Origin: a candidate division WOR-3 bacterium
GTDB lineage: Bacteria; Hydrothermota; Tepidihabitantia; Tepidihabitantales; Tepidihabitantaceae
Length of the DNA: 64,000 nt
Reading direction: 5' to 3'
Assembly: GCA_013177935.1 (NCBI GenBank)
Contig: JABLXZ010000002.1
Span: 448,181-512,180 of the forward strand
Shown piece by piece: positions 1 to 64,000 of this stretch; position 1 is the first letter of the stretch; every line of letters starts with the position of its first letter. Both the position numbers and the translations under genes were made by a program. The notes under the pieces are model-generated. The model was not told where the DNA came from. It saw only the letters and a program-made list of their open reading frames with translations, and made no database searches.

Positions 1-1
1 C

Positions 2-94
2 ACACCGGAAGAAAACTTGCGGGCTTTTGTCAGCGCGGCACAGGAGGCAGGAAGGTACCAGTTTCCGCCGGAGCGAATTGTTGAAAGGAGATAG
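2..94 (+). CDS. C-terminal end of an upstream gene (partial)
   Basis: An open frame runs in from the left edge and stops with TAG at 92-94. The visible 30 residues are charged and helical (ending PPERIVERR), and codon use resembles the neighbours. Its last codons overlap the ribosome binding site (GAAAGGAG) of the activase that starts 7 bases later, so the two are probably one operon. Activases of this type usually sit beside 2-hydroxyacyl-CoA dehydratase or benzoyl-CoA reductase subunits, so this may be the end of such a subunit. That is context only; the 30 residues are not diagnostic. Confidence 0.55.
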   Translation, partial: TPEENLRAFVSAAQEAGRYQFPPERIVERR

Positions 95-100
95 CACAAG

Positions 101-880
101 ATGTTGTGTGTCGGAGTTGATGTTGGTTCGGTGAACACCAAAGTGGTGATTTATGATTCGGAAAGGGATGTGGTTGTTGCCCGGTGCGTGGCACCAACCG
201 GAATGAAACCCAAAGAGCAGGCGAAGAAGGTTTTGGAACGGTGTCGGGCAGATGCCGGATTGGAGAACCGGGCATTGGGCAGGATTGTTGCGACCGGTTA
301 TGCCCGGCAGGCGGTTGATTTTGCCCAGCAAACGGTAACCGAGATTACCGCGACCGCAAGGGGAATCAGGAAATGGCATCCTTCCAGTCGAACGGTCATC
401 GACATCGGTGGTCAGGACTCCAAGGTGATAGTGCTTGATGAAGAGGGTCGGGTGCAGGATTTTGTAATGAACGACCGGTGTGCCGCGGGTACCGGTAGTT
501 TTCTTGAATTCATCGCCCGGGCACTGAATGTGCCGATTGAGCAGTTCGGGGAGTTGAGTGCGCGGTCTCAGAAACCGGTGCTGCTTTCGAGCCTGTGTGT
601 GGTGATGGCGGAATCGGAAATCCTTTCCCTGGTTGCGGCTGATATACCGCGGGAGGACATCATCGCCGGTTTACATCTGGCGCTGGCGACAAGGGTTGTC
701 AATATGGCAGCCCGGGTTAAGGTATTGCCCGAGGTGATTTTTACCGGTGGCACCGCGCTCAATCAAGGGATGCGACAGGCGCTGGAACGGGTTTTGGGGT
801 TAAAGGTTCAAAGTTCTCAGGAGCCGTTGTTTGCCGCAGCGATGGGTGCGGCGCTACTGGGTACGAGCGCTACCTTTTAA
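101..880 (+). CDS. Acyl-CoA dehydratase activase (BadF/BadG/HgdC family ATPase)
   Basis: A 259-residue member of the ASKHA-fold BadF/BadG/BcrA/BcrD family. These homodimeric iron-sulfur ATPases pass a low-potential electron to 2-hydroxyacyl-CoA dehydratases or benzoyl-CoA reductases. The phosphate-1 loop VGVDVGSVNTK is at residues 4-14, a second nucleotide motif DIGGQDSK is near 101, and the adenosine motif GGTALN is in the C-terminal third. The cysteines expected to bridge the shared [4Fe-4S] cluster are in CAAGTGSF (Cys127) and in SSLCVVMAE (Cys166). The length is normal for a stand-alone activase. The start ATG follows GAAAGGAG at good spacing. The gene is downstream of a partial gene in the same direction and its end overlaps the convergent hydrolase gene by 11 bases. 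The substrate cannot be told from this window. Confidence 0.88.
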   Translation: MLCVGVDVGSVNTKVVIYDSERDVVVARCVAPTGMKPKEQAKKVLERCRADAGLENRALGRIVATGYARQAVDFAQQTVTEITATARGIRKWHPSSRTVIDIGGQDSKVIVLDEEGRVQDFVMNDRCAAGTGSFLEFIARALNVPIEQFGELSARSQKPVLLSSLCVVMAESEILSLVAADIPREDIIAGLHLALATRVVNMAARVKVLPEVIFTGGTALNQGMRQALERVLGLKVQSSQEPLFAAAMGAALLGTSATF

Positions 881-2216
881 GGACAATCAGGCGCTGCCGG
901 GTTCCGTCTTTCAAGGTGAAAAAGAGTCCAGTAGCACGGGAAGGCGCGGCGATTCTGCCGGTGATGTCGTAGAGGGGGAGTGAATTTGCCGGTAGCGAGT
1001 TGAGATGAACGGTTGCCACGGCGGGATGATAGTTGAGATACTGTTCCTCGGATTTGACCGTCTGCCAGAAGTTCTGGTAGGTGGCAAGGACAAGTTGACA
1101 GATTGAGTCGGTCAGGGCTCGCGCCGCTTCTCGGGAAGGACCAATGCTCCCCCATTCGGCTTCGTAGCGGGCAACCAGTTCAAAAATTGTTGACTCAATT
1201 GGTGCGATGAACTGTAACCAGCGGGCAAGGCGCTGGGTGTTGATAGCCTTGGGATGTTCGGGAAGCGGGTAAAGGTAACTTACCAGGCGCTGGGCTTCGT
1301 CACAGATGGGTGCGGTGATGGTGCCGTCCAGTAATGCTGGTACGGTTTCCGCAACCTCCCAGAGCGGGATAGGAAGTGTGGCAACCGGTTGACCAAGAAG
1401 CACCCACATCATTCCGGTTCGCGGATGAGCACCGGGCGCGGGTCCAACCATTATTTCAACGGAACGGGTCTGGGAGCGGCAGATGGTGGTGTCGGTGGGA
1501 AGGTAACCAAAGGGCAGGGAGCCGAATTTACCCAGAAAAGGTAAAGGGTATGGGTCAAACCCGACCTGGCCCAGGTCACGGGCAAGGGTGCCGATGATAA
1601 AAGGGAGATTGAGCCGGTTTTCGTGAAAGGCGGCGCGGCACAGTTGTTGGGCCCGCTCAAAACGGTTTTTTCCTAAAATTCGGCTTGGACCACCGGACAT
1701 TGAGTAGTTCGCGCGGATGAGAAATCCCAGTGAGTCGTCTTTGCTGTCGTAGCGGGTATAGGATGTGTAGCCGGCTTCAAAGATGGCGGTGGTGCCGGTA
1801 GCGTCAAACACCCCGAAATTTGCCGGGGTCTCCCGGCCGACGATGTTTAAGGAGTCAAGGAGCCGGGCAAAATCTTCCACCGTGGCACAAGTACCCAGGG
1901 CAAGGCGCATTATGTTGCCGTCATCGGCATCGGTTAAGTTGTCGGTGAGGTTGTAGGAGTTGGAGTTCATAATTGCAAACCCGACCTCATTGATGCCTGC
2001 CCAGACATCGAGTGTCTCGCCCGCATAGACATTGGCGATGAACCGAAACCGGGGACCGCACAAAAACTTCATTTCCTGGTCTGGATTGGTGACATCGCGG
2101 TTTTTCCAGAGAACGGGCCGACCTTCGCTTATCGCGGTCGGACCGAAGGCGCCGATGGTGCAGGCGGTGGCGATACTCAGACTGAGGAGAAATCCAAAGA
2201 AGAGATTAAATCTCAT
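870..2216 (-). CDS. Exported Ntn-hydrolase, peptidase C45 / acyltransferase-like
   Basis: This 448-residue protein has an N-terminal signal-like segment (residues 1-18), directly followed by CTIGAFG. Cys19 would be the nucleophile exposed by cleavage, as in the C45/acyl-CoA:6-APA acyltransferase Ntn hydrolases. Family-like motifs follow: WKNRD near 38-42, GINEVGFAIMNSNS and ANFGVFDATG. The sequence before the cysteine does not fit a lipobox well, so a lipoprotein is less likely. The last about 40 residues (LYDITGR, then GLFFTLKDG, ending RLIVLKR) look like a short T9SS/FlgD-type C-terminal tail. The gene overlaps the end of ispG by 11 bases and has CGGAG upstream, so it is translationally coupled as the third gene of murA-ispG. 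The likely substrate is an amide or acyl-amino compound, but none can be named. Confidence 0.72.
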   Translation of the reverse strand: MRFNLFFGFLLSLSIATACTIGAFGPTAISEGRPVLWKNRDVTNPDQEMKFLCGPRFRFIANVYAGETLDVWAGINEVGFAIMNSNSYNLTDNLTDADDGNIMRLALGTCATVEDFARLLDSLNIVGRETPANFGVFDATGTTAIFEAGYTSYTRYDSKDDSLGFLIRANYSMSGGPSRILGKNRFERAQQLCRAAFHENRLNLPFIIGTLARDLGQVGFDPYPLPFLGKFGSLPFGYLPTDTTICRSQTRSVEIMVGPAPGAHPRTGMMWVLLGQPVATLPIPLWEVAETVPALLDGTITAPICDEAQRLVSYLYPLPEHPKAINTQRLARWLQFIAPIESTIFELVARYEAEWGSIGPSREAARALTDSICQLVLATYQNFWQTVKSEEQYLNYHPAVATVHLNSLPANSLPLYDITGRIAAPSRATGLFFTLKDGTRQRLIVLKR

Positions 2217-3327
2217 TGTTCAGACTCCGCTTGATTTCTTTGCAGAGTGCGTCAACCAGCCGGGATTCGGGATAGGTGCCGATTACTTTGCCTTTGACAA
2301 ACAGGGCACCTTTTCCTTTGCCGCCGGCGATGCCAAAGTCGGCTTCGCGCGCTTCACCCGGTCCATTGACAACACAGCCCATAACCGCAACATTTAGCGG
2401 GGTGGTGATGCCCCGAAGTTTTTTCTTGACCTGATGGGTCAAGCGGACGATGTCAATCCGGGTGCGGCCACAACCCGGACAGGAGTAGATGACGGGTCCA
2501 ATCTGACGCAGGTTAAGGGCGGCGAGAAGTTCGTAGGCGGCAATGACTTCAAGGACCGGGTCACCGGTAAGGGAAATACGGATGGTGTCACCGATGCCCT
2601 GACGCAAAAGCGGGGTAAGCGCTGCGGCGGAGCGAACACTGCCTTCCAGCGGTGGTCCGGCTTCGGTCAAACCGATATGCAGGGGATAGGGGAAATTGCG
2701 GGCGAGTTCTTCGTTGACCGCAATCAGGTCTTCGGCGACGGTGGTTTTTGCAGAAAGGACAAGGGCTTTGAAGCCGAGTCTTTCAAACGGTTCAAGGGCG
2801 CGCGCCATCGCTTCAATAAGCGCCTTGACTTCGGGATGACGGTAGCGCGCCCGAATTTCTCGGGGCAGGGAGCCGGCATTAACCCCGATGCGGATGGCTA
2901 TACCCCGGTCCTGCGCTGCACGGATGATTTCTTCGACCCGCCGCATTGAGCCAATATTGCCCGGATTGATGCGGATTTTGTCAAAGCCGGCTTTGATTGC
3001 AGCAAGTGCTAGACGATAGTCAAAGTGGATGTCAGCAATCAAGGGTAGGTCAACTCGCGCCCGGATTTCGGGTAAGGCGGCAGCCGCTGCGGCATCGGGT
3101 ACCGCAATCCGCACCAGTTCACATCCGGCAGCCGCGAGCCGACGGATTGAACGCACCGTGGCGTTGACATCGTCGGTACGAGTTTTGGTCATTGATTGAA
3201 CCCGCACGGGCGCACCGCCGCCGAGCTGGATGTTACGCACCAGAACGGGAAGTGACAGGCGTTTAGGCGGGTTTGATGCGCTTGATTTTACCGCCGAGAT
3301 GGGCGATTTTCTTTTCGAGCTGTTCAT
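2206..3327 (-). CDS. ispG: 4-hydroxy-3-methylbut-2-enyl diphosphate synthase (IspG/GcpE)
   Basis: IspG catalyses the [4Fe-4S]-dependent reduction of MEcPP to HMBPP in the MEP isoprenoid pathway in the cytoplasm. Visible features are the N-terminal TIM-barrel start LGGGAPVRVQSMTKT, IADIHFDYRLAL, KIRINPGNIG, and the C-terminal cluster-binding region YSCPGCGRTRID (two cysteines) plus MGCVVNGPGEA (third cysteine). The start is uncertain. ATG 3327 gives 373 residues and overlaps murA by 65 bases; GTG 3240 gives 344 residues and starts just before the conserved barrel. Neither has a clear Shine-Dalgarno site, so translation is presumably coupled to murA. The gene lies between murA and the exported hydrolase, linking peptidoglycan precursor synthesis with the supply of lipid-carrier precursors. 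Confidence 0.93.
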   Translation of the reverse strand: MNSSKRKSPISAVKSSASNPPKRLSLPVLVRNIQLGGGAPVRVQSMTKTRTDDVNATVRSIRRLAAAGCELVRIAVPDAAAAAALPEIRARVDLPLIADIHFDYRLALAAIKAGFDKIRINPGNIGSMRRVEEIIRAAQDRGIAIRIGVNAGSLPREIRARYRHPEVKALIEAMARALEPFERLGFKALVLSAKTTVAEDLIAVNEELARNFPYPLHIGLTEAGPPLEGSVRSAAALTPLLRQGIGDTIRISLTGDPVLEVIAAYELLAALNLRQIGPVIYSCPGCGRTRIDIVRLTHQVKKKLRGITTPLNVAVMGCVVNGPGEAREADFGIAGGKGKGALFVKGKVIGTYPESRLVDALCKEIKRSLNNEI

Positions 3328-4528
3328 AGCCCCGGTCAAGGTGATAGATACGAAGAATTTCGGTTTTGCCCCGAGCGGCAAGTCCGGCAAGGACCAGCGC
3401 CGCTGAGGCGCGCAGGTCCGATGCCATAACCTGAGCGCCCTGCAGTTTCTCTACACCATGAATTATTGCCATATTGCCGTTGATGTCGATGGAAGCACCC
3501 ATCCGGTTAAGTTCCAGGGCGTGGAGAAATCGGGACTCAAAGATGTTTTCGGTGACGGTGCTGGTACCATCAGCAATTGTCAGAAGGGCGGTGAATTGAG
3601 CTTGCAGGTCGGTGGGGAATCCGGGATAGGGCGCGGTGGAAATTTTTGTTGCCCGGGGACGGGATTTCATCTCAACCTGAATGCTTGTCTGGTCGATGTC
3701 AATCCGGGCACCAATCTCTTTTAGTTTGGTTAGAACCGCGGTGAGGTGTTCGGGCTGGCAGTCGGTGATTTCAATGGACCCCCGGGTAACGGCGGCAGCA
3801 ACCGCAAATGTGCCGGCTTCAATTCGGTCGGCAATGGGCCGATGCGCGGCACCGGCGAGTTCTTTAACCCCCTGAATTCGAATTTCCGGTGTGCCGGCAC
3901 CGAAAATCCGGGCACCCATTGCGTTGAGAAAATTTGCCAGGTCAACCACTTCGGGTTCACAGGCAGCGCCCTCTATGACCGTTTCGCCCCGGGCGAGCGT
4001 TGCTGCCATCATCGTATTGATAGTGGCACCGACACTGGGACCTTTGTACCCTTCGAGCATCATCGTGTTTCCTTTTAATCTTTTTGCCCGGGCGTGAATA
4101 TAGCCCCGCTCCACCGAAACTTTAGCACCGAGTGCGGTGATGCCTTTGATGTGGAGGTCAACCGGTCGGGGTCCAATGGCGCAACCACCCGGGAGCGATA
4201 CCCGGCAGGTGCCAAACCGGGCAAGGAGCGGTCCCAGGACATAGTAACTGGCGCGCATTTTTCGTACGATGTCATAGGGTGCCTCCTGATTCAGTTTCCC
4301 CCGGGCGGTGAGATGTACAGTGCGGTTCTTTTGCTCAATACGAACGCCAATCACCCGGAGCAGTTTGAGCATAGTATTGACATCTTCGAGAGCGGGAACA
4401 TCTTCAATCGTACAGGTGTCTTCGGTTAAGAGACAGGCAGCGAGCAAAGGTAGGACAGCATTTTTTGCCCGGGCGGTTGATACCGTCCCTTTTAATGGTT
4501 CGCCACCCTGAATTAGAAAACGGTCCAT
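3263..4528 (-). CDS. murA: UDP-N-acetylglucosamine 1-carboxyvinyltransferase (MurA)
   Basis: MurA transfers enolpyruvate from PEP to UDP-GlcNAc, the first committed step of peptidoglycan synthesis in the cytoplasm. The protein is 421 residues, normal for the family. It shows the Lys-Asn pair (AKNAVLPLL, residues 21-29), the catalytic-loop cysteine in GGCAIGPRPVDLH (Cys116) and conserved ITDCQPEHL. A longer reading from ATG 4546 adds six residues (MVENNK). I prefer ATG 4528 because it begins with the family-typical MDRFLIQGG and because a TTGACT/GAAAAT promoter at 4535-4562 places the transcript start exactly on this ATG. It heads a murA-ispG-hydrolase unit. Confidence 0.95.
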   Translation of the reverse strand: MDRFLIQGGEPLKGTVSTARAKNAVLPLLAACLLTEDTCTIEDVPALEDVNTMLKLLRVIGVRIEQKNRTVHLTARGKLNQEAPYDIVRKMRASYYVLGPLLARFGTCRVSLPGGCAIGPRPVDLHIKGITALGAKVSVERGYIHARAKRLKGNTMMLEGYKGPSVGATINTMMAATLARGETVIEGAACEPEVVDLANFLNAMGARIFGAGTPEIRIQGVKELAGAAHRPIADRIEAGTFAVAAAVTRGSIEITDCQPEHLTAVLTKLKEIGARIDIDQTSIQVEMKSRPRATKISTAPYPGFPTDLQAQFTALLTIADGTSTVTENIFESRFLHALELNRMGASIDINGNMAIIHGVEKLQGAQVMASDLRASAALVLAGLAARGKTEILRIYHLDRGYEQLEKKIAHLGGKIKRIKPA

Positions 4529-4534
4529 CTTATT

Positions 4535-4562
4535 ATTTTCGACCATTATCTGCTAAAGTCAA
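4535..4562 (-). promoter_or_regulatory. Promoter of murA (leaderless)
   Basis: On the minus strand, -35 TTGACT (4557-4562), 16-bp spacer, -10 GAAAAT (4535-4540, 4 of 6 consensus). Counting 7 bases on from the -10 box lands on the A of ATG 4528, and no Shine-Dalgarno sequence is present. Confidence 0.55.
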
Positions 4563-4636
4563 GGAGATGCTGCACAGTTGGGTGGTTGAAATCGTGGAAA
4601 TTTTATTTTCCGGATGGATTTGGCTGATAAATATGT

Positions 4637-4665
4637 TTGACATTTACATTTTCCGCGTTTATATT
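4637..4665 (+). promoter_or_regulatory. Promoter of the 4723 secreted-protein gene
   Basis: TTGACA (4637-4642), 17-bp spacer, TATATT (4660-4665). The expected transcript start near 4672 gives a leader of about 50 bases ending in an AAGGAGG ribosome site (4712-4718). Confidence 0.8.
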
Positions 4666-4691
4666 AGTAAAGGTAAGTTAATATGTTTAAT

Positions 4692-4709
4692 TGCCCTGAC
4701 AACAGGGCA
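4692..4709 (+). promoter_or_regulatory. Leader hairpin just upstream of the ribosome site
   Basis: Perfect inverted repeat TGCCCTG-ACAA-CAGGGCA (7-bp stem, 4-base loop), ending 3 bases before AAGGAGG. It could stabilise the mRNA or affect translation start; no function is shown. Confidence 0.5.
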
Positions 4710-4722
4710 GTAAGGAGGTAAA

Positions 4723-6537
4723 ATGTTAGTAACTCTCGTCGTATCGTTGGTCATTGCCTTGAGCCCGGGAGGAATGCAAAGCAATCTCCCGCCGGTTTGG
4801 GGTGGTGGTGGTCCGGACTCTTTCGGGTATCGGTACTTTGACTCCGACACGGTTTGCCCGGAGGCGCCCACCTACAACTGGATTAACATCAAAGGCGTCG
4901 GCACGCGGGTGACCGGCTTGGGCGATGACAATGTTGTTGGCCCATTTGATATCGGATTCGATTTCCCTTACTACTGGTACAAAGTACGCCAGGTTTACAT
5001 CGGTTCCAACGGATATATCGCATTCCACGACAATGCGCTGGCGGCTTCGCCGTTCCCAAGGGTTCCTGCGCCCAATCGGCCGAACAACACCGTGGCGCCG
5101 ATGATGAGTGATATTGACTGTTCGGCATCGGGTTCGCCTAATGGTTCGGTCTGGTACTGGCGCAGTGCCGACAACGACACTTTTATAGTCGAGTATGACA
5201 GCGTCCGGTTCTGGTCAACAGGTGGTAACAATACATTCCAGATTATTCTGTCCCGGCCTGATTCTTCAATCACCTTCCAGTATAAGGAGCAGTCGGGTGC
5301 ACCTTACAATGGGTGGGTGCCAGATGCCAATCAGTGCGGGATTGAGAATGTTTCTGGAAGGATTGGTTTGAACTACCTGTCGGGAAACATCCCACCCGGG
5401 AATATGTACCATCCAGGGCTGGCGGTTAAATTCATTCCGCCCGAGTCGACTCGGCTGCAGGTTCATGATGCGGCGGTACGCAATGCGATGAACGACCGGT
5501 CCGGAGGTATGTTTGTTGTCAACGGTCGACCGATAACCTTCTGGGCGGTGATTGCCAATACCGGTAATCAGCCGGAGAGTCAGTTTAAGGCTCTGGTGCG
5601 GGTGCGCTCCCAGGCAGGTTCGGTGTTGTTTATCGATTCCACGATGGTTAGGCCGCTTAATCCAGCAGAAACGGACTCGGTCGTGTTCAGTCGTACGTGG
5701 ACACCGAGTTCGAACGGGGTCTACACGATTCAGGCAATTAGCAAACTGCCCGGTGATGCGGTGCCGGTTAATGACACGGTAACGATTGAGTTACGGGTTG
5801 TCACCCTGCCCGCGACTTTGACTTATGACCGGGGGACACCAACCAACTCAATGTACTGGAATGGTCCAGGTGGATTTGGCAACCGCTTTGTTCCGCCCGT
5901 TTACCCCTGCACCTTGACCAGTGCCCGGGTTTATATGTCAGCGACTTCTACGACTCCCTGTGCGATTGGAGTCTATGACGACAACGGATTAGGTGGCAGT
6001 CCGGGTGATACGCTTTACATTACCACAGTTCAGGTGAGTACCGAAAACTGGTACACTGTTAACTTCCCGAGCCCGATTGTGATTGAGGATGGTGCCTTCT
6101 TTGTTGGTGCTACTTCTGAAGTAAGTGGCTCGCCTTCGTTTGGTATGGATTCGGTGCCGCCGCTCTCCTATCAGGGTTGGGAGTATACTGGTGTTTGGGC
6201 TCCCTCGCGGGACGCTTCTGCAAGAGATGTGATGGCGAATGTTACCGTTTCCGGTGCGGTCGGAGTTATGGAACTTACTCCAGAGGTTACGCCGGTACGC
6301 CGGGTTCTTGAACTCAGTCCCAATCCGGCATCAGATGCAGTTACGGTTCGGTTTGTTAATCCGGCAGGCGGTAAGCACACGGTCGAAATTTACAATGCGG
6401 TTGGTACGGTGGTGCAAAGCGTTGAGGTCGGAGATGAGCGAGTTGTTTTTGATACCAAACAGGTGCCGGCGGGTGTATATTTCGTGCGCGTAAAGAACAG
6501 CGACTATTCGGTAGCAAAACTGGTAATCCAGCGGTAA
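4723..6537 (+). CDS. Secreted multidomain beta protein with T9SS-type C-terminal sorting tail
   Basis: A 604-residue protein with a short hydrophobic signal segment (residues 1-15, LVTLVVSLVIAL). Residues about 45-235 form a nidogen/PA14-like beta sandwich (GFDFPYYWY, YIGSNGYIAF, CGIENVSGRIGLNYLSG). Residues about 245-350 look like a CARDB/Ig-type adhesion domain (FWAVIANTGNQPESQFKALV). Residues about 360-505 are a further beta domain (AIGVYDDNGLGGSPGDTL). The C-terminal about 80 residues are a Por-secretion tail (LSPNPASDAVTVRF, VEIYNAVGTVV, PAGVYFVRV, VAKLVIQR). Tails of this kind direct proteins through the type IX system. The gene has its own promoter, a strong Shine-Dalgarno site and a terminator, so it is a single-gene unit. 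Its function is probably surface or extracellular; no enzymatic motif is seen. Confidence 0.75.
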   Translation: MLVTLVVSLVIALSPGGMQSNLPPVWGGGGPDSFGYRYFDSDTVCPEAPTYNWINIKGVGTRVTGLGDDNVVGPFDIGFDFPYYWYKVRQVYIGSNGYIAFHDNALAASPFPRVPAPNRPNNTVAPMMSDIDCSASGSPNGSVWYWRSADNDTFIVEYDSVRFWSTGGNNTFQIILSRPDSSITFQYKEQSGAPYNGWVPDANQCGIENVSGRIGLNYLSGNIPPGNMYHPGLAVKFIPPESTRLQVHDAAVRNAMNDRSGGMFVVNGRPITFWAVIANTGNQPESQFKALVRVRSQAGSVLFIDSTMVRPLNPAETDSVVFSRTWTPSSNGVYTIQAISKLPGDAVPVNDTVTIELRVVTLPATLTYDRGTPTNSMYWNGPGGFGNRFVPPVYPCTLTSARVYMSATSTTPCAIGVYDDNGLGGSPGDTLYITTVQVSTENWYTVNFPSPIVIEDGAFFVGATSEVSGSPSFGMDSVPPLSYQGWEYTGVWAPSRDASARDVMANVTVSGAVGVMELTPEVTPVRRVLELSPNPASDAVTVRFVNPAGGKHTVEIYNAVGTVVQSVEVGDERVVFDTKQVPAGVYFVRVKNSDYSVAKLVIQR

Positions 6538-6558
6538 AAGTTTACCCAGTAAATCAGG

Positions 6559-6590
6559 TTGGGCGGTCCTGCGGGACCGCCCAATCTTTT
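6559..6590 (+). terminator. Rho-independent terminator
   Basis: Perfect 11-bp stem TTGGGCGGTCC / GGACCGCCCAA (6559-6569, 6574-6584) with a 4-base loop, followed by TCTTTT. It ends the 4723 gene; the convergent recO gene ends 8 bases further on. Confidence 0.85.
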
Positions 6591-6597
6591 AATCTTG

Positions 6598-7338
6598 CTA
6601 TTTTTCGAGATTGAGATGAAAGCCGGCGTAGCGGTTGATTAGTTGAACAATATGGGGTGGTAGCGTCAGGTTGGTAAGTTGCACCATCGGTGTATGAAGG
6701 AGCGTTTTCAAGAGTTCAATTTCCGGGGTGGTCAGTTCAATACCTTCGTTTGGTGATGAGGGTTTATTTGCTTTTTTGATGCAAGCCGGACAGAGCAGTC
6801 CACCTCGGCGGAAGATAAACCAAGCAGAAGAGGAGGGAACGGGTTGGTGACAGATGGCACAACGATCAAAGCGGGGGCGGAATCCCAAAAAGGAAGTGGC
6901 TTTAAGGATAAAAGACCCAACCAGTCCGCTCAGTTCTCCAGATTCCTGAGGTGCCTGAGCAATCGCGGTCAGTGTGGTTTCAAGCAGGGTGAAGAGTCTT
7001 GGTTCAGGGTGGTTATGGAGCAGGGCGTGCAGTAAAAATTGGCAGATGCGGGTGGCGGCGAGAAATCGTTCGTAGTTACCGGTAAGCGCCGGGTAACGGG
7101 TGATAAGTTCGGCGTCACTTAGGGTGGCGAGTTCGCTCGTTTTTGAGAGATAGATGGTGATTTCGGAACGGGCGAAAAGGTCAAGTGCGGCACCGAGCCG
7201 ACTTTTTGGTCTCCGGGCACCACGAGCAATCGCCGTAACCAAACCGATGTCCGGCGTGAGCAGAGAGACGATGCGGGAAGATTCACGCCAGTTGCGTACC
7301 CGCAGACAGATGGCGCTTGTCTTTACGATTCGCCGCAC
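6598..7338 (-). CDS. recO: DNA repair protein RecO
   Basis: RecO works with RecF/RecR to load RecA on SSB-coated single strands. The protein is 246 residues. It has an N-terminal OB-fold (KTSAICLRVRNWRESSRIVSLLT) with GLVTAIARGARRPKSR, a helical middle, and a zinc-binding module made of CAICH near residue 160 and LCPACI about 24 residues later. The start codon is GTG at 7338, directly after the TGA of the upstream CBS-domain gene with no gap, so it is translated as the last gene of the phoH-ybeY-CNNM-CNNM-recO unit. Confidence 0.9.
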   Translation of the reverse strand: MRRIVKTSAICLRVRNWRESSRIVSLLTPDIGLVTAIARGARRPKSRLGAALDLFARSEITIYLSKTSELATLSDAELITRYPALTGNYERFLAATRICQFLLHALLHNHPEPRLFTLLETTLTAIAQAPQESGELSGLVGSFILKATSFLGFRPRFDRCAICHQPVPSSSAWFIFRRGGLLCPACIKKANKPSSPNEGIELTTPEIELLKTLLHTPMVQLTNLTLPPHIVQLINRYAGFHLNLEK

Positions 7339-8283
7339 TCAATCCTCGCTGCGAATCTCGCCGACCAGTTCCTCAATCAGGTCTTCAAGGGTCACGATGC
7401 CGATGGTGTTACCAGACAGGTCGATAACAACCGACAGGTGTTCCCCGCGCTGCTGCATCTGGCGCAGGACATCAAGTGCCCGACTGTTTTCCGGAAGATA
7501 CTGGACCGGTCGCACCCGCACCCGTTTTTCGGAACTCGTCCCCCGAGTAACGACTTCAAGTAAATCTTTTGCTACTATTACACCGATGATATTGTCCGGT
7601 GTTCCCGTATAGACTGGTATCCGGCTGTAACCAAACTGATTAAGTAATGTCAGAACCGTATCGAGGTCCGAATCGGCGGGCACAGATTTAACCTGTTTAA
7701 TCGGAATGGCAATTTCGCCTACTTTCATTTGAGAGAAACGGAACAACCGCGCCGCCATATTTGCGGTCGTGGTCCGGCGGGCAGGTGTCTGTTCCCGCTG
7801 GGCGATGACTTTGAGAAAGTCGTCCCGGCTGAGAACGGCTTTTCGAGTCCGGGGCAGGAGTCGGACCAGAAAGTAGGTAACCGGCGCAAACCCAATACGG
7901 CTGATGTTCAGTAAAAAGGCGGCTGACCGTAACCAGCGACTGGGTATCGATTGGGCGAGCGCCTTGGGCAGGTAGTCACCGAGAATCAGGGTGAGAAGCA
8001 CGACCAGAAGTACCGCAATTGGTGTAAAACTGGCACCCAGGTGGGTGACGAAATACCTTTGAAACAGGACGGTGGCAAACACATTGGCGAGGTTCGTGCC
8101 AATGATGGCGGCGATGAGGGTCGGTCCGATTTTGTCAAGTGCCGTCAGCGCCTCTCGAGCCCCGGCGACCCGATTTTTTGCCCAGTGGTTAAGCCGGACC
8201 CAGTTTGCGCGGTAGAGGGCGGTTTCCGAACCGGAGTAGAAACCAGTAAGGATAATTAAAAGAAAACCGGCGAGGAGTTCCAT
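7339..8283 (-). CDS. CNNM-domain / CBS-pair membrane protein without CorC_HlyC domain
   Basis: A 314-residue protein with an N-terminal CNNM (DUF21) membrane domain of about 170 residues (ELLAGFLLIILTGFYSGSETAL at the start, then TLIAAIIGTNLANVF and PIAVLLVVLLTLILGDYLPKALA). A CBS-pair follows (VKSVPADSDLDTVL, YSRIPVYTG, NTIGIVTLEDLIEELVGEI). It stops right after the second CBS motif, so it lacks the C-terminal CorC_HlyC domain carried by its neighbour. Family members are linked to divalent-cation (Mg2+/Co2+) efflux, with the CBS pair sensing nucleotide. It is 3 bases from its paralogue, which suggests that the two arose by duplication and may act as a heteromer. Confidence 0.82.
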   Translation of the reverse strand: MELLAGFLLIILTGFYSGSETALYRANWVRLNHWAKNRVAGAREALTALDKIGPTLIAAIIGTNLANVFATVLFQRYFVTHLGASFTPIAVLLVVLLTLILGDYLPKALAQSIPSRWLRSAAFLLNISRIGFAPVTYFLVRLLPRTRKAVLSRDDFLKVIAQREQTPARRTTTANMAARLFRFSQMKVGEIAIPIKQVKSVPADSDLDTVLTLLNQFGYSRIPVYTGTPDNIIGVIVAKDLLEVVTRGTSSEKRVRVRPVQYLPENSRALDVLRQMQQRGEHLSVVIDLSGNTIGIVTLEDLIEELVGEIRSED

Positions 8284-8286
8284 CGG

Positions 8287-9501
8287 TTAAGTCTTCCGGT
8301 GTTTTATTAGGACCTTTTCCAGTTTATGCTCCGAGACTTCCTGAACGATAATTTCCAGATTGTTCAGTTCAATGCGGTCCCCGGGCTGGGGTAAGCGTCC
8401 CAGACGGTCCTGAATAAGCGCGGCAAGCCGTTCAAAATAAAAGGCACGAAAGGCGTTGGAAAAGAGCCGGTTGAGGGTGGCGAGGTCAATCTCACCGTCA
8501 ACCAGAAAGGCGTGGTCAGCAATTTTTTGGTAAGGTAGTTCTTCGACAAGGTCAAATTCATCGGTGATTTCGCCGAAAATTGCCTCAAGGATGTCTTCAA
8601 GCGTGACCAAACCGGCGGTCTGTCCAAATTCGTCAACAACGATGGCGATATGGGAGTTTTTCCGCCTCAGCTCATCGAGCAGGGGAAGGAGTTTTTTCAC
8701 TTCCGGGACGAAATAGGGTGTACGGGCAAAAGTTTTAACCGGGGCGTCAGGGTTCGGGGCGGTTATCAGTTCTTTTGCGTAAACGACGCCGGTGATTTGT
8801 TCAAGGTTGTCCCGGAAAATCGGTAACCGGGAAAAGCCACTTTCCCGGCATGCCCGTATTGCTTCTGAAACCGGCGTATGTTCGGCGACAGCAACAATAT
8901 CCTTGCGCGGGGTCATTACTTCTGATACTGTACGACGGTCAAGGTCAACCAGGTTGCGTAAAATTTCCTCTTCGCCGGGCAGAAGCACACCTTTTTCTTT
9001 TCCTAGTTCTATCATCGTATGTAGTTCGTCGTCGGTCAGGGTGGTTTTTTCCTGGGGAAAGGTAGTAAGGAGGGCGTTGAGCCGGTCTAAAAGCTGGGTG
9101 AAAGGTGAAAGGACGAGATAAGTTACTCTGATAATCGGTGCCAAAAGCAGCGCCGACTTTTCCGGGTTGAGACGGGCAATAACTTTGGGTGAGATTTCGC
9201 CAAATACCAGAAGAAGTCCGGTCATTACAACGCCGCCAATGCCAAGGATGGCTGCGGTATTTATTCCGGTGCGGCGGGCAAGGTTGAGTAGAAACAGGGT
9301 GAAAAGAGCGGTGGCGGTGGTGTTGACCATAAGGTTGGCGAGGAGCAGGGTTCCAAGGAGCCGCTGGGGCTGATTAAGCAGATGCTTTAGCTTTGGGGAG
9401 TCGGCGCGCCAGCTGGGGATAGAGAAAAACGCTGCCTCGGAGCCGGAAAAGACCGCGGACAGGATTAGTAAAGCACCGGTGCCGGCAAGGAGGATAAACA
9501 T
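8287..9501 (-). CDS. CorC/HlyC-type CNNM-CBS transporter-like protein
   Basis: A 404-residue paralogue of the neighbouring gene with the full family layout. It has a CNNM membrane domain (residues 1-185, LLAGTGALLILSAVFSGSEAA and VFGEISPKVIARLNPEKSA), a CBS pair (about 200-320; VSEVMTPRKDIVAV, SRLPIFRDN, HIAIVVDEFGQTAGLVTLED) and a C-terminal CorC_HlyC domain (about 335-404; FLVDGEIDLATLNRLF). Proteins of this build take part in Mg2+/Co2+ export or resistance at the inner membrane. It follows ybeY, a combination often seen in bacteria (ybeZ-ybeY-corC), which supports the assignment. No clear ribosome site is seen before ATG 9501. Confidence 0.88.
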   Translation of the reverse strand: MFILLAGTGALLILSAVFSGSEAAFFSIPSWRADSPKLKHLLNQPQRLLGTLLLANLMVNTTATALFTLFLLNLARRTGINTAAILGIGGVVMTGLLLVFGEISPKVIARLNPEKSALLLAPIIRVTYLVLSPFTQLLDRLNALLTTFPQEKTTLTDDELHTMIELGKEKGVLLPGEEEILRNLVDLDRRTVSEVMTPRKDIVAVAEHTPVSEAIRACRESGFSRLPIFRDNLEQITGVVYAKELITAPNPDAPVKTFARTPYFVPEVKKLLPLLDELRRKNSHIAIVVDEFGQTAGLVTLEDILEAIFGEITDEFDLVEELPYQKIADHAFLVDGEIDLATLNRLFSNAFRAFYFERLAALIQDRLGRLPQPGDRIELNNLEIIVQEVSEHKLEKVLIKHRKT

Positions 9502-9514
9502 TGGCGGTGAGAAA

Positions 9515-9913
9515 TCAGTTCAGTTTTTTCATCTGGGCGTGGGAGAGCCCAGCAAGGTGGAGTAAACCGTGTTCCACCAGAGCGAGGAGTTCATCGCGTA
9601 GCCTGATGCCTGCCTGTTTTGCCTGGAGCCGCGCCTGCTCGCGGGAGATGTAGATTTCACCGACAAGTTGGGGGGCGTTTTTCCGACCTGGCACAAGGGG
9701 TGTATCAAGACGGAACGAGAGGACATCGGTTGGCCGGTCTCTTCCCAGGAACTGTCGGTTGAGCCGATGAATATAACGGTTGTTGACAAAGATGATGTTG
9801 ATTTTTCCCTCTGGCATCTTTGTCCCCAGCAAACGGTGGATGTGCCGGATTAGTCTTCTTATCTCTCGCTGAAGAAAAGTGTCTTCAGTGCCGAATATCT
9901 CAACCTGTAACAT
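9515..9913 (-). CDS. ybeY: Endoribonuclease / rRNA maturation factor YbeY
   Basis: YbeY is a zinc metalloendonuclease used in 16S 3'-end maturation and ribosome quality control. The 132-residue protein has [11 protein letters not shown] near residues 60-70, GEIYIS at about 85-90, and the metal motif [11 protein letters not shown] with the three ligands His115, His119 and His125. The last motif residue context is GLSH where many family members have GYDH. The gene overlaps the end of phoH by 14 bases, so it is translationally coupled to it. Confidence 0.9.
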
Positions 9914-10937
9914 CGCTTGATGGGTGTGGTTTTTTACCCTGATTCTGGTTGTTTAGTTTGTCGTCTCTTGACTCATAGGCGTGAATAATGCGTGAGACCA
10001 GGGGCGGGCGTACAACATCGCCTTTGTCGAAATATACAATGCTGATGCCGGGGATACCGGTCAAGAGTTTTTCCGCTTCCACCAGACCGGAGGTGTACTG
10101 ATGGGAAAGGTCAATCTGGGTGATGTCACCGGTGACAATCGCCTTGGAGTTCCAGCCCAGCCGGGTGAGAAACATCTTCATCTGGGTTGAGGTGGTGTTC
10201 TGTGCTTCATCAAGGATGATATAGGCGTCGGAAAGGGTTCGGCCGCGCATAAACGCCAGTGGTGCGACTTCAATTACCTCCTGTTCAATCAACCGTTGAG
10301 TGCGTTCCAGTGGTACCATATCAAACAGGGCATCGTAAAGCGGGCGCAGGTAGGGGTCAATCTTTTCCTTGAAGGTTCCGGGTAAATATCCCAGCGATTC
10401 GCCAGCTTCGACTGCGGGTCGGGTGAGGATAAGCCGGCTGCATCGGCCCGAGATGAGCGCTGAGACCGCAGCAGCTACCGCCAGATAGGTTTTACCCGTG
10501 CCGGCTGGACCAATGGCAAACACGATATCGTTGCGGGCAATTTCTTCAAGGTAACGGCGCTGGTTTTCGCCTTTGGGTACGATGGTTTTACGCGGTGTGT
10601 GAATGGTGCCAACTTCGGGAGGTGGGGGGGCAGATTTTACCTCCTCCACAATTTCTTCGACTGATTCCAGCTGGGCACGGCGTTCCGCGCGCAATCTTTT
10701 GACTTCAGCCTCGACCAGTTCCGGTGTGATACGTTCACCGCGGCGACAACGGGCGATAAGGCGGGAGAAAATCTCTTCCAGTTCCTTTTTTTCAGAGCGG
10801 GGTCCAGAAAGACGCAGTAGCCCATCCCGGTAAACAACATAAGACCGGTAAAACCGGGCAAGGGTTGTGAGGTTTATGTCTGCCGGACCGAGGAGTTCAA
10901 CCTGGTCAACATCCTCGGCAGGGATAATGTATCGCAA
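9900..10937 (-). CDS. PhoH-like ATPase (YbeZ type)
   Basis: A 345-residue PhoH family protein. Residues 1-110 form a small N-terminal domain with a charged linker. The ATPase core has Walker A GPAGTGKT at 143-150 and Walker B ILDEAQN at 241-247, plus [10 protein letters not shown]-like motif [12 protein letters not shown]. PhoH/YbeZ proteins are RNA-helicase-like ATPases that partner with YbeY, the next gene. The start is TTG at 10937: an in-frame TAA lies 12 bases upstream and no ATG or GTG start fits. A TTGACC/TAAAAT promoter puts the transcript start only about 3 bases before this TTG. First gene of the phoH-ybeY-CNNM-CNNM-recO unit. Confidence 0.9.
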
Positions 10938-10946
10938 CCTGAAATA

Positions 10947-10974
10947 ATTTTAGCGGTAAACAAGGCAAGGTCAA
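10947..10974 (-). promoter_or_regulatory. Promoter of the phoH operon (near-leaderless)
   Basis: Minus strand -35 TTGACC (10969-10974), 16-bp spacer, -10 TAAAAT (10947-10952). The expected start near 10940 leaves about 3 bases before the TTG codon. Confidence 0.7.
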
Positions 10975-11452
10975 GGGAACGGCACATTTCTATATATACG
11001 AAAAATCGAGGAAAAGTGACAAAAATTCGTTCCCCCAACAGTCCGGGGGTAATTCCTGGGATAGTCTCTAACACCCTTTTCCCCATTCCCCCTTTTACCA
11101 TCCTTCTTTCTCTATCGAAAACAGTTTTGGCGATGGTGGGGAAGTCTATCTTATTGATAGTCTATTTGGTTATGACCGATGTCCGATAAGATAACCCATC
11201 ATTACGGGTGAGTTGGGTAACATCTTTAACTGTTTCTGACAACCTTTAACGTTCTATTTCCTGTTTTATCTTAGGGGTCGCGTTCAGGTCTGCGGTTCTG
11301 CGTGCTTGGGACGAAGCCAGAACCCGAGTCTGTTCAGTTGGATTCGGGGGTAATCTTATGAGTTTATAACTGTTATGTTGATTGGGGGATGGATTTTTGA
11401 GGTGTATACAGGGTTGTAGCAACATAAGTCGTTCAACAGCCAGGGTTATCTC
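10975..11452. other. Intergenic region without recognised gene
   Basis: About 480 bases between the divergent phoH and 11453 promoters. I find no open frame with coding character, no tRNA-like TPsiC loop and no strong hairpin followed by a T-run. There are only short weak repeats (CCCCC at 11032-11036 facing GGGGG at 11045-11049). It may hold regulatory sites or a small RNA, but nothing can be named. Confidence 0.5.
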
Positions 11453-11480
11453 TTGACATTTATTAGAAGTTAAATATAAT
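11453..11480 (+). promoter_or_regulatory. Promoter of the double-propeller protein gene
   Basis: TTGACA (11453-11458), 16-bp spacer, TATAAT (11475-11480): full consensus in both boxes. The leader of about 60 bases ends with AAAAAGGAGGAAGG before ATG 11547. Confidence 0.9.
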
Positions 11481-11546
11481 TAACTCAGGTTCGGGTTACA
11501 TCCATGGTGAGGCGTAGTTTTTATTTCCAGTAAAAAGGAGGAAGGA

Positions 11547-14483
11547 ATGGCACGGTTTGGTTCTACAGTTCAAGGACAGCAGCGCGACATTAGAATTTTC
11601 ATTGTCCGTGCAGTGGTTCTAACATTTTTTTCAGGTCTATTTTTTCATTTAAATGCCCAGGTTGATACCAACTGGGTAAGACGGTTTACCGGACCGGGCG
11701 CAGCCAGTGATGGTTTTACAGCGCTGGCGGTTGATGCCCGGGGCCAGGTTTATGTTGCCGGTTATGTTACAGACACGCTTACAGGTATCAATATGTTAAC
11801 AATGAAATTCACCGCTGATGGTGTTTTACAGTGGGTTCAGCGCTATAATGGACCAACCGATGGTGTTGATTATGCGTACGGTATAGCGGTAGATTTAAAC
11901 GGTAATGTTTATGTTACGGGATATGCAACAACCAACACCGGTTATGACTACTGCACGATAAAATATGACTCTTTAGGTAACCAGCAATGGGTTAATTTTT
12001 ACAATGGGTTGAGTACCACGACAACACCGACCGATGTTGCGACGGCAATTGCGCTCGACCAACAGGGTAATGTGTATGTGACCGGTTATAGTGAAGGAGC
12101 AGGAACATCCTATGACTACTGCACAATTAAGTACAATCCAAGTGGTGTTCAGCAGTGGGTTGCCCGCTACAACAACAGTTCGGCTAATTCTGTTGACCAG
12201 GCAACCGCAATCGCTGTTGACCAGCAGGGTAATGTTTATGTTACTGGCTACAGCGTGGCGAGTAACTATGATTACCTTACGGTTAAATACAACACATCGG
12301 GAACCCAGCAATGGGTTGCGCGTTACGATGGTGGGAACGGAACCGATTACCCCCGGGCAATCGCGCTGGACCGAATGGGTAATTGTTATGTAACCGGTAA
12401 CAGCTGGGGAGGTGGTAACGCTGACTACGACTATCTTACGGTCAAGTATTCGACCAGCGGTACCCGCGAGTGGGTGGCTCGCTACAACGGCGATGGCAAT
12501 GACAACGATTATGGCTATTCGGTGGCGGTGGACGAAGCAGGTTATGTTCTTGTGACTGGAGCCAGTGATGGGGTTGGAACAAGTAGCGATATTACAACCG
12601 TTAGATACGACCAGAACGGTAATTTAATCTGGTTCCGGCGTTATGACACCACGCAACGCGAAGATGTTGGCCGAAGCGTTGCCCTGGATAACAGCGGTAA
12701 CATCTATGTAACGGGCTATTCCCGTAGAACCAATATCGACTTCTCAACGCTTTCTTACGACCCAAATGGAAACCTGCGCTGGGCGACTTTTTACAATGAC
12801 ATCGGTAATGGTAGTGATTATGCAAATGTAACAAAGGTCGACCGGACCGGTAATGTTCTTGCCGCTGGTTACGGTTATGGCGGTTCTCAAACCGGAACCG
12901 ATGCCGTGGTGATAAAGTACATTCAACCTGATGTCGCAGCGACTGAGATTATTTCACCAGGTGTGAGAGTGGATACGGTGAGTTCGGTGATGCCGGCAGC
13001 GGTTGTTGCCAACTTTGGCAGTGCTCCAACCGATATTAAGGTTTACTTTACAATCCGAAGGCCTGGTGGCTCCCGGCTATTTTACGACAGCGTGCTGGTT
13101 AGTGGGGTTGGTCCGAATGAAACCGCGGTGGTGACATTTGCCGAGTGGCCAAAACCGCATTCGGTTGGTTTTTATGTGGCCAGTTGTTCAACTTATCGTG
13201 CCTTTGACCGGAACCTCAGTAACAATGTACTAACCCGTGATTTTCAGGTTACGGCTGGTCCTTATGGCTGGGCGGAAGTGGCTTCGGTGCCCTTGGCGCC
13301 GTCTGGCCGAGCGGTTAAGGATGGCGGTGCTTTAGCCTACTGTGCCGGGTTCGATCGGATTTATTGTGTAAAGGGAAACAGAACCGGTGATTTCTACTAT
13401 TATCAGCCGACCCAGCAGAACTGGGTGACACTGCCCGTAATTCCCAATGGACCTTCGGGAAAAACTCCGGGCAGGGGTGCTTGCATTGTAAGCGATAACG
13501 ACCGGTATATCTATCTTGTGCGGGGTAATAAGACGCTTGAGTTCTGGCGGTTTGACATTGACAGTACCACCTGGGTGCAGATGGCAAATATCCCGCCCGG
13601 GCCATCAAATAGGGCGGTGAAAGGCGGCGACGATATGGTTTTCGTGCCACAGGAAAATAGTATTTACCTATTAAAGGGCTATCGAAATGAGTTTTACCGC
13701 TATCTGATAGCAACTGACGAGTGGCAGGCGCTGCCTGAGGCACCGCTTTCTTCCCGACCTAAATGGAGCGATGGTTCGTTTTTGGTATTTGACGGCGAAA
13801 ACAGTCTTTATGCCGGTAAGGCTAAGTACAACGAGTTCTGGCGATACGACCGGGTCCTGGGAACCTGGGATACTTTACACCGGCTCAGTTCAATACCTTT
13901 AGTTGGTCGGAGTGGTAAAAGCGTGAAACTTAAGGACGGTGGGTGCGGAGTTTACTACGATGGTAGTATTTATGTGCTCAAAGGGTCCAACTCCTGCGAC
14001 TTCTGGCGTTACGATGTTAGGGGTGACTCCTGGACCGAACTTGACCCGATGCCCGCGGTTGGTTCTACTCAGAAGCGAAAACGGATAAAACGGGGTGGCG
14101 ATATTGTATTCGGGGGCGATGCGCTGTACGCGTTAAAGGGAAACAAAACGGTTGAGTTCTGGCGCTATGCGATTCCGCCCACTGTTTATTCGGGCTTTGC
14201 CGGTGGTCAGGGACATTGCGCAAACCGGGCATTGAGCGGGTTTGTTTGTGCGCCCAATCCGGTGCGCGGGACAAAGGTAAACTTGCTGTTGTCTCCCAAT
14301 ATTGAGGGCAAAGTCAGGGTTAAACTATTTGATGCTGCCGGTAGGGTGCAAATGGACCAGGCGGTGGTTGGAGGCACGCGGCAGATTGGGTTAAACATCA
14401 CCGGATTAAGTGCCGGGGTCTATCTTGTTCAACTGGAGTCCGGGGCGGGCAGGTTTTTGAGCCGTTTGGTAATAGATAAATAA
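11547..14483 (+). CDS. Secreted double beta-propeller protein with T9SS-type sorting tail
   Basis: A 978-residue protein. A basic N-terminus is followed by a signal segment (about residues 22-38, VVLTFFSGLFFHLNA). Residues about 45-455 hold about eight SBBP-type repeats of 50-60 residues with the pattern GNVYVTGYS...YDYxTIKY...QQWVARYNG. Residues about 460-565 are a CARDB/Ig-like domain (VVANFGSAPTDIKVYF). Residues about 575-890 hold about six Kelch-like blades marked by (L/V)KGNxxxxFWRYD. The end is a Por-secretion tail (CAPNPVRGTKVNLLLS, LFDAAGRVQM, SAGVYLVQLESG, SRLVIDK). The gene is a single unit with a consensus promoter, strong ribosome site and terminator, which suggests high expression. 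It shares the SBBP repeat type with the 59492 gene. The likely role is extracellular or surface-bound; binding partners are unknown. Confidence 0.78.
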   Translation: MARFGSTVQGQQRDIRIFIVRAVVLTFFSGLFFHLNAQVDTNWVRRFTGPGAASDGFTALAVDARGQVYVAGYVTDTLTGINMLTMKFTADGVLQWVQRYNGPTDGVDYAYGIAVDLNGNVYVTGYATTNTGYDYCTIKYDSLGNQQWVNFYNGLSTTTTPTDVATAIALDQQGNVYVTGYSEGAGTSYDYCTIKYNPSGVQQWVARYNNSSANSVDQATAIAVDQQGNVYVTGYSVASNYDYLTVKYNTSGTQQWVARYDGGNGTDYPRAIALDRMGNCYVTGNSWGGGNADYDYLTVKYSTSGTREWVARYNGDGNDNDYGYSVAVDEAGYVLVTGASDGVGTSSDITTVRYDQNGNLIWFRRYDTTQREDVGRSVALDNSGNIYVTGYSRRTNIDFSTLSYDPNGNLRWATFYNDIGNGSDYANVTKVDRTGNVLAAGYGYGGSQTGTDAVVIKYIQPDVAATEIISPGVRVDTVSSVMPAAVVANFGSAPTDIKVYFTIRRPGGSRLFYDSVLVSGVGPNETAVVTFAEWPKPHSVGFYVASCSTYRAFDRNLSNNVLTRDFQVTAGPYGWAEVASVPLAPSGRAVKDGGALAYCAGFDRIYCVKGNRTGDFYYYQPTQQNWVTLPVIPNGPSGKTPGRGACIVSDNDRYIYLVRGNKTLEFWRFDIDSTTWVQMANIPPGPSNRAVKGGDDMVFVPQENSIYLLKGYRNEFYRYLIATDEWQALPEAPLSSRPKWSDGSFLVFDGENSLYAGKAKYNEFWRYDRVLGTWDTLHRLSSIPLVGRSGKSVKLKDGGCGVYYDGSIYVLKGSNSCDFWRYDVRGDSWTELDPMPAVGSTQKRKRIKRGGDIVFGGDALYALKGNKTVEFWRYAIPPTVYSGFAGGQGHCANRALSGFVCAPNPVRGTKVNLLLSPNIEGKVRVKLFDAAGRVQMDQAVVGGTRQIGLNITGLSAGVYLVQLESGAGRFLSRLVIDK

Positions 14484-14500
14484 AAAACGCTAAGTTAAAG

Positions 14501-14533
14501 TCGGGGTATGTTTGACGCATACCCCGATTTTTT
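14501..14533 (+). terminator. Rho-independent terminator
   Basis: Perfect 10-bp stem TCGGGGTATG / CATACCCCGA (14501-14510, 14518-14527) with a 7-base loop and a run of six T. Confidence 0.88.
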
Positions 14534-14576
14534 AGTTAAAGGTAAAGGTTTCGGTCCGGGTTTAGAAGGACACAAT

Positions 14577-14604
14577 TTGACTTTTGCCCTTTAAAAAGTA
14601 TCCT
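14577..14604 (+). promoter_or_regulatory. Possible promoter of the P5C dehydrogenase operon
   Basis: TTGACT (14577-14582), 16-bp spacer, TATCCT (14599-14604, 4 of 6). It is the best match upstream of the ribosome site CAGGAGG before ATG 14685. Confidence 0.45.
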
Positions 14605-14684
14605 TCAATAAGGGGGAAGTTCGGGGTAAAAAGAAATGTTAACTGTTTTTAGGTAATTAAGTTTTCAAAAATCAGGAGGATAAT

Positions 14685-16229
14685 ATGTTACCAGAGTTTA
14701 AGAATGAACCCTATCTTGATTTTTCGGTGCCGGAGAATGTTGAAAAGATGCAAAAGGCGATTAAGGCACTGAAAGAAAAGTCAGATGCTGAGTACGAGAT
14801 AATTATCGGCGGCAAACGGTTGAAGACAAAGGAGAAGTTTCAATCCTTCAATCCTTCAGATAAGAGTCCGGTTGGGACTTTTCAACAGGCAACAATAAAA
14901 GAGGGTGAAGCGGCGCTCAAAGCAGCGTGGCAGGCGTTTGAGGAGTGGCGATTTGTGCCAGCGATTGAGCGGGCTTCCATCTTCTTGCGGGCAGCAAGGA
15001 TAATGCGACAGCGCCGGTTTGAGTTTGATGCGGCAATGGTTCTTGAAGTAGGCAAGAACTGGCTGGAGGCGGATGCCGATTTTGCTGAAGCGATTGATTT
15101 CCTCGAGTTTTACAGCCGTGAGGCGATAAGGTATGATGCGCCCTGTGGCGTGACACCTTATCCGGGTGAAATTCAGGAGGTACGCTACATTCCGCTTGGT
15201 GTGGGTGTGGTTATTCCGCCCTGGAATTTCCCCTGTGCGATTATGGCAGGGATGACAACCGCAGCGGCAGTTAGTGGCAATACGGTGATTTTGAAGCCGG
15301 CGTCGGATGCGCCGCTGATTGCCGCTTTGTTTATGGAGTGCCTGGAAGAAGCCGGCCTACCAGCCGGGGTTGTAAACTTTGTTACCGGTCCTGGCTCCAC
15401 AGTAGGAAATTACCTTGTGGAACATCCGAAAACCCGTTTTATCTCCTTTACCGGTTCAAAAGATGTAGGGTTAAGGATTGTTGAAGCGGCAGGCAAAATT
15501 GTTCCCGGTCAGATATGGATAAAGCGGGTGGTAGCAGAGATGGGTGGTAAGGACTGCATCATCGTGGACTCTGAGGCGGACCTGAACAGTGCGGTTGAAG
15601 GTGTCGTGGTCTCGGCTTTTGGTTATCAGGGGCAGAAATGCTCAGCCTGCTCAAGGCTGATTCTCGATGCCAAAATCCACGACGAGTTTCTGGATATGCT
15701 AATACCGCGGATAAAGAAAATTAAAGTTGGCCCGGTTGAGCAGCCCGAGAACTGGATGGGTCCCGTGATAAATCAAGGTGCGTTCCAGAAGATTATGGAA
15801 TATATCGCTCTGGGTAAAAAGGAAGGCAAACTGGTCTGTGGTGGTAAAGGTGATGACCACGATGGGTATTTTATCCAGCCAACAGTTTTTTCCGATGTTA
15901 AGCGTTCTGCCCGGATTGCCCAGGAGGAGATATTTGGACCGGTTCTGGCGGTAATTAAGGCACGCAACTTTGCCGATGCGCTGGACATTGCCAACTCCAC
16001 CGAATACGGCTTAACCGGCGCCCTCTACACTCGCAACCGGGAAAAGATTTTGCGGGCGAAGCGGGAGTTCCATGTTGGGAACCTTTACTTCAACCGAAAG
16101 TGCACCGGTGCCTTGGTTGATGTGCAGCCGTTTGGCGGCTTTAATATGTCGGGTACAGACTCGAAAGCCGGCGGCAGGGATTATCTACTGCTTTTCCTCC
16201 AGGCGAAGTCAATGACCGAACGGTTTTAA
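14685..16229 (+). CDS. L-glutamate gamma-semialdehyde (1-pyrroline-5-carboxylate) dehydrogenase
   Basis: A 514-residue NAD(P)-dependent aldehyde dehydrogenase of the RocA/PruA type, which oxidises glutamate semialdehyde to glutamate in proline catabolism. Visible motifs are IPPWNFP at 177-183, FTGSKDVGLRI near 255-265, the general-base glutamate in AEMGGKD (Glu285) and the catalytic cysteine in GQKCSACSR (Cys319). Also seen are EEIFGPVLAV and the P5CDH-typical C-terminus GGFNMSGTDSKAGG with YLLLFLQAKSM. The C-terminal signature separates it from other aldehyde dehydrogenases. ATG 14685 follows CAGGAGG. No proline dehydrogenase gene is nearby; the next gene is the cDPG-synthetase-like GTPase. 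Confidence 0.88.
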   Translation: MLPEFKNEPYLDFSVPENVEKMQKAIKALKEKSDAEYEIIIGGKRLKTKEKFQSFNPSDKSPVGTFQQATIKEGEAALKAAWQAFEEWRFVPAIERASIFLRAARIMRQRRFEFDAAMVLEVGKNWLEADADFAEAIDFLEFYSREAIRYDAPCGVTPYPGEIQEVRYIPLGVGVVIPPWNFPCAIMAGMTTAAAVSGNTVILKPASDAPLIAALFMECLEEAGLPAGVVNFVTGPGSTVGNYLVEHPKTRFISFTGSKDVGLRIVEAAGKIVPGQIWIKRVVAEMGGKDCIIVDSEADLNSAVEGVVVSAFGYQGQKCSACSRLILDAKIHDEFLDMLIPRIKKIKVGPVEQPENWMGPVINQGAFQKIMEYIALGKKEGKLVCGGKGDDHDGYFIQPTVFSDVKRSARIAQEEIFGPVLAVIKARNFADALDIANSTEYGLTGALYTRNREKILRAKREFHVGNLYFNRKCTGALVDVQPFGGFNMSGTDSKAGGRDYLLLFLQAKSMTERF

Positions 16230-16275
16230 GGGTAAAAGATTATGCGGTTAACCTGTAAAATGAAAAGGAGTAACA

Positions 16276-17625
16276 ATGGCTAAACGAACGCGGGTAATAA
16301 TAATGGGTGCTGCCGGGATGGATTACCATGTTTTCAATATGTTCTTCCGGGACCGCGAGGAGTTTGAGGTGGTGGGTTTTACGATGGCGGCAGAGCAGAA
16401 TTTGGGCACGGTTGGCAAGTTGCGGACCTACCCGCCGGTTCTTGCGGGAAAACTTTATCCTCAGGGGATTCCAACATACTATGAGCGGGAGCTGCCGGAG
16501 TTGATTAAAAAATTTGAGGTTGACCAGGTGGTTTTTGCCTACTCTGATGTCAAGCACGAGTTTGTGATGCATCGGGCTTCTGAGGCGTTAGCCGCGGGTG
16601 CTCAGTTTTTGCTTTTGCCGCCCCGGGTGCTGCAGATTCGGGCAACAAAGCCGGTGATTGCGGTTTGCGCGGTGCGCACCGGCTGCGGTAAATCGCAAAC
16701 TTCGCGCCGGGTTTATGAGATTTTGAAGAAGATGGGGTTGCGGGTTGTGGCGATACGGGAGCCAATGCCCTACGGTGAACTGGAAAAACAGGTCTGGCAG
16801 CGGTTTGCCAGTTACGAGGACTTGGACCGTGCTGGTGTAACGATTGAGGAGCGTGAGGAGTATGAGCCTTACATTGAGCAGGGGATGGTGATTTATGCCG
16901 GTTGCGACTATCAGGAGATTTTGAAGCATGCCGAGGCTGAGGCGGATGTTGTTGTCTGGGATGGTGGTAACAACGAGATTTCCTTTTATGTGCCGGACCT
17001 TTTGATTGTGCTAACCGACCCCTTGCGTGCCGACCATACGGTGATATACCATCCCGGTGAGGTCAACCTGTTGATGGCGGATGTGGTTGTTATCAACAAA
17101 GAAGATTCGGCAAAACCGGAAACGATCGCCCGCTTAAAGGAGTTCATTCGAACGCGCAACGCGCGAGCGGTAATCGTCGATGCCGATTCGCCGTTGATGG
17201 TTGAGGACCCGGACCGAATCAGGCATAAGCGGGTTCTGGTAATTGAGGATGGACCGACGGTGACGCACGGCGAGATGCCCTACGGTGCGGGCAGGATTGC
17301 GGCGGAACGGCTTGGAGCAAAGGAGATTATCGACCCGAAGCCTTATGCCCGGGGCAGTCTGGCTGAGGAGTTGAAGAGGAGTACCCATCTTGACCGGGTT
17401 CTACCGGCGATGGGCTATTCAGTTGAACAGTTGCGAGAACTGGAAGAGGCGGTAAACCGTGCCCCATGCGATTTGGTCATAAGCGGAACACCGATTGACC
17501 TGAGCCGGCTTTTGAAGACCAATAAACCGATTGTTCGGGTTCGGTATCGGTTGCAGGAAAAGTCTCAGCCTGACCTTGAGAGATTGATTACCGAACGGCT
17601 TCGGCAGTTGAATATTCAGGTGTGA
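16276..17625 (+). CDS. Cyclic 2,3-diphosphoglycerate synthetase-like P-loop protein
   Basis: A 449-residue protein resembling the family annotated as cyclic 2,3-diphosphoglycerate synthetase. Residues 1-125 form a Rossmann-like domain (RVIIMGAAGMDYHVFN near the start). The P-loop domain starts about residue 127 with AVRTGCGKSQTSR (GCGKS about 136-140). Later motifs are VVVWDGGNNEISF and VVVINKEDSAKPET, which resembles a base-recognition NKxD motif. True cDPG synthesis is known from methanogens, where the product is a thermoprotectant; bacterial homologues are mostly uncharacterised, so the reaction here is inferred. ATG follows AAAAGGAG. The stop overlaps the GTG of pheS by 4 bases (GTGA), so both are in one operon. 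Confidence 0.7.
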   Translation: MAKRTRVIIMGAAGMDYHVFNMFFRDREEFEVVGFTMAAEQNLGTVGKLRTYPPVLAGKLYPQGIPTYYERELPELIKKFEVDQVVFAYSDVKHEFVMHRASEALAAGAQFLLLPPRVLQIRATKPVIAVCAVRTGCGKSQTSRRVYEILKKMGLRVVAIREPMPYGELEKQVWQRFASYEDLDRAGVTIEEREEYEPYIEQGMVIYAGCDYQEILKHAEAEADVVVWDGGNNEISFYVPDLLIVLTDPLRADHTVIYHPGEVNLLMADVVVINKEDSAKPETIARLKEFIRTRNARAVIVDADSPLMVEDPDRIRHKRVLVIEDGPTVTHGEMPYGAGRIAAERLGAKEIIDPKPYARGSLAEELKRSTHLDRVLPAMGYSVEQLRELEEAVNRAPCDLVISGTPIDLSRLLKTNKPIVRVRYRLQEKSQPDLERLITERLRQLNIQV

Positions 17626-19178
17626 ACCGAGAAAAAGCAATGAGTGGTGAGCAGTTCCGGCCCGAAGAGGTTGCGTTGCTCAAGGCGCTGAGCAGCACGG
17701 CGCAAAAGCCGGTAACAATTGCGGAACTGGTCAAAAGTCTGGGTCTGGACCAGTCGCTGGTAACTGCAGCGGCGGTGAGTCTATCACAAAAAGGGTTGGT
17801 GCAGGTTGAAGAAGAGGAGGACCAAGAACTGGCGCGGGGACCCGAATGGGAAGAAAAACTGCCCGAGCGCAAGGCGCTGGAGATTATCGCCCGGGAGATT
17901 AAATCGGAAGATGAAGTGGTTTCCTTAACCCAACTTCCGAATCTTCTGAACAAGCCGGATGTGCGTTCCGAAGTTAAGTTCCTGATGCGCAAAGGATGGT
18001 GCGAGCGAAATGCTAATGAGTTGCGTATCAGCGCCAAAGGGCAGGAGGCGTTGCGCGGAAAATTCGAACCGGATGAGATTGTCGTGCAGCAGTTAAAAGG
18101 AAAACCGGTACTACTGGTGAGTGAGTTGCGAGAGAAATTACCCGGGGTAGATGTTGGTGCGGCGGTAAACCTTCTTAAGGGCCGCGAAGGGGTGGTGAGA
18201 ATTAAACGACGCGTTATGCGCCGGGTGGTGCTTACCATAAAGGGCGTGGAGTCGGTTCAGGCGGTTGAGAAAAGCGTGCCAGAGATAACTCAGTTGACTC
18301 CAGACCTGCTTGCCACCGGCAAATGGCGTGAGGTCAGTTTCCGACGCTATGATGTTACCCTCGGGACAAAACCCCGCTATCCGGGCAAGGAGCACCCTTT
18401 ACAGCGGATAATTCAGGAGGCACGCCGGGCGTTTTTTGAACTGGGGTTTGAGGAGGTTGCCTCGCCGGTTGTAGAAGTCGCGTTCTGGGATTTTGATGCG
18501 CTGTTCCAGCCGCAAGACCATCCCGCCCGGGAGATGCAGGACACATTTTATCTCGCCCAGCCGGCAAAGGGTTCGCTGCCCGCAGCAGAACTGGTGCAAC
18601 GGGTTGCTGAGGTTCACGAAATGGGCGGTGATACAGGCTCACGGGGCTGGCGCTATCACTGGGACCAGGAACAGGCAAAACGGCTGCTTTTGCGTACCCA
18701 CACGACCGCGGCGACAATTCGGGCGCTGGCAGAAAATCCCAATCCGCCCCGTAAGGTGTTCTGCATTGGCAAGGTTTTCCGTCGGGAGAATATTGACGCA
18801 ACCCACCTGCCTGAGTTTACCCAGCTGGATGGTATTATTATAGATGAGCACGCATCCCTGGTGACACTGTTTGGGACCCTGGCCGAGTTCTACCGGAAGA
18901 TGGGCGCTCACGAAGTACGTTTCCGGCCCTCTTACTTTCCTTACACGGAACCGAGCGTGGAGGTGTTTGCCAACCTTGGCAGTCTGGGTTGGGTTGAGAT
19001 GGGAGGTGCGGGGGTATTTCGGCAGGAGGTGGTCAAACCATTGCGGTGCCGGTCAAGGGTTCTTGCCTGGGGCTTGGGGCTGGAACGGCTGGCAATGATG
19101 CGCTTTGGGGTTCAGGATATCCGCCATCTATACTGGGCGGATATTAACTGGCTCCGGGAGGCAAAACTGTGCCGGTAG
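17622..19178 (+). CDS. pheS: Phenylalanyl-tRNA synthetase alpha subunit, archaeal/eukaryotic type
   Basis: This is the catalytic alpha subunit, which charges tRNA-Phe. It is 518 residues, whereas the common bacterial PheS is about 340. Residues 1 to about 215 are winged-helix-like repeats (KPVTIAELVKSLGLDQSLV; VSLTQLPNLLN; PVLLVSELREKLPGV), as in archaeal and eukaryotic PheRS in place of the bacterial coiled coil. The class II core begins near 240 with PGKEHPLQRIIQEAR (motif 1 region), then DHPAREMQDTFYL, LLRTHTTAATIRAL, CIGKVFRRENIDATH (motif 2) and AWGLGLERLAMMRFG (motif 3). GTG 17622 overlaps the upstream stop by 4 bases; ATG 17640, six codons on, is an alternative start. It overlaps pheT by 10 bases. 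Confidence 0.93.
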   Translation: MNREKAMSGEQFRPEEVALLKALSSTAQKPVTIAELVKSLGLDQSLVTAAAVSLSQKGLVQVEEEEDQELARGPEWEEKLPERKALEIIAREIKSEDEVVSLTQLPNLLNKPDVRSEVKFLMRKGWCERNANELRISAKGQEALRGKFEPDEIVVQQLKGKPVLLVSELREKLPGVDVGAAVNLLKGREGVVRIKRRVMRRVVLTIKGVESVQAVEKSVPEITQLTPDLLATGKWREVSFRRYDVTLGTKPRYPGKEHPLQRIIQEARRAFFELGFEEVASPVVEVAFWDFDALFQPQDHPAREMQDTFYLAQPAKGSLPAAELVQRVAEVHEMGGDTGSRGWRYHWDQEQAKRLLLRTHTTAATIRALAENPNPPRKVFCIGKVFRRENIDATHLPEFTQLDGIIIDEHASLVTLFGTLAEFYRKMGAHEVRFRPSYFPYTEPSVEVFANLGSLGWVEMGGAGVFRQEVVKPLRCRSRVLAWGLGLERLAMMRFGVQDIRHLYWADINWLREAKLCR

Positions 19179-20881
19179 TTGCAGTTCCGCTCGGGTTACT
19201 TTGCCGTCTTACTGGAAAGATGCTTACCAGTGAGGAGATTATTCGGCTCTTAGGTGAGCTGGGGTGCGATGTTGAAGGGTTTGACCCGGTGAGCGGTACA
19301 TTAAAACTCAACTTGCTACCAGCAAGACCGGATATGTTTGATGTGTGTGGTCTGGCAAGGTGCCTGAGAGGCTATCTTGGTATTGAGACCGGACTGAAGC
19401 ACTATTCGTTTGGTTCTTCCGGTATCATGGTTCAGGTGAAAAAGGGTCTGGAGGATGTGCGGCGATTCATTGTTGCGGCGGTGATTAAAAATGTCAAACT
19501 CGATGAGGAGCAGGTTGCGGTATTGATGGAGTTGCAGGAAAATCTGCACTGGGGTTTAGGTAGAGACCGGCGCCGAGCATCGATTGGCATTTATGACCTG
19601 AGCACGGTCGCGCCCGATTTTGTCTATCAGCCCGTAGCACCAGATGGTGTGAGATTTGTACCGCTCGGTGGGGTGGAGTCAAAGGGTATGGTGCCGTTGA
19701 CACCAGCCGAGATTCTGGAATTTCATCCCAAGGGCAGAACTTACCGGCACCTTTTAGCCGGGTATCAGGTTTATCCGCTGCTGACCGACCGCAACGGCAA
19801 AGTGCTTTCGATGCCACCGATAATCAACAGTGATGAGACCCGGGTGACCGAAAACAGTCGGGCGCTTTTTGTGGATATCACCGGTCCAGATGAGTGGGCG
19901 GTGAAGAAGTGCCTGGCGGTGGTGGCAGCGGCGTTCGCTGACCTGGGCGGAGAGGTGCAGACGGTACGAATCGTTTATCCGGATGGCAGGGTTGATGTTA
20001 CACCAGATATGAGTCCAGAGCGGATGACGATTAACCCTGATGATGCGGCCGCGGTTATCGGTATTTCACTAAACGCCGATGAACTTAAAGAACTTTTACA
20101 CCGGATGCGCTACGAGGTTGTTAAAGAGAATGTCCAGCCTGAGGCGCTTGAGGTTCTCATCCCGTCTTATCGGGCAGATGTACTTCACCCCTGGGATATT
20201 GTTGAGGATGTGGCAATCGCCTATGGGTATCACCGTCTGCCCCGAAAGTTGATACCAACAATCACATCCAGCCAGCCCCTGCCGATTGAGGAGTTTAGCC
20301 AGTTGTGCCGACGGGTGCTTACCGGACTGGGGTTCATTGAAACGATGACACTGGCACTGACCAGTCCGGAAGCCCATTTCACAAAACTGAACCTTAAAGA
20401 CGACGGCTTGACTGTCCAGCTGGAAAATCCGGCAACGGTGGAACAGACGATTTTGCGCCGGCATCTTTTTTCCGGATTACTTGAGACCTTCAGCATCAAC
20501 ACCACTCAGCCTTTACCCCAGCAGATTTTTGAGGTAGGTGATGTTTTTCAGGTTGAGACAGGAGCCGAGACCGGAGCGATTAGCCAGCGCCATCTGGCGG
20601 TAGGGATTGCGGATGCGAAAGCCAGTTTTGCCGACATCAAGGCGGTGATTGAGGCGCTGAATCGGGAACTGGACTTTACGGTCTCATTTGCACCGGCTGA
20701 TGAGATGCCTTTTATTCCCGGAAGGTGTGCGGTGCTGCAGACTTCTAGCGGCAAACGGGTTGGGATTTTAGGTGAGATACATCCTGAGGTGCTGGAGCGG
20801 TTCGGGTTAACGGTGCCGCTGGTTATGGCGGAGATTGATGTTGAGGGTTTACAGAAAGAACGAGATACGGGAAAACGGTAG
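19169..20881 (+). CDS. pheT: Phenylalanyl-tRNA synthetase beta subunit, archaeal/eukaryotic type
   Basis: The beta subunit is 570 residues, close to archaeal PheT (about 550) and far shorter than the bacterial form (about 800). It lacks the N-terminal EMAP/Trbp tRNA-binding domain and has no C-terminal anticodon-binding extension. It begins with a B1-like domain (LLCRLTGKMLTSEEIIRLL, then LPARPDMFDVCGLARCLRG) and has the B3/B4 editing region (MPPIINSDETRV) and a B5 domain (MTINPDDAAAVIGI). The catalytic-like B6/B7 fold follows (VEDVAIAYGYHRLP, IFEVGDVF). The start is GTG 19169, overlapping the pheS end by 10 bases. Together with pheS it forms a complete archaeal-type PheRS. Confidence 0.92.
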   Translation: MPVVAVPLGLLCRLTGKMLTSEEIIRLLGELGCDVEGFDPVSGTLKLNLLPARPDMFDVCGLARCLRGYLGIETGLKHYSFGSSGIMVQVKKGLEDVRRFIVAAVIKNVKLDEEQVAVLMELQENLHWGLGRDRRRASIGIYDLSTVAPDFVYQPVAPDGVRFVPLGGVESKGMVPLTPAEILEFHPKGRTYRHLLAGYQVYPLLTDRNGKVLSMPPIINSDETRVTENSRALFVDITGPDEWAVKKCLAVVAAAFADLGGEVQTVRIVYPDGRVDVTPDMSPERMTINPDDAAAVIGISLNADELKELLHRMRYEVVKENVQPEALEVLIPSYRADVLHPWDIVEDVAIAYGYHRLPRKLIPTITSSQPLPIEEFSQLCRRVLTGLGFIETMTLALTSPEAHFTKLNLKDDGLTVQLENPATVEQTILRRHLFSGLLETFSINTTQPLPQQIFEVGDVFQVETGAETGAISQRHLAVGIADAKASFADIKAVIEALNRELDFTVSFAPADEMPFIPGRCAVLQTSSGKRVGILGEIHPEVLERFGLTVPLVMAEIDVEGLQKERDTGKR

Positions 20882-20884
20882 GTT

Positions 20885-21478
20885 ATGCGTTGTCCTCATT
20901 GCGGTGAACCGGTAAGACCCGGTCAGGAGACCTGTTTTGCCTGTGGCGAAAAGTTAAGGGTAAAACGTTTTCGCCGGCAAAAAACATTTGATATCCGGAT
21001 TGTGATTTTCGGAGCGGCACTGGTTGTTATCGGGCTAATAGGTTTTTGGGTGGTGCACCTAAGCGGTCAAAAAGCTGCATTCCAGAAGAGCAAAACCAAA
21101 TCAGTGCAAAAGGTTGGGGCGAAGCGGTCCAGCACACCGGCGCCAATCAGCAGTATGGTGGGTGATTCGGCACCGGATACGATTAGATTGAGAACCGATG
21201 ATGAAGAGGTGACCCGGGCAAAGGAGCAGCTGGAGCGGTTGAAGAAACGCTACGAGACGGTCAAAAGTCAGGTTCTTGGTGAAAGCCCGACGCCCGAACA
21301 ACGGGACCTGATGGCGCAGATTGACCGGGAATTAAGCACTTTTCAGCGTAAGATATTTGAGATGACCGGGTCGATAAATCCGCAACGCCGGCAGGAGCTG
21401 GAAAAAGAGATTGCCCAACAGCAGCGGGAAATCAACAACCTGATTTCCAAGTTTTCCCGGGCGCCCAAGAACCGTTAA
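20885..21478 (+). CDS. Zinc-ribbon, single-TM, coiled-coil protein
   Basis: A 197-residue protein of unknown function. It begins with a zinc ribbon (CPHCGEPV and CFACGEKL, residues 3-24) and a basic stretch (RVKRFRRQK). One membrane helix follows (about 37-57, IVIFGAALVVIGLIGFWVV), then a polar linker. Residues about 100-195 are strongly coiled-coil, rich in Glu, Gln, Lys and Arg (AKEQLERLKKRYETV; ELEKEIAQQQREINNLI). It begins 3 bases after pheT, so it is probably co-transcribed. Zinc-ribbon plus TM proteins are common as small membrane-anchored adaptors. A second one with a different body lies at 37782-38060. The last 4 bases overlap the convergent ferritin-like gene. Confidence 0.7.
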   Translation: MRCPHCGEPVRPGQETCFACGEKLRVKRFRRQKTFDIRIVIFGAALVVIGLIGFWVVHLSGQKAAFQKSKTKSVQKVGAKRSSTPAPISSMVGDSAPDTIRLRTDDEEVTRAKEQLERLKKRYETVKSQVLGESPTPEQRDLMAQIDRELSTFQRKIFEMTGSINPQRRQELEKEIAQQQREINNLISKFSRAPKNR

Positions 21479-21978
21479 AAGGGTGCAAACCGGGCATCTT
21501 CCCAGTAAGATTCCCGCAACTGACTTAACTGCTTTTGCAGTGCCGCGGCATGAGTTTCTTCCCAGCGGGCAAGGACCGTGAAGAAATTTTGTACTTCAGG
21601 GGTCGTAGTAGCGGATGCGAGATTACGGTAGCGCTGGATTGAAGCCTGCTCCAGAGCCAGACCCACGGCGAGCGCGGTCATTTCCCAGTGCGCGGTGTTC
21701 AGCCGGGAGGTAAGTTCCGGAGAAAATATCGGGCTCGCCTGCTCCGGGTTGATACGCGAAGTTTCACTTAATGGTTCAAATCGGGAGTTTTTCATCAGGT
21801 GGCCATACTGGCGTTTCAGGTAGTCAAGGTGTTTTCGCTCTTCATCGGCGAGCAGGGCAAAAACTTCTCTGCCCTGGACATCAGCGGTCTTTTCCGCAGC
21901 GGTGGTGTAAAACTCAATGCCCGCCATTTCGGTGAGCATCGCCTCTTTTAAACCGGCAAGGAGTTCCTCATTGGTCAT
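21475..21978 (-). CDS. Ferritin-like / rubrerythrin-family diiron protein
   Basis: A 167-residue four-helix ferritin-like protein. Candidate diiron ligands lie in EMAGIEFY (helix 1), ADEERKHLDYL (helix 2), GLALEQASIQRY (helix 3) and ARWEETHAAAL (helix 4), giving the ExxE/ExxH pattern of the rubrerythrin erythrin domain. There is no C-terminal rubredoxin domain. Such proteins detoxify peroxide or handle iron. A TTGATT/TATTAT promoter places the transcript start about 2 bases before ATG 21978, so it is a near-leaderless single gene. Confidence 0.78.
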   Translation of the reverse strand: MTNEELLAGLKEAMLTEMAGIEFYTTAAEKTADVQGREVFALLADEERKHLDYLKRQYGHLMKNSRFEPLSETSRINPEQASPIFSPELTSRLNTAHWEMTALAVGLALEQASIQRYRNLASATTTPEVQNFFTVLARWEETHAAALQKQLSQLRESYWEDARFAPF

Positions 21979-21986
21979 ACAGTTTA

Positions 21987-22015
21987 ATAATAGTGGAGTT
22001 CGCTACCCCAATCAA
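21987..22015 (-). promoter_or_regulatory. Promoter of the ferritin-like gene (near-leaderless)
   Basis: Minus strand TTGATT (22010-22015), 17-bp spacer, TATTAT (21987-21992). The predicted leader is about 2 bases. Confidence 0.6.
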
Positions 22016-22246
22016 CTATTGCCTGAGGAGTGAGTCCGGTTGGGTGAGGAGCAGATAGAGCATTTTGAAGCGGGGAAGGTTAGTCAAAAATACGATGACG
22101 ATGGCAAGGAGTAAAATGACGGTAACAAGCCAGATTAGGTTGATACCGGGGTATTTCCGGCTTTGGTTCGGTTCGAATTTTTTCAGCGCCTCAAGGATTT
22201 TCTGGGCTCTTTCTTCGTCGCTTTCCGGCGGTAACGGTTTCATCAT
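22016..22246 (-). CDS. Small single-pass membrane protein, unknown
   Basis: A 76-residue open frame with a charged N-terminal third (ESDEERAQKILEALKKFEP), one clear membrane helix (about residues 37-58, LIWLVTVILLLAIVIVFL) and a short tail. No family is recognised. It sits upstream of the ferritin-like gene, and its final codons overlap that gene's -35 box. It begins with two consecutive ATG codons (22246 and 22243) and has only a weak CGGGG upstream. The amphipathic composition supports a real gene. Confidence 0.5.
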   Translation of the reverse strand: MMKPLPPESDEERAQKILEALKKFEPNQSRKYPGINLIWLVTVILLLAIVIVFLTNLPRFKMLYLLLTQPDSLLRQ

Positions 22247-22274
22247 TGCCCCGCAGGATAATTGTAGTTATAAT
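22246..22274 (+). promoter_or_regulatory. Promoter of the TonB-receptor-like gene
   Basis: TTGCCC (22246-22251), 17-bp spacer, TATAAT (22269-22274). The transcript start near 22281 leaves about 9 bases before ATG 22290, with no Shine-Dalgarno sequence. The -35 box overlaps the start codon of the divergent 76-residue gene. Confidence 0.6.
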
Positions 22275-22289
22275 GTCTAATTATATAGT

Positions 22290-24755
22290 ATGAAAAGAAT
22301 TCTGACAACCTTAATTGTTTGTGCTGGTGCGGTGGTGTGCCTTGCCCAGCAGCGCGGTGCACTGAGTTCTTTACCGAGAACCGGTGTGATTACCGGTCAG
22401 GTGGTTGATGCCGAACAGGCAACACCGGTTGAGTACGCTAATGTGGTGCTGTACCGGATGCGGGACACAACCCTGCGGCGGAGCGCCAGTGTTGACACCA
22501 ATCGTGTGGTTACGGGCACAGTTACCGATGCTCAGGGTAGGTTCGTGTTGCGCGAACTACCGCCGGGCAACTTCTACCTTGAGGTTTCGTTTATCGGGTA
22601 CAAGACCCGGCGGTTGGAAAACATCCGCCTTGCGCCCGACGGTAAACTGGACCTGGGGCGGTTGACGATTGAGCCAGCGGTAATTTCAATGCCCGGTGCT
22701 GAGGTAACAGCCGAGAAGCCAAGAATTGAATACAAGATTGATAAGAAGATTATCAATGTGGCGCAGGACCCGGCGCTGCAGTCGGGAACAGCGGTTGATG
22801 CCCTGGAAAAGGCGCCGGCGGTGAAGGTTGATATCGAAGGGAATGTGACCCTGCGCGGGCTTTCCAGTTTCACGGTGTTGATTGATGGCAAGCCTTCACC
22901 GATTGAAGGCAGTGAGGCGCTTCAGCAGATTCCAGCGGGAACAATTGACCGGATTGAGATTGTCACCAACCCTTCGGTAAAGTATGACCCGGAAGGCAAG
23001 GCAGGGATTATCAATGTGATTTTGAAAAAACAACGCGCTAAGGGACTCAGCGGGGTTTTGAATCTGAATGCTGGTACCAATTCCAGTTACGGCGGTAATT
23101 TGCTTCTCACCCTGCGCCAGGGCATCGCCACATTTTATCTTGGTCCCAATTTTAACCAGATGAACTTCCCGGGCGAGAGGGTTGTTGAGCGCTGGGTAAA
23201 AAGGGCAGACACCACCTACTACAGCAATTCCTCAGGCACGATGAACTTTAACCGCCAGTTTTACGGTGTTCGGCTTGGTGCTGATCTCCAACCGAATGCT
23301 AACAATTACTTAAGCCTTGGCACCCGGCTGGGAGGAATGGGCGGAACTCGCTCCCAGGAGGCAGATTACCGGGAGTGGAAGTCAAGTTCGAACGACACCA
23401 GTAAGTACCAGGGTGTAACATCTTCGACCGATAAGCACCCTCAGGTGTCGGCTTATTTAGAGGCAAGCCACAGCTTTGGGGAAAAGGACCACAAGGCGAC
23501 TTTTAGGTTGAATTACAGCGGTAACTGGCGCGATGGCTCGGACCAGACCGAAAACCGTATTGGCGACAGCGTTTTCAGTGGCAAGAGGACAACCGATGAC
23601 CGCCAGGGCAACCGTTTAGACCTGAAACTGGATTACAGTTTGCCGTTGCGGGAAAAGGACCGGCTGGAAGCCGGTTACGAGGCGCGTTTGCGCCGGATGA
23701 GCCAGAGTACCGGATTTGCGCAGTTCAACCCGGTACTGGGAGGTTATGAGTCACTGGCGCAGTACAGCCACATGACAAAGCAGATAGACGATGCCCAGGC
23801 GCTTTACTCCAGTTACACCTTTAACTGGCACGCCCTGGGTGCGATGCTGGGCCTGCGCACCGAATTTACGGGCAGAAGTATAACCATTGACACAGCAACG
23901 ATGGTGCCAGTAAACCGCTGGGACTTTTTCCCCAGTGCTCACCTCTCGTACAGTTTTCCGTTAGAACAGCAGGTGATGGCGAGTTATACCCGGAGGATTG
24001 ACCGCCCCCGGGGCTGGGATTTGACACCGGAAACAACCTGGATGGATGCCAACAATGTGCGTACCGGCAACCCTAATCTTTTGCCCGAATTTATTGACTC
24101 ATATGAAGCGGGGCTGGTATTGCCTTTTGGGAAACAGCGCATCTCTCTTGACGGTTATTATCGGGTGACCCACAATGTGATTGACCGGTTCCAGCGGGTC
24201 TGGCAGGGTTCGGTGATGCTCAACACGGTGGAAAATATCGGCACCGAGTATGCGCTCGGTTCCGAGTTCAACATTGATCTGGTGCCATTCTCCTTTTTAA
24301 ACATCAGTTTAACCGGAGATGTGTACAACTATCGGCTTAAAACTGAGTTACCTGAAGCGCGCAATACCCAGGGCTTTAACTGGGAGGGCGGGATAACTAC
24401 CGATTTAACCCTGCCCACAATGACCCGTCTTCAGTTCTCGGTTCATTACGAAAGCCCGAGCGCGACGGCGCAAGGAACCGAGGCGGGACGTATCTGGACC
24501 AGTGCCGGGTTGCGTCAGGCGCTGTTCAATCGGCAACTTCTGTTGACGCTCTCGGTGCGTGACCTCTTTGCCCAGTCGTTCCACGAAAGCAAGAATCAGG
24601 GGGAGAACTTCTACTCCTATTACCGGTTTAGCCGGCGGGGACCAACGGTCTGGTTCGGCTTAACCTGGAACTTCAACAACTACAAACCGGAAAGACGGCA
24701 GCAGAACAACAATAATGGAGATGATGACTTTGTCCGTCCTTACGACGAGTACTGA
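22290..24755 (+). CDS. Outer membrane TonB-receptor-like beta-barrel protein
   Basis: An 821-residue protein with a signal peptide (residues 1-20, ending CLAQ). A carboxypeptidase-regulatory-like domain spans about 30-120 (GVITGQVVDAEQATPVEYA, then GRFVLRELPPGNFYLEVSFIGY). A plug-like domain spans about 140-250 (ALEKAPAVKVDIEGNVTLRG, VLIDGKPSP, IDRIEIVTNPSVKYDPEG). The rest is a long outer membrane barrel ending in an acidic, Asn/Gln-rich tail. This order is that of the Bacteroidetes-style outer membrane beta-barrel family related to TonB-dependent receptors. No partner gene suggests a substrate. The gene is monocistronic and converges on recX. Confidence 0.82.
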   Translation: MKRILTTLIVCAGAVVCLAQQRGALSSLPRTGVITGQVVDAEQATPVEYANVVLYRMRDTTLRRSASVDTNRVVTGTVTDAQGRFVLRELPPGNFYLEVSFIGYKTRRLENIRLAPDGKLDLGRLTIEPAVISMPGAEVTAEKPRIEYKIDKKIINVAQDPALQSGTAVDALEKAPAVKVDIEGNVTLRGLSSFTVLIDGKPSPIEGSEALQQIPAGTIDRIEIVTNPSVKYDPEGKAGIINVILKKQRAKGLSGVLNLNAGTNSSYGGNLLLTLRQGIATFYLGPNFNQMNFPGERVVERWVKRADTTYYSNSSGTMNFNRQFYGVRLGADLQPNANNYLSLGTRLGGMGGTRSQEADYREWKSSSNDTSKYQGVTSSTDKHPQVSAYLEASHSFGEKDHKATFRLNYSGNWRDGSDQTENRIGDSVFSGKRTTDDRQGNRLDLKLDYSLPLREKDRLEAGYEARLRRMSQSTGFAQFNPVLGGYESLAQYSHMTKQIDDAQALYSSYTFNWHALGAMLGLRTEFTGRSITIDTATMVPVNRWDFFPSAHLSYSFPLEQQVMASYTRRIDRPRGWDLTPETTWMDANNVRTGNPNLLPEFIDSYEAGLVLPFGKQRISLDGYYRVTHNVIDRFQRVWQGSVMLNTVENIGTEYALGSEFNIDLVPFSFLNISLTGDVYNYRLKTELPEARNTQGFNWEGGITTDLTLPTMTRLQFSVHYESPSATAQGTEAGRIWTSAGLRQALFNRQLLLTLSVRDLFAQSFHESKNQGENFYSYYRFSRRGPTVWFGLTWNFNNYKPERRQQNNNNGDDDFVRPYDEY

Positions 24756-24773
24756 GCGCACCGGTCACCGGTT

Positions 24774-25394
24774 TCAACCGGGAAAATTCAATTCGTTGAG
24801 GAGCCGGTTAATCGTTTCCGGAGAAAAACCACGGCGGGCAAGGAGTCCAGCAAGGCGCCGCTTTTTTGTCAACGGGTCAAGTTTCTGATAACGAGGCAGG
24901 AAGTGCTCCAACACCATCTTTGCTGCCGCAGTTTCATCCGGTGCTGTGGCAAGGGCGCGGTTGATCAGTTCTTTTGCTATTCCAATTCGGGTTAGTTCCT
25001 GCTTGATTCGCCACTTGCCTTTATGCCCGACGGTGATACGGTCCTGGACATAGCGTTGCGCCAGTTTTTCGTCATCCACCAGCCCGGTTTCCTTAAAGTT
25101 TTTAAGAACCGCTTCAATTACCGCCGGAGTCCAGCCTTTCTTTTCCATCCTTTCCCGGAGTTCTTTTTCGGACCTTGCCCGATAGGAGAGCAGAAGCAGG
25201 GCGTACTCCCGGCATTTGCGGAGTTGTTCGGTGAGAATGGCATCTTCAAGGAGTTGGGTATCAACCCGTGCCCCTTCTTTGAGCCGGAACTGCTTTACTG
25301 TTTCCCGGTCAAGGGAGAAGGCAAATTCGCCGTCAACGAATACCGAGACCCTTTTTTTACTTCTTCTTTGGGGCTTGAGCCCGGTTATCTTCAT
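24774..25394 (-). CDS. recX: Regulatory protein RecX
   Basis: RecX binds and modulates RecA filaments. The 206-residue protein has an N-terminal beta-hairpin part ([18 protein letters not shown]) and three-helix RecX repeats ([46 protein letters not shown]). The C-terminus has [18 protein letters not shown]. It begins 38 bases inside the end of recA, so the two are translationally coupled. Confidence 0.9.
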
Positions 25395-26403
25395 CCCTGG
25401 ACTTCGGACGGCCGAGTTTTAGTTTGTCCCGCAGGGCGGCTTCGACTTTGGCGGCAACATCTTTATGGCTTTTGAGAAATTCAACCGCCGCATCTCTGCC
25501 TTGACCTAACTTGGTGTTGCCATATGTAAACCAGGCACCGGATTTGTCGATGACACCCTGCTCAACGCCGATGTCAATCAGTTCACCTTCCCGGGAGATG
25601 CCTTCACCGTAGATGATGTCAAATTCCGCCTCGCGGAAGGGCGGGGCAATTTTGTTTTTCACGACCCGGACCTTGGTGCGGGAGCCAATCACCTGTTCAC
25701 CCTTTTTGAGTGCGGCGATACGCCGGACATCAAGCCGGATTGTTGAGTAAAACTTCAACGCCAGACCACCCGGTGTGGTTTCGGGATTGCCAAACATCAC
25801 GCCAATCTTGTGGCGAATCTGGTTTGTAAAGATGGCACAGGTTCGGGATTTGTGGATGACACCCGCCAGTTTGCGTAACGCCTGGGACATCAACCGTGCC
25901 TGGACACCAACAAAGGCGTCGCCCATCTCGCCTTCAATTTCGGCACGGGGCACGAGTGCGGCAACGGAGTCGATGACAAACAGGTCCAGTCCACCAGAGC
26001 GGGTGAGGAGTTCAGCAATTTCCAGCGCCTGTTCGCCCGAATCGGGCTGGGAGACGAGAAGGTCTTTGAGGTTAACACCCAGTTTTTCGGCATATTTTGG
26101 GTCGAGCGCATGCTCGGCATCAATGAAGGCGGCGGTGCCACCCAATTTCTGACACTGGGCGATGATTTCAAGGGCAAGGGTTGTTTTACCGGAAGATTCC
26201 GGACCAAAAATCTCAACGATGCGACCTTTGGGAACGCCGCCCACACCTAAGACCATATCCATCGCCAGCGAGCCGGTGGGGATAACATCAATGTCGATGA
26301 CCGCGCCTTCTTCGCCCAGACGCATCACCGCTCCTTTGCCAAACTGTTTTTCAATCTGACCAAGCGCACTGCTCAGCGCTTTAACCTTTTCTTCTTTTGC
26401 CAT
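25357..26403 (-). CDS. recA: Recombinase RecA
   Basis: RecA is the strand-exchange ATPase and SOS co-protease. The 348-residue protein has Walker A GPESSGKT at 67-74, EHALDP, the L1 region ([19 protein letters not shown]), TNQIR plus the L2 loop ([13 protein letters not shown]) and a basic, Lys-rich C-terminus (APKKK). ATG 26403 follows GGAGG. A TTGACT/TATACT promoter lies at 26443-26470 inside the end of the thiD2 gene. I saw no evident LexA box between promoter and start. recX follows. Confidence 0.97.
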
Positions 26404-26442
26404 AAAGCCTCCGGTGGTTTAATTTCATCTGCTGTTTTGTCC

Positions 26443-26470
26443 AGTATAAAGATACCCTATGGCAAGTCAA
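26443..26470 (-). promoter_or_regulatory. Promoter of recA-recX
   Basis: Minus strand TTGACT (26465-26470), 16-bp spacer, TATACT (26443-26448). The leader is about 33 bases with GGAGG. The -35 box overlaps the last codons of the upstream thiD2 gene. Confidence 0.8.
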
Positions 26471-26903
26471 GGTTAATTTTATTTGCTGCCCGTAACGCTG
26501 CCTTTTCCAGGTCGTATAGGGCAAAGCGTATTCTTTTTATCTTTCGCGCGTAATCGGGTTTGTCAATTTTCATTACCTCCTCCAGTACCCGTGCCGCCTC
26601 TTCGGTGCGCTTGAAGTTGGCAAATAGGACATCGGCAAGGTTTTTCCGTTTCAGGCGGTCAAACCGGTCGTTTCTGCCCGGGTCCTGTTTGCTGTTGCGG
26701 AACAGTACAACCGAACGGCGCAGGTTTGAGAACTCCCTGCCCAGCCTGATGCGTAACTGCCGGATACGGTTCAGGAGCGCGGGCGCGTTTAATGTCAGGC
26801 GAGTGATGTCTTCAATGACCTTTAGCCCTTCGCTGAGCCGGTTGAGATTGGCATCAACAATCCTGCCGACCGCTGGCGAAAGTTCAATTGCCCGTTTTGG
26901 CAT
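26457..26903 (-). CDS. Stand-alone ThiD2-type HMP-phosphate kinase domain
   Basis: A 148-residue protein matching the domain usually found N-terminal to ThiE in fused thiamin enzymes (ThiD2 family). Visible are GRIVDANLNRLSEGLKVIED near residues 13-32, then RQLRIRLGREF, DRLKRKNLADVLFANFKRTEEA and ARVLEEVMK. The DANxNRxxEGLRVxED and NxxRxxEAxRxLEE patterns are typical. ThiD2 has been described as a monofunctional hydroxymethylpyrimidine phosphate kinase. Here it stands alone, ending between recA and the next terminator, with no ThiE beside it. A TTGAAT/TATAAT promoter places the transcript start 1-2 bases before ATG 26903. Confidence 0.72.
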   Translation of the reverse strand: MPKRAIELSPAVGRIVDANLNRLSEGLKVIEDITRLTLNAPALLNRIRQLRIRLGREFSNLRRSVVLFRNSKQDPGRNDRFDRLKRKNLADVLFANFKRTEEAARVLEEVMKIDKPDYARKIKRIRFALYDLEKAALRAANKINLDLP

Positions 26904-26911
26904 CAGTTTAG

Positions 26912-26939
26912 ATTATAAGAAAATGCCCGGCGCATTCAA
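26912..26939 (-). promoter_or_regulatory. Promoter of thiD2 inside a terminator (near-leaderless)
   Basis: Minus strand TTGAAT (26934-26939), 16-bp spacer, TATAAT (26912-26917). The -35 box occupies the loop of the upstream terminator hairpin, and the spacer holds its second stem arm. Confidence 0.65.
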
Positions 26940-26948
26940 CGCCGGGCA
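26915..26948 (-). terminator. Terminator of the desulforedoxin-like gene
   Basis: Perfect 9-bp stem TGCCCGGCG / CGCCGGGCA (26924-26932, 26940-26948) with a 7-base loop. On the minus strand it is followed by TTTTCTTAT. Confidence 0.8.
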
Positions 26949-26971
26949 CAGTGCCGTTAAATGGCTTTGAA

Positions 26972-27139
26972 CTAACCGCCGCAGCAGCAGGAACGGTACG
27001 GTTTGTCCTCACCCTTTTTCTTCATCGGCTTGTCGCAGCAGAGAATTACGCAGTCGTCGCCACAGCCGCACGGTTTGGACACGGTAACTTCAAGACCGCA
27101 CTCGGTACAGTAGAGTACCTCATCTTTTTTGTGACCCAT
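26972..27139 (-). CDS. 55-residue desulforedoxin-like metal-binding protein
   Basis: A short gene with a strong AAGGAGG site, its own promoter and its own terminator. The 55 residues contain ten cysteines: YCTECG (11, 14), CGCGDDC (24, 26, 30), the pair ILCCDKPM (34, 35) and SCCCGG at the end (51-53). The CxxC...CC-x-KPM layout resembles the rubredoxin-like N-terminal domain of desulfoferrodoxin/desulforedoxin. It has extra cysteines, so it may bind zinc or iron. The role could be redox or metal buffering; the family assignment is from pattern only. Confidence 0.75.
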   Translation of the reverse strand: MGHKKDEVLYCTECGLEVTVSKPCGCGDDCVILCCDKPMKKKGEDKPYRSCCCGG

Positions 27140-27160
27140 AATGTCCTCCTTTATAAATTA

Positions 27161-27188
27161 ATTTTACCCACCGGTTGCCGGTTGTCAA
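27161..27188 (-). promoter_or_regulatory. Promoter of the desulforedoxin-like gene
   Basis: Minus strand TTGACA (27183-27188), 16-bp spacer, TAAAAT (27161-27166), followed by AAGGAGG before ATG 27139. Confidence 0.8.
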
Positions 27189-27197
27189 AGATACTCT

Positions 27198-28040
27198 TTA
27201 AGGCAGTGTTGCCCAGATGTCAAGCCCGAGGTAATAGTCGGCGATACCGCCACCTTTTGACATTGATTTCAGGGGCAGGCTGAACTTGGGCCGGACCGTG
27301 AGCAGGGGCAGCGGCTGGTACATAAGGAGGAAGGTTAAATTATTACGACTCAATTCGCTATTGGTAATCGGTGTGCCGTTGACCTTTTTGGGGTCCTGCG
27401 CGTAGCCGGTAAGCGCGACCTGAGGGGTGAGTTTCGGGATGACCGGAAAGTCCAGTCCAGCCATATACTCAAACATATTGCCCAGTTTGGTCGAGTCGTT
27501 CGATTTGCCGTTGAGCCAGTAGGCGCCGCGCAAATGGGCAACGATAAACAGCAGTTTGGTGGTGTTGAAGGCGAGTGCAGCACCGAAGTCGGTTGAGCCG
27601 TCACCGAGACAGAGATCGGGTAATGCGTCCTTGTCGCCGGTGGGCAGCGAAGCACCAAGGGACAGGGCGCCTTTGACCGGCAGGAGTGGAAACTGCAAAA
27701 AGCCGTAGCGGGCGACTACGAGCACATCACCGATACCGCTGTTAGACAGGTCGCCATGCTTTTTACTTAAAATCGGCACAACCCCACCCAGTTCAATTTT
27801 GAAGGGCAGACCAACACTGGCAAGAAGGTCTGCAGACAAAACATCAAGGCTCGTGTCAACTTTGTTAAATTTGTTAGTTTCCCAGGAGTATTTCTGGTTG
27901 TTCTGATAATAGGTCAGGGTTGTCCAGGCAAGGACCTGGAAAGGTTTGTTGACCGCACCGGTACGAATGATAAGGGGCGTTGCCTGAACCTCAGCGGTCA
28001 AAAAAAACAGGACAAGAACAGCCGGCTTTATCAGTTTCAT
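27198..28040 (-). CDS. Outer membrane porin-like protein (phenol-degradation MetA-like)
   Basis: A 280-residue exported protein. The signal peptide is at residues 1-21 (KLIKPAVLVLFFLTAEVQA). The mature part is rich in alternating hydrophobic strands, with SGIGDVLVVARYGF, LSLGASLPTGDKDALPD and GDGSTDFGAALAF. These resemble the outer membrane barrel family called putative MetA-pathway of phenol degradation. The start ATG 28040 follows AAAGGAGG; an upstream in-frame start at 28103 would cross the promoter and was rejected. It is probably an outer membrane channel or transport protein, and the substrate is unknown. Confidence 0.68.
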   Translation of the reverse strand: MKLIKPAVLVLFFLTAEVQATPLIIRTGAVNKPFQVLAWTTLTYYQNNQKYSWETNKFNKVDTSLDVLSADLLASVGLPFKIELGGVVPILSKKHGDLSNSGIGDVLVVARYGFLQFPLLPVKGALSLGASLPTGDKDALPDLCLGDGSTDFGAALAFNTTKLLFIVAHLRGAYWLNGKSNDSTKLGNMFEYMAGLDFPVIPKLTPQVALTGYAQDPKKVNGTPITNSELSRNNLTFLLMYQPLPLLTVRPKFSLPLKSMSKGGGIADYYLGLDIWATLP

Positions 28041-28065
28041 TTTTCCTCCTTTTGTTTTCGCCAAC

Positions 28066-28094
28066 ACTATACCCTTGATTGAATCGGTGGTCAA
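28066..28094 (-). promoter_or_regulatory. Promoter of the porin-like gene
   Basis: Minus strand TTGACC (28089-28094), 17-bp spacer, TATAGT (28066-28071). It lies back to back with the plus-strand promoter at 28105. Confidence 0.65.
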
Positions 28095-28104
28095 CCTCTG
28101 CAAT

Positions 28105-28132
28105 TTGACACCGAACGGTTCGTGTCTATACT
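28105..28132 (+). promoter_or_regulatory. Promoter of the 28139 gene (leaderless GTG)
   Basis: TTGACA (28105-28110), 16-bp spacer, TATACT (28127-28132). Seven bases on from the -10 box is the G of GTG 28139, with no Shine-Dalgarno site. Confidence 0.75.
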
Positions 28133-28138
28133 TTTTTT

Positions 28139-28828
28139 GTGCGGCGTTTGATTGTCCTGGTGGTTTTTATCCTGCCGGTTTTTATTCGGGCACAGGAGCC
28201 AGAAGGTTGGCTGGTGCCGTTTGGCTGTGCTTTTCAGCCGGACATCGCCGATTTCAATAACGCCTTTGTCCAGAGGGGTCTGCCTGCAGCCGAAAAGCGC
28301 CATTTGGGCTGGGGGGTAGAGTTAAGGTCGGGCATCGGTGGTGGTTTTCTTGCGGGTCCGATGTTTTTTCGCACCTATAACGATGTGGAGAACGACTCGT
28401 TTCATCTGCGCACCGAGCACACCGGTATTCTGGCAGAACTGGGTTATAAACTGCCGCTGTTTAAGTTCCTTACCATCGTGCCGCTCATCGGTCTGGGTGG
28501 GGTTCAGCCCGGCTTTCACATCCGGGAAAAAACCGGTGAGATTTCCCTTGATTCGCTTTTGCAGGCACCGGGTAACACCGCAGTTCTCTCACCCGGGATG
28601 AAAATCACCGGTCTTGGTGCCTTAGAACTCCATCTTCTGGTGCCGACAAATACCGGCAGTTACGGTCTTGCCCTGCGCGGCGGTTATCTCTACTCACCTT
28701 TTCGTCTGAGCTGGCACCTTGCCAACGGGTCGCGGATTACCGGCACACCAAACACAAAAATTCAGGGGTTCTGGTTTTCGGTCGGCATCACTTTGATCCC
28801 GGCACCAGAGGTTGCGACGGTAGAATGA
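28139..28828 (+). CDS. Exported outer-membrane-like protein, unknown
   Basis: A 229-residue protein with a signal peptide (residues 1-18, LIVLVVFILPVFIRA). The mature part is rich in glycine and beta strands (GWGVELRSGIGGGFLAGPMF; LIGLGGVQPGFHI; LALRGGYLYSPF). A small outer membrane barrel is likely, but no family is recognised. GTG 28139 is used because the -10 box ends only 6 bases before it and no later start keeps the signal peptide. It overlaps the next gene by 4 bases (ATGA), so the two are co-translated. Confidence 0.62.
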   Translation: MRRLIVLVVFILPVFIRAQEPEGWLVPFGCAFQPDIADFNNAFVQRGLPAAEKRHLGWGVELRSGIGGGFLAGPMFFRTYNDVENDSFHLRTEHTGILAELGYKLPLFKFLTIVPLIGLGGVQPGFHIREKTGEISLDSLLQAPGNTAVLSPGMKITGLGALELHLLVPTNTGSYGLALRGGYLYSPFRLSWHLANGSRITGTPNTKIQGFWFSVGITLIPAPEVATVE

Positions 28829-29634
28829 GACACCGGTTGTTTCTCACTGGCGGTATTGCGATTTTTGCCCTGACCTGTGTTCTTACCTACCGGCTGGAAC
28901 TGCCTCAGTTGCATACCAAGCCGGCACGCCTAGTCTTGGTGCTGAATGTTAACAGCCACAACGGTGCGGTAACGGCAAACACAACTACGGATACCGTTAT
29001 TTCGGTACTGATAACCCGCTATGCCTATGGCAGAGACAGTGGCGATGCCCGAAGGCGTGTTGAGCAGGTTGTCATCACCGATACCTTAATTGGGAGTAAC
29101 TGGACGCTTAATGCGGAAATTCCTCCCGCGACCCAGCCAATCGGTGCGGTTTTTGATATCCAAGCCCCGCGCACGGTTGATTTGAACCTCGCCACGAGCA
29201 ACGGTAAGATTACGGTGAACGGTTTTGAAGCCGATGTGACGGTTAACACGAGTAATAGCCCGGTGGTTTTTACCGGTACAAAGGGCGATGGCACAATCAC
29301 CACGACCAATGGCAAGGTTACGGTTCAGGTCCATTCCGGGGCGATGACCATCCAGACATCAAACGGCGAAATTGATTGCGACATCGCCTATCTGCCGGCA
29401 ATGAAGTCGGTGCAACTGAGAACCAGCAATGGTAAGGTTACGCTGCGGCTGCCACCGGATGTGTCGGCGACGATTACGGCAACCACGACAAACGGTACGG
29501 TGGTTGTCACCGGGTATCAGGTGCAGTATCAGGAGCAGAGTCGAAGCCATATCCGGGCAAAGATTGGCTCGGGCGCTTCACCAATCAACATTAACACAAC
29601 CAACGGCGACATTTTAATTCAGTCCCGTTATTGA
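28825..29634 (+). CDS. Exported DUF4097-type (toast-rack) adhesin-like protein
   Basis: A 269-residue protein with an N-terminal membrane or signal segment (residues 5-22, LFLTGGIAIFALTCVLTY). A right-handed beta-helix-like repeat follows, with short motifs LATSNGKITVNGFEADV, TNGKVTVQVHSGAM, SNGEIDCDI, TSNGKVTLRLP and TNGDILIQS. This repeated (T/S)SNGxI/V pattern is that of DUF4097/DUF4098 proteins, which are often encoded near envelope-stress genes. It is co-translated with the preceding gene. The exact role is unknown. Confidence 0.72.
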   Translation: MRHRLFLTGGIAIFALTCVLTYRLELPQLHTKPARLVLVLNVNSHNGAVTANTTTDTVISVLITRYAYGRDSGDARRRVEQVVITDTLIGSNWTLNAEIPPATQPIGAVFDIQAPRTVDLNLATSNGKITVNGFEADVTVNTSNSPVVFTGTKGDGTITTTNGKVTVQVHSGAMTIQTSNGEIDCDIAYLPAMKSVQLRTSNGKVTLRLPPDVSATITATTTNGTVVVTGYQVQYQEQSRSHIRAKIGSGASPININTTNGDILIQSRY

Positions 29635-29649
29635 ACAAAGGAGGAAAAA

Positions 29650-29988
29650 ATGGCAGAGGAGAAAGGTCTGGTAAGCCATCTGACCGATGAAAATTTTGAC
29701 ACCGAAATCAACAACTCAACCATTCCGGTAATGGTCGACTTCTGGGCGCCCTGGTGTGGTCCCTGCCGGATGCTGGCACCGATTCTTGAGAAGATTGCGG
29801 TGCGGTTTGAAGGGAAATTGAAGGTGGCAAAGGTCAATGTGGATGAGAACCCCGGGGTGGCAGGTAGATTCGGAATTATGAGCATTCCGACCCTGATACT
29901 GTTCAAAGGGGGCAAGGAGACCGAACGGATGGTCGGAGCAATGCCCGAGGGAGTTCTCGCCGAAAAACTGAATCAGCTGTTAGGCTAA
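29650..29988 (+). CDS. trxA: Thioredoxin
   Basis: A 112-residue thioredoxin with the active site WCGPC (in FWAPWCGPCRMLAPI), the cis-proline region IMSIPTLILFKGG and the C-terminal helix. It reduces protein disulfides in the cytoplasm with thioredoxin reductase; no reductase gene is in the window. A strong site, AAAGGAGG, precedes ATG 29650. It begins 15 bases after the DUF4097 gene and is followed within 12 bases by the FAD-linked oxidase. Confidence 0.93.
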   Translation: MAEEKGLVSHLTDENFDTEINNSTIPVMVDFWAPWCGPCRMLAPILEKIAVRFEGKLKVAKVNVDENPGVAGRFGIMSIPTLILFKGGKETERMVGAMPEGVLAEKLNQLLG

Positions 29989-30000
29989 AACATACCGATT

Positions 30001-31392
30001 ATGCTTTTGCCCCGGGTCGTTGCCCGGTTGAAAGAGATTTGTGCTTCCGAACGGGTGATAACCGACCCGGAAAAACTGATTGACTATAGCCACGACGAAA
30101 GTCCGGAAAAGCCCCACCTGCCGGACCTACTCGTGAAGCCGGTAACGGTTGACGAGATTAGTGAAGTCGTCAGGCTGGCACAGGAGGAGAAAATACCGGT
30201 GACACCGCGTGGTCTCGGTACCGGGCTGGCTGGTGGTGCGGTGCCGGTTCAGGGTGGGATTGTTCTGTCAACCGAACTGATGGATAAGGTGATTGAGGTT
30301 GACCCGGACAATCTGATGGTTCGGACGCAACCCGGGGTGAGAACCGTGCGGGTTCAGGAAGCCTGCGCCGGGTTCAATCTTTACTATCCGGTGGACCCGG
30401 CATCGCTTGACGACTGCTCAATCGGCGGGAATGTCGCAACCAATGCGGGTGGGGCTCGGGCGTTCAAGTACGGCGTGACCGGCGACTATGTAACCGGAAT
30501 TCAGGCGGTACTGGCAGACGGTAGTGTGCTCAACTACGGCGGCAAGTTAAGGAAAAATGTCACGGGCTATGACCTGAACAAACTTTTCATCGGTTCCGAA
30601 GGCACACTGGGCATCATCACCGAAATCACCTTCCGGCTCGTGCCCAAACCCCGTTATCAGGTTGACCTGTTAATCCCCTTTCCGAATTTGCGGCTCGGAG
30701 TGGAACTGGTGTTGAAACTGGTAAAAGAGAAGCGGTTTGTGCCAGCGGTGATTGAGTTCATTGAGAAAAAAGGGATCGAAGCCTGTGCCCGGGTGTTTCA
30801 GGAAAACCTGCCGTTTAAAGAGGCGGCGGTGCAGGTTCTAATTGAGGTTGAAGGCAGCGAAAAGGAGAAGGTGCTGGAGGATGCGATAGCGGTGGCACAG
30901 ATGGCAAAGGAACTGGGCGCCGAGGAGCCGCTTATTGCCGACAATCAAGCCAGTCAGGCAAGGCTCTGGAAAACCCGGCGCTCAGTTGCCAAGACCCTGA
31001 AACAGGTTTATCCGGAGGTGATGGCAGAGGACATCGTGGTACCGCTGGCGCGGCTGCCCGAAACCGTGGAGTTTATCACCGAGTTAGAAAAGCGATTTCA
31101 AACGGTAATCGTGCCCTTTGGCCACATCGGTGATGGCAACATCCATGTTGACATCTGCCGGCAGGGCAATGACCGGGCAAACTGGCAGAAAACCTGTGCC
31201 CGGATTGTTGACCAGTTGATTGAGTTTGTTGTCAGGGTCGGGGGCCAGATAACTGCGGAGCACGGTATCGGTTCGCTTAAAAAGCACCTTTTGAAAAAGG
31301 GGCTTTCCGAGGTTGAGATTGGGGTAATGAAGGAGATAAAACGGGCACTGGACCCGGATGGTCTTTTAAACCCAGGGAAAATCTTTCCCTGA
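30001..31392 (+). CDS. FAD-linked oxidase, GlcD / D-lactate dehydrogenase type
   Basis: A 463-residue VAO-fold flavoprotein. The FAD-binding half has PVTPRGLGTGLAGGAVP, DPASLDDCSIGGNVATNAGG and GSEGTLGIITEITFRLVP. The C-terminal oxidase half has GHIGDGNIHVDI, AEHGIGSLKKH and the end LDPDGLLNPGKIF. This is the family of glycolate oxidase subunit GlcD and FAD-dependent D-lactate dehydrogenases, oxidising 2-hydroxy acids. No GlcE or GlcF-type iron-sulfur gene follows, so the electron acceptor and exact substrate are open. It begins 12 bases after thioredoxin and lacks a clear Shine-Dalgarno site. Confidence 0.85.
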   Translation: MLLPRVVARLKEICASERVITDPEKLIDYSHDESPEKPHLPDLLVKPVTVDEISEVVRLAQEEKIPVTPRGLGTGLAGGAVPVQGGIVLSTELMDKVIEVDPDNLMVRTQPGVRTVRVQEACAGFNLYYPVDPASLDDCSIGGNVATNAGGARAFKYGVTGDYVTGIQAVLADGSVLNYGGKLRKNVTGYDLNKLFIGSEGTLGIITEITFRLVPKPRYQVDLLIPFPNLRLGVELVLKLVKEKRFVPAVIEFIEKKGIEACARVFQENLPFKEAAVQVLIEVEGSEKEKVLEDAIAVAQMAKELGAEEPLIADNQASQARLWKTRRSVAKTLKQVYPEVMAEDIVVPLARLPETVEFITELEKRFQTVIVPFGHIGDGNIHVDICRQGNDRANWQKTCARIVDQLIEFVVRVGGQITAEHGIGSLKKHLLKKGLSEVEIGVMKEIKRALDPDGLLNPGKIFP

Positions 31393-31396
31393 TTTG

Positions 31397-31424
31397 CGGG
31401 GTAATACATTTAGACCCCGATTTA
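31397..31424 (+). terminator. Possible weak terminator
   Basis: Stem CGGGGT / ACCCCG (31397-31402, 31414-31419) with an 11-base loop, then ATTTAA. The stem is short and the T-run is poor. Confidence 0.35.
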
Positions 31425-31829
31425 ACCGAAAAGTTCACATATTATATAATCTATTGAAAACCGGTGAAATGCCTGCTGGATACAGTCCCGAATACGGTCC
31501 CCTCCCTCCTTCCGGGGATAGTAACCGGTGCGATAATGACCGCTCTTCTTTTTATCCGGTGCGGGAGCAAGCGGCAATCACCACCAATAATCGATTTAGG
31601 GTAAATGTACGCTGATAATCCCCGATGCATTTTCCATCCAACTCTTATCTGGGCTGTGCGATAAACTTATCGGTATAATGTCTGGTATGTGTTGTCCGCA
31701 CCGGCAGGGAAGACAGTTTAATGGGCAGGATAGCCGGTTGCAAAGAGAGGGTATAAAGAGGGAGTAGAGTTTGCTTAATCTTGATTCCGGGTTAGAATCA
31801 AGGTGCTAAAGTAAAAGAAAGGAGATGTT
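31425..31829 (+). other. Intergenic region with leader hairpin
   Basis: About 400 bases with no credible gene. A TATAAT at 31674-31679 has no good -35 box. Close to the next gene is a perfect 8-bp inverted repeat CTTGATTC / GAATCAAG (31780-31787, 31795-31802) with a 7-base loop and no T-run, about 16 bases before the ribosome site. It may be a leader structure. Confidence 0.45.
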
Positions 31830-32309
31830 GTGTTAAAGAAAGATAAGAAGACAAAGCTGAAGGATGTGGCGTATTGCAGTTTGTTTTGCGGTCTTTGTTC
31901 ATCCAAGAATCGGATACCGCAACAGGCAAAGGCGCTGCGGCAGACGATGCACAATGAGGGCTGGGATTTGTGGGGAAATGAGTTTGCCGGATTTAAGGAG
32001 TTCTGGAAGTTTCTCAATGGGCTGGTAAAAGGAGCCTGTTCAGGCTGTCGGCAGGGTGGCGGTCCACCGTTTTGCGGAATCAGAAAGTGTGCCCGGGAAA
32101 GAAAGGTTGAGGTGTGCGTATTCTGTTCGGATTGGCCCTGCGAGCGGATTAAAGGGCTGGCAAAGGGTTATCATACCCTGATTCCTGATGCGGAGCGGAT
32201 GAAGAGAATTGGTCTGGATAGATGGCTGAAGGAACAGGCACAAAGGGCAAAGGCCGGGTTCTGTTATTGTGATATTCGTTGCCAGCCCTATACGATTGCC
32301 AAGGATTGA
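31830..32309 (+). CDS. Cysteine-rich DUF3795-type protein
   Basis: A 159-residue protein that starts with GTG 31830 after AAAGGAG. It has the DUF3795 pattern: an N-terminal YCSLFCGLC, then ACSGCRQGGG, CGIRKCA, VCVFCSDWPC and a basic C-terminal part. The many CxxC pairs suggest a metal-binding, zinc- or iron-sulfur-like protein. The function of the family is unknown. The next gene is a second, shorter family member 22 bases downstream, so this is a tandem pair in one transcript. Confidence 0.72.
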   Translation: MLKKDKKTKLKDVAYCSLFCGLCSSKNRIPQQAKALRQTMHNEGWDLWGNEFAGFKEFWKFLNGLVKGACSGCRQGGGPPFCGIRKCARERKVEVCVFCSDWPCERIKGLAKGYHTLIPDAERMKRIGLDRWLKEQAQRAKAGFCYCDIRCQPYTIAKD

Positions 32310-32331
32310 ACAAAAAGAAAGGAGATGCCAG

Positions 32332-32703
32332 ATGAAGGAAAAAATGGTCGCATATTGCGGGATAGTATGCAGTGACTGTCCGGCGTTTATTGCGACTCAG
32401 AATGGGGACGAGAAGTTGCTTGCCGAGACCGCAAAGAAGTGGTCATCACCGACCTGGGAGGTTAAGCCCGAGGATATTATCTGTGACGGTTGTGTTCAGG
32501 GTAAACGGCGGGCAAAGTTCTGTTATGAGTGTCCAACAAGGAACTGCGGTGTGACACGGCAAGTGAAGAACTGTGGCTGGTGTGATGATTATCCCTGTGA
32601 GACCCTGAAAGGGCACTGGGAGCGGTTTAAGATTCCTGAACAAGAAAAGGTTTTAGATGAGGAGCACCGCCAAAAGCAGGCAACGAAGGGTAAAGGGGGA
32701 TGA
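32332..32703 (+). CDS. Cysteine-rich DUF3795-type protein, second copy
   Basis: A 123-residue protein with YCGIVCSDCPAF at the N-terminus, then ICDGCVQGKRRAKFCYEC, NCGVTRQVKNCGWC and DDYPCETLK. The spacing of the cysteine groups follows the neighbouring gene and DUF3795. The start ATG 32332 has AAAGGAG 8 bases upstream; an earlier in-frame start at 32269 would lie inside the previous gene without a ribosome site. The C-terminus is lysine-rich. Confidence 0.75.
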   Translation: MKEKMVAYCGIVCSDCPAFIATQNGDEKLLAETAKKWSSPTWEVKPEDIICDGCVQGKRRAKFCYECPTRNCGVTRQVKNCGWCDDYPCETLKGHWERFKIPEQEKVLDEEHRQKQATKGKGG

Positions 32704-32725
32704 GCGGCTGAACTGTCGCATAAAG

Positions 32726-32753
32726 TTGCCTGATAATTTTTTGTCATTACAAT
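32726..32753 (+). promoter_or_regulatory. Promoter of alaS (leaderless)
   Basis: TTGCCT (32726-32731), 16-bp spacer, TACAAT (32748-32753). The start is expected at 32760-32761, on or one base before the ATG of alaS, with no Shine-Dalgarno sequence. Confidence 0.7.
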
Positions 32754-32760
32754 AAGTACT

Positions 32761-35352
32761 ATGAATCATCGGGAGTTGCGCCGAACATTTCTTGAGTTCT
32801 ATGCTCAGCGGGAGCATAAGATTGTCCCCAGTTCTTCTTTGATTCCCAGGGACGACCCAACACTTCTTTTTACCAGCGCCGGGATGGTGCAGTTTAAGGC
32901 GCTCTGGGCGGGTGCGGTGGAGTTGCCATATCGTCGGGCGTGCTCGGTTCAGAAGTGTCTAAGGGCATCGGACCTGGAAAAGGTTGGGAAGACGCCAAGG
33001 CACTGTACCTTTTTTGAGATGCTGGGCAACTTTTCTTTTGGCGACTATTTTAAGGCAGAAGCGATTCCCTGGGCTTGGGAGTATTTAACGCAGGTGGTGA
33101 AACTTGACCCGGCAAAACTTTATGTTTCAGTTTTTGAGGAGGATGATGAGGCGTTTGAGGTGTGGCATAAGAAGGTGGGTTTGCCCGAGAAGAAAATTTA
33201 CCGGCTGGGTGAGAAGGACAATTTCTGGGGCCCGGCCGGCGGAACTGGTGCCTGCGGTCCCTGTTCGGAGATTTATGTTGACCTGGGTCCGGAGTTTGGT
33301 TGCGGCAAGGAAAGTTGTGGACCGGGTTGTGATTGCGACCGGTTTTCAGAGGTTTACAATATCGTGTTTCCCCAGTTTAATCAGTTGCCCGATGGCACCC
33401 GGGAGCCGTTGAAGAATCGGGGGATTGACACTGGGATGGGTTTGGAGCGGCTGGCAATGGTCTCCCAGGGCAAGAGGACGATTTTTGAAACCGACCTGTT
33501 TTTACCGCTGGTGCGGGCAACCGAGGAGATTCTGAGCAAAGATTTAGACCCAGAAAACCGGCCGATGTTTTATGTTGCGGTGGACCACGCCCGCGCCCTG
33601 ACTTTTGCGATTACCGATGGCGCAATTCCGTCCAATGAGGGCCGGGGCTATGTGTTGCGGAACATTTTGCGCCGCGCCTTGCTGTTTGCGTTTCGTGCCG
33701 GAGTGCAGGAGCCGTTTCTTTATCAGGTGTGTGGTGCGGTGGTTGAGTTGATGCGGCAGTTTTATCCGGAGTTGACCACAAAACGGGAGCAGGTGGCTTT
33801 GATTGTCCGCGCCGAAGAGGAACGGTTTTTGCGGACACTGGCGGCGGGTCTGGAGCGGTGGGAAGAGACCCGGGCACGCTGTCAGAAGGATGGACTGATT
33901 CCCGGGGAGGAGCTTTTTAAGTTGCACGACACCTACGGGTTTCACATTGAACTGGTGGCGGAACTGGCAGAGGGTTCGGGATTGAAACTGGACCGGGATG
34001 GTTTTGAGCGGGCGATGCAGGAGCAGAAGGAACGGAGCCGGAAGGCAACATTTATCACCACCGGGGCAGGTGGCGCACCACTTGAGGTGGGTATTGGCGG
34101 TGAGACGGAGTTTGTTGGCTATGATAGCGACGAGACCGAAAGCGAGTTGGTGAGTTTTGTCCGGCAGGAGGATGGAAGTTACGAACTGATTCTACGCCGA
34201 ACCCCATTTTATGCAGAAGCGGGTGGTCAGGTTGGCGATACCGGTCGGGTTGTGGGTGAGGGTTTTGAGTTTGAGGTGATGGACAGTTACTTTAAGCATG
34301 GGGTGCGGGTTTTGCGGGCGGTTTTGAAGTCGGGTGAACCGAAAACCGGGGTGGTGTTTGCGGCGATTGATAAAGAGCGGCGGCGGGAGATTGAGCGGGC
34401 GCACACCGCGACCCATCTTTTGCATGCGGCGTTGCGCCGCGTGCTGGGCGAGTATGTTAAGCAGGAGGGTTCGCTCGTGGAGCCGGGCCGGTTGCGCTTT
34501 GATTTTGCCGCATTTGAGCCGCTGAAGCCGGAGCAGATTAACGAGGTGGAGCGGCTGGTTTATGAAGCGGTCTTGCGCGACATAAAGGTGGAGCGGCTGG
34601 TTGATGTGCCTCTGGAGGAGGCGAAGCGGATGGGTGCGCTGGCGTTTTTTGGCGAGCAGTACGGCGAGCGGGTGCGGGTTTTGAAGATTGGCGATTTTTC
34701 TATGGAGTTGTGCGGTGGGACCCATCTGCGACGGACCGGCGAAGTTGGGCTGTTGCGAATTGTTGCTGAAACCGGTGTTGCCGCAGGAATCCGGCGGATT
34801 GAAGCGGTTGTGGGCCGGCAGGCGTTTGAGCGGGTGAAGCGGGAACGACAAACCCTGGACCAGATTGAGACGCACCTGGGCGTGAGCGAGGAGGCGCTTT
34901 TCAAGAAGGTTGTTGCCCTGACCGAGGAGTTGAAGCGGGTTGAGGCAAGGGTGCGGCAGTTGTCGACACAACTGGCACGCAATGCCGCTGCCGAGCTCGT
35001 GTCCGGAGCGGAAACGATTGCCGGAGTTCAGGTTGTGCAGGGCGACTTTCCCTTTTTTGAGGTTGAGGAGTTGCGCATTGTTGTCGACCGTTTGCGGGAG
35101 TTGCTGATGGGAAGTTATGCGGTTTTGTTGACCGGCGCGGTGAGTGGCGAACGGTTACGTTTTGTGGTGACGGTGAGCCCGGATTTGCAGAATAAACTGC
35201 CGGCGGGCAAGTTGGCAAAAATCGTGGGTAGCGCGATGGCAGGTGGCGGTGGTGGTAAGCCGGACATTGCCGAAGGCGGTGGCAAGGTTGACCGGCGTGA
35301 TGCGGGCGAGCAGGCTTTAAAACAGGCGTTGACTGATGCCCATTATGGGTAA
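32761..35352 (+). CDS. alaS: Alanyl-tRNA synthetase
   Basis: AlaS charges tRNA-Ala and edits Ser/Gly-tRNA-Ala. The 863-residue protein is of normal length. The class II core opens with EFYAQREHKIVPSSSLIP and LLFTSAGMVQFK, and continues with CTFFEMLGNFSFGDYF and GIDTGMGLERLAMV (motif 3). The editing domain has zinc-type HTATHLLHAALR, and later ELCGGTHLRRTGE. The C-terminal C-Ala domain ends with AGGGGGKPDIAEGGG. A cysteine cluster in the catalytic insert (FGCGKESCGPGCDCDR) may bind zinc. It has its own leaderless promoter and converges without a gap on the LCP gene. Confidence 0.97.
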   Translation: MNHRELRRTFLEFYAQREHKIVPSSSLIPRDDPTLLFTSAGMVQFKALWAGAVELPYRRACSVQKCLRASDLEKVGKTPRHCTFFEMLGNFSFGDYFKAEAIPWAWEYLTQVVKLDPAKLYVSVFEEDDEAFEVWHKKVGLPEKKIYRLGEKDNFWGPAGGTGACGPCSEIYVDLGPEFGCGKESCGPGCDCDRFSEVYNIVFPQFNQLPDGTREPLKNRGIDTGMGLERLAMVSQGKRTIFETDLFLPLVRATEEILSKDLDPENRPMFYVAVDHARALTFAITDGAIPSNEGRGYVLRNILRRALLFAFRAGVQEPFLYQVCGAVVELMRQFYPELTTKREQVALIVRAEEERFLRTLAAGLERWEETRARCQKDGLIPGEELFKLHDTYGFHIELVAELAEGSGLKLDRDGFERAMQEQKERSRKATFITTGAGGAPLEVGIGGETEFVGYDSDETESELVSFVRQEDGSYELILRRTPFYAEAGGQVGDTGRVVGEGFEFEVMDSYFKHGVRVLRAVLKSGEPKTGVVFAAIDKERRREIERAHTATHLLHAALRRVLGEYVKQEGSLVEPGRLRFDFAAFEPLKPEQINEVERLVYEAVLRDIKVERLVDVPLEEAKRMGALAFFGEQYGERVRVLKIGDFSMELCGGTHLRRTGEVGLLRIVAETGVAAGIRRIEAVVGRQAFERVKRERQTLDQIETHLGVSEEALFKKVVALTEELKRVEARVRQLSTQLARNAAAELVSGAETIAGVQVVQGDFPFFEVEELRIVVDRLRELLMGSYAVLLTGAVSGERLRFVVTVSPDLQNKLPAGKLAKIVGSAMAGGGGGKPDIAEGGGKVDRRDAGEQALKQALTDAHYG

Positions 35353-36456
35353 TCAGTTGCTTTCCGGAACAGGGTATTGAAGCTCTAAAATTCTCCTGAC
35401 AATCTCCAGGCGTTCCAGAGTGTCGGCGTCATAGTCCGGTAAAAGGTCGTAGTTTTGCGTCATATAGCCGGGCCAGGAGTAGCGTTGCTGGGTCATAAAG
35501 TCCAGTGCCGAAACCGAGTCCCGGTCGTGCAGGAAGTAAGCAATCTGTTTTTCCATTTCCGGGTAGATGGGCAGATAGCAGGATAAGGTCATGGCGTAGC
35601 GGTCCAGGGTTACAGGTCTGCCTTCGCTGACCAGAACTGCGGTCCGGATGCGGTCGGGGGTGAACTTTTGATGGCGCAACTGGCTGATGAGTTGCTTCGT
35701 TTCCGAATAGGTGAGGTCGGTGTCAGGACCGATGATGGTGAAGAGGCGCCGGAGCAGGATGTCAGCAATCCGGGTGTCGGCAAGACGCCAGAGGCGAAGG
35801 GCAATGGTTTTGATGAAGTTGAGGGTGTTGCGACAGCGGTCCAGGTCGTCGTAAGTCAAGCCGTTGCGCTGGCGGACAAATTTTAGTGCCTGGTCCGGGT
35901 CAGCAAGTTTTATCGTACCCAGTGAAATGGTGCCAAGGATGGAGCGGAGCAGGCGAAAGGTCATCCGGAATGAGTCAAAGTCAAAGGCGATGAATCGGTC
36001 GATTTTGATGTCAAGGAGGTGCTCAAGGGTACGGCGTAAAAGCGGTTCACCACCGATTGCGTAGGTGTGGGTGATTTTTTCCATTGCGTTGAAGTCAGTG
36101 GGTGATGTTGCCGATGTGACACCGGGCACGACCACGAGAAGGTCACGGGGAACCGCGAAAAGGTTGATGCGGTTTTCGTTTAAGTTGATATGGCAGATGA
36201 CGATGATGTCCGAATGGGCGGTTTTTTCCCGGGGGATGCGGGTTGTGCCGCCGCGGTCCTGAGCCGGATTTAAGGCACGGGCATCTTTGCCAATGATGAG
36301 GATGTTGATAACGCCTTCGGGTCCGGGTTTCAGGGTGGATTCGGTTTTGCGGTAAGGATGAGGGACAAGGAAGAAGTAGTAGATGAGGGCAAGTGTGATG
36401 AGGAGAACAAAAAGGACGATGGGCAGAAGCAGGCGTCGGAGTTTAATCGGTGACAT
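35353..36456 (-). CDS. LytR-CpsA-Psr (LCP) family glycopolymer transferase
   Basis: A 367-residue membrane-anchored protein. A basic start is followed by one membrane helix (about residues 7-30, LLLPIVLFVLLITLALIYYFF). The extracytoplasmic LCP domain has NILIIGKDAR, HSDIIVICHINLNENRI, LFAVPRDLLVVVPG and further on FVRQRNGLTYDDLDR. LCP enzymes attach teichoic-acid-like or other glycopolymers from a polyprenyl carrier to peptidoglycan. ATG 36456 is chosen because it begins just before the helix; longer readings run further into der. It overlaps the end of der by 14 bases, so it is the second gene of a der-LCP unit. Confidence 0.82.
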   Translation of the reverse strand: MSPIKLRRLLLPIVLFVLLITLALIYYFFLVPHPYRKTESTLKPGPEGVINILIIGKDARALNPAQDRGGTTRIPREKTAHSDIIVICHINLNENRINLFAVPRDLLVVVPGVTSATSPTDFNAMEKITHTYAIGGEPLLRRTLEHLLDIKIDRFIAFDFDSFRMTFRLLRSILGTISLGTIKLADPDQALKFVRQRNGLTYDDLDRCRNTLNFIKTIALRLWRLADTRIADILLRRLFTIIGPDTDLTYSETKQLISQLRHQKFTPDRIRTAVLVSEGRPVTLDRYAMTLSCYLPIYPEMEKQIAYFLHDRDSVSALDFMTQQRYSWPGYMTQNYDLLPDYDADTLERLEIVRRILELQYPVPESN

Positions 36457-37720
36457 TGAGCTGAATAGGGTAGCCGGTGAATTTAAACTGGTCACGGATA
36501 AGGTTAAGGACATAGCGCAGGTAGCGCCGGTCCGCAGCATCCGGGTCTGAGAGGCGCAGGCGGAATGTTGGTGGTCTGATACCGGTCTGGGTCAAACTTA
36601 AGACCCGACAGTGTGGCTTCGGCGGCGTGGATTTGAGTTGCTCAAGGACGGTGGTGCGCAGGAACTGGGCGCTGATACGCATTGCCCCGGAGTGGTAGAC
36701 CGCTTTTGCCTGACGGATGGCGTCAAGGACACCTTTGCCTTTCAGGGCGCAGGCATAGACGAGGGGCGCATAATGGACAAATTGCAGTTGACGGGTGATG
36801 TATTCCCGGGTTTTTTTCTCGAGTTCTTTAGGAACGAGGTCAATTTTGTTGGCAATGATGACCAGCCCTTTGTTTCTCTTCTCGGCGAGGTTGATGATGC
36901 GTTTGTCCTGAGCGGTTGGTCCTTCCTGGGCGGCGATAATTATCAGAGCGATGGCGCACCGGTCAATGGCGTCAAGGGCACGGCGGACTGAGTAAAACTC
37001 AACCGGCTCTTCAATGCGGGCGCGGCGCCGAATGCCAGCGGTGTCAATGATACGGTAGGTTTCGCCTTCAAACTGGAAGGTTTCTTCAATTGTGTCCCGG
37101 GTGGTGCCCGGTTGTGGGGTAACAATCGCCCGTTCTTTGCCCAGGAGCTGGTTTAAGAAGGTGGATTTACCAACATTAGGCCGGCCCAGGATTGCCAGAG
37201 CGATTTCTTTTGTGGTACGGGCGGGCGGTTCTGGAGGCAAAAGCCGGACGATTTCGTCTAAAAGTTCGGCAACACCGATGCCGTGCTCAGCGGAGATGGG
37301 AAAGATTTTGGCGGCGCCGAGACGGTGAAAGTCGGAAATGTCAAAATGGCGCTTGACATCGCATTTGTTGACGGCAAGGAGGAACTGTTTGCCCTGACGG
37401 CGCAGGCGCCGGGCGATTTCTTCGTCAAGGGGCAGTAAACCGGCGACACCGTCCACAACCAGAACTACGACCGTTGATTCGTTAAGGGCAAGTTCCACCT
37501 GGCGGGCGATTTCTTTTTCCAGCAACTCTTCGGCGTCGGGTATGAAGCCACCGGTGTCCATAACGGAAAATGTCCGGCCGCACCATTCTGCCGTGCGTAC
37601 CAGACGGTCGCGAGTGATGCCCGGTTCCTTTAAAGTGATGGCAACTCTGCCACCTACCAGGCGGTTGAAAAGGGTTGATTTACCGACATTGGGTCGGCCG
37701 ACAATTGCAACGCTTGCCAT
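36443..37720 (-). CDS. der: GTPase Der (EngA)
   Basis: Der is a double GTPase needed for 50S ribosome assembly. The 425-residue protein has two G domains. In the first, G1 is [12 protein letters not shown] near residue 7, with DTGGF and NKCDVK. In the second, G1 is [12 protein letters not shown] near 175, with DTAGIRRRA and ANKIDLVP. The C-terminal KH-like domain spans about 345-425. The start ATG 37720 gives [13 protein letters not shown] as in other Der proteins. A longer frame from 37762 begins inside a -35 box and was rejected. Confidence 0.95.
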
Positions 37721-37734
37721 ACGAGTAATGTAAT

Positions 37735-37762
37735 AGAGTATTGGTTTTCCCAGAATAGTCAA
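37735..37762 (-). promoter_or_regulatory. Promoter of der (short leader)
   Basis: Minus strand TTGACT (37757-37762), 16-bp spacer, TACTCT (37735-37740; only 4 of 6). The leader would be about 8 bases without a Shine-Dalgarno site. Confidence 0.45.
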
Positions 37763-37781
37763 GAGGACTTAATACCCGTTT

Positions 37782-38060
37782 TTAGCGGCGGAGCAGAAAT
37801 ATCAAAAGCAGGGCAAGGGCACCGAGGACCAGAATACTGATGATTCCGGTCAAGAGGTAGCGCTGAGTGTGGACCTCTTCGTACTTTTCTTCGATTTCGG
37901 GAATTTTGAGCGGCTCCTGTTTGGGGCGGACTTCGTCTTTGACCTCGCCTTTAAATACCAGATTGCAGACCGGACAAAAGCGATGCGGCCGATCCATAAG
38001 ATGACCACACTCCGGGCAGAAGTAGCGATTCCCTCTTTTGACAATTGGTGCCTCAGCCAT
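37782..38060 (-). CDS. Zinc-ribbon, tail-anchored small membrane protein
   Basis: A 92-residue protein with an N-terminal zinc ribbon (YFCPECGHLMDRPHRFCPVCN, cysteines near 15, 18, 29 and 32). A charged middle follows (EVKDEVRPKQEPLKIPEIEE), then a C-terminal membrane helix (about 70-90, TGIISILVLGALALLLIF) ending in two arginines. The function is unknown. It has its own TTGACA/TATCAT promoter with a leader of about 9 bases. It lies upstream of der on the same strand, but der has its own predicted promoter. Confidence 0.7.
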   Translation of the reverse strand: MAEAPIVKRGNRYFCPECGHLMDRPHRFCPVCNLVFKGEVKDEVRPKQEPLKIPEIEEKYEEVHTQRYLLTGIISILVLGALALLLIFLLRR

Positions 38061-38075
38061 AGTTAAGCCGTGTTT

Positions 38076-38104
38076 ATGATAAAAGGGAATTTGTACTTTG
38101 TCAA
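38076..38104 (-). promoter_or_regulatory. Promoter of the zinc-ribbon gene
   Basis: Minus strand TTGACA (38099-38104), 17-bp spacer, TATCAT (38076-38081). The predicted leader is about 9 bases, with no Shine-Dalgarno site. Confidence 0.6.
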
Positions 38105-38161
38105 GCGGAGCGTAAGCCCTTTTTGGGGGCTGAAAAACCGTTTATCCCCCCTTGAATCTGC

Positions 38162-38189
38162 TTGACAGAAGGCAATTTGTCATCACAAT
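38162..38189 (+). promoter_or_regulatory. Promoter of the SWIB gene
   Basis: TTGACA (38162-38167), 16-bp spacer, CACAAT (38184-38189). The start near 38196 puts the following hairpin at the very 5' end of the mRNA. Confidence 0.6.
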
Positions 38190-38196
38190 AGAAGCA

Positions 38197-38216
38197 GTTA
38201 CACCTGAGGGTGTAAC
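38197..38216 (+). promoter_or_regulatory. 5'-terminal leader hairpin of the SWIB mRNA
   Basis: Perfect inverted repeat GTTACACC-TGAG-GGTGTAAC (8-bp stem, 4-base loop) starting at or within a base of the predicted transcript start. Such a position is typical of stems that protect an mRNA 5' end. Confidence 0.55.
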
Positions 38217-38263
38217 TGGAGACGATGGTTTCTAACCGCCCTTATGGGCAGAAAGGAGAGGTA

Positions 38264-38545
38264 ATGCCACGTGGTCAAGCTCTGATGAATCGCACGGTGA
38301 AGCTTACCGATGCGATGCAGCCGGTCTTCGGTCCTGGAAAGGTAATCAAGGTAAAAGACATCAATAAGAAACTGTGGGCTTATGTGAAGAAGCATAAGCT
38401 GATGACCGGGACCGGTCCGTTAATGAAGCGCTCAATCAAACTGACCCCGGACCTGCAAGCGCTGTTTGGCAAAAAGGCTTCGGTCAAGGTCAGTGAGATG
38501 ATGAAACTGCTCTGGGCATACATTCGGAAGAACAACCTGTTCTAA
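38264..38545 (+). CDS. SWIB/MDM2-domain protein
   Basis: A 93-residue protein that is essentially one SWIB domain. The two internal halves of the fold are easily seen: RTVKLTDAMQPVFG with KKLWAYVKKHKLM, and RSIKLTPDLQALFG with MKLLWAYIRKNNLF. SWIB domains are known from chromatin remodelling proteins and from small chlamydial proteins, where they are linked to DNA or topoisomerase function. In this bacterium a nucleoid or regulatory role is only inferred. ATG 38264 follows GAAAGGAGAGG. It is a single-gene unit with promoter, leader hairpin and terminator, directly upstream of the 23S rRNA. Confidence 0.82.
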   Translation: MPRGQALMNRTVKLTDAMQPVFGPGKVIKVKDINKKLWAYVKKHKLMTGTGPLMKRSIKLTPDLQALFGKKASVKVSEMMKLLWAYIRKNNLF

Positions 38546-38569
38546 CCGAGCGTCCAGAAGAGGTATAAT

Positions 38570-38604
38570 AAGGCGACCCCCTATTATTGGGGGTTAGCCT
38601 TTTA
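38570..38604 (+). terminator. Terminator of the SWIB gene
   Basis: Interrupted stem AAGGC-ACCCCC / GGGGGT-GCCTT with a TATTATT loop, followed by TTTTAA. Confidence 0.75.
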
Positions 38605-38694
38605 ATAGGGGGTGTTCGTAAATATGTTTTTAAGTTGCTGTTTATCAATTGGTTGTGAATTTAAAGGTTATAATAAAATCTCTTTATTTTTTGC

Positions 38695-38723
38695 TTGACT
38701 AACGATTTTGGTTTTATTATTAT
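38695..38723 (+). promoter_or_regulatory. Promoter of the 23S-5S rRNA unit
   Basis: TTGACT (38695-38700), 17-bp spacer, TATTAT (38718-38723), in an AT-rich stretch after the SWIB terminator. A second TATAAT at 38669-38674 lacks a well placed -35 box. Confidence 0.6.
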
Positions 38724-38750
38724 TAAGTTAGCCAATTTGACATAGAAATT

Positions 38751-38762
38751 TGCTCTTTGACA
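38751..38762 (+). promoter_or_regulatory. boxA-like antitermination site
   Basis: TGCTCTTTGACA closely matches the rRNA boxA consensus TGCTCTTTAACA, bound by NusB/NusE. It is about 20 bases after the predicted start and about 40 before the 23S gene, as expected for an rRNA transcript. Confidence 0.7.
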
Positions 38763-38791
38763 ATTTGGAGAAGAGGCAGGCTGATATTCAC

Positions 38792-41805
<3,014 letters not shown>

Positions 41806-41856
41806 TCGTCAGCTTGCTTCTTCTCCTTTAAATTGTTAACAATCTGGAGTAAGATT

Positions 41857-41972
41857 CCCGGCGGTGATACCGGAGGGGAAACACCTCTTCCCATTCCGAA
41901 CAGAGTCGTTAAGCCCTCCAGGGCCGATGGTACTGCGCTGGTAACGGCGTGGGAGAGTAGGTCGCTGCCGGG
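41857..41972 (+). rRNA. 5S ribosomal RNA
   Basis: About 116 bases, 51 after the 23S end. Conserved CCCATTCCGAACAGAG lies in the first half and GGGAGAGTAGGTCGC near the 3' end. The terminal helix forms from CCCGGCGGTGA and its partner CGCTGCCGGG. A T-run follows directly. Confidence 0.95.
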
Positions 41973-41985
41973 TTTTTATTTTCTT
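41963..41985 (+). terminator. Likely rRNA terminator
   Basis: The GC-rich 3' arm of the 5S terminal helix is followed by TTTTTATTTTC, which can serve as terminator for the 23S-5S transcript. Confidence 0.5.
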
Positions 41986-41996
41986 CAAAATTTTTC

Positions 41997-42024
41997 TTGA
42001 CAGGATGAGATTTTTTGGTATACT
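41997..42024 (+). promoter_or_regulatory. Promoter of the major pilin gene
   Basis: TTGACA (41997-42002), 16-bp spacer, TATACT (42019-42024). The leader of about 120 bases ends with AAAGGAGG before ATG 42152. Confidence 0.8.
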
Positions 42025-42151
42025 ATTACCGAGAGCAGAGAAATGCGATGCGCTCAACTACCCTTTTTTTATCCACTCAACAAAAGGTTTGGTTGGGGCA
42101 TTGCCATTTCTTCTGGTCTCATATTCCTAAAAAGAAAGGAGGTGCAGTAAA

Positions 42152-42787
42152 ATGAAGAACAGAGGCTTTACACTAATCGAGCTGCTCGTGGTCATCCTGA
42201 TTATCGGTATCTTGCTCGCTCTAATCATCCCGAACTTCGTTCTGTTCCAGGAGCGTGCCCGTCGTTCTTCGGTGAAGAACAATATGCACGTAATCCAGAC
42301 CGCTCTCGAGGCTTATGCGGTGGACCACTTCGGCAACTATCCTAACGAGGATGTGAGCTGGGATCCGTACGACGAGGCGGGGATTTGTCTGTGGTTCCCG
42401 GGTGGTGACCCAGTGGGCATCGATGGCGAACCCAAGCCCGGTAACTTCCCGGTCAATCCGTACGATGGTAAGCGCTACAACGACGAGGACAAGGACGAGA
42501 TGGACCTGAACTACGAGGACTTCTTCGGCGAACTGGAGCCGGGTATGAACGCCCAGCTTCGGGGTAGCGACGAGGAGTGTCCGTACCTTGATGCCGGCGG
42601 TACACCTGAGTATCCAGGTGGTATCGGCATTATGACCTATGTGCCGGAAATCGGGAACGAGACGCCTCAGGAGTACGGCATCTACGGCTTTGGTCGTGAT
42701 GTCGCATATCCGATGTACGACCTGGACCCGATGGCGGACGATCCAACCGACGAAGAGTCCTGGATTTTCTTCGTCCTGCACAACTAA
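42152..42787 (+). CDS. Acidic type IV pilin / major pilin candidate
   Basis: A 211-residue prepilin. A short basic leader MKNRG precedes the cleavage site, then FTLIELLVVILIIGILLALI with Glu at position +5 and a long hydrophobic alpha-1 helix. The head domain is unusually rich in Asp and Glu (YNDEDKDEMDLNYEDFFGELE) and has two cysteines that could form a loop. The C-terminus is WIFFVLHN, nearly the same as in the 45665 pilin. A strong promoter, long leader, AAAGGAGG site and immediate terminator mark it as a highly expressed single-gene unit, so I take it as the main pilus subunit. It needs PilD-type processing (54806 gene). Confidence 0.85.
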   Translation: MKNRGFTLIELLVVILIIGILLALIIPNFVLFQERARRSSVKNNMHVIQTALEAYAVDHFGNYPNEDVSWDPYDEAGICLWFPGGDPVGIDGEPKPGNFPVNPYDGKRYNDEDKDEMDLNYEDFFGELEPGMNAQLRGSDEECPYLDAGGTPEYPGGIGIMTYVPEIGNETPQEYGIYGFGRDVAYPMYDLDPMADDPTDEESWIFFVLHN

Positions 42788-42803
42788 TACCTCCGCAGCC
42801 TTT

Positions 42804-42834
42804 GCGGGGTGGGTTAATACCCACCCCGCTTTTT
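42804..42834 (+). terminator. Rho-independent terminator of the pilin gene
   Basis: Perfect 10-bp stem GCGGGGTGGG / CCCACCCCGC (42804-42813, 42820-42829) with loop TTAATA and five T. Confidence 0.92.
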
Positions 42835-42840
42835 GTTTGC

Positions 42841-42868
42841 TTGACTGGCAGATATTTGGTTTTATAAT
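42841..42868 (+). promoter_or_regulatory. Promoter of the ABC operon (near-leaderless)
   Basis: TTGACT (42841-42846), 16-bp spacer, TATAAT (42863-42868). The start near 42875 leaves about 5 bases before ATG 42880. Confidence 0.75.
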
Positions 42869-42879
42869 CCCATTTATAT

Positions 42880-43842
42880 ATGTCATCAGTAGTTACCCAG
42901 CCGGCAATTGAGACGGTGCGGCTGACCAAGTTTTACCGCACCGGCTTCAGGATGAAGCGGGTACGAGCGCTGGTTGATTTGAATCTTCAGGTTGAGAAGG
43001 GAGAGATATTCGGGTTTTTAGGGCCAAATGGTGCGGGGAAGACAACGGCGATTAAAATCATTATCGGGCTTGCAAAGCCGACCCAGGGATTTGCCTTGGT
43101 TCTGGGCAAACCACCAAGAGACCACCGGGTAAAAAAGTCGGTGGGTTTTCTTCCTGAGTCGCCCTATTTTTACGAATATCTGACTGCCGCCGAGTTTCTG
43201 GAGTTGACCGCACAACTTTCCGGAGTACCAAGAGGGGAACTAAAGCCGCGGGTCCGGGAGATGTTAAAAATGGTGCGGATGGAGCATGCCGCCCATATCC
43301 AGATGAAGGGCTTTTCCCGGGGGATGTTGCAACGAATTGGGATTGCTCAGGCGTTGATTCACGACCCGGAGGTGGTGATTTTAGATGAGCCGATGGGAGG
43401 GCTTGACCCAATTGGCAGGAAAGAGTTCCGGGACATCATCCTCAGCCTAAGAGATAAGGGAAAGACGGTTTTCTTTTCGACCCACATTCTCGCGGATGTG
43501 GAGATGATATGTGACCGGGTGGGCATTATTGTTGGGGGTAAGATGGTAAAGGTGGGCAAATTGAGCGAAATTCTTACTGCTGAGGTGGAGTCGATTGAAG
43601 TTACGGTAAAAGGAGCCCAGGGGAAGTTCCGTAAAGCGCTGGAGCGGGTTGCCCAAAAGGCGATAGAGTCCGGAGAGTTTTTGATGCTCACGGTTAAGGA
43701 TGATGAGGATGTGGAGCGGGTGATGGCGATTGCCCGGGAGGCCGGGGCAAAGGTTACGGCGATTGTACCTCGTACCAAGACGCTGGAGGATTTCTTTATG
43801 AGCCAGGTAAAGTCACTTCTGGAGGAGAAGGGCAATGTTTAA
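42880..43842 (+). CDS. ABC transporter ATP-binding protein (ABC-2 type; possible PilH-like)
   Basis: A 320-residue ATPase of the ABC-2 export class. Walker A is LGPNGAGKTTAIK near residue 46, the Q-loop is in GFLPESPYFYEYL, the signature is KGFSRGMLQRIGIAQAL and Walker B is VVILDEPMGGLDP. The H-loop is FFSTHILADVE. The C-terminal about 80 residues form the usual regulatory extension. It overlaps the permease gene by 8 bases. The position between the major pilin gene and the pilus operon recalls PilH of the Myxococcus PilGHI system, which is needed for pilus production; this link is inference. Confidence 0.9.
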   Translation: MSSVVTQPAIETVRLTKFYRTGFRMKRVRALVDLNLQVEKGEIFGFLGPNGAGKTTAIKIIIGLAKPTQGFALVLGKPPRDHRVKKSVGFLPESPYFYEYLTAAEFLELTAQLSGVPRGELKPRVREMLKMVRMEHAAHIQMKGFSRGMLQRIGIAQALIHDPEVVILDEPMGGLDPIGRKEFRDIILSLRDKGKTVFFSTHILADVEMICDRVGIIVGGKMVKVGKLSEILTAEVESIEVTVKGAQGKFRKALERVAQKAIESGEFLMLTVKDDEDVERVMAIAREAGAKVTAIVPRTKTLEDFFMSQVKSLLEEKGNV

Positions 43843-44602
43843 CCGGATATACGGTGTGGCGGTGAACACATTTCGGGAGTCGATGCGGGACCGGGTTTTA
43901 GTGGCTTTGATTGTTACGGCAATTGTGGTGATGGCGGGGGCGAAAGTGGTACAACCGGTGGCGATGGGTGAGGCGGATAAAATTATCAAAGACCTGGGGT
44001 TATCGGCGATTACACTGTTCTGTGTTTTGATTGCGGTTCTGGTTGGTGGGAGAATAGTTTATCGCGAGGTGGAGAAGAGAACGATTTATTTAATTCTGGC
44101 GCGGCCAGTACGAAGATTAGAGTTCATCCTTGGCAAATATTTTGGCTTAATGGCGGTTTTGGTTTTGAGTTTGTTGATAATGACCGCTGGGTTTTATCTC
44201 ATCCTTTTGATTTCCCGGGTGGCGCCAACGGCTTATTTGCTGTGGGCAGTTCTGATGACGGCGTTCGAACTGGCGCTGCTAACCGCGGTTGCGATTTTCT
44301 TTTCAACTTTTGTAACCCCGATTGCCAGTGCGGTATTTACTTTCATTATATACTTTATTGGACACAGCACCTATTTACTTAAACAGCTGGCAGCGATGAG
44401 TCCGGCTCCGGCGATAAAGTTTCTCGGCGTTGTTCTTTACTACCTACTACCCAACTTAAGTAATTTCAATATCAAGGGTGATGTTGTTTATGGTGTACCT
44501 CTTAATTTTCAGGCGTTAGGGCTTTCCGCGCTGTACGGAGTTGTTTACAGTCTAACGCTTCTTTTGATATCGGTGATAATTTTTAACCGCAAGGATTTTT
44601 AA
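43835..44602 (+). CDS. ABC-2 type permease (possible PilI-like)
   Basis: A 255-residue membrane protein with six likely helices (LVALIVTAIVVMAG; AITLFCVLIAVLVGG; LMAVLVLSLLIMTAGFYLIL; AVLMTAFELALLTAVAIFF; FTFIIYFIGHSTYL; LYGVVYSLTLLLISVIIF). It has the ABC-2 pattern REVEKRTIYLILARPVRR before helix 3. It forms the membrane channel for the ATPase whose end it overlaps by 8 bases. The next gene starts 2 bases after its stop. Confidence 0.85.
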   Translation: MFNRIYGVAVNTFRESMRDRVLVALIVTAIVVMAGAKVVQPVAMGEADKIIKDLGLSAITLFCVLIAVLVGGRIVYREVEKRTIYLILARPVRRLEFILGKYFGLMAVLVLSLLIMTAGFYLILLISRVAPTAYLLWAVLMTAFELALLTAVAIFFSTFVTPIASAVFTFIIYFIGHSTYLLKQLAAMSPAPAIKFLGVVLYYLLPNLSNFNIKGDVVYGVPLNFQALGLSALYGVVYSLTLLLISVIIFNRKDF

Positions 44603-44604
44603 AA

Positions 44605-45495
44605 GTGAAAATTACCGAGGTAACAACCCCGGAACCAAAAGGTCCTGGGCTGTTGACAGCTATTCTGCCGGCGGTTGTGGTGGTCTGGGGTTTTGTTGGG
44701 GTGTATTTGCTGCAACTGGCGATTGATTCTACCAGTCGCAGGCAGGGCGAACGGTTGATGCAGGAACTCGCCTATTTTCCTTCTGGTGTGGCGTTACGGG
44801 AAGCGGCGATAGAGTATCGGGAAATTGTGGCCGATTTTATCTGGTTGACCGCAATAGACTACTATGGCCGACATCAGGAGACAGACCGCCGTTACGAGTG
44901 GCTGGGGCACATTTTTGAGATTTTAACAACCCTTGACCCCAGATTTGTCAGCGCCTATCACTTTGGGGCAATTACTCTTGCCTGGGATGCCCATAAGCCG
45001 ATTGAGGCGTTGCGGTTGCTCTTAAACGGGATGAAGGCAAATCCGCTAAGCTGGCAGTTACCGTTTGATGCCGGGTTTATAAATTATATGTTGACGGGCG
45101 ATTACAAGTCGGCAGCGCAGCTGTTTCGGGTTGCTGCCGAATTACCGGATGCCTGGAGCGTTGTTTCCCGATGGGTGCCTTACATTACCGCCAAGAGCGG
45201 CGATTTCGAGACGGCAAGGCAGATGTGGCGGGATTTGTATTACACAACTGAGAATAAGAAGTTAAGGGAGTTGATAATTCGGCAACTGCAGCTGCTGAAA
45301 CTCGAAGAAAACCTCGCCCGCTTGCAAGAGGCGGTTGACCGATTCCGTGAGAAAGAGAAGCGCTTGCCCAATAGAATTGAGGAACTGGTCTGGTATGGTT
45401 ATATCAAAGAGATTCCCGAGGAGCCTTTTGGTGGCAACTACTTTTTGGAAGAAGGTAGGGTACAAAGCACAACGCGACCCGGTCTAATAAAATAA
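44605..45495 (+). CDS. Membrane-anchored TPR-like protein of the ABC operon
   Basis: A 296-residue protein starting with GTG 44605. One membrane helix (about residues 17-37, LLTAILPAVVVVWGFVGVYL) precedes a helical, TPR-like domain (RRYEWLGHIFEILTTLDPRF; HFGAITLAWDAHKPIEALRL; GDYKSAAQLFRVAAEL; KSGDFETARQMWRDLYY). The C-terminal part (LPNRIEELVWYGYIKEIPEE) resembles the ends seen in proteins beside pilin genes. It is co-transcribed with the ABC genes. By position it could correspond to the third component (PilG) of the Myxococcus PilGHI system. Sequence alone does not show this. Confidence 0.65.
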   Translation: MKITEVTTPEPKGPGLLTAILPAVVVVWGFVGVYLLQLAIDSTSRRQGERLMQELAYFPSGVALREAAIEYREIVADFIWLTAIDYYGRHQETDRRYEWLGHIFEILTTLDPRFVSAYHFGAITLAWDAHKPIEALRLLLNGMKANPLSWQLPFDAGFINYMLTGDYKSAAQLFRVAAELPDAWSVVSRWVPYITAKSGDFETARQMWRDLYYTTENKKLRELIIRQLQLLKLEENLARLQEAVDRFREKEKRLPNRIEELVWYGYIKEIPEEPFGGNYFLEEGRVQSTTRPGLIK

Positions 45496-45613
45496 TTATT
45501 TAAATTTAAATCATCTTTGGGCTTTCAGCCGCCCCGAGACACCAGCACGAGTAAATACCGGTTATTAATAAATGCTTGGTCAAATATGGGGAATTTAACC
45601 TGTTAAGTTTAAC

Positions 45614-45641
45614 TTGACAAGCGAAGTAAATATCTGATAAT
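45614..45641 (+). promoter_or_regulatory. Promoter of the pilus gene cluster
   Basis: TTGACA (45614-45619), 16-bp spacer, GATAAT (45636-45641). The -10 box is inside the perfect inverted repeat CTGATAA-TTAT-TTATCAG (45634-45651), which could be an operator or a 5'-end hairpin. Confidence 0.7.
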
Positions 45642-45651
45642 TATTTATCAG
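45634..45651 (+). promoter_or_regulatory. Inverted repeat over the -10 box
   Basis: CTGATAA (45634-45640), loop TTAT, TTATCAG (45645-45651), a 7-bp perfect arm pair. It covers the -10 box and the likely transcript start near 45648. Confidence 0.5.
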
Positions 45652-45664
45652 AATAGGAGACGGC

Positions 45665-46201
45665 ATGGACTATAAAAATAAAGGCTTTACCCTGGTTGAA
45701 CTCCTGGTGGTAATCATGATTCTGGGCGTGTTGATGGGAATGTCGGTACCAAGGTTTTCTGGCATCAGGGAACAGGCGCGGGTCGGAGCAATGAAGATGA
45801 ATCTCCACAATGTTCAGGTTGCGATTGAGACTTTTCATCAGGAGTTCGGGTACTACGCCGAGGATTTCTACGAGGATGGCTATGGCTGTATTTTTCCGGG
45901 CGGGGAGTACGATGTGAGAATTGGTAAACTTCCCACCAATCCCTGGACCGGTAAAGAGATGGACCCGGATGAGTTTAATCCCGAGGACTACGATGACATC
46001 ACCGATATAAGTAACACCAGTGAGTATGGTCCTAACGATGTGTCCGGTTACGACCCAGGTAATATCGTTTACAGTGTTTGGGACCCACCCGGTTCGGCTT
46101 ATCCTCTCAATTACGGACTGGTCGGTATTGACCATAGCGGTTCTTCAATCCGTGATTTTGATGCAGACGGGGATGCAATAATATTTGTCTTGCACAATTA
46201 A
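45665..46201 (+). CDS. Acidic type IV pilin, second
   Basis: A 178-residue prepilin: MDYKNKG, then FTLVELLVVIMILGVLMGM with Glu at +5. The head is acidic (EDFYEDGYG, PDEFNPEDYDDITD) and ends with IIFVLHN. It is a close relative of the 42152 pilin, sharing GNYP/GYYAED-like alpha-1 to beta regions, a FPGG motif, NP(Y/W)(D/T)GK and the FVLHN end. The ribosome site is AGGAGACGGC before ATG 45665. It heads the cluster that runs to the prepilin peptidase. It may be a minor pilin or an alternative major subunit. Confidence 0.82.
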   Translation: MDYKNKGFTLVELLVVIMILGVLMGMSVPRFSGIREQARVGAMKMNLHNVQVAIETFHQEFGYYAEDFYEDGYGCIFPGGEYDVRIGKLPTNPWTGKEMDPDEFNPEDYDDITDISNTSEYGPNDVSGYDPGNIVYSVWDPPGSAYPLNYGLVGIDHSGSSIRDFDADGDAIIFVLHN

Positions 46202-46219
46202 GCAGGGGTGATGATATGC

Positions 46220-46247
46220 TTGACAACCGATTTAGGCATCCTATAAT
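46220..46247 (+). promoter_or_regulatory. Consensus promoter inside the pseudopilin start region
   Basis: TTGACA (46220-46225), 16-bp spacer, TATAAT (46242-46247): full consensus in both boxes. The expected start at about 46254 lies one base before GTG 46255. Confidence 0.8.
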
Positions 46248-46254
46248 GCATTCA

Positions 46255-46797
46255 GTGGTTAAGCGTGTCCGCGGACCCTCGGGTTTCACCCTCATTGAAC
46301 TGTTAGTTGTAATATCGGTCCTGGGCATCATTATGGCTTTCTTTTTCCCGACAATGATTTCCCGAATTACAAACAATACCCGACGCACTGCGACCGTTCA
46401 GGAGATGAACGCCCTGCGCGAAGCGATTGTGGGCAATCCGGATGTGCGAGTTGGTGGCGAGGTTGTTGGCACCGGGTTCAAGCAGGATGTGGGTAGATTG
46501 CCGCGGCACCTGATAGAACTGGTTACCCGCAATCCGTTTGATGGTATGTATGCGCAGGTGATGTATCTTGGCAAGGAGACATTGCCCGGTTGGGACCCGT
46601 ACATTCAGAAGGGGTGGAATGGCCCTTACATTAGAGAAGATGGGCAGATGGGCTATCTTTCTGATGCCTGGGGTACGCCTTATCAATACTGGGTAGAAAA
46701 TAATGAAACATTGGGACTGAAAAGTGCGGGACCGGATGGACTTTTTTATGGCCAGCCCGGTGCGGTAAAGGACGACGATATCAAGGTGAGGTTTTAA
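46255..46797 (+). CDS. Type II secretion/pilus pseudopilin (GspG-like), leaderless start
   Basis: A 180-residue prepilin-like protein from GTG 46255: leader MVKRVRGPSG, then FTLIELLVVISVLGIIMAFF with Glu at +5. The head has GNPDVRVGG, VGRLPRHLIELV, GWNGPYIRED, LSDAWGTPYQYW and SAGPDG, all GspG-like. An ATG at 46216 would add 13 residues, but that segment contains a perfect TTGACA/TATAAT promoter, and ATG 46246 lies in the -10 box. GTG 46255 gives the short basic leader typical of prepilins. The stop overlaps the next ATG (TAATG). With the next two genes it forms a set of three related pseudopilins. Confidence 0.8.
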   Translation: MVKRVRGPSGFTLIELLVVISVLGIIMAFFFPTMISRITNNTRRTATVQEMNALREAIVGNPDVRVGGEVVGTGFKQDVGRLPRHLIELVTRNPFDGMYAQVMYLGKETLPGWDPYIQKGWNGPYIREDGQMGYLSDAWGTPYQYWVENNETLGLKSAGPDGLFYGQPGAVKDDDIKVRF

Positions 46798-47600
46798 TGA
46801 AGAGGTTAGATAAGGGTGTAACCCTGGTAGAACTTCTGGTTGTCTTGATGATTCTCAGTTTGATTTTAACCGCGGCGATTAAAACCTGGGATGTGACATT
46901 AGAAAGAGGTCGTTTTGAGCAGACACGCCAGAAGTTTGACCGGTTGTCAAAGGCAATTACGGGTGACCCGGACTATGTGATCGGTGGTGTTCGAGCCGAT
47001 TTCGGATTTGTGGGCGATATGGGCTGTCTGCCCAGAACCCTTGCTGACCTTGCCAACCAGCCCAACTGGGTTACTCCTCCAGAAAGCAGCCGGTGGCGCG
47101 GTCCTTATGTAAAGGCGCCCTTTGCCGAATCGCCGGAGGCTTATCGAATAGATGGCTGGGGCGATTCGATTGTTTATAATCAGGATAGTTTGTTCTTACG
47201 CAGTTATGGTGGTGGGGGGCTTGTTACTCCGAGTCGCTGGCTCACAAGGTCTCTGGGTTACACCCGCAACGACCTTTTAGCCAATACGGTAGATGGTTGG
47301 GTGGTTGACCAAAGAGGTGAACCGCCGCCCGACAGTGTTGCACCGAGAGTAATCGTTCAACTGGAGTACCCGCGGAACGGGGTGCTCTTCCGCGATACAA
47401 CTTCAATTAGACCTGGAACCAACGGTGCTTTTGATTTCATCGGTGTCCCGCAGGGTGTGCATACATTACGAGCGATGTTCTGGAGTTATTATCCTCCGCC
47501 ACCCCGGTGTGATACGGTTGTTAAAGTGTTAACGGTATTGCCGCGGGTTGGGGCAAGGGGTATTGAGGTAAGGATGAATGTTGACTGGAACAACCCGTGA
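46797..47600 (+). CDS. Pseudopilin with extra C-terminal beta domain
   Basis: A 267-residue prepilin-like protein. The leader is MKRLDKG and the mature part starts VTLVELLVVLMILSLIL (Val at +1 in place of Phe, Glu at +5). The pilin-like head has GDPDYVIGGVRADFGFVGDM, LPRTLADLA, WRGPYVKAPF and YRIDGWGDSIVYN, matching the two neighbouring pseudopilins. From about residue 160 a carboxypeptidase-regulatory-like beta domain follows (RVIVQLEYPRNGVLFRD, FDFIGVPQGVHTLRAMF). The ATG overlaps the previous stop by one base, so it is co-translated. It is a likely minor pilin at the pilus tip or base; the extra domain is unusual. Confidence 0.75.
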   Translation: MKRLDKGVTLVELLVVLMILSLILTAAIKTWDVTLERGRFEQTRQKFDRLSKAITGDPDYVIGGVRADFGFVGDMGCLPRTLADLANQPNWVTPPESSRWRGPYVKAPFAESPEAYRIDGWGDSIVYNQDSLFLRSYGGGGLVTPSRWLTRSLGYTRNDLLANTVDGWVVDQRGEPPPDSVAPRVIVQLEYPRNGVLFRDTTSIRPGTNGAFDFIGVPQGVHTLRAMFWSYYPPPPRCDTVVKVLTVLPRVGARGIEVRMNVDWNNP

Positions 47601-47607
47601 GGTGTTT

Positions 47608-48747
47608 ATGAGTAAACAGCACGGTTTTACCCTGATGGAATTGTTGGTAGTTTTGTTAATCATTGGTGTTTTAAGCACCGTTGCGGTTCGGACGATTGAT
47701 GCGACCCGGGACCGTTCTCTTTTCGACCAGACGGCAAAGGAGATGAAGGAACTGGTTTATGCGATGGTTGGCAATCCGGAAATTGTGGCTAATGGTCGGA
47801 GGGTGGATTTTGGGTTTTACGGCGATATGATGCGCCTGCCCAATGATTTGACGGAACTGGTCGAAAACACGACCGGTTCACCCTACTGGCGTGGTCCATA
47901 TATCCGCCGGGAGTTTTTGCAGGATACGATGGGTTATCGCCTGGATGCCTGGGGCAATCCCTACACCTATGACCGAACAACCGGTACGATTGCGACACTG
48001 GGTAATGGCAAGTATCCGATGACAATGCGGGTTGCCGAGGCAATTAGCCATTTAACCGACAACTGGGTGATGGGAAATGTCTCCGATGCCGAGAACGCCC
48101 CACCGGGTGAAAAGGCGGCAACAATTGACATCAGATTGTATCTACCCAACGGTACATTTTACTTTACCCGACCGGACCCCGGTGGGTTTTATCAGTTTAC
48201 GCCTCAAACCCATGGACCGGTGCCGATTGGCGTTCATAAGATAGTTGCCAAGCGGCCGGGAGGGGATTCGATTGTACGCTGGGTTACGGTAACACCGCGC
48301 AGCAAAGTGGTGCTGGACTTCCGGTTTACCGGTACATTCCGTAACTACCTGGAGATGATTGGCGAACCGGTGCTTTTTGCCGACAGCGCGGGGTTCACCA
48401 TTAAGGTTGTCAACAGTGGTACAAGTGTGGACACGGTTAAATCGATAAGGTTGCTCGTTGCCCCGGATAGCGCTTATATGAGTTATCTGAGGGTTTACAG
48501 CGTTACCCAGGGTGGTACGCCGCAGGAGCAACAGTTTAGCCCGCGCGTGGGGATGGGAGATAGTCTTTATGTGTATCCTCCGTTTTCAATTCAGCCCAAC
48601 AAAACGGAGGAGGTTCAGTTTAGCTTTTACGGGTTCTGTAAGACCCCGAATGTTATGGATTCGACAAAGGCAAACATTTACAATAAACTGTTTCGATTGA
48701 GGTTTAATGATGGTTCGGAGTTTGCCGTCACGCCGGTGCGTCAGTGA
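47608..48747 (+). CDS. Pseudopilin fused to two C-terminal beta domains
   Basis: A 379-residue prepilin-like protein. The leader is MSKQHG, then FTLMELLVVLLIIGVLSTV with Glu at +5. The head repeats the set's motifs: GNPEIVANGRRVDFGFYGDM, LPNDLTELV, YWRGPYIRR and YRLDAWGNPYTYD. Residues about 165-240 are a carboxypeptidase-regulatory-like domain (IDIRLYLPNGTFYFTRPDPG, GVHKIVAK). Residues about 255-379 resemble a CARDB/Ig-type domain (FTIKVVNSGTSVDTVKSIRL). An in-frame ATG at 47578 lies inside the previous gene; ATG 47608 has GAGGTG upstream and gives a normal short leader. It is likely a surface-exposed tip pilin. Confidence 0.75.
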   Translation: MSKQHGFTLMELLVVLLIIGVLSTVAVRTIDATRDRSLFDQTAKEMKELVYAMVGNPEIVANGRRVDFGFYGDMMRLPNDLTELVENTTGSPYWRGPYIRREFLQDTMGYRLDAWGNPYTYDRTTGTIATLGNGKYPMTMRVAEAISHLTDNWVMGNVSDAENAPPGEKAATIDIRLYLPNGTFYFTRPDPGGFYQFTPQTHGPVPIGVHKIVAKRPGGDSIVRWVTVTPRSKVVLDFRFTGTFRNYLEMIGEPVLFADSAGFTIKVVNSGTSVDTVKSIRLLVAPDSAYMSYLRVYSVTQGGTPQEQQFSPRVGMGDSLYVYPPFSIQPNKTEEVQFSFYGFCKTPNVMDSTKANIYNKLFRLRFNDGSEFAVTPVRQ

Positions 48748-48768
48748 CGGCGGAAATAAGGAGGTACA

Positions 48769-50373
48769 TTGGCAACTAAGGTCTTTGGCGGGGGTGGCAA
48801 AGGCACCCTCTGTATTGATATCGGTTCCAATTCGGTAAAGTTTGTTAAGGTAGAAGGTGGCCGAGTTGTTGACTATGGTCTGAAGGAGATTGGAGAGGCG
48901 TTTGATGTCCCTTCTATTCTCCGCGAGTTGATTAAGGATTACAAACCGCGTGAGGTGTACACATTCGTCTCCGGTCCTTCGGTCAGTGTGCGGCAGGCGC
49001 CATTTCCGAAGATGAATCGCCGGGAGCTGAAAGAGGCGATTCTCTTGCGATTGGATAAGTATTCGCCATTTACCCTCGACGAGGCGATATTTGACTTCAA
49101 GACCCTGGGACCGGTGCGTGAAGCCGGGGCGATAAAAGACAATGTTATGGTTATTGCGGCACGTAAGGATATCGTCTCCGACCACATCTCAACATTGCGT
49201 AAGGCAGGGCTCGAGCCGACAACGATCAGTGTTGTACCATTTGCTTTGCAGGCAGCGGTTAAGAAGTTCGGACGGGTAAGACCGGACGAAACGGTATGCC
49301 TGCTTGACATCGGTGCCGAGTTTACCGATATGATATTTATGAAGGGGGAACGGCTCGACCTGGCGCGCACCGTAACAACGGCGGGCAATGCGATAACCGA
49401 AGCGATGACGGTGGCGATTACAACCGAGGAAGGGCAGCTGGCACTGGATGCCTACGATGCTGAGGAGTTGAAACGCAAGTATGGAATTCCGCCTGAAGAC
49501 AGTCAGGAGCGGCTTCCTTCCGGCATTATGGTGAAGCGGTTGCTGACCTTGCAGCGGCCGGCCCTGGAGAGGTTTGTTGCCGAAATCAACCGGTCGATTG
49601 ACTATTACCGCCGGGAGTTTGGCGAGCAGAAGATCGACCGGTTGCTCATCTGCGGCGGTTCGGCGGCGATGAAAGGTCTGCGGGAGTACCTCCAGACCAG
49701 TCTGGGAATTCCGACTGAGGTGTTTGACCCATTCCGGGACTTTGGTCTTTATCGGAAAGGTACAAGTCCTGATGAGGAGGTCGGGTACAGGTTAGTAGCG
49801 GCATTGGGTCTGTATTACGACCATTCTGCGGTTGACCTTTTACCGATGGAGATGAAGTCGGGCCGATTTATCGCGCGCGATGTCCGGATGATGACCCTGG
49901 GTGGAATCGTCTGGGTTGGCATTTTAATCGTCGGTTACATTCTGGTCGCGGGGTGGACTGGTATTTCAAGTGGTCAGGTGTCTAAATTACGCAACGAGAT
50001 TAAGGCGACTGAGGAACAGAACCGGGGCTATTTTGCGCTTGAGAAGGAGATAGCGGACCTCGAGGCGCGAGAGCGGGCATTAAAGGGTGTGGTCGGTGAG
50101 GTCATGCCCACGGTTCCGGTTATGGGTGAACTATCGACGATTGTGCCGACCAATATTCAGTTGAGCAGTTTCACATTGAGCAATCGTTCTAATGTGAAAA
50201 TCACCGGTGTGGTGAGTGGTGAACCGCACCTGCTTGATGTCGACCTCGCCCAGTTTTTAATTGACCTCGAACGAAGCAATGTGTTTAAACAGGTACAGTT
50301 GGTTTCTAAGAACCGGAGTACTCTACAGGGGGAAACGGTCTTAGAGTTTGAAATCCAGTGTGTTACGGAGTAA
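48769..50373 (+). CDS. PilM-PilN fusion, type IV pilus inner-membrane platform
   Basis: A 534-residue protein combining two usual genes. Residues 1 to about 355 are the actin-like PilM (LCIDIGSNSVKFVKV, EAILLRLDKYSPF, TVCLLDIGAEFTDM, SIDYYRREFGEQKIDRLLICGG in part). A membrane helix follows (about 370-392, LGGIVWVGILIVGYILVA). The rest is PilN-like, with a coiled coil (LRNEIKATEEQNRGYFALEK) and the end domain LSSFTLSNRSNVKITGVVSG. Cytoplasmic PilM normally binds the short N-terminal tail of PilN; here the link is covalent. The start is TTG 48769 after AAGGAGGT. PilO follows 3 bases downstream. Confidence 0.87.
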   Translation: MATKVFGGGGKGTLCIDIGSNSVKFVKVEGGRVVDYGLKEIGEAFDVPSILRELIKDYKPREVYTFVSGPSVSVRQAPFPKMNRRELKEAILLRLDKYSPFTLDEAIFDFKTLGPVREAGAIKDNVMVIAARKDIVSDHISTLRKAGLEPTTISVVPFALQAAVKKFGRVRPDETVCLLDIGAEFTDMIFMKGERLDLARTVTTAGNAITEAMTVAITTEEGQLALDAYDAEELKRKYGIPPEDSQERLPSGIMVKRLLTLQRPALERFVAEINRSIDYYRREFGEQKIDRLLICGGSAAMKGLREYLQTSLGIPTEVFDPFRDFGLYRKGTSPDEEVGYRLVAALGLYYDHSAVDLLPMEMKSGRFIARDVRMMTLGGIVWVGILIVGYILVAGWTGISSGQVSKLRNEIKATEEQNRGYFALEKEIADLEARERALKGVVGEVMPTVPVMGELSTIVPTNIQLSSFTLSNRSNVKITGVVSGEPHLLDVDLAQFLIDLERSNVFKQVQLVSKNRSTLQGETVLEFEIQCVTE

Positions 50374-50376
50374 ATT

Positions 50377-50952
50377 ATGGGGATACTTGAAAGAAGGGTA
50401 GTCATCATTGGACTGGTTGTATACATTGTCTTAGGTGTGGCAGCCTGGTTTCTCCTTTACCAACCGAGGATAAACGCCCGGAATAAAGCGGCAAAAGAAA
50501 TCGCCGAATTGCGTAAGGAACTTGACGACACCAAAGCCCGGATTGCCCAGTTGCCCCGCTTGCGCCAGAAAAAGGAGCAGCTGGAACAGGAGATTGCGGG
50601 TATCTGGGCACGCGTTGTTCCCCGTTCCGAGATGTTAGGGTTGTTCCGGCGCATCTCCAAGGAGGCAGAACAGGCGCGGGTGCACTTCTTAGAGATTGTG
50701 CCGCCCGGGCTTGATACCCTCCTCCAGGAAGAGGGACCAACTGCCCAGGTTAGACCGGTGCCGTTCCTGGTGACGGTTCAGGGTCGTTACCTTGATATCG
50801 GACGATACATTCAGAATCTGAATAATTATCAATACTTTGTCCGGGTGCCGGATGTTGACATCAATGCCCGGGACGATATCAGACCGGAGATTGAGGCAAA
50901 ATTGCTTGTGAACATATATGTTTCCAGTCTGGCGGGTGGGGGTAACTTGTGA
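50377..50952 (+). CDS. pilO: PilO-like type IV pilus assembly protein
   Basis: A 191-residue protein with one N-terminal membrane helix (about 8-28, VVIIGLVVYIVLGVAAWFLL), a coiled coil (EIAELRKELDDTKARIAQL) and a periplasmic ferredoxin-like domain (FLEIVPPGLDTLL, PVPFLVTVQGRYLDIGRYIQNL). PilO pairs with PilN in the inner-membrane alignment complex. It starts 3 bases after pilMN and its end overlaps the next GTG by 4 bases. Confidence 0.85.
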   Translation: MGILERRVVIIGLVVYIVLGVAAWFLLYQPRINARNKAAKEIAELRKELDDTKARIAQLPRLRQKKEQLEQEIAGIWARVVPRSEMLGLFRRISKEAEQARVHFLEIVPPGLDTLLQEEGPTAQVRPVPFLVTVQGRYLDIGRYIQNLNNYQYFVRVPDVDINARDDIRPEIEAKLLVNIYVSSLAGGGNL

Positions 50953-51521
50953 GAAGAGTTGGTATACTGATTCTCCTGGCAGCGGTTGTTGTTGTCGGCG
51001 GGATACTGCTTTTGCGTAAGCCGAAGGCTTCAGCGGCTAAAAGGTCGAAGAGCAAGACAGCGCAAACCGACTCAACAGCGGAAGGACAAATGGCTACGAC
51101 TGCGGCGCGGGGAGCAAAAGGTAAAACGGTTGGCCGGTTAAAAGCCAAAACCAAAGAGGAGCGGCTGGCAGAAAAGAAGCGGTTGCGGGAGGAAGAAAAA
51201 AAGAAGCGTCGGGAGTTGAAGCGGCGGGAGCGGGAGCGGCGCCGGATGCTAAAATATGCGCGCGCAAAGCGGAGCACGAGAAAATCGAGCCGGAAGGGAA
51301 CTTACTATGTGGTAAAAGCGGTGGTATCGCTGGGTAATGAAAGTTACGCTTTAATTGATAGCCGGCGGGTAAAGGTCGGTGATGTGGTGATGGGGCGCCG
51401 GATTGTAGACATTCAACCTGACCGGATTGAGATTGAGGCTTTTGGACGAAGGACGATAGTCCGGGTGGGTGAAAGCATTTTACCCACTTCTTATTTTACG
51501 GAGCGAAAGAAAAGGATTTAA
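50949..51521 (+). CDS. PilP-like protein with highly basic linker (first copy)
   Basis: A 190-residue protein starting with GTG 50949 (GTGA overlap with pilO). A membrane helix (about residues 5-22, GILILLAAVVVVGGILLL) is followed by an extremely Lys/Arg-rich linker (about 25-118) that includes a charged helical stretch (KEERLAEKKRLREEEKKKRR). A small beta domain spans about 120-175 (YALIDSRRVKVGDVVMGRR, IVDIQPDRIEIEAFGRR). The beta domain aligns with the end of the next gene and resembles PilP/GspC homology regions, which link the inner platform to the secretin. The basic linker is unusual for PilP. Confidence 0.65.
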   Translation: MRRVGILILLAAVVVVGGILLLRKPKASAAKRSKSKTAQTDSTAEGQMATTAARGAKGKTVGRLKAKTKEERLAEKKRLREEEKKKRRELKRRERERRRMLKYARAKRSTRKSSRKGTYYVVKAVVSLGNESYALIDSRRVKVGDVVMGRRIVDIQPDRIEIEAFGRRTIVRVGESILPTSYFTERKKRI

Positions 51522-51537
51522 ACAGGAAAGGAGCACC

Positions 51538-52023
51538 TTGAGAGAGAAATTTTTAGCAATTTTAGCAATCGCGGTTGTTGCCCTGGGTGGTTACACCTTT
51601 CTCTTTAGAACAAAGGGTGCCGGTCCGAAGATTGCAGATGGGATGGCTTACACCGAAATTGCTAAAGGGGTGACGGCCGAGGTGTCGCGCTCAATGCAAT
51701 CGGAAACTGATGCACCCGCAGCTCAAAAGGTGACAGCACCACCGGGCGCTCCGCAAGGAATGCCGGGAATTGATGCCCCGGCCGAAGTAGAGGTGGTTTG
51801 GGGCAGTGACCCGTTCGTGCGCGACTGGGTTTTGAGTACTGAGGTTGCCAATCTAAATCTGCAGGCAATTACGGTTACCGCCACTGGTGCGAGCGCTTTA
51901 ATCAACGACCAGATTCTGCAAGTCGGGGATGAAATCAGTGGTAAAAAAGTGGTTGATATCAAAGAGGACCAGGTAACCCTGGAGCAGGGTGGCCGAACAT
52001 TTACTTTGACACTGGGGGAGTAA
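51538..52023 (+). CDS. PilP-like protein with Pro/Ala linker (second copy)
   Basis: A 161-residue protein starting with TTG 51538 after AAAGGAG. The membrane helix is at about 4-22 (FLAILAIAVVALGGYTFLF). A Pro/Ala-rich linker follows (VTAPPGAPQGMPGIDAPAE), then DPFVRDWVL, a motif like the DPFxxP seen in PilP. The beta domain (ALINDQILQVGDEISGKK, VVDIKEDQVTLEQGGR) lines up with that of the previous gene. The 30 bases just upstream hold the ribosome site; an earlier in-frame ATG at 51469 lies inside the previous gene and was rejected. It is followed by pilQ 3 bases later. Confidence 0.7.
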   Translation: MREKFLAILAIAVVALGGYTFLFRTKGAGPKIADGMAYTEIAKGVTAEVSRSMQSETDAPAAQKVTAPPGAPQGMPGIDAPAEVEVVWGSDPFVRDWVLSTEVANLNLQAITVTATGASALINDQILQVGDEISGKKVVDIKEDQVTLEQGGRTFTLTLGE

Positions 52024-52026
52024 CTT

Positions 52027-53628
52027 ATGAAAAATAAAACAACAGTGTTGGTTGCGGCGTTTTTTGTCTGTCTGGGCATACTTGCCGCCCAGGAACAGGT
52101 TGTCGTAAAAGATGTTGCGGTAGAAAAGTTAATTGAGGGTGTTCGGGTGACCGTTGCCTGTAACCAGACGCCCAACATCAGTTCCTATGTTTCTCAGGAG
52201 CCACCGGCGGTGATTGTGGATGTTATGGATGCAACCTCCAGGATAACGCAAGAACGGATTACATCTCGTTTCTACCCGGTAAGTGCGGTTACGGTTAAAC
52301 CAAGCGATGCGACGAATGGTGTTCGGATTACCGTATTCTTACGCGATATGGTCAGGCACCGGATTACCAATGAAGGTGGTGTGGTGACGATTGACCTCGG
52401 TACGACACCAGTGACACCGGTACCCGAGATTAAAAGTGAAGACCCGTTCAGTGGCAAACCACCACTGACGCTTCTCGTTCAGGATGCCGAAATTGCGAGC
52501 GTGGTGCGAATGATTGCCCGGCAGTTTGACCTTAATGTGCTGATTACCCAGGATGTTAAATCGGTGGTGAGCGTACGGCTGAACGAGGTACCATTGCGCA
52601 CCGGTTTTGAGGCGCTCTTGAAGGCGGCAGGGTGTAATATGGTGGAAGATAAGAGCGGGGTGATTATTGTTAAGCCGCTGAAGAAGACGATGTATGGCGA
52701 GATGGAAACAAGGGTATTTCAGCTTGACTATCTGGAAGCCAGTGACGCTAAAAATGCAATTACCAAGGCGCTCTCCGAGAACGGAACGGTTGAGGTTGGA
52801 TTCCGGCGGGTAGGAACCAAGGCAGCAGGCGGTGAAGAGCGGAGTGCGATACTGGTTGTGACCGATGTGCCCGAGGCTCTTGACAACATCGCGCAGATTA
52901 TTGCCGAACTGGACCGGCCGATGCCCCAGATTGCGATTGAGGCGAAGTTCATCGAGACAACCTATTCCGGCGAAGACCGTTATGGTATTGACTGGAGGCC
53001 CATCGCATCCTTTTCTACCGAGGTGCCCAAAATTGGTGAAGAGGTGTCATTCCCGGTTATCGTTAAAGAGATGCTTTTGGGCAAGATATCTTTTGCCCAG
53101 TTTAGCGCCTCGTTTGAATTACTTATGTCCCGCGGCAAATCACGGGTTCTTGCCAACCCGCGCACCGTGACACTGGATAACCAGACCGCGCTGGTTAGTA
53201 TGGGCGTTGACGTTCCGGTGCGGGAGATTCATAAAGACCCGAATACCGGAGAAATTACCTACACCTGGCGCACACGGTCGATACCCATTAAAATGGAAGT
53301 TACGCCCCATGTGACTTCAGATGGTATGATTACGATGCGCATAAAACCCAGCGTTGAGGCGATAACCGGTTGGGTTGGGTCGGCTGATGACCGGCAACCG
53401 ATTGTTGCGAAACGCGAAGCCGAGACCCAGGTGAAAGTTGCCGAAGATGAAGTGGTGGTGATTGGTGGTCTGGTCAAAGATGAGGAGACAAGAAATGTCG
53501 GCAAGATTCCGCTCCTTGGCGACATTCCTATAATCGGGCATCTGTTCAAGAAGACATCGGTGGAAAGAACCAAGAGCGACCTGATGATTTTCATCATCCC
53601 GCACATCCTAACGCCCGAAAATGGATAG
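52027..53628 (+). CDS. pilQ: PilQ secretin, type IV pilus outer-membrane channel
   Basis: A 533-residue secretin. The signal peptide is residues 1-21 (TVLVAAFFVCLGILAA). An AMIN-type domain spans about 25-125 (VRVTVACNQTPNISSYVS, PAVIVDVMDA). A secretin/TonB short domain spans about 135-225 (LLVQDAEIASVVRMIARQF). An N1-type domain is about 225-315. The secretin core lies at about 325-533 (SRGKSRVLANPRTVTLDNQT, VVVIGGLVKDEET, the signature GKIPLLGDIPIIGHLFKK and LMIFIIPHIL). It forms the outer-membrane pore for the pilus. It follows the PilP-like genes by 3 bases. Confidence 0.93.
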   Translation: MKNKTTVLVAAFFVCLGILAAQEQVVVKDVAVEKLIEGVRVTVACNQTPNISSYVSQEPPAVIVDVMDATSRITQERITSRFYPVSAVTVKPSDATNGVRITVFLRDMVRHRITNEGGVVTIDLGTTPVTPVPEIKSEDPFSGKPPLTLLVQDAEIASVVRMIARQFDLNVLITQDVKSVVSVRLNEVPLRTGFEALLKAAGCNMVEDKSGVIIVKPLKKTMYGEMETRVFQLDYLEASDAKNAITKALSENGTVEVGFRRVGTKAAGGEERSAILVVTDVPEALDNIAQIIAELDRPMPQIAIEAKFIETTYSGEDRYGIDWRPIASFSTEVPKIGEEVSFPVIVKEMLLGKISFAQFSASFELLMSRGKSRVLANPRTVTLDNQTALVSMGVDVPVREIHKDPNTGEITYTWRTRSIPIKMEVTPHVTSDGMITMRIKPSVEAITGWVGSADDRQPIVAKREAETQVKVAEDEVVVIGGLVKDEETRNVGKIPLLGDIPIIGHLFKKTSVERTKSDLMIFIIPHILTPENG

Positions 53629-53672
53629 GAAATGAGGTAGGAAACGCAGGCGGTTTTGCCCTCTGCTGATGA

Positions 53673-54809
53673 ATGAATATCGACGAACTCCTTCGGTATG
53701 CGGCGAAGTACGGCGCATCTGACCTTCACATTACTGCGGGCAATCCGCCGATAATCAGGGTCAACGGCAGACTCAAAAAAATTCCCGGACCAGCACTGAC
53801 GGCAGAGGATGCCCAGATGCTGGTCTACTCTATTTTATCGGACGAACAGCGTGAGGCGGTCCAGCGCAAACGGGAACTGGACCTTTCTTATACTTGGGGT
53901 GAAGCTTCCCAGCACTTAGCCCCGGAGGCGGTAACCCTTGATTACATCAGTCCGGAGCGGGTCCGGGCGCGGGTGAATGTGTTTCTTGATTTAGGTGGGG
54001 TTGGGGCAGCATTTCGCATCATTCCGGCAAAAATCCGCACCCTCGAAGAGCTACCGGCGCCGCCTTCGGTGGCGGAGCTGACCCGGAGCCATTCCGGGCT
54101 GGTTCTGGTAACCGGTCCTACGGGCTGTGGTAAGTCGACCACGCTGGCAAGTATGATTGACCTGATTGACCAGGAAAGGGCGGTGCGGATAATTACGATT
54201 GAAGACCCGATTGAGTACATCTTTCAGCCGCGGAACTGCCTTATCAGCCAGCGTGAGATTGGTACCCATTCGCGGTCATTTGCCGCGGCGCTGCGTGCCT
54301 GTCTGCGGGAAGACCCGGATGTGATTCTCGTCGGCGAGATGCGGGACCTGGAAACGATCAGTCTGGCGCTCACCGCTGCGGAAACGGGCCATTTAGTACT
54401 CTCTACGCTTCACACCAACAGTGTTGCTGAAACCGTGGACCGGGTGATTGATGTTTTTCCCGCGGACCAGCAGGAATATGTGCGGCAGATTTTTGCCAAT
54501 GTGATTCGCGGTATCATCTCCCAGACTTTGTTGCCCCGGAAAGATGGTAGAGGACGGGTAGCCGCGATGGAGGTTCTGGTTGCAACGCCGGCGGTGAAAA
54601 ACCTTATCCGGGAGGCGAAGACCCACCAGATACCGTCCTTGGTGCAAACCGGCTCACAGTACGGTATGCAGACAATGGACCAGTGTTTAGAGTCGCTGGT
54701 GGCGAACGGACTTATTGCTTCGGAAGTTGCCTACGCGAGAGCCACCGACAAAAAACTGTTTACCCCTCCTGCCAGTCCTGTTTCGCCGCCCGGTCCAAAA
54801 GGTCAGTGA
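53673..54809 (+). CDS. pilT: PilT-type retraction ATPase
   Basis: A 378-residue ATPase of the PilT class. N-terminal: DLHITAGNPPIIRVNGRL. Residues about 71-90 hold an insert (GEASQHLAPEAV) not seen in standard PilT, followed by RVRARVNVF. Walker A GPTGCGKST is near 148, with the Asp box ITIEDPIEY, Walker B DVILVGEMRDLETI and the His box GHLVLSTLHTNS. The AIRNLIRE retraction motif is seen as AVKNLIREAKTHQI. PilT depolymerises pili. There is no Shine-Dalgarno site before ATG 53673. The stop overlaps the GTG of the next gene (GTGA). No PilB or PilC gene is in the window. Confidence 0.92.
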   Translation: MNIDELLRYAAKYGASDLHITAGNPPIIRVNGRLKKIPGPALTAEDAQMLVYSILSDEQREAVQRKRELDLSYTWGEASQHLAPEAVTLDYISPERVRARVNVFLDLGGVGAAFRIIPAKIRTLEELPAPPSVAELTRSHSGLVLVTGPTGCGKSTTLASMIDLIDQERAVRIITIEDPIEYIFQPRNCLISQREIGTHSRSFAAALRACLREDPDVILVGEMRDLETISLALTAAETGHLVLSTLHTNSVAETVDRVIDVFPADQQEYVRQIFANVIRGIISQTLLPRKDGRGRVAAMEVLVATPAVKNLIREAKTHQIPSLVQTGSQYGMQTMDQCLESLVANGLIASEVAYARATDKKLFTPPASPVSPPGPKGQ

Positions 54810-55603
54810 CCTATTTATTAGCGCTGATTCTCGGGCTGGTTTTCGGCAGTTTTTTTAATGTCTGCATCTGGCGCATACCACGCGGTGAATCAATCAATTA
54901 TCCACCTTCGCACTGTCCGCGTTGTGGTAAACGCATCCGGTTTTACGACAACATACCGATTCTCAGTTTTTTGATTCTCCGGGGGCGCTGCCGGGACTGT
55001 GGCCAACCAATTTCGATTCGCTATCCGCTGATTGAACTGTTAACCGGACTTTTTTTCCTTTTTACAGTTATCCGATTTGGATTTCACTGGGCGGTCTTAC
55101 GTCCCCTTATTCTGGTCGGCTTTCTCATCGTTCTCGCGGGCATTGATATTGACCATAAGATTCTGCCCTTTCGGCTGTCGCTCGCCGGTCTGATTCTGGG
55201 GTTAATTACGGCAATTTTCCCGGTATTTCAGTCTGGCATTGCGAAGGCGATCTGGGGTGGGTTAATCGGTGCGATGTTTGTCCTTTTTGGCTGGGCGCTC
55301 TGGCGGTTTGTACTGGCAAAGCCGTTTCAGAGTCTTGGGGTAAAAAGGAGAGAAGGAATGGGCTGGGGTGATTTGCCTTTTGCCGCAATGATTGGTGTGT
55401 TTGTTGGACCAAAAGGTATGGCAGTGGCACTGGCGATAGCGGTGGTGAGCGGTGTAATCGCCGGCATTGTTAGCCGCATCTCAGGCAGAACAAAGGCTGG
55501 TGCAGAAGTGCCGTTTGGGCCATTTTTAGCCCTGGGCGGTTTGGTAGGATTGTACTGGGGTGAGATGCTGTTTAACCTTTACCTGCGGGCGATGGGCATA
55601 TAA
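54806..55603 (+). CDS. pilD: Prepilin peptidase / methylase (PilD)
   Basis: A 265-residue membrane enzyme that cleaves prepilin leaders and N-methylates the new N-terminus. The first helix carries LALILGLVFGSFFNVCIWRIP. The zinc motifs CPRCGK and CRDCGQ follow. The aspartates are in LAGIDIDHKILP and in GMGWGDLPF (GxGD-type A24). Several membrane helices follow. The start is GTG 54806, giving VTYLLAL and a 4-base overlap with pilT. A longer reading from 54683 would lie within pilT and was rejected. It is the last gene of the pilus cluster and processes the five prepilins nearby. Confidence 0.92.
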   Translation: MTYLLALILGLVFGSFFNVCIWRIPRGESINYPPSHCPRCGKRIRFYDNIPILSFLILRGRCRDCGQPISIRYPLIELLTGLFFLFTVIRFGFHWAVLRPLILVGFLIVLAGIDIDHKILPFRLSLAGLILGLITAIFPVFQSGIAKAIWGGLIGAMFVLFGWALWRFVLAKPFQSLGVKRREGMGWGDLPFAAMIGVFVGPKGMAVALAIAVVSGVIAGIVSRISGRTKAGAEVPFGPFLALGGLVGLYWGEMLFNLYLRAMGI

Positions 55604-55624
55604 CAGTTAATAGTGAATTAATAA

Positions 55625-55662
55625 AGCCGGGGAGGTGAACTGCTGCCTCCCCGGCTGTTTTT
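55625..55662 (+). terminator. Terminator of the pilus cluster
   Basis: Perfect 11-bp stem AGCCGGGGAGG / CCTCCCCGGCT (55625-55635, 55646-55656), then GTTTTTAT. The convergent ompA-like gene ends 15 bases beyond. Confidence 0.88.
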
Positions 55663-55676
55663 ATTCTTTAGCCAAG

Positions 55677-57611
55677 CTACTGGCGGATGACAAACTCAAC
55701 ACGGCGGTTGAGCTGTCTGCCTTCGTCGGTGTCGTTGGAGGCGATAGGTCGGGATTCACCATACCCTTTCGCGGTCAGTCGTTTCGGGTCAATACCACCG
55801 TACTGCACCAGGAAGTTCATCACTGAGTAGGCGCGCTTCTCAGAGAGAATCTGGTTTGCCTTATCCGAGCCGATGTTGTCGGTGTGTCCCTGAATTTCCA
55901 CGAGGATGTCCGGGTTATCCTTCATAATCTGGGCGGCTTCCATCAGTGCCGGATACGATTCGGTGCGCAGTGTCGCCTTGCCAAACTCAAAGTAGACACC
56001 CTTCAGGGTCAGGACCATACCCTTGGCGACCAGTTCAAAGGTCCGGGTGGTGGTTTCGCCTTTGTTTATTGCAAAACTGCTGGTTTGAGGCAGATAGCCC
56101 GGAACTTCCACCTTTACCTCATAGGAGCCAACAGGCAGTTCCATCTGATATTCGCCGGTTGTTGCATCGGTCGTAAATGAGGGCCGTTCACCCTGCGTGA
56201 ATGAGATGGTGGCGGTCAATGGTGCACCGGTCTGTTTGTCCACAACCTTGACTTTGAACACACCTTTCATTTCCAGTGAGGAGAGGGCAATGTTCAGTTT
56301 GGTAACACCGCCATCTTCAACTTCGACCGCCCGTTCCTCCGGGAAGTAGCCCTCTTTTTCTACCCGGACTACAACCAGCCCGGCCGGTACATTGTCGGAA
56401 CGGAAAAATCCGGTTGTCGGGTTTGATGTTACCGGTGGAACGGTGGTGGCGACAAATGAGACGGTTGCCTCAAGCGGTTTGCCGTTGTAAGCGTCCGACA
56501 CCCTGCCGGCAACGGTGCCATAAGGCACAAGCGGCTTCAGTTTGAAGGTGTATGTGGCATAGCCCTTATCCGGGATGACAAGGGGAACCGCTTCCGGAAT
56601 GTAGCCTTCTTTTGACGCTTCAACTACGACCACACCCGCGGGTAGCTTCTCCAAAAAGAAGGTGCCATTTTCCGGGTCGGTTTTAAGTGTTGGCAGCCGG
56701 CGTTTGATGAATCGGACCTTTGCCTCAAGTGGCATACCAGAACGGGCGTCCTCAACTTTGCCGACCAGCCTGCCCCAGGGCTTTTCCGGCGGCTTGGGAA
56801 ATGGCGAGACAAAACTGATTCCGAAAATACCTTCGTAATCAGGAACCGCATCGGTTAAACCCAGTTCAATACCGCCGTTCAGGTGCAAAACGCCCATCTT
56901 AATCCGGACACCAGGTGTGATTCGGGCACGCGGTGTGTAATCCTTGCCCAGGAGTGCGGAAAATCCGGCGCTGGCGTCCGCTTCTGATGTTGCCTCAACA
57001 AACAGGTCAATGGCGTTGCTCGCCATTTCAATGCCGATGCCGGCAAAGTTCTCCTTTTCGCCCGTCAGGGTCTGGCCATAGTTAAACATCAGCGTGGGCA
57101 GAGTTTTGTGCAGCTCCCAGAAGCGTAACGAGAGCAGTGCGCGCCAGGAGTTTTTATCGGATGCGAGCCGGTCAAGGAATCCGTCGGTTTCCTTAAAGTT
57201 GTAGGTGCTCTTGGGCATTACCCAGGTACCGAGCGCGGCGACCTTAACCACCGGCAGGTACGGGAATGACAGTTTCGCACCGAGAATCTGGCCCTGCCAG
57301 TCGTAGAAAAGGGCGTTGGGGTTGGTGCGGAAGTCAACAACACCGACCAGAGAACCGAACAGTTCGCAGAACGGGAAGGGCGCATAGTTCATTTCCATCC
57401 CATAGAGCGGTCCCCGGTACAGGGTGACATTTTCTCCAAGGTTGGCGCGGCTGAACATCCAGCGGGTGGCAAAAACCAGGGCGCCATCCTCTTCAACCCG
57501 GGCGTCCTGCACACGGAAAAGACCACGACCACCACCGAGCGCGGGGTCAGCATACAAACCGGTGAGGAAAACTGTTACAATCAGGAGTAGTGACAGGACA
57601 ACCTTTTTCAT
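55677..57611 (-). CDS. OmpA-family outer membrane protein with three carboxypeptidase-regulatory-like domains
   Basis: A 644-residue protein. The signal peptide is residues 1-21 (VVLSLLLIVTVFLTGLYA). Residues about 25-275 form an outer membrane barrel-like part. Three tandem carboxypeptidase-regulatory-like domains follow (WGRLVGKVEDARSGMPLEA; GTVAGRVSDAYNGKPLEA; GVFKVKVVDKQTGAPLTA), at about 280-535. The C-terminal OmpA domain binds peptidoglycan (VYFEFGKATLRTES, ILVEIQGHTDNIGS, AKGYGESRPIAS, NRRVEFVIRQ). The build anchors the outer membrane to the cell wall. ATG 57611 follows GAGGAAG; the leader contains a CGGAGG/CCTCCG inverted repeat (57645-57670). Confidence 0.85.
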   Translation of the reverse strand: MKKVVLSLLLIVTVFLTGLYADPALGGGRGLFRVQDARVEEDGALVFATRWMFSRANLGENVTLYRGPLYGMEMNYAPFPFCELFGSLVGVVDFRTNPNALFYDWQGQILGAKLSFPYLPVVKVAALGTWVMPKSTYNFKETDGFLDRLASDKNSWRALLSLRFWELHKTLPTLMFNYGQTLTGEKENFAGIGIEMASNAIDLFVEATSEADASAGFSALLGKDYTPRARITPGVRIKMGVLHLNGGIELGLTDAVPDYEGIFGISFVSPFPKPPEKPWGRLVGKVEDARSGMPLEAKVRFIKRRLPTLKTDPENGTFFLEKLPAGVVVVEASKEGYIPEAVPLVIPDKGYATYTFKLKPLVPYGTVAGRVSDAYNGKPLEATVSFVATTVPPVTSNPTTGFFRSDNVPAGLVVVRVEKEGYFPEERAVEVEDGGVTKLNIALSSLEMKGVFKVKVVDKQTGAPLTATISFTQGERPSFTTDATTGEYQMELPVGSYEVKVEVPGYLPQTSSFAINKGETTTRTFELVAKGMVLTLKGVYFEFGKATLRTESYPALMEAAQIMKDNPDILVEIQGHTDNIGSDKANQILSEKRAYSVMNFLVQYGGIDPKRLTAKGYGESRPIASNDTDEGRQLNRRVEFVIRQ

Positions 57612-57692
57612 ATACTTCCTCCTCTATTTAGTGCTTATATTTTGCGGAGGAGTTCCTTTTTACCCCTCCGTTCCGTAAGTGTCATATACAAA

Positions 57693-57720
57693 ATAATATA
57701 CAATAATAATGCACTGTCAA
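57693..57720 (-). promoter_or_regulatory. Promoter of the OmpA-family gene
   Basis: Minus strand TTGACA (57715-57720), 16-bp spacer, TATTAT (57693-57698). The leader is about 75 bases and contains the 57645-57670 inverted repeat. Confidence 0.75.
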
Positions 57721-57733
57721 TTATTTCGTTTTC

Positions 57734-57761
57734 TTGACAATTAGATGGAATCTCCTATGGT
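57734..57761 (+). promoter_or_regulatory. Promoter of the TVP38 gene (near-leaderless)
   Basis: TTGACA (57734-57739), 16-bp spacer, TATGGT (57756-57761). The start near 57768 leaves about 5 bases before ATG 57773. Confidence 0.65.
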
Positions 57762-57772
57762 TAAGTGGACTT

Positions 57773-58492
57773 ATGAAAGAAACGCAAAAGAAAAACCGGC
57801 TGGTTTCTACGGTGCTAATTGGACTCTTGCTTATCGGGCTTATCACAGTTTTTTTATTTTTTGGACGCTATTTTGCAAGATACTTTCGCAGTCCCGAGGA
57901 GCTGCGGCTGTTAGTAAAAAACTGGGGGGTGTGGGCGCCCTTAGGCATTGTGATTCTACAACTGATTCAGATTGTGTTTGCGCCCCTGCCCGGGAATTTA
58001 ATGGCGTTTGTCGGCGGGTATGCTTTAGGGTTCTGGCCCACAATTGTCTGGCTGATTGTTGGGGTGCTGGCGGGTTCTGCTGTTGCCTTTTCTATTGCGC
58101 GATTTTCCGGTCGACATCTGTTGAAGATGTTTGTCCGCTCGGATGCTCTCGCAAGATTTGACTCCCTGATTGTGCGCCGGGGTGTTTTCTACATATTTTT
58201 ATTGCTTTTAGTGCCCAATCCGCTTGGCGACTGGGTTTACTATCTGGCGGGTTTGACCAGAATTCCGCTGCTCTTTTTTCTTTTACTGGTTTTTATCGCC
58301 CGGCTTCCGAGTAACATCCTTGAGTGCTGGGTTGGTGCCCGTGCGGTTGGGTTCGGATTTCGAGAGTGGGCGATTTTAATACTCATCGCCCTGATATTTA
58401 CCGCACTCTACCTTACAAACCAGAAACGGATTGAGAAACTTCTCCAGAGGCTGGCGGAAAAAGGTCACAATAAAAACGGGTCGGGAAGTTGA
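57773..58492 (+). CDS. TVP38/TMEM64-family (DedA-like) membrane protein
   Basis: A 239-residue membrane protein of the SNARE-associated/VTT family. Helices are seen at about 12-32 (STVLIGLLLIGLITVFLFF) and 55-75 (GIVILQLIQIVFAPLPG). The core motif is FAPLPGNLMAFVGGYALGF, with GVLAGSAVAFSIARFSGR, LVPNPLGDWVYYLAGLTR and ARLPSNILECWVGARA. VTT proteins are linked to lipid scrambling or membrane homeostasis. A TTG at 57734 would extend the frame but is the -35 box of the promoter, so ATG 57773 is used. Charged Lys/Asn-rich C-terminus. Confidence 0.82.
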   Translation: MKETQKKNRLVSTVLIGLLLIGLITVFLFFGRYFARYFRSPEELRLLVKNWGVWAPLGIVILQLIQIVFAPLPGNLMAFVGGYALGFWPTIVWLIVGVLAGSAVAFSIARFSGRHLLKMFVRSDALARFDSLIVRRGVFYIFLLLLVPNPLGDWVYYLAGLTRIPLLFFLLLVFIARLPSNILECWVGARAVGFGFREWAILILIALIFTALYLTNQKRIEKLLQRLAEKGHNKNGSGS

Positions 58493-58930
58493 TTTTTCTG
58501 CCTGATGAACCGATTTCCCTTCTATTGCTTTTACCCTGATTAACAGGCACTACCGCTGACACCGCTGAACTATAAAGGCTAATATGTTAGCGTGCCAGGA
58601 GTAAGTGGTTGTGCTAATGATAAGCCAGGGCTTCTGCATATAACTATCTGAGTTTACATCGGATAGGGTAGTGGATAGCGTTCAGCAGGTGAATCTTCAA
58701 GTAAATTGAGGAACGACTCCGGGAACCGCTCCCGGAGCGGTTTACCAAACGCCTACCGGTGGGGTAACAGGGGATATGGTGTAATGACAACAAGTTACTG
58801 ATTTAGAGGCGGTTAACATTACAGAAGATGTCGGAATAGGGCCTACATAACTGTTAACGATAACGGTGTGCCCTAAACAATTTAACATATCTCTTATTAT
58901 ATGGTTAGACCGCAGAACACAACATTTCGC
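58493..58930 (+). other. Intergenic region with competing hairpins
   Basis: About 440 bases with no convincing open frame, tRNA or promoter. Its clearest structure is two overlapping, mutually exclusive stems. One is CTCCGGG / CCCGGAG (58717-58723, 58731-58737). The other is AACCGCTC / GAGCGGTT (58724-58731, 58735-58742). There is no T-run after them. Confidence 0.5.
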
Positions 58931-58958
58931 TTGACAGGAGAGAGAGAGAGTTTATTAT
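58931..58958 (+). promoter_or_regulatory. Promoter of the 59006 gene
   Basis: TTGACA (58931-58936), 16-bp spacer, TATTAT (58953-58958), which overlaps a TATAAT at 58956-58961. The spacer is a GA repeat (GAGAGAGAGAG). Confidence 0.7.
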
Positions 58959-58968
58959 AATTTGCCCG

Positions 58969-58990
58969 CTGCCGGAAAAGATACCGGCAG
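58969..58990 (+). promoter_or_regulatory. Leader hairpin of the 59006 gene
   Basis: Inverted repeat CTGCCGG-AAAAGATA-CCGGCAG (7-bp stem), starting at about the predicted transcript start and ending 2 bases before GAAAGGAG. Confidence 0.55.
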
Positions 58991-59005
58991 TGAAAGGAGT
59001 ATGAG

Positions 59006-59482
59006 ATGGCAGGTTTCAAGAGCCTTGTGATTGCGATTCTGGCAATCACAATAATGGGTGTGGGCAGCGCATTTGCAGATGATAACCAAGACCCAAACGG
59101 GCTGTGGCTCTATACAACATATCTCGGGCTTAATCCTGCAAACCGGTGCTCAGTTGTGGCATACATAAGAGATATTACGACAAGTGAACCGGCACAGCGC
59201 TACACAGTTGGCAACACTGGTCCAGGAGGCTTGACCGATTATCCGCCCTATTACAATCTGTGTATATTTAGACAGTCGGGTGGCTATTACATTCCCTGTG
59301 ACTCAAGATACCGATGGCGTTTTTACGCTAAGCGTCAGGACCAACTTACACAGCAATGGTACTATAGTGACTGGAGTAAAGAGATGGAGTATTCACCACA
59401 ACATCCGTTCGACTCCGACGTCTTAAACATCCACCGGACATCACCACCGGACCCGATTCCGCCCTATTACACGCAAGAGTAA
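59006..59482 (+). CDS. Small secreted protein, unknown
   Basis: A 158-residue protein with a clear signal peptide (residues 1-24, LVIAILAITIMGVGSAFA). The mature part is rich in Tyr, Pro and Asp. It has three cysteines (RCSVVAYI, NLCIFRQ, IPCDSRYRW) and ends with PPDPIPPYYTQE. No family is recognised. A well-formed promoter, leader hairpin and AAAGGAG site suggest good expression. The T9SS-type propeller gene starts 9 bases after its stop, so the two may be co-expressed and act together outside the cell. Confidence 0.62.
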   Translation: MAGFKSLVIAILAITIMGVGSAFADDNQDPNGLWLYTTYLGLNPANRCSVVAYIRDITTSEPAQRYTVGNTGPGGLTDYPPYYNLCIFRQSGGYYIPCDSRYRWRFYAKRQDQLTQQWYYSDWSKEMEYSPQHPFDSDVLNIHRTSPPDPIPPYYTQE

Positions 59483-59491
59483 AGAGAAGAT

Positions 59492-61078
59492 ATGAGGAAC
59501 GGGGAGCAGAGGACATTAACGGTTTTTGGTTTTCTGCTCCCCTTTTTCTTGGCAAATCTTGTTTATGCCCAGGTGTGGATTAGGACCTATGATGGTCCGG
59601 CACGAGGGATGGACAATTCGTATGCCCTCTGTCTTGACCCGCAGGGAAATGTCCTGGTTACCGGCTATGTCACTATTTCCCACAATGGTGACACCATCCC
59701 CAATTACTGTACAATTAAGTACGACCCCGATGGTGCTCTGCAATGGGTAAGGTTTTTTGATTCCGGCTTTGGTCTGGCGATTACCACCGATTCCTGCGGT
59801 AATGTGTATGTAACCGGTGATAGGGTAACAATAAAATACTACCCAAATGGCAATTGTGCCTGGGTCAGAACCTATGGAGAATATTTCTGGGGTAGCGACC
59901 TAATTGTTGACCCGCAGGGAAATGTCTATGTAACTGGTTATGTGGATGTTGCCGTGCCGATTTGGCAGTATCCGGTTACGATAAAATACAACCCCCGGGG
60001 CGACCAGGAATGGGTTAGAGTTGATTCCAGTAGCACCGGCTGGACCGCCAGCATCGCCCTTGACACCGCGGGCAATGTTTATGTTGCCGGTTATAATTGG
60101 CTGTACCTTCCAGATTCATCAGTAGTATATCGATTTCTGATGATGAAATATGCGCCGGATGGCAGTCTGCTCTGGCGGGTATGTGAAGATTCAATTAACG
60201 GTGCGATTAACAAACTTAAACTTTCATTACAGGGTGATGGGTTGTATGTAACCGGTAACCTTATTGATAATATTGGGCCATATGTGGCGGTAACGGCTAA
60301 ATACAATCTTAACGGTGAACGGCAATGGGTCAGGTTTTTTGATGGTCCGGGCTATGATGACGGGCAGAACCTTACAGTTGACCGGGATGATAACTGCTAT
60401 GTAGCGGTGGGAACCGCGGAGAGGCCCGGGATGGTTACCTATTTTGACATCGTCTTAATAAAATATGCTCCAGATGGGACGGTAGTATATGAGAAAAGGT
60501 ATACTGGCTATGGTTGGGATGAGTATCCCTTTGCCATTAGCCTTGATTCCAGTAACTGTTGCTATGTAGGTGGGTACAGCGGTTCTCCCAGAAGCAATAC
60601 CGATTGGGGAACGGATTACACCCTGCTTAAATACGACCCGTTTGGCAACCTCATCTGGGAGGCGCGTTACTGTGGAGACGATTCACTTGATGCGTGGCTT
60701 TATGACCTGAAAATTGACAATCAGGGTTACATCTACACAACCGGGTTTGTTGGCACTGGTACCGTTGACAGTTTTGACTACGACTGGTGTGTGATGAAAT
60801 ATCCCCCAACCGGACCGGGCATTGCTGAATCAAGCGAGAAAAAGCCCGGTTCTTTGGGTGTTATCCTCTATCCCAATCCTGCTCAAACCTCATTTACGGT
60901 CAAAAGTTCCTTTTCATTTGACCGGATTTTTTTGTACGATGTTGCCGGGAAGTTGGTAAAGACCTATAATACAGGTGGTAATGTAAAAACCGTTATTCTG
61001 CAACTTGATGGAATAAGGTCAGGAGTGTATTTCGCCCAGGTGGGTGACCAAACCGAGAAATTAATCGTTAACAGATAG
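59492..61078 (+). CDS. Secreted SBBP-repeat beta-propeller protein with T9SS-type tail
   Basis: A 528-residue protein. The signal peptide is at about residues 8-26 (VFGFLLPFFLANLVYA). Residues about 28-440 hold seven or eight SBBP-type repeats (LDPQGNVLVTGYV, YCTIKYDPDGALQWVRFF, VDPQGNVYVTGYVD, LDTAGNVYVAGYN, IDNQGYIYTTGFV). The C-terminal about 75 residues are a Por-secretion tail (LYPNPAQTSFTVKS, FLYDVAGKLVKTYN, RSGVYFAQVGDQ, EKLIVNR). It has the same repeat type as the first propeller of the 11547 protein but only one propeller. It is 9 bases from the small secreted protein gene. It is probably an extracellular or surface protein. Confidence 0.78.
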   Translation: MRNGEQRTLTVFGFLLPFFLANLVYAQVWIRTYDGPARGMDNSYALCLDPQGNVLVTGYVTISHNGDTIPNYCTIKYDPDGALQWVRFFDSGFGLAITTDSCGNVYVTGDRVTIKYYPNGNCAWVRTYGEYFWGSDLIVDPQGNVYVTGYVDVAVPIWQYPVTIKYNPRGDQEWVRVDSSSTGWTASIALDTAGNVYVAGYNWLYLPDSSVVYRFLMMKYAPDGSLLWRVCEDSINGAINKLKLSLQGDGLYVTGNLIDNIGPYVAVTAKYNLNGERQWVRFFDGPGYDDGQNLTVDRDDNCYVAVGTAERPGMVTYFDIVLIKYAPDGTVVYEKRYTGYGWDEYPFAISLDSSNCCYVGGYSGSPRSNTDWGTDYTLLKYDPFGNLIWEARYCGDDSLDAWLYDLKIDNQGYIYTTGFVGTGTVDSFDYDWCVMKYPPTGPGIAESSEKKPGSLGVILYPNPAQTSFTVKSSFSFDRIFLYDVAGKLVKTYNTGGNVKTVILQLDGIRSGVYFAQVGDQTEKLIVNR

Positions 61079-61111
61079 TACCCCAAGTTAATCAGGAAGA
61101 TACAAAAGAAG

Positions 61112-61126
61112 ACCGCGCGCGGTTTT
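61112..61126 (+). terminator. Possible weak terminator
   Basis: Short palindrome ACCGCGCGCGGT followed by TTTTATC, 33 bases after the propeller gene. The stem is only about 4-5 bp. Confidence 0.3.
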
Positions 61127-61132
61127 ATCCTG

Positions 61133-61160
61133 TTGACAGTTGAAGATAACCATTTATTCT
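61133..61160 (+). promoter_or_regulatory. Promoter of accC (near-leaderless)
   Basis: TTGACA (61133-61138), 16-bp spacer, TATTCT (61155-61160). The leader is about 4 bases before ATG 61171. Confidence 0.65.
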
Positions 61161-61170
61161 ACATAGGACA

Positions 61171-62508
61171 ATGTTGAAGAAGGTCTTGGTTGCCAATCGG
61201 GGCGAGATTGCCCTGCGGATTATGCGGGCTTGTGCCGACTTCGGGATAAAGAGTGTTGTTGTTTATTCTGAGGCAGACCGGGAGGCGTTGCCGGTTATGG
61301 TTGCTGAGGAGAAGATGTGCATCGGTCCGGCAGCGGCAAGCAGTTCTTATCTTAACTTTTCCCGCGTGTTATCGGTTGCCCTGGTGAAAGGTTGCGATGC
61401 GGTCCATCCCGGTTATGGGTTTCTTTCGGAAAACGCCGATTTTGCCGAGGCGGTGGTCGCTTCGGGTTTGATTTTTATCGGGCCGCAACCGGAGACGATT
61501 CGACTCTTAGGTGATAAGGTGATGGCACGGCAGCGCATGAAGGAGGCAGGGGTGCCGGTTGTGCCCGGTTCAGATGGGGCTCTGGATAACTTCCGTTCTG
61601 CGGTTAAACTGGCAAAGGAGATTGGGTTTCCGGTTCTGCTCAAGGCGGCAGCGGGTGGTGGTGGTAAAGGTATGCGGGTTATCAACGATGAAGGCGAGAT
61701 GGAGATGGGCTGGAATCTGTGTCAGGCTGAGGCGCGCAGCTCTTTTGGCGATGACCGTCTGTATCTGGAAAAGTACATCACCAATGCCCGACACATTGAA
61801 GTCCAGATTCTTGCCGATGGCAGGGGCAATTGTATCAGTCTGGGCGAAAGGGACTGTTCTGCCCAGCGCCGGCACCAGAAGTTGTTAGAGGAGAGTCCGG
61901 CACCAGGGATTACGCCCGAGTTGAGAAAGAAACTGGGTGATTGGGCAAAAAGGGCAGCACAGGCGGCGGGTTATGTGAGCGCGGGAACGGTTGAGTTCAT
62001 CTGCGATGAGGCGGGGAACTGTTACTTTATGGAGATGAACGCCCGGCTGCAGGTTGAGCACCCGGTAACAGAGATGGTTACCGGCGTTGACATTGTCGTA
62101 GAGCAGTTGAAGGTTGCGGGTGGTGAAGCACTGGAAGTGAAGGAGCAGCAAGATTGGCCCAGGGGGCACGCGATTGAGTGCCGGATTTATGCCGAAGACC
62201 CGGATGACGATTTTAGACCTTCGCCCGGATTGATCACCGACCTTGTTTTACCGGGCGGTCCTGGTGTTAGGGTTGACAGTTATCTGTATCCGGGTTATCA
62301 GGTGCCGCCGTTTTATGACCCGCTCGTCGCCAAAATCATTGTCTGGGGTCGGGACCGGGATGAAGCGGTGCGACGGATGGAGCGGGCGCTGGCGGAGACA
62401 ACAATTGGTGGGATTGCGACGACAATTGAATTTCATCGCCGGCTTTTGTCAAGCCCACAGTTTCGCAAGGGTAATTTGACAACAACATTGCTGGACGATG
62501 TTTGGTAG
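61171..62508 (+). CDS. accC: Biotin carboxylase (AccC / pyruvate carboxylase subunit A type)
   Basis: A 445-residue ATP-grasp enzyme that carboxylates biotin on a carrier protein. The N-terminal domain has KKVLVANRGEIALRIMRAC, HPGYGFLSENADFAE and GDKVMARQRMKEAGVPVVPG. The glycine-rich loop is KAAAGGGGKGMR. Catalytic residues are in ERDCSAQRRHQK, and later EMNARLQVEHPVTEMV (the Arg/Glu pair). The C-terminal domain has GHAIECRIYAEDP. The length is that of stand-alone AccC. Neither a biotin carrier protein nor a carboxyltransferase gene is adjacent, so the acceptor (acetyl-CoA or pyruvate) is open. It has its own near-leaderless promoter. Confidence 0.93.
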   Translation: MLKKVLVANRGEIALRIMRACADFGIKSVVVYSEADREALPVMVAEEKMCIGPAAASSSYLNFSRVLSVALVKGCDAVHPGYGFLSENADFAEAVVASGLIFIGPQPETIRLLGDKVMARQRMKEAGVPVVPGSDGALDNFRSAVKLAKEIGFPVLLKAAAGGGGKGMRVINDEGEMEMGWNLCQAEARSSFGDDRLYLEKYITNARHIEVQILADGRGNCISLGERDCSAQRRHQKLLEESPAPGITPELRKKLGDWAKRAAQAAGYVSAGTVEFICDEAGNCYFMEMNARLQVEHPVTEMVTGVDIVVEQLKVAGGEALEVKEQQDWPRGHAIECRIYAEDPDDDFRPSPGLITDLVLPGGPGVRVDSYLYPGYQVPPFYDPLVAKIIVWGRDRDEAVRRMERALAETTIGGIATTIEFHRRLLSSPQFRKGNLTTTLLDDVW

Positions 62509-62533
62509 GTGAGTTGTTCCGTACCACCGCAGG

Positions 62534-62551
62534 CTAATATAATAATATTAG
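62534..62551. repeat. AT-rich inverted repeat
   Basis: CTAATAT-AATA-ATATTAG, 7-bp perfect arms, between accC and the valS promoter. It could be a weak terminator or a binding site. Confidence 0.4.
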
Positions 62552-62602
62552 TAAGGTTAATTACAGCGCTATGTAAGAACTGTCAGTTTGCGAAGATGGT
62601 TC

Positions 62603-62630
62603 TTGACCATAATTTGGGGTTTTCTATAAT
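62603..62630 (+). promoter_or_regulatory. Promoter of valS (near-leaderless)
   Basis: TTGACC (62603-62608), 16-bp spacer, TATAAT (62625-62630). The start near 62637 leaves about 2 bases before ATG 62639. Confidence 0.75.
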
Positions 62631-62638
62631 AAAGGACA

Positions 62639-64000
62639 ATGTCTGAAGAGAATCATTCCAATTTTCCACCCCGTTATGACCCGAAACCGGTTGAGGAGAA
62701 GTGGTACCGGTTCTGGGAGGAGAACGGGTTCTTTACCGCCAATCCCGATTCGCCCAAGCCTAAGTTTTCGATTGTGATTCCACCGCCCAATGTGACCGGT
62801 TCTTTGCATATGGGTCACGCCCTGGACAACACTTTGCCCGATATTCTGATTCGGCGAAAAAAGATGCAGGGTTTTGAAACACTCTGGTTACCGGGTACCG
62901 ACCATGCGGGCATTGGTACGCAGGTAAAGGTTGAGCAGATGCTGGCAAAGGAGGGAAAGAACCGGTTTGACCTGGGACGAGAGGAGTTTCTACGCCGCGC
63001 CTGGGAGTGGAAGGAGAGGTACGGCAATGAGATTGTAAAGCAGTTGCGGCGCCTGGGGTGCTGTCTGGACTGGAGCCGGTTTCGGTTTACCCTTGACGAG
63101 GTTTGTGCCCGGGCGGTGCGCGAGGCTTTTGTTCGTTATTATGAAAGAGGGTTAATCTACCGGGGTTTGCGGATTGTTAACTGGTGCCCGCGCTGCCGGA
63201 CTGCACTCTCGGATTTAGAGGTGAAGTATCAGGAGGAAAAGAGCCAGTTGTGGTACATCCGTTATCCGTTTGCTGATGGTACGGGTGGTGTGGTGGTTGC
63301 CACGACCCGACCGGAGACGATGCTCGGTGATACCGCGGTTGCGGTCAATCCGGAAGACAAGCGTTATCAGGCGGTAGTGGGTAAGATGTTACGGCTGCCT
63401 TTAACCGAGCGACTGATTCCGATTGTCGCAGATGAGGCGGTGGAGATGGATTTTGGCACCGGGGCGGTGAAGGTGACACCAGCGCACGACCCGGTTGACT
63501 TTGAAATCGGAGAACGGCATCGCCTGGAGCGGCTCAAGGTGATTGATGATGACGGTAAAATGACGACATTGGTGCCGACGCAGTATCAGGGGATGACACG
63601 GGAGGAGTGCCGGCGCGCGGTAGTGGATGACCTTAAGGCGCAGGGGCTTCTTGAGAAGATTGAGGATTATGAGCATTCGGTTGGGACCTGTGACCGATGC
63701 GGGACCGCAATTGAGCCACTGGCGAGTGAACAGTGGTTTGTCAAAATGAAGCCGCTTGCGGAACCGGCAATCAGGGTCGTGGAAGAGGGTAAGGTCCGTT
63801 TTTATCCCGAGCGGTGGAATAAGGTTTATCTTGACTGGATGCGTAATGTTAAGGACTGGTGCATTTCCCGGCAGTTGTGGTGGGGACACCGGATTCCGGT
63901 CTGGTACTGTGATTGCGGTAAGGTTATCGTTGCAAGGCAGGACCCGGTTGAATGTCCGGACTGCCACAGTAAGAGTTTGCGCCAGGATGAGGATGTGCTC
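62639..64000 (+). CDS. valS: Valyl-tRNA synthetase, 5' part (runs off the window)
   Basis: The first 454 residues of ValS, the class I enzyme that charges tRNA-Val. The start is ATG 62639 (MSEENHSNFPPRYDPKPVE). The HIGH motif is HMGHA, inside PPPNVTGSLHMGHALDNT. LPGTDHAGIGTQ, a connective-peptide editing region (TTRPETMLGDTAVAVNP), APHDP-like TPAHDPVDFEIG and a zinc-type CPRCRTALS follow. The frame is open to the last base of the window; the KMSKS loop lies beyond it. Confidence 0.95.
   Translation, partial: MSEENHSNFPPRYDPKPVEEKWYRFWEENGFFTANPDSPKPKFSIVIPPPNVTGSLHMGHALDNTLPDILIRRKKMQGFETLWLPGTDHAGIGTQVKVEQMLAKEGKNRFDLGREEFLRRAWEWKERYGNEIVKQLRRLGCCLDWSRFRFTLDEVCARAVREAFVRYYERGLIYRGLRIVNWCPRCRTALSDLEVKYQEEKSQLWYIRYPFADGTGGVVVATTRPETMLGDTAVAVNPEDKRYQAVVGKMLRLPLTERLIPIVADEAVEMDFGTGAVKVTPAHDPVDFEIGERHRLERLKVIDDDGKMTTLVPTQYQGMTREECRRAVVDDLKAQGLLEKIEDYEHSVGTCDRCGTAIEPLASEQWFVKMKPLAEPAIRVVEEGKVRFYPERWNKVYLDWMRNVKDWCISRQLWWGHRIPVWYCDCGKVIVARQDPVECPDCHSKSLRQDEDVL

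What the first reader, a model, noticed from the sequence alone, without database searches (positions are those of the whole stretch)
4528..62641. Frequent leaderless or near-leaderless mRNAs with a fixed 16-bp promoter spacer
By eye I found 25 promoters with clear -35/-10 boxes; 19 have a 16-bp spacer and 6 have 17, while the usual bacterial optimum is 17. For at least eleven genes the -10 box ends only about 6-16 bases before the start codon, with no Shine-Dalgarno site: murA 4528, phoH 10937 (TTG), ferritin-like 21978, TonB-like 22290, thiD2 26903, 28139 (GTG), alaS 32761, ABC 42880, TVP38 57773, accC 61171 and valS 62639. Other genes in the window (4723, 11547, 27139, 29650, 42152) have strong AAGGAGG-type sites. 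Housekeeping genes dominate the leaderless set, and secreted or pilin genes dominate the leadered set. This suggests two translation-initiation modes used in a patterned way.
Basis: partly seen in the sequence, partly recalled or inferred. Interest (0 to 1): 0.72.

Follow-up and report, generated by a model that had tools for sequence, protein, structure and literature searches.

The report
Leaderless genes with shifted promoter spacing
In this uncultured bacterium many genes appear to be copied into messages that begin at, or a few bases before, the start codon, from promoters whose two halves sit 16 rather than the usual 17 bases apart, and that spacing differs between lineages of the same phylum.

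Summary
Confirmed and extended, by sequence only; no RNA data were available. The window lies in a candidate division WOR-3 genome (inferred). In 864 kb (44%) of it a mixture model puts 141 of 685 genes directly behind a full TTGACA/TATAAT promoter (10-19 in shuffles; 74 of 3706 internal ATGs). Of 146 divergently transcribed genes, 74 are leaderless or near-leaderless and 48 have a Shine-Dalgarno (SD) site. The modes exclude each other: 36 of 48 SD genes but 1 of 74 leaderless ones have a strong promoter further upstream. In 16 orthologue pairs with a congener the -10 and -35 boxes are 97% identical, the spacer 73%. The 16S anti-SD is intact. Cytosolic versus secreted use is a bias (odds ratio 0.33), not a partition; one window pilin-like gene is itself leaderless. 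The 16-bp spacer belongs to these promoters generally, not to leaderless genes: in 40 whole genomes of the class, counts for 16/17/18 bp are 6106/1188/139. Elsewhere in the phylum it is 17 (one family 31/1285/7) or 17-18. Leaderless genes are a known kind; a housekeeping spacer optimum that moves within a phylum did not appear in the listings of my four searches on spacers.

The parts
4528..4562 (-). murA (EPSP_synthase family) leaderless start: ATG at 4528; -10 GAAAAT 4535-4540; -35 TTGACT 4557-4562; spacer 16
   Evidence: same GAAAAT box and spacer in G001 and G010
10937..10974 (-). phoH, TTG start; -10 TAAAAT 10947-10952; -35 TTGACC 10969-10974; spacer 16; leader about 2-3 nt
   Evidence: TTG start kept in G001
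21978..22015 (-). rubrerythrin/ferritin-like gene; -10 TATTAT 21987-21992; -35 TTGATT 22010-22015; spacer 17
22246..22290 (+). TonB-dependent receptor-like gene, near-leaderless: -35 TTGCCC 22246-22251; -10 TATAAT 22269-22274; ATG 22290; x=15, spacer 17; leader about 8-9 nt
   Evidence: weakest of the eleven and an outer-membrane protein
26903..26939 (-). ThiD2-family gene; -10 TATAAT 26912-26917; -35 TTGAAT 26934-26939; spacer 16
28105..28139 (+). leaderless GTG start 28139; -35 TTGACA 28105-28110; -10 TATACT 28127-28132; spacer 16; x=6
   Evidence: GTG conserved in G001; no Pfam hit
32726..32761 (+). alaS leaderless start; -35 TTGCCT 32726-32731; -10 TACAAT 32748-32753; spacer 16
   Evidence: promoter beside the ATG also in G001, G010 and the 62% GC genome G003
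42841..42880 (+). ABC transporter ATPase gene 42880; -35 TTGACT; -10 TATAAT 42863-42868; spacer 16; leader about 4-5 nt
57734..57773 (+). TVP38-like (VTT domain) gene; -35 TTGACA; -10 TATGGT 57756-57761; spacer 16; leader about 4-5 nt
61133..61171 (+). accC (biotin carboxylase); -35 TTGACA; -10 TATTCT 61155-61160; spacer 16; leader about 3-4 nt; AGGA lies between -10 and ATG
62603..62639 (+). valS-like (class I I/L/M/V aminoacyl-tRNA synthetase, cut by the window end); -35 TTGACC; -10 TATAAT 62625-62630; spacer 16; x=8; AAAGGA lies between -10 and ATG
4712..4725 (+). SD site (AAGGAGG) and start of a Por_Secre_tail protein gene, leadered set
11535..11549 (+). SD site (AAGGAGG) and start of a beta-propeller/Por_Secre_tail protein gene, leadered set
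42135..42154 (+). SD site (AAAGGAGG) and start of a type IV pilin-like gene, leadered set

Best explanation
Transcripts that begin with their own gene are most often leaderless in this lineage. Sigma-70-type polymerase binds a complete -35/-10 promoter set hard against the start codon and initiates on a purine about 7 nt after the -10, which is the A or G of ATG/GTG, or a few nt before it. The ribosome then has to start on the 5'-terminal AUG/GUG without anti-SD pairing. A second set of genes, enriched for secreted proteins, has the promoter further upstream and an SD site; genes inside operons use SD sites or neither signal. Separately, the housekeeping-type promoter spacer optimum of this class is 16 bp. 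Shown here by sequence: promoter position, conservation, mutual exclusion of the modes, spacer distribution. Inferred: transcript start points, polymerase identity, and 5'-terminal ribosome entry.
For: Peaks of TTGAC at 29-34 nt and TANNNT at 6-7 nt before the start, with starts chosen from coding potential alone. EM in own genome and three relatives. Anchor dependence: 49 of 76 divergent genes at the start codon, 2-10 when the anchor is moved 15-60 nt upstream (starts refined with the same model). Modes mutually exclusive. Footprint own-G001: -10 97%, -35 97%, spacer 73%, 16 pairs. Codon-position constraint from codon 2. Mode conserved between orthologues: of 100 own-G001 pairs 56 are promoter or SD on both sides (19 PROM/PROM, 1 and 3 switches, 33 SD/SD); of 84 own-G010 pairs 50 (14, 4, 3, 29); of 65 own-G003 pairs 33 (6, 0, 6, 21). 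GTG starts 27 of 92 in x=5-8 genes against 30 of 264 SD genes (p=1e-4); TTG 2 of 92 against 16 of 264 (p=0.18; TTG against GTG p=0.006), as expected if the codon's first base is a purine +1. Intact anti-SD in 16S. Whole-genome patterns: promoter-to-ATG 5-9 nt exceeds 25-29 nt in 40 of 40 class genomes, 5950 against 1698 matches.
Against: No RNA evidence: every transcript start is inferred. 48 of 141 promoter-adjacent genes have x>=9, so leaders of about 2-9 nt, not strictly leaderless. 278 of 685 genes have neither signal or are ambiguous. About 10% of the 141 are expected by chance. The aligned codon in the relative is not a start codon in 1 of 16 (G001) and 2 of 9 (G010) pairs, and 3 of 9 G010 starts have no adjacent promoter. 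Own to G031 the mode is barely conserved: of 71 pairs 37 classed, 6, 7, 3, 21, p=0.04. G003 (62% GC) is weak: 56 against 29 shuffled, 57 against 35-37 with refined starts. Small samples of other class members are weak or inconclusive: G028 46 against 21, G030 25 against 18, G019 54 against 37, G025 14 against 4. No lower 5' structure in leaderless genes: dG -5.6 against -5.4, p=0.34. bS21, not found in the Thermus, Deinobacterium and C. glutamicum controls, is present here, as is S1.
Confidence: 0.88

Rival explanations
1. Start codons are misplaced: the true starts lie downstream behind SD sites and the adjacent promoters serve ordinary leadered mRNAs.
For: Start calling came from my own simple caller, and 55 of 361 starts moved on refinement. 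In 3 of 25 compared pairs the aligned codon of the relative is no start codon.
Against: Synonymous-site pattern already at codons 2-4: identity by codon position 0.80/0.90/0.65 (own-G001, 17 pairs) and 0.85/0.79/0.33 (own-G010, 11 pairs). N-termini align from the start codon in G001 for all eleven named genes. The positional peak appears with starts chosen without upstream signals and with plain pattern counts.
Confidence: 0.05
2. Adjacent promoters are secondary; main transcripts start further upstream and carry non-SD leaders.
For: Multiple promoters per gene are common in bacteria (general knowledge; no call).
Against: Only 1 of 74 divergent leaderless genes has a strong promoter 16-150 nt upstream, against 36 of 48 SD genes.
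Confidence: 0.06
3. The 16-bp spacer is part of the leaderless design (adjacent promoters need a shorter spacer).
For: 97 of 141 adjacent promoters have 16 bp.
Against: Distal promoters of SD genes show a like ratio, 22:12 against 97:41, p=0.54. Family f16 has 17 bp (31/1285/7) and still shows more adjacent than distal ATGs, 331 against 183.
Confidence: 0.04
4. Polymerase changes in this class moved the -35/-10 spacing optimum by 1 bp; RpoD contacts with the spacer or extended -10 are the likeliest cause.
For: All 20 class RpoD examined carry E458D, V454A, T509K, G512D and H518F (E. coli numbering), with no gap in the aligned sigma2-sigma4 stretch. 37 of 41 relatives have an RpoD hit of only 333-355.5 bits (the other 4 only weaker or partial hits), while 7 of 10 genomes of other phyla reach 390-411. 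A review passage, speaking of sigma-S, ties a contact of residue E458 to spacer DNA (PMC10911233).
Against: RpoD of the 17-bp families could not be fetched, so no correlation was tested; the beta flap was not compared. 3 of 10 other-phylum genomes score even lower (303-323 bits, one a fragment), so a low score is not special. Order-mates with a weak 16-bp preference (G020, G025) carry the same RpoD residues.
Confidence: 0.35

Closest known systems
Leaderless ('TA-led') genes of Actinobacteria and Deinococcus-Thermus (Zheng et al. 2011, PMC3160421; abstract and one section read)
   Same: TA-like signal about 10 bp before the start codon, no SD; about 20% of genes in Actinobacteria, close to the 141 of 685 here
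   Different: Different phylum. That study finds leaderless genes in many phyla, but WOR-3 is not among those named in the section I read. Here a strong -35 is present as well.
-10 motif adjacent to ORFs in Deinococcus-Thermus (Zhong et al. 2025, PMC12340547; outline, one section and passages read)
   Same: -10 box placed a few bp before the ORF as promoter of a leaderless mRNA; SD genes in parallel
   Different: There most such genes lack a classical -35, and an added -35 worked at 17 bp; here the full bipartite promoter is common and the spacer is 16. My full-promoter model finds nothing in 200 kb of a D. deserti plasmid (45 against 43 shuffled), while bare TANNNT at 5-8 nt is enriched there, 15 against 2.8 expected.
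Leaderless transcriptome of Mycobacterium tuberculosis (Cortes et al. 2013, PMC3898074; one section and passages read)
   Same: 26% of genes with a primary start are leaderless; 7 of 14 tRNA synthetases leaderless; type VII secretion only 4 of 52 - the same direction as the cytosolic/secreted bias here
   Different: There core growth functions are depleted and toxin-antitoxin genes enriched; here genes of the mnmG, proteasome-subunit (HslV-like), EPSP-synthase (murA) and aminoacyl-tRNA synthetase families are leaderless
Flavobacterium psychrophilum transcription map (PMC9723704, one passage read)
   Same: Distant relative in the FCB group (recalled)
   Different: Only 5.5% of mapped mRNAs leaderless there, and SD sequences absent
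Sigma-70/sigma-A promoters (E. coli, B. subtilis)
   Same: TTGACA and TATAAT consensus
   Different: Optimum 17 bp there (PMC8695583, PMC10911233, PMC11156646, passages); 16 bp here. E. coli promoters were too far from consensus for my own count (no pair at 15-18 bp), so that side rests on the papers.

Membership tests
Leaderless (TA-led) genes | -10 box about 10 bp before the start codon, far above chance | tested here: met
Leaderless (TA-led) genes | No SD site at those genes although the anti-SD is intact | tested here: met
   SD cores within 15 nt at 2 of the 14 window starts scanned (accC, valS)
Leaderless (TA-led) genes | Transcript 5' end at the start codon | not testable with these tools
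   no RNA data; indirect support from GTG/TTG usage
Leaderless (TA-led) genes | Constraint on boxes and start codon across relatives | tested here: met
   start codon lost in 1 of 16 and 2 of 9 pairs
Canonical sigma-70 promoter | TTGACA / TATAAT boxes | tested here: met
   EM from a consensus seed keeps TTGACa and TA...T, the first five -35 bases at 0.78-0.96; the same seed drifts away in E. coli and D. deserti
Canonical sigma-70 promoter | 17-bp spacer optimum | tested here: not met
   own class 6106/1188/139 for 16/17/18 bp in 40 genomes; Chloroflexi loci by a like script 2/39/11
Bacteroidota-type promoters (-33/-7, no SD; recalled) | TTTG / TAnnTTTG boxes and little SD use | tested here: not met
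   TTGAC/TANNNT peaks and 266 of 685 SD genes; the TTTG motif itself was not searched
   significant bias but many exceptions

The most novel reading that the evidence does not exclude
The -35/-10 spacing preferred by the housekeeping polymerase is not fixed at 17 bp but drifts in evolution: within one bacterial phylum whole lineages sit at 16, 17 or 17-18 bp, tracking changes in RpoD (fixed V454A/E458D in the 16-bp class) or the beta flap, while a large leaderless gene set carries complete bipartite promoters directly at the start codon.
Probability: 0.55. Interest if true: 0.75.

Novelty: new variant of a known kind. Interest (0 to 1): 0.56.

Why it matters
Gene callers and promoter models mostly assume an SD site and a 17-bp spacer. 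A lineage where half of the divergently transcribed genes are leaderless or nearly so behind strong -35 boxes gives clean sequence rules for leaderless initiation in cells that keep S1, bS21 and the anti-SD. The 16/17/18-bp lineages inside one phylum are a natural experiment on what sets promoter spacing: comparing their RpoD and RpoB would make a long-taken-for-granted constant of transcription testable.

Tried and rejected
Codon-frequency gene caller gave poor starts and was replaced by a codon-pair caller. EM on small samples overfits: shuffles score almost as high in E. coli (51 against 49), D. deserti (47 against 46), G028 with 68 kb (16 against 19) and in the Acidobacteriota, Dehalococcoidia and Deltaproteobacteria samples (41 against 32, 40 against 28, 34 against 28); I read nothing from these fits. 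Bare TANNNT at 5-8 nt was enriched also in the Acidobacteriota sample (8 against 2.5 expected), not in Dehalococcoidia (4 against 8.2) or Deltaproteobacteria (2 against 2.1). The 80 alaS loci of other phyla were too short for most groups; Chloroflexi loci show 13 adjacent matches in 290 genes, 10 of them with 17 bp. Lower mRNA structure at leaderless starts: not found. Loss of S1 or bS21 as a cause: rejected, both present (S1 matched in 31 of 31 genomes, over the model cut-off in 9 including own; bS21 in 29 of 31). An indel in sigma between regions 2 and 4 as cause of the 16-bp spacing: rejected, no gap in that part of the alignment of 20 class RpoD with E. coli. The secretion test on the first 464 kb (divergent genes plus same-strand gaps over 100 nt) was not significant in the own genome (16 of 67 against 14 of 46, p=0.52); the same test on 864 kb was (22 of 103 against 39 of 91, p=0.0018). 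Pilin-like genes by motif were too few to test (0-2 per genome among transcript-first genes). Literature: ten searches, of which four on spacers and one on WOR-3 with 'leaderless' (none); listings only, except the papers named. None of the listed titles or abstract beginnings reports a 16-bp housekeeping optimum in a phylum; [quoted passage not shown] The library is partial. GeneMarkS-2's groups with leaderless transcription are recalled, not read.
Full report
WHERE. The window is G000:C2:448181-512180 of a 1.957-Mb genome in 5 contigs, 98.6% complete. Its alaS is nearest to three named candidate division WOR-3 records (67-69% identity), and two unnamed family members (G004, G009) give match coordinates like those of two of these records, so I place it in WOR-3 by inference. 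One record that seems to belong to an order-mate (L005, G027) is titled Candidatus Latescibacterota, so names in this group are not consistent. The 16S 3' end reads GGATCACCTCCTTTCTA, an intact anti-SD.

OBSERVATION. Ten of the eleven named genes have a -35/-10 promoter whose -10 ends 6-11 nt before the start codon; TonB-like 22290 has 15 nt. All recur in congener G001. accC and valS have an AGGA or AAAGGA between the -10 and the ATG; if transcription starts 6-8 nt after the -10 these lie at or outside the 5' end. Among the 49 window genes I called, 14 are promoter-adjacent, 18 SD, 7 neither and 10 ambiguous; with the 864-kb model 13 of the 14 remain.

STATISTICS. With starts chosen from coding potential alone, 360 genes of 464 kb show TTGAC ending 29-34 nt and TANNNT ending 6-7 nt before the start, and SD cores 4-7 nt before it. 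A full promoter match ending 3-14 nt before the start is found for 45 of 359 genes, 17 of 359 at 39-50 nt, and 0 of 160 in E. coli. A mixture model (promoter / SD / none; boxes seeded with the consensus, spacer and distance flat) of 360 genes as promoter-adjacent against 6 in shuffled upstreams; G001 56 of 218 against 10, G010 42 of 217 against 5, G031 42 of 207 against 7, G003 (62% GC) 56 of 194 against 29, E. coli 51 of 161 against 49. With all plausible starts and 864 kb: 141 promoter-adjacent, 266 SD, 148 neither, 130 ambiguous, of 685; shuffles 10-19. Divergent genes: 74 promoter-adjacent, 48 SD, 9 neither, 15 ambiguous, of 146; genes at most 40 nt behind an upstream neighbour on the same strand: 15, 144, 88, 82. 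In relatives the divergent counts are 30 of 44 (G001), 20 of 46 (G010), 14 of 36 (G031). Internal in-frame ATGs: 74 of 3706. Moving the anchor off the start codon collapses the signal.

TWO MODES. Among divergent genes a strong promoter 16-150 nt upstream exists for 36 of 48 SD genes, 5 of 9 'neither' genes and 1 of 74 promoter-adjacent genes. Distances from -10 end to start: 5 nt (10 genes), 6 (35), 7 (19), 8 (28), 9 (16), 10 (14), 11 (8), others 11. Since transcription usually starts about 7 nt after the -10 (established knowledge), the 92 with x 5-8 are leaderless or nearly so and the 48 with x 9-15 would have leaders of roughly 2-9 nt; one has x=3. In the first group GTG is 27 of 92 against 30 of 264 in SD genes (p=1e-4), and TTG 2 of 92 against 16 of 264 (p=0.18), which fits a purine +1 at the codon's first base.

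EVOLUTION. Own against G001, 16 pairs: -10 97%, -35 97%, spacer 73%, -10-to-start 76%, upstream of -35 77% identical; against G010, 9 pairs: 83, 80, 52, 62, 53%, with 3 of the 9 lacking an adjacent promoter there; the aligned codon is not a start codon in 1 of 16 and 2 of 9 (pairs without a confident N-terminal match were dropped). Codons 2-4 already show the synonymous pattern. Mode agreement between orthologues decays with distance: odds ratio 209 (G001), 34 (G010), 6 (G031) among pairs classed as promoter or SD on both sides, 56 of 100, 50 of 84 and 37 of 71.

FUNCTION. By a simple signal-peptide rule, secreted proteins are 15 of 74 leaderless and 21 of 48 SD divergent genes (p=0.008); 6 of 30 and 4 of 12 in G001 (p=0.43); 3 of 20 and 10 of 19 in G010 (p=0.02); 2 of 14 and 6 of 14 in G031 (p=0.21); own, G010 and G031 pooled p=1e-4. 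Pfam names for 20 of 72 leaderless and 20 of 46 SD divergent genes that could be referenced, from a random order: leaderless include MnmG, a proteasome-family subunit, MurJ, a class-I aminoacyl-tRNA synthetase, an LpxB-family protein, PCMT, DivIVA, an M23 peptidase, 3 without a hit; SD include a type IV pilin-like protein, Por_Secre_tail, PKD and beta-helix proteins, but also ribonucleotide reductase and a pyruvate:ferredoxin oxidoreductase, 5 without a hit. Four drawn rows were passed over for the next ones: murA, phoH and 4723, already scanned, and L192:3037-6765, a long SD gene that I scanned afterwards (a C25-family peptidase). The window's pilin-like gene 46255 is promoter-adjacent.

SPACER. 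Strong pairs upstream of genes not tightly behind another: own 15/16/17/18 = 1/106/36/15, G031 0/44/11/4, order-mates G019+G025 3/12/13/2, Chloroflexi loci 3/2/39/11, Clostridia 1/1/7/2; E. coli gave none at 15-18. Whole-genome counts of TTGAC-N-(16, 17 or 18)-TATAAT in 120 phylum genomes (reversed control 0-10 per genome): own class (40 genomes) 6106/1188/139, 16 above 17 in 40 of 40, ratio 1.3 to 22; outside the class (80 genomes) family f16 (5 genomes) 31/1285/7, f14 (5) 15/159/14, f25 (4) 43/178/13, f18 (5) 290/119/16, f28 (1) 4/40/52, f33 (4) 5/42/37, f37 (4) 12/52/59, several others mixed or too few (summed). So the optimum is a lineage trait. It does not depend on mode (97:41 against 22:12, p=0.54). 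Class RpoD shows no gap against E. coli between regions 2 and 4, but 20 of 20 carry V454A, E458D, T509K, G512D and H518F. Whether these cause the shift was not tested.

BREADTH OF LEADERLESS STARTS. TTGAC-N17-19-TANNAT followed by ATG at 5-9 nt against 25-29 nt: 5950 against 1698 in the 40 class genomes (reversed controls 114 and 153), adjacent above distal in 40 of 40; outside the class ratios from 0.8 to 3.6 by family. These counts ignore GTG starts and weaker boxes.

MECHANISM. Best reading: a leaderless default for transcript-first genes, an SD mode for operon-internal and many surface proteins, both served by one housekeeping-type promoter with a 16-bp spacer. Steps shown by sequence: promoter adjacency, conservation, exclusivity, spacer. 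Steps inferred: start point, polymerase, 5'-terminal ribosome entry.

AGAINST. No RNA. Ambiguous classes are large. High-GC and small relative samples give weak signals. The bias by function has many exceptions. 'Leaderless' as a kind is well known; the new elements are the phylum, the full -35 boxes and the shifting spacer.

On recounting I changed: 46 matches to 45 genes, 107 of 685 to 107 of 682, 49 to 48 genes with x>=9, the RpoD score comparison, and added the accC/valS SD-like cores, the leaderless pilin-like gene, the non-significant G001 and G031 tests and the passed-over rows.

Noticed in passing
window 38791-41807 and 41857-41973 (+): 23S and 5S rRNA genes lie here without a 16S beside them; the only 16S found is at G000:C2:106125-107658 (-), some 380 kb away, so the rRNA operon is split.
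   Followed up: partly
L265 (own RpoD) and L250-L269: Fixed substitutions in 20 of 20 class RpoD at V454A and E458D and in the sigma finger region (T509K, G512D, H518F) relative to E. coli.
   Followed up: partly
   Followed up: no
G031:C1:183247-183471 (+) and 226925-227173 (-): In this one-contig relative the primary RpoD match is in two partial pieces on opposite strands some 43 kb apart; a rearrangement or an assembly fault.
   Followed up: no
window 26972-27139 (-): 55-aa Cys-rich ORF (MGHKKDEVLYCTECG...) with a strong SD site, between thiD2 and 27198; probably a small metal-binding protein.
   Followed up: no
window 4723-6537 and 11547-14483; L192:3037-6765: Two proteins with the C-terminal Por_Secre_tail sorting domain and a C25-family peptidase, hints of type IX secretion.
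   Followed up: no
Chloroflexi loci among L010-L081; Acidobacteriota stretches L210-L217: Chloroflexi loci show 13 promoter matches 3-14 nt before starts in 290 genes, 10 with 17-bp spacers; the Acidobacteriota sample has TANNNT at 5-8 nt 8 times against 2.5 expected.
   Followed up: no
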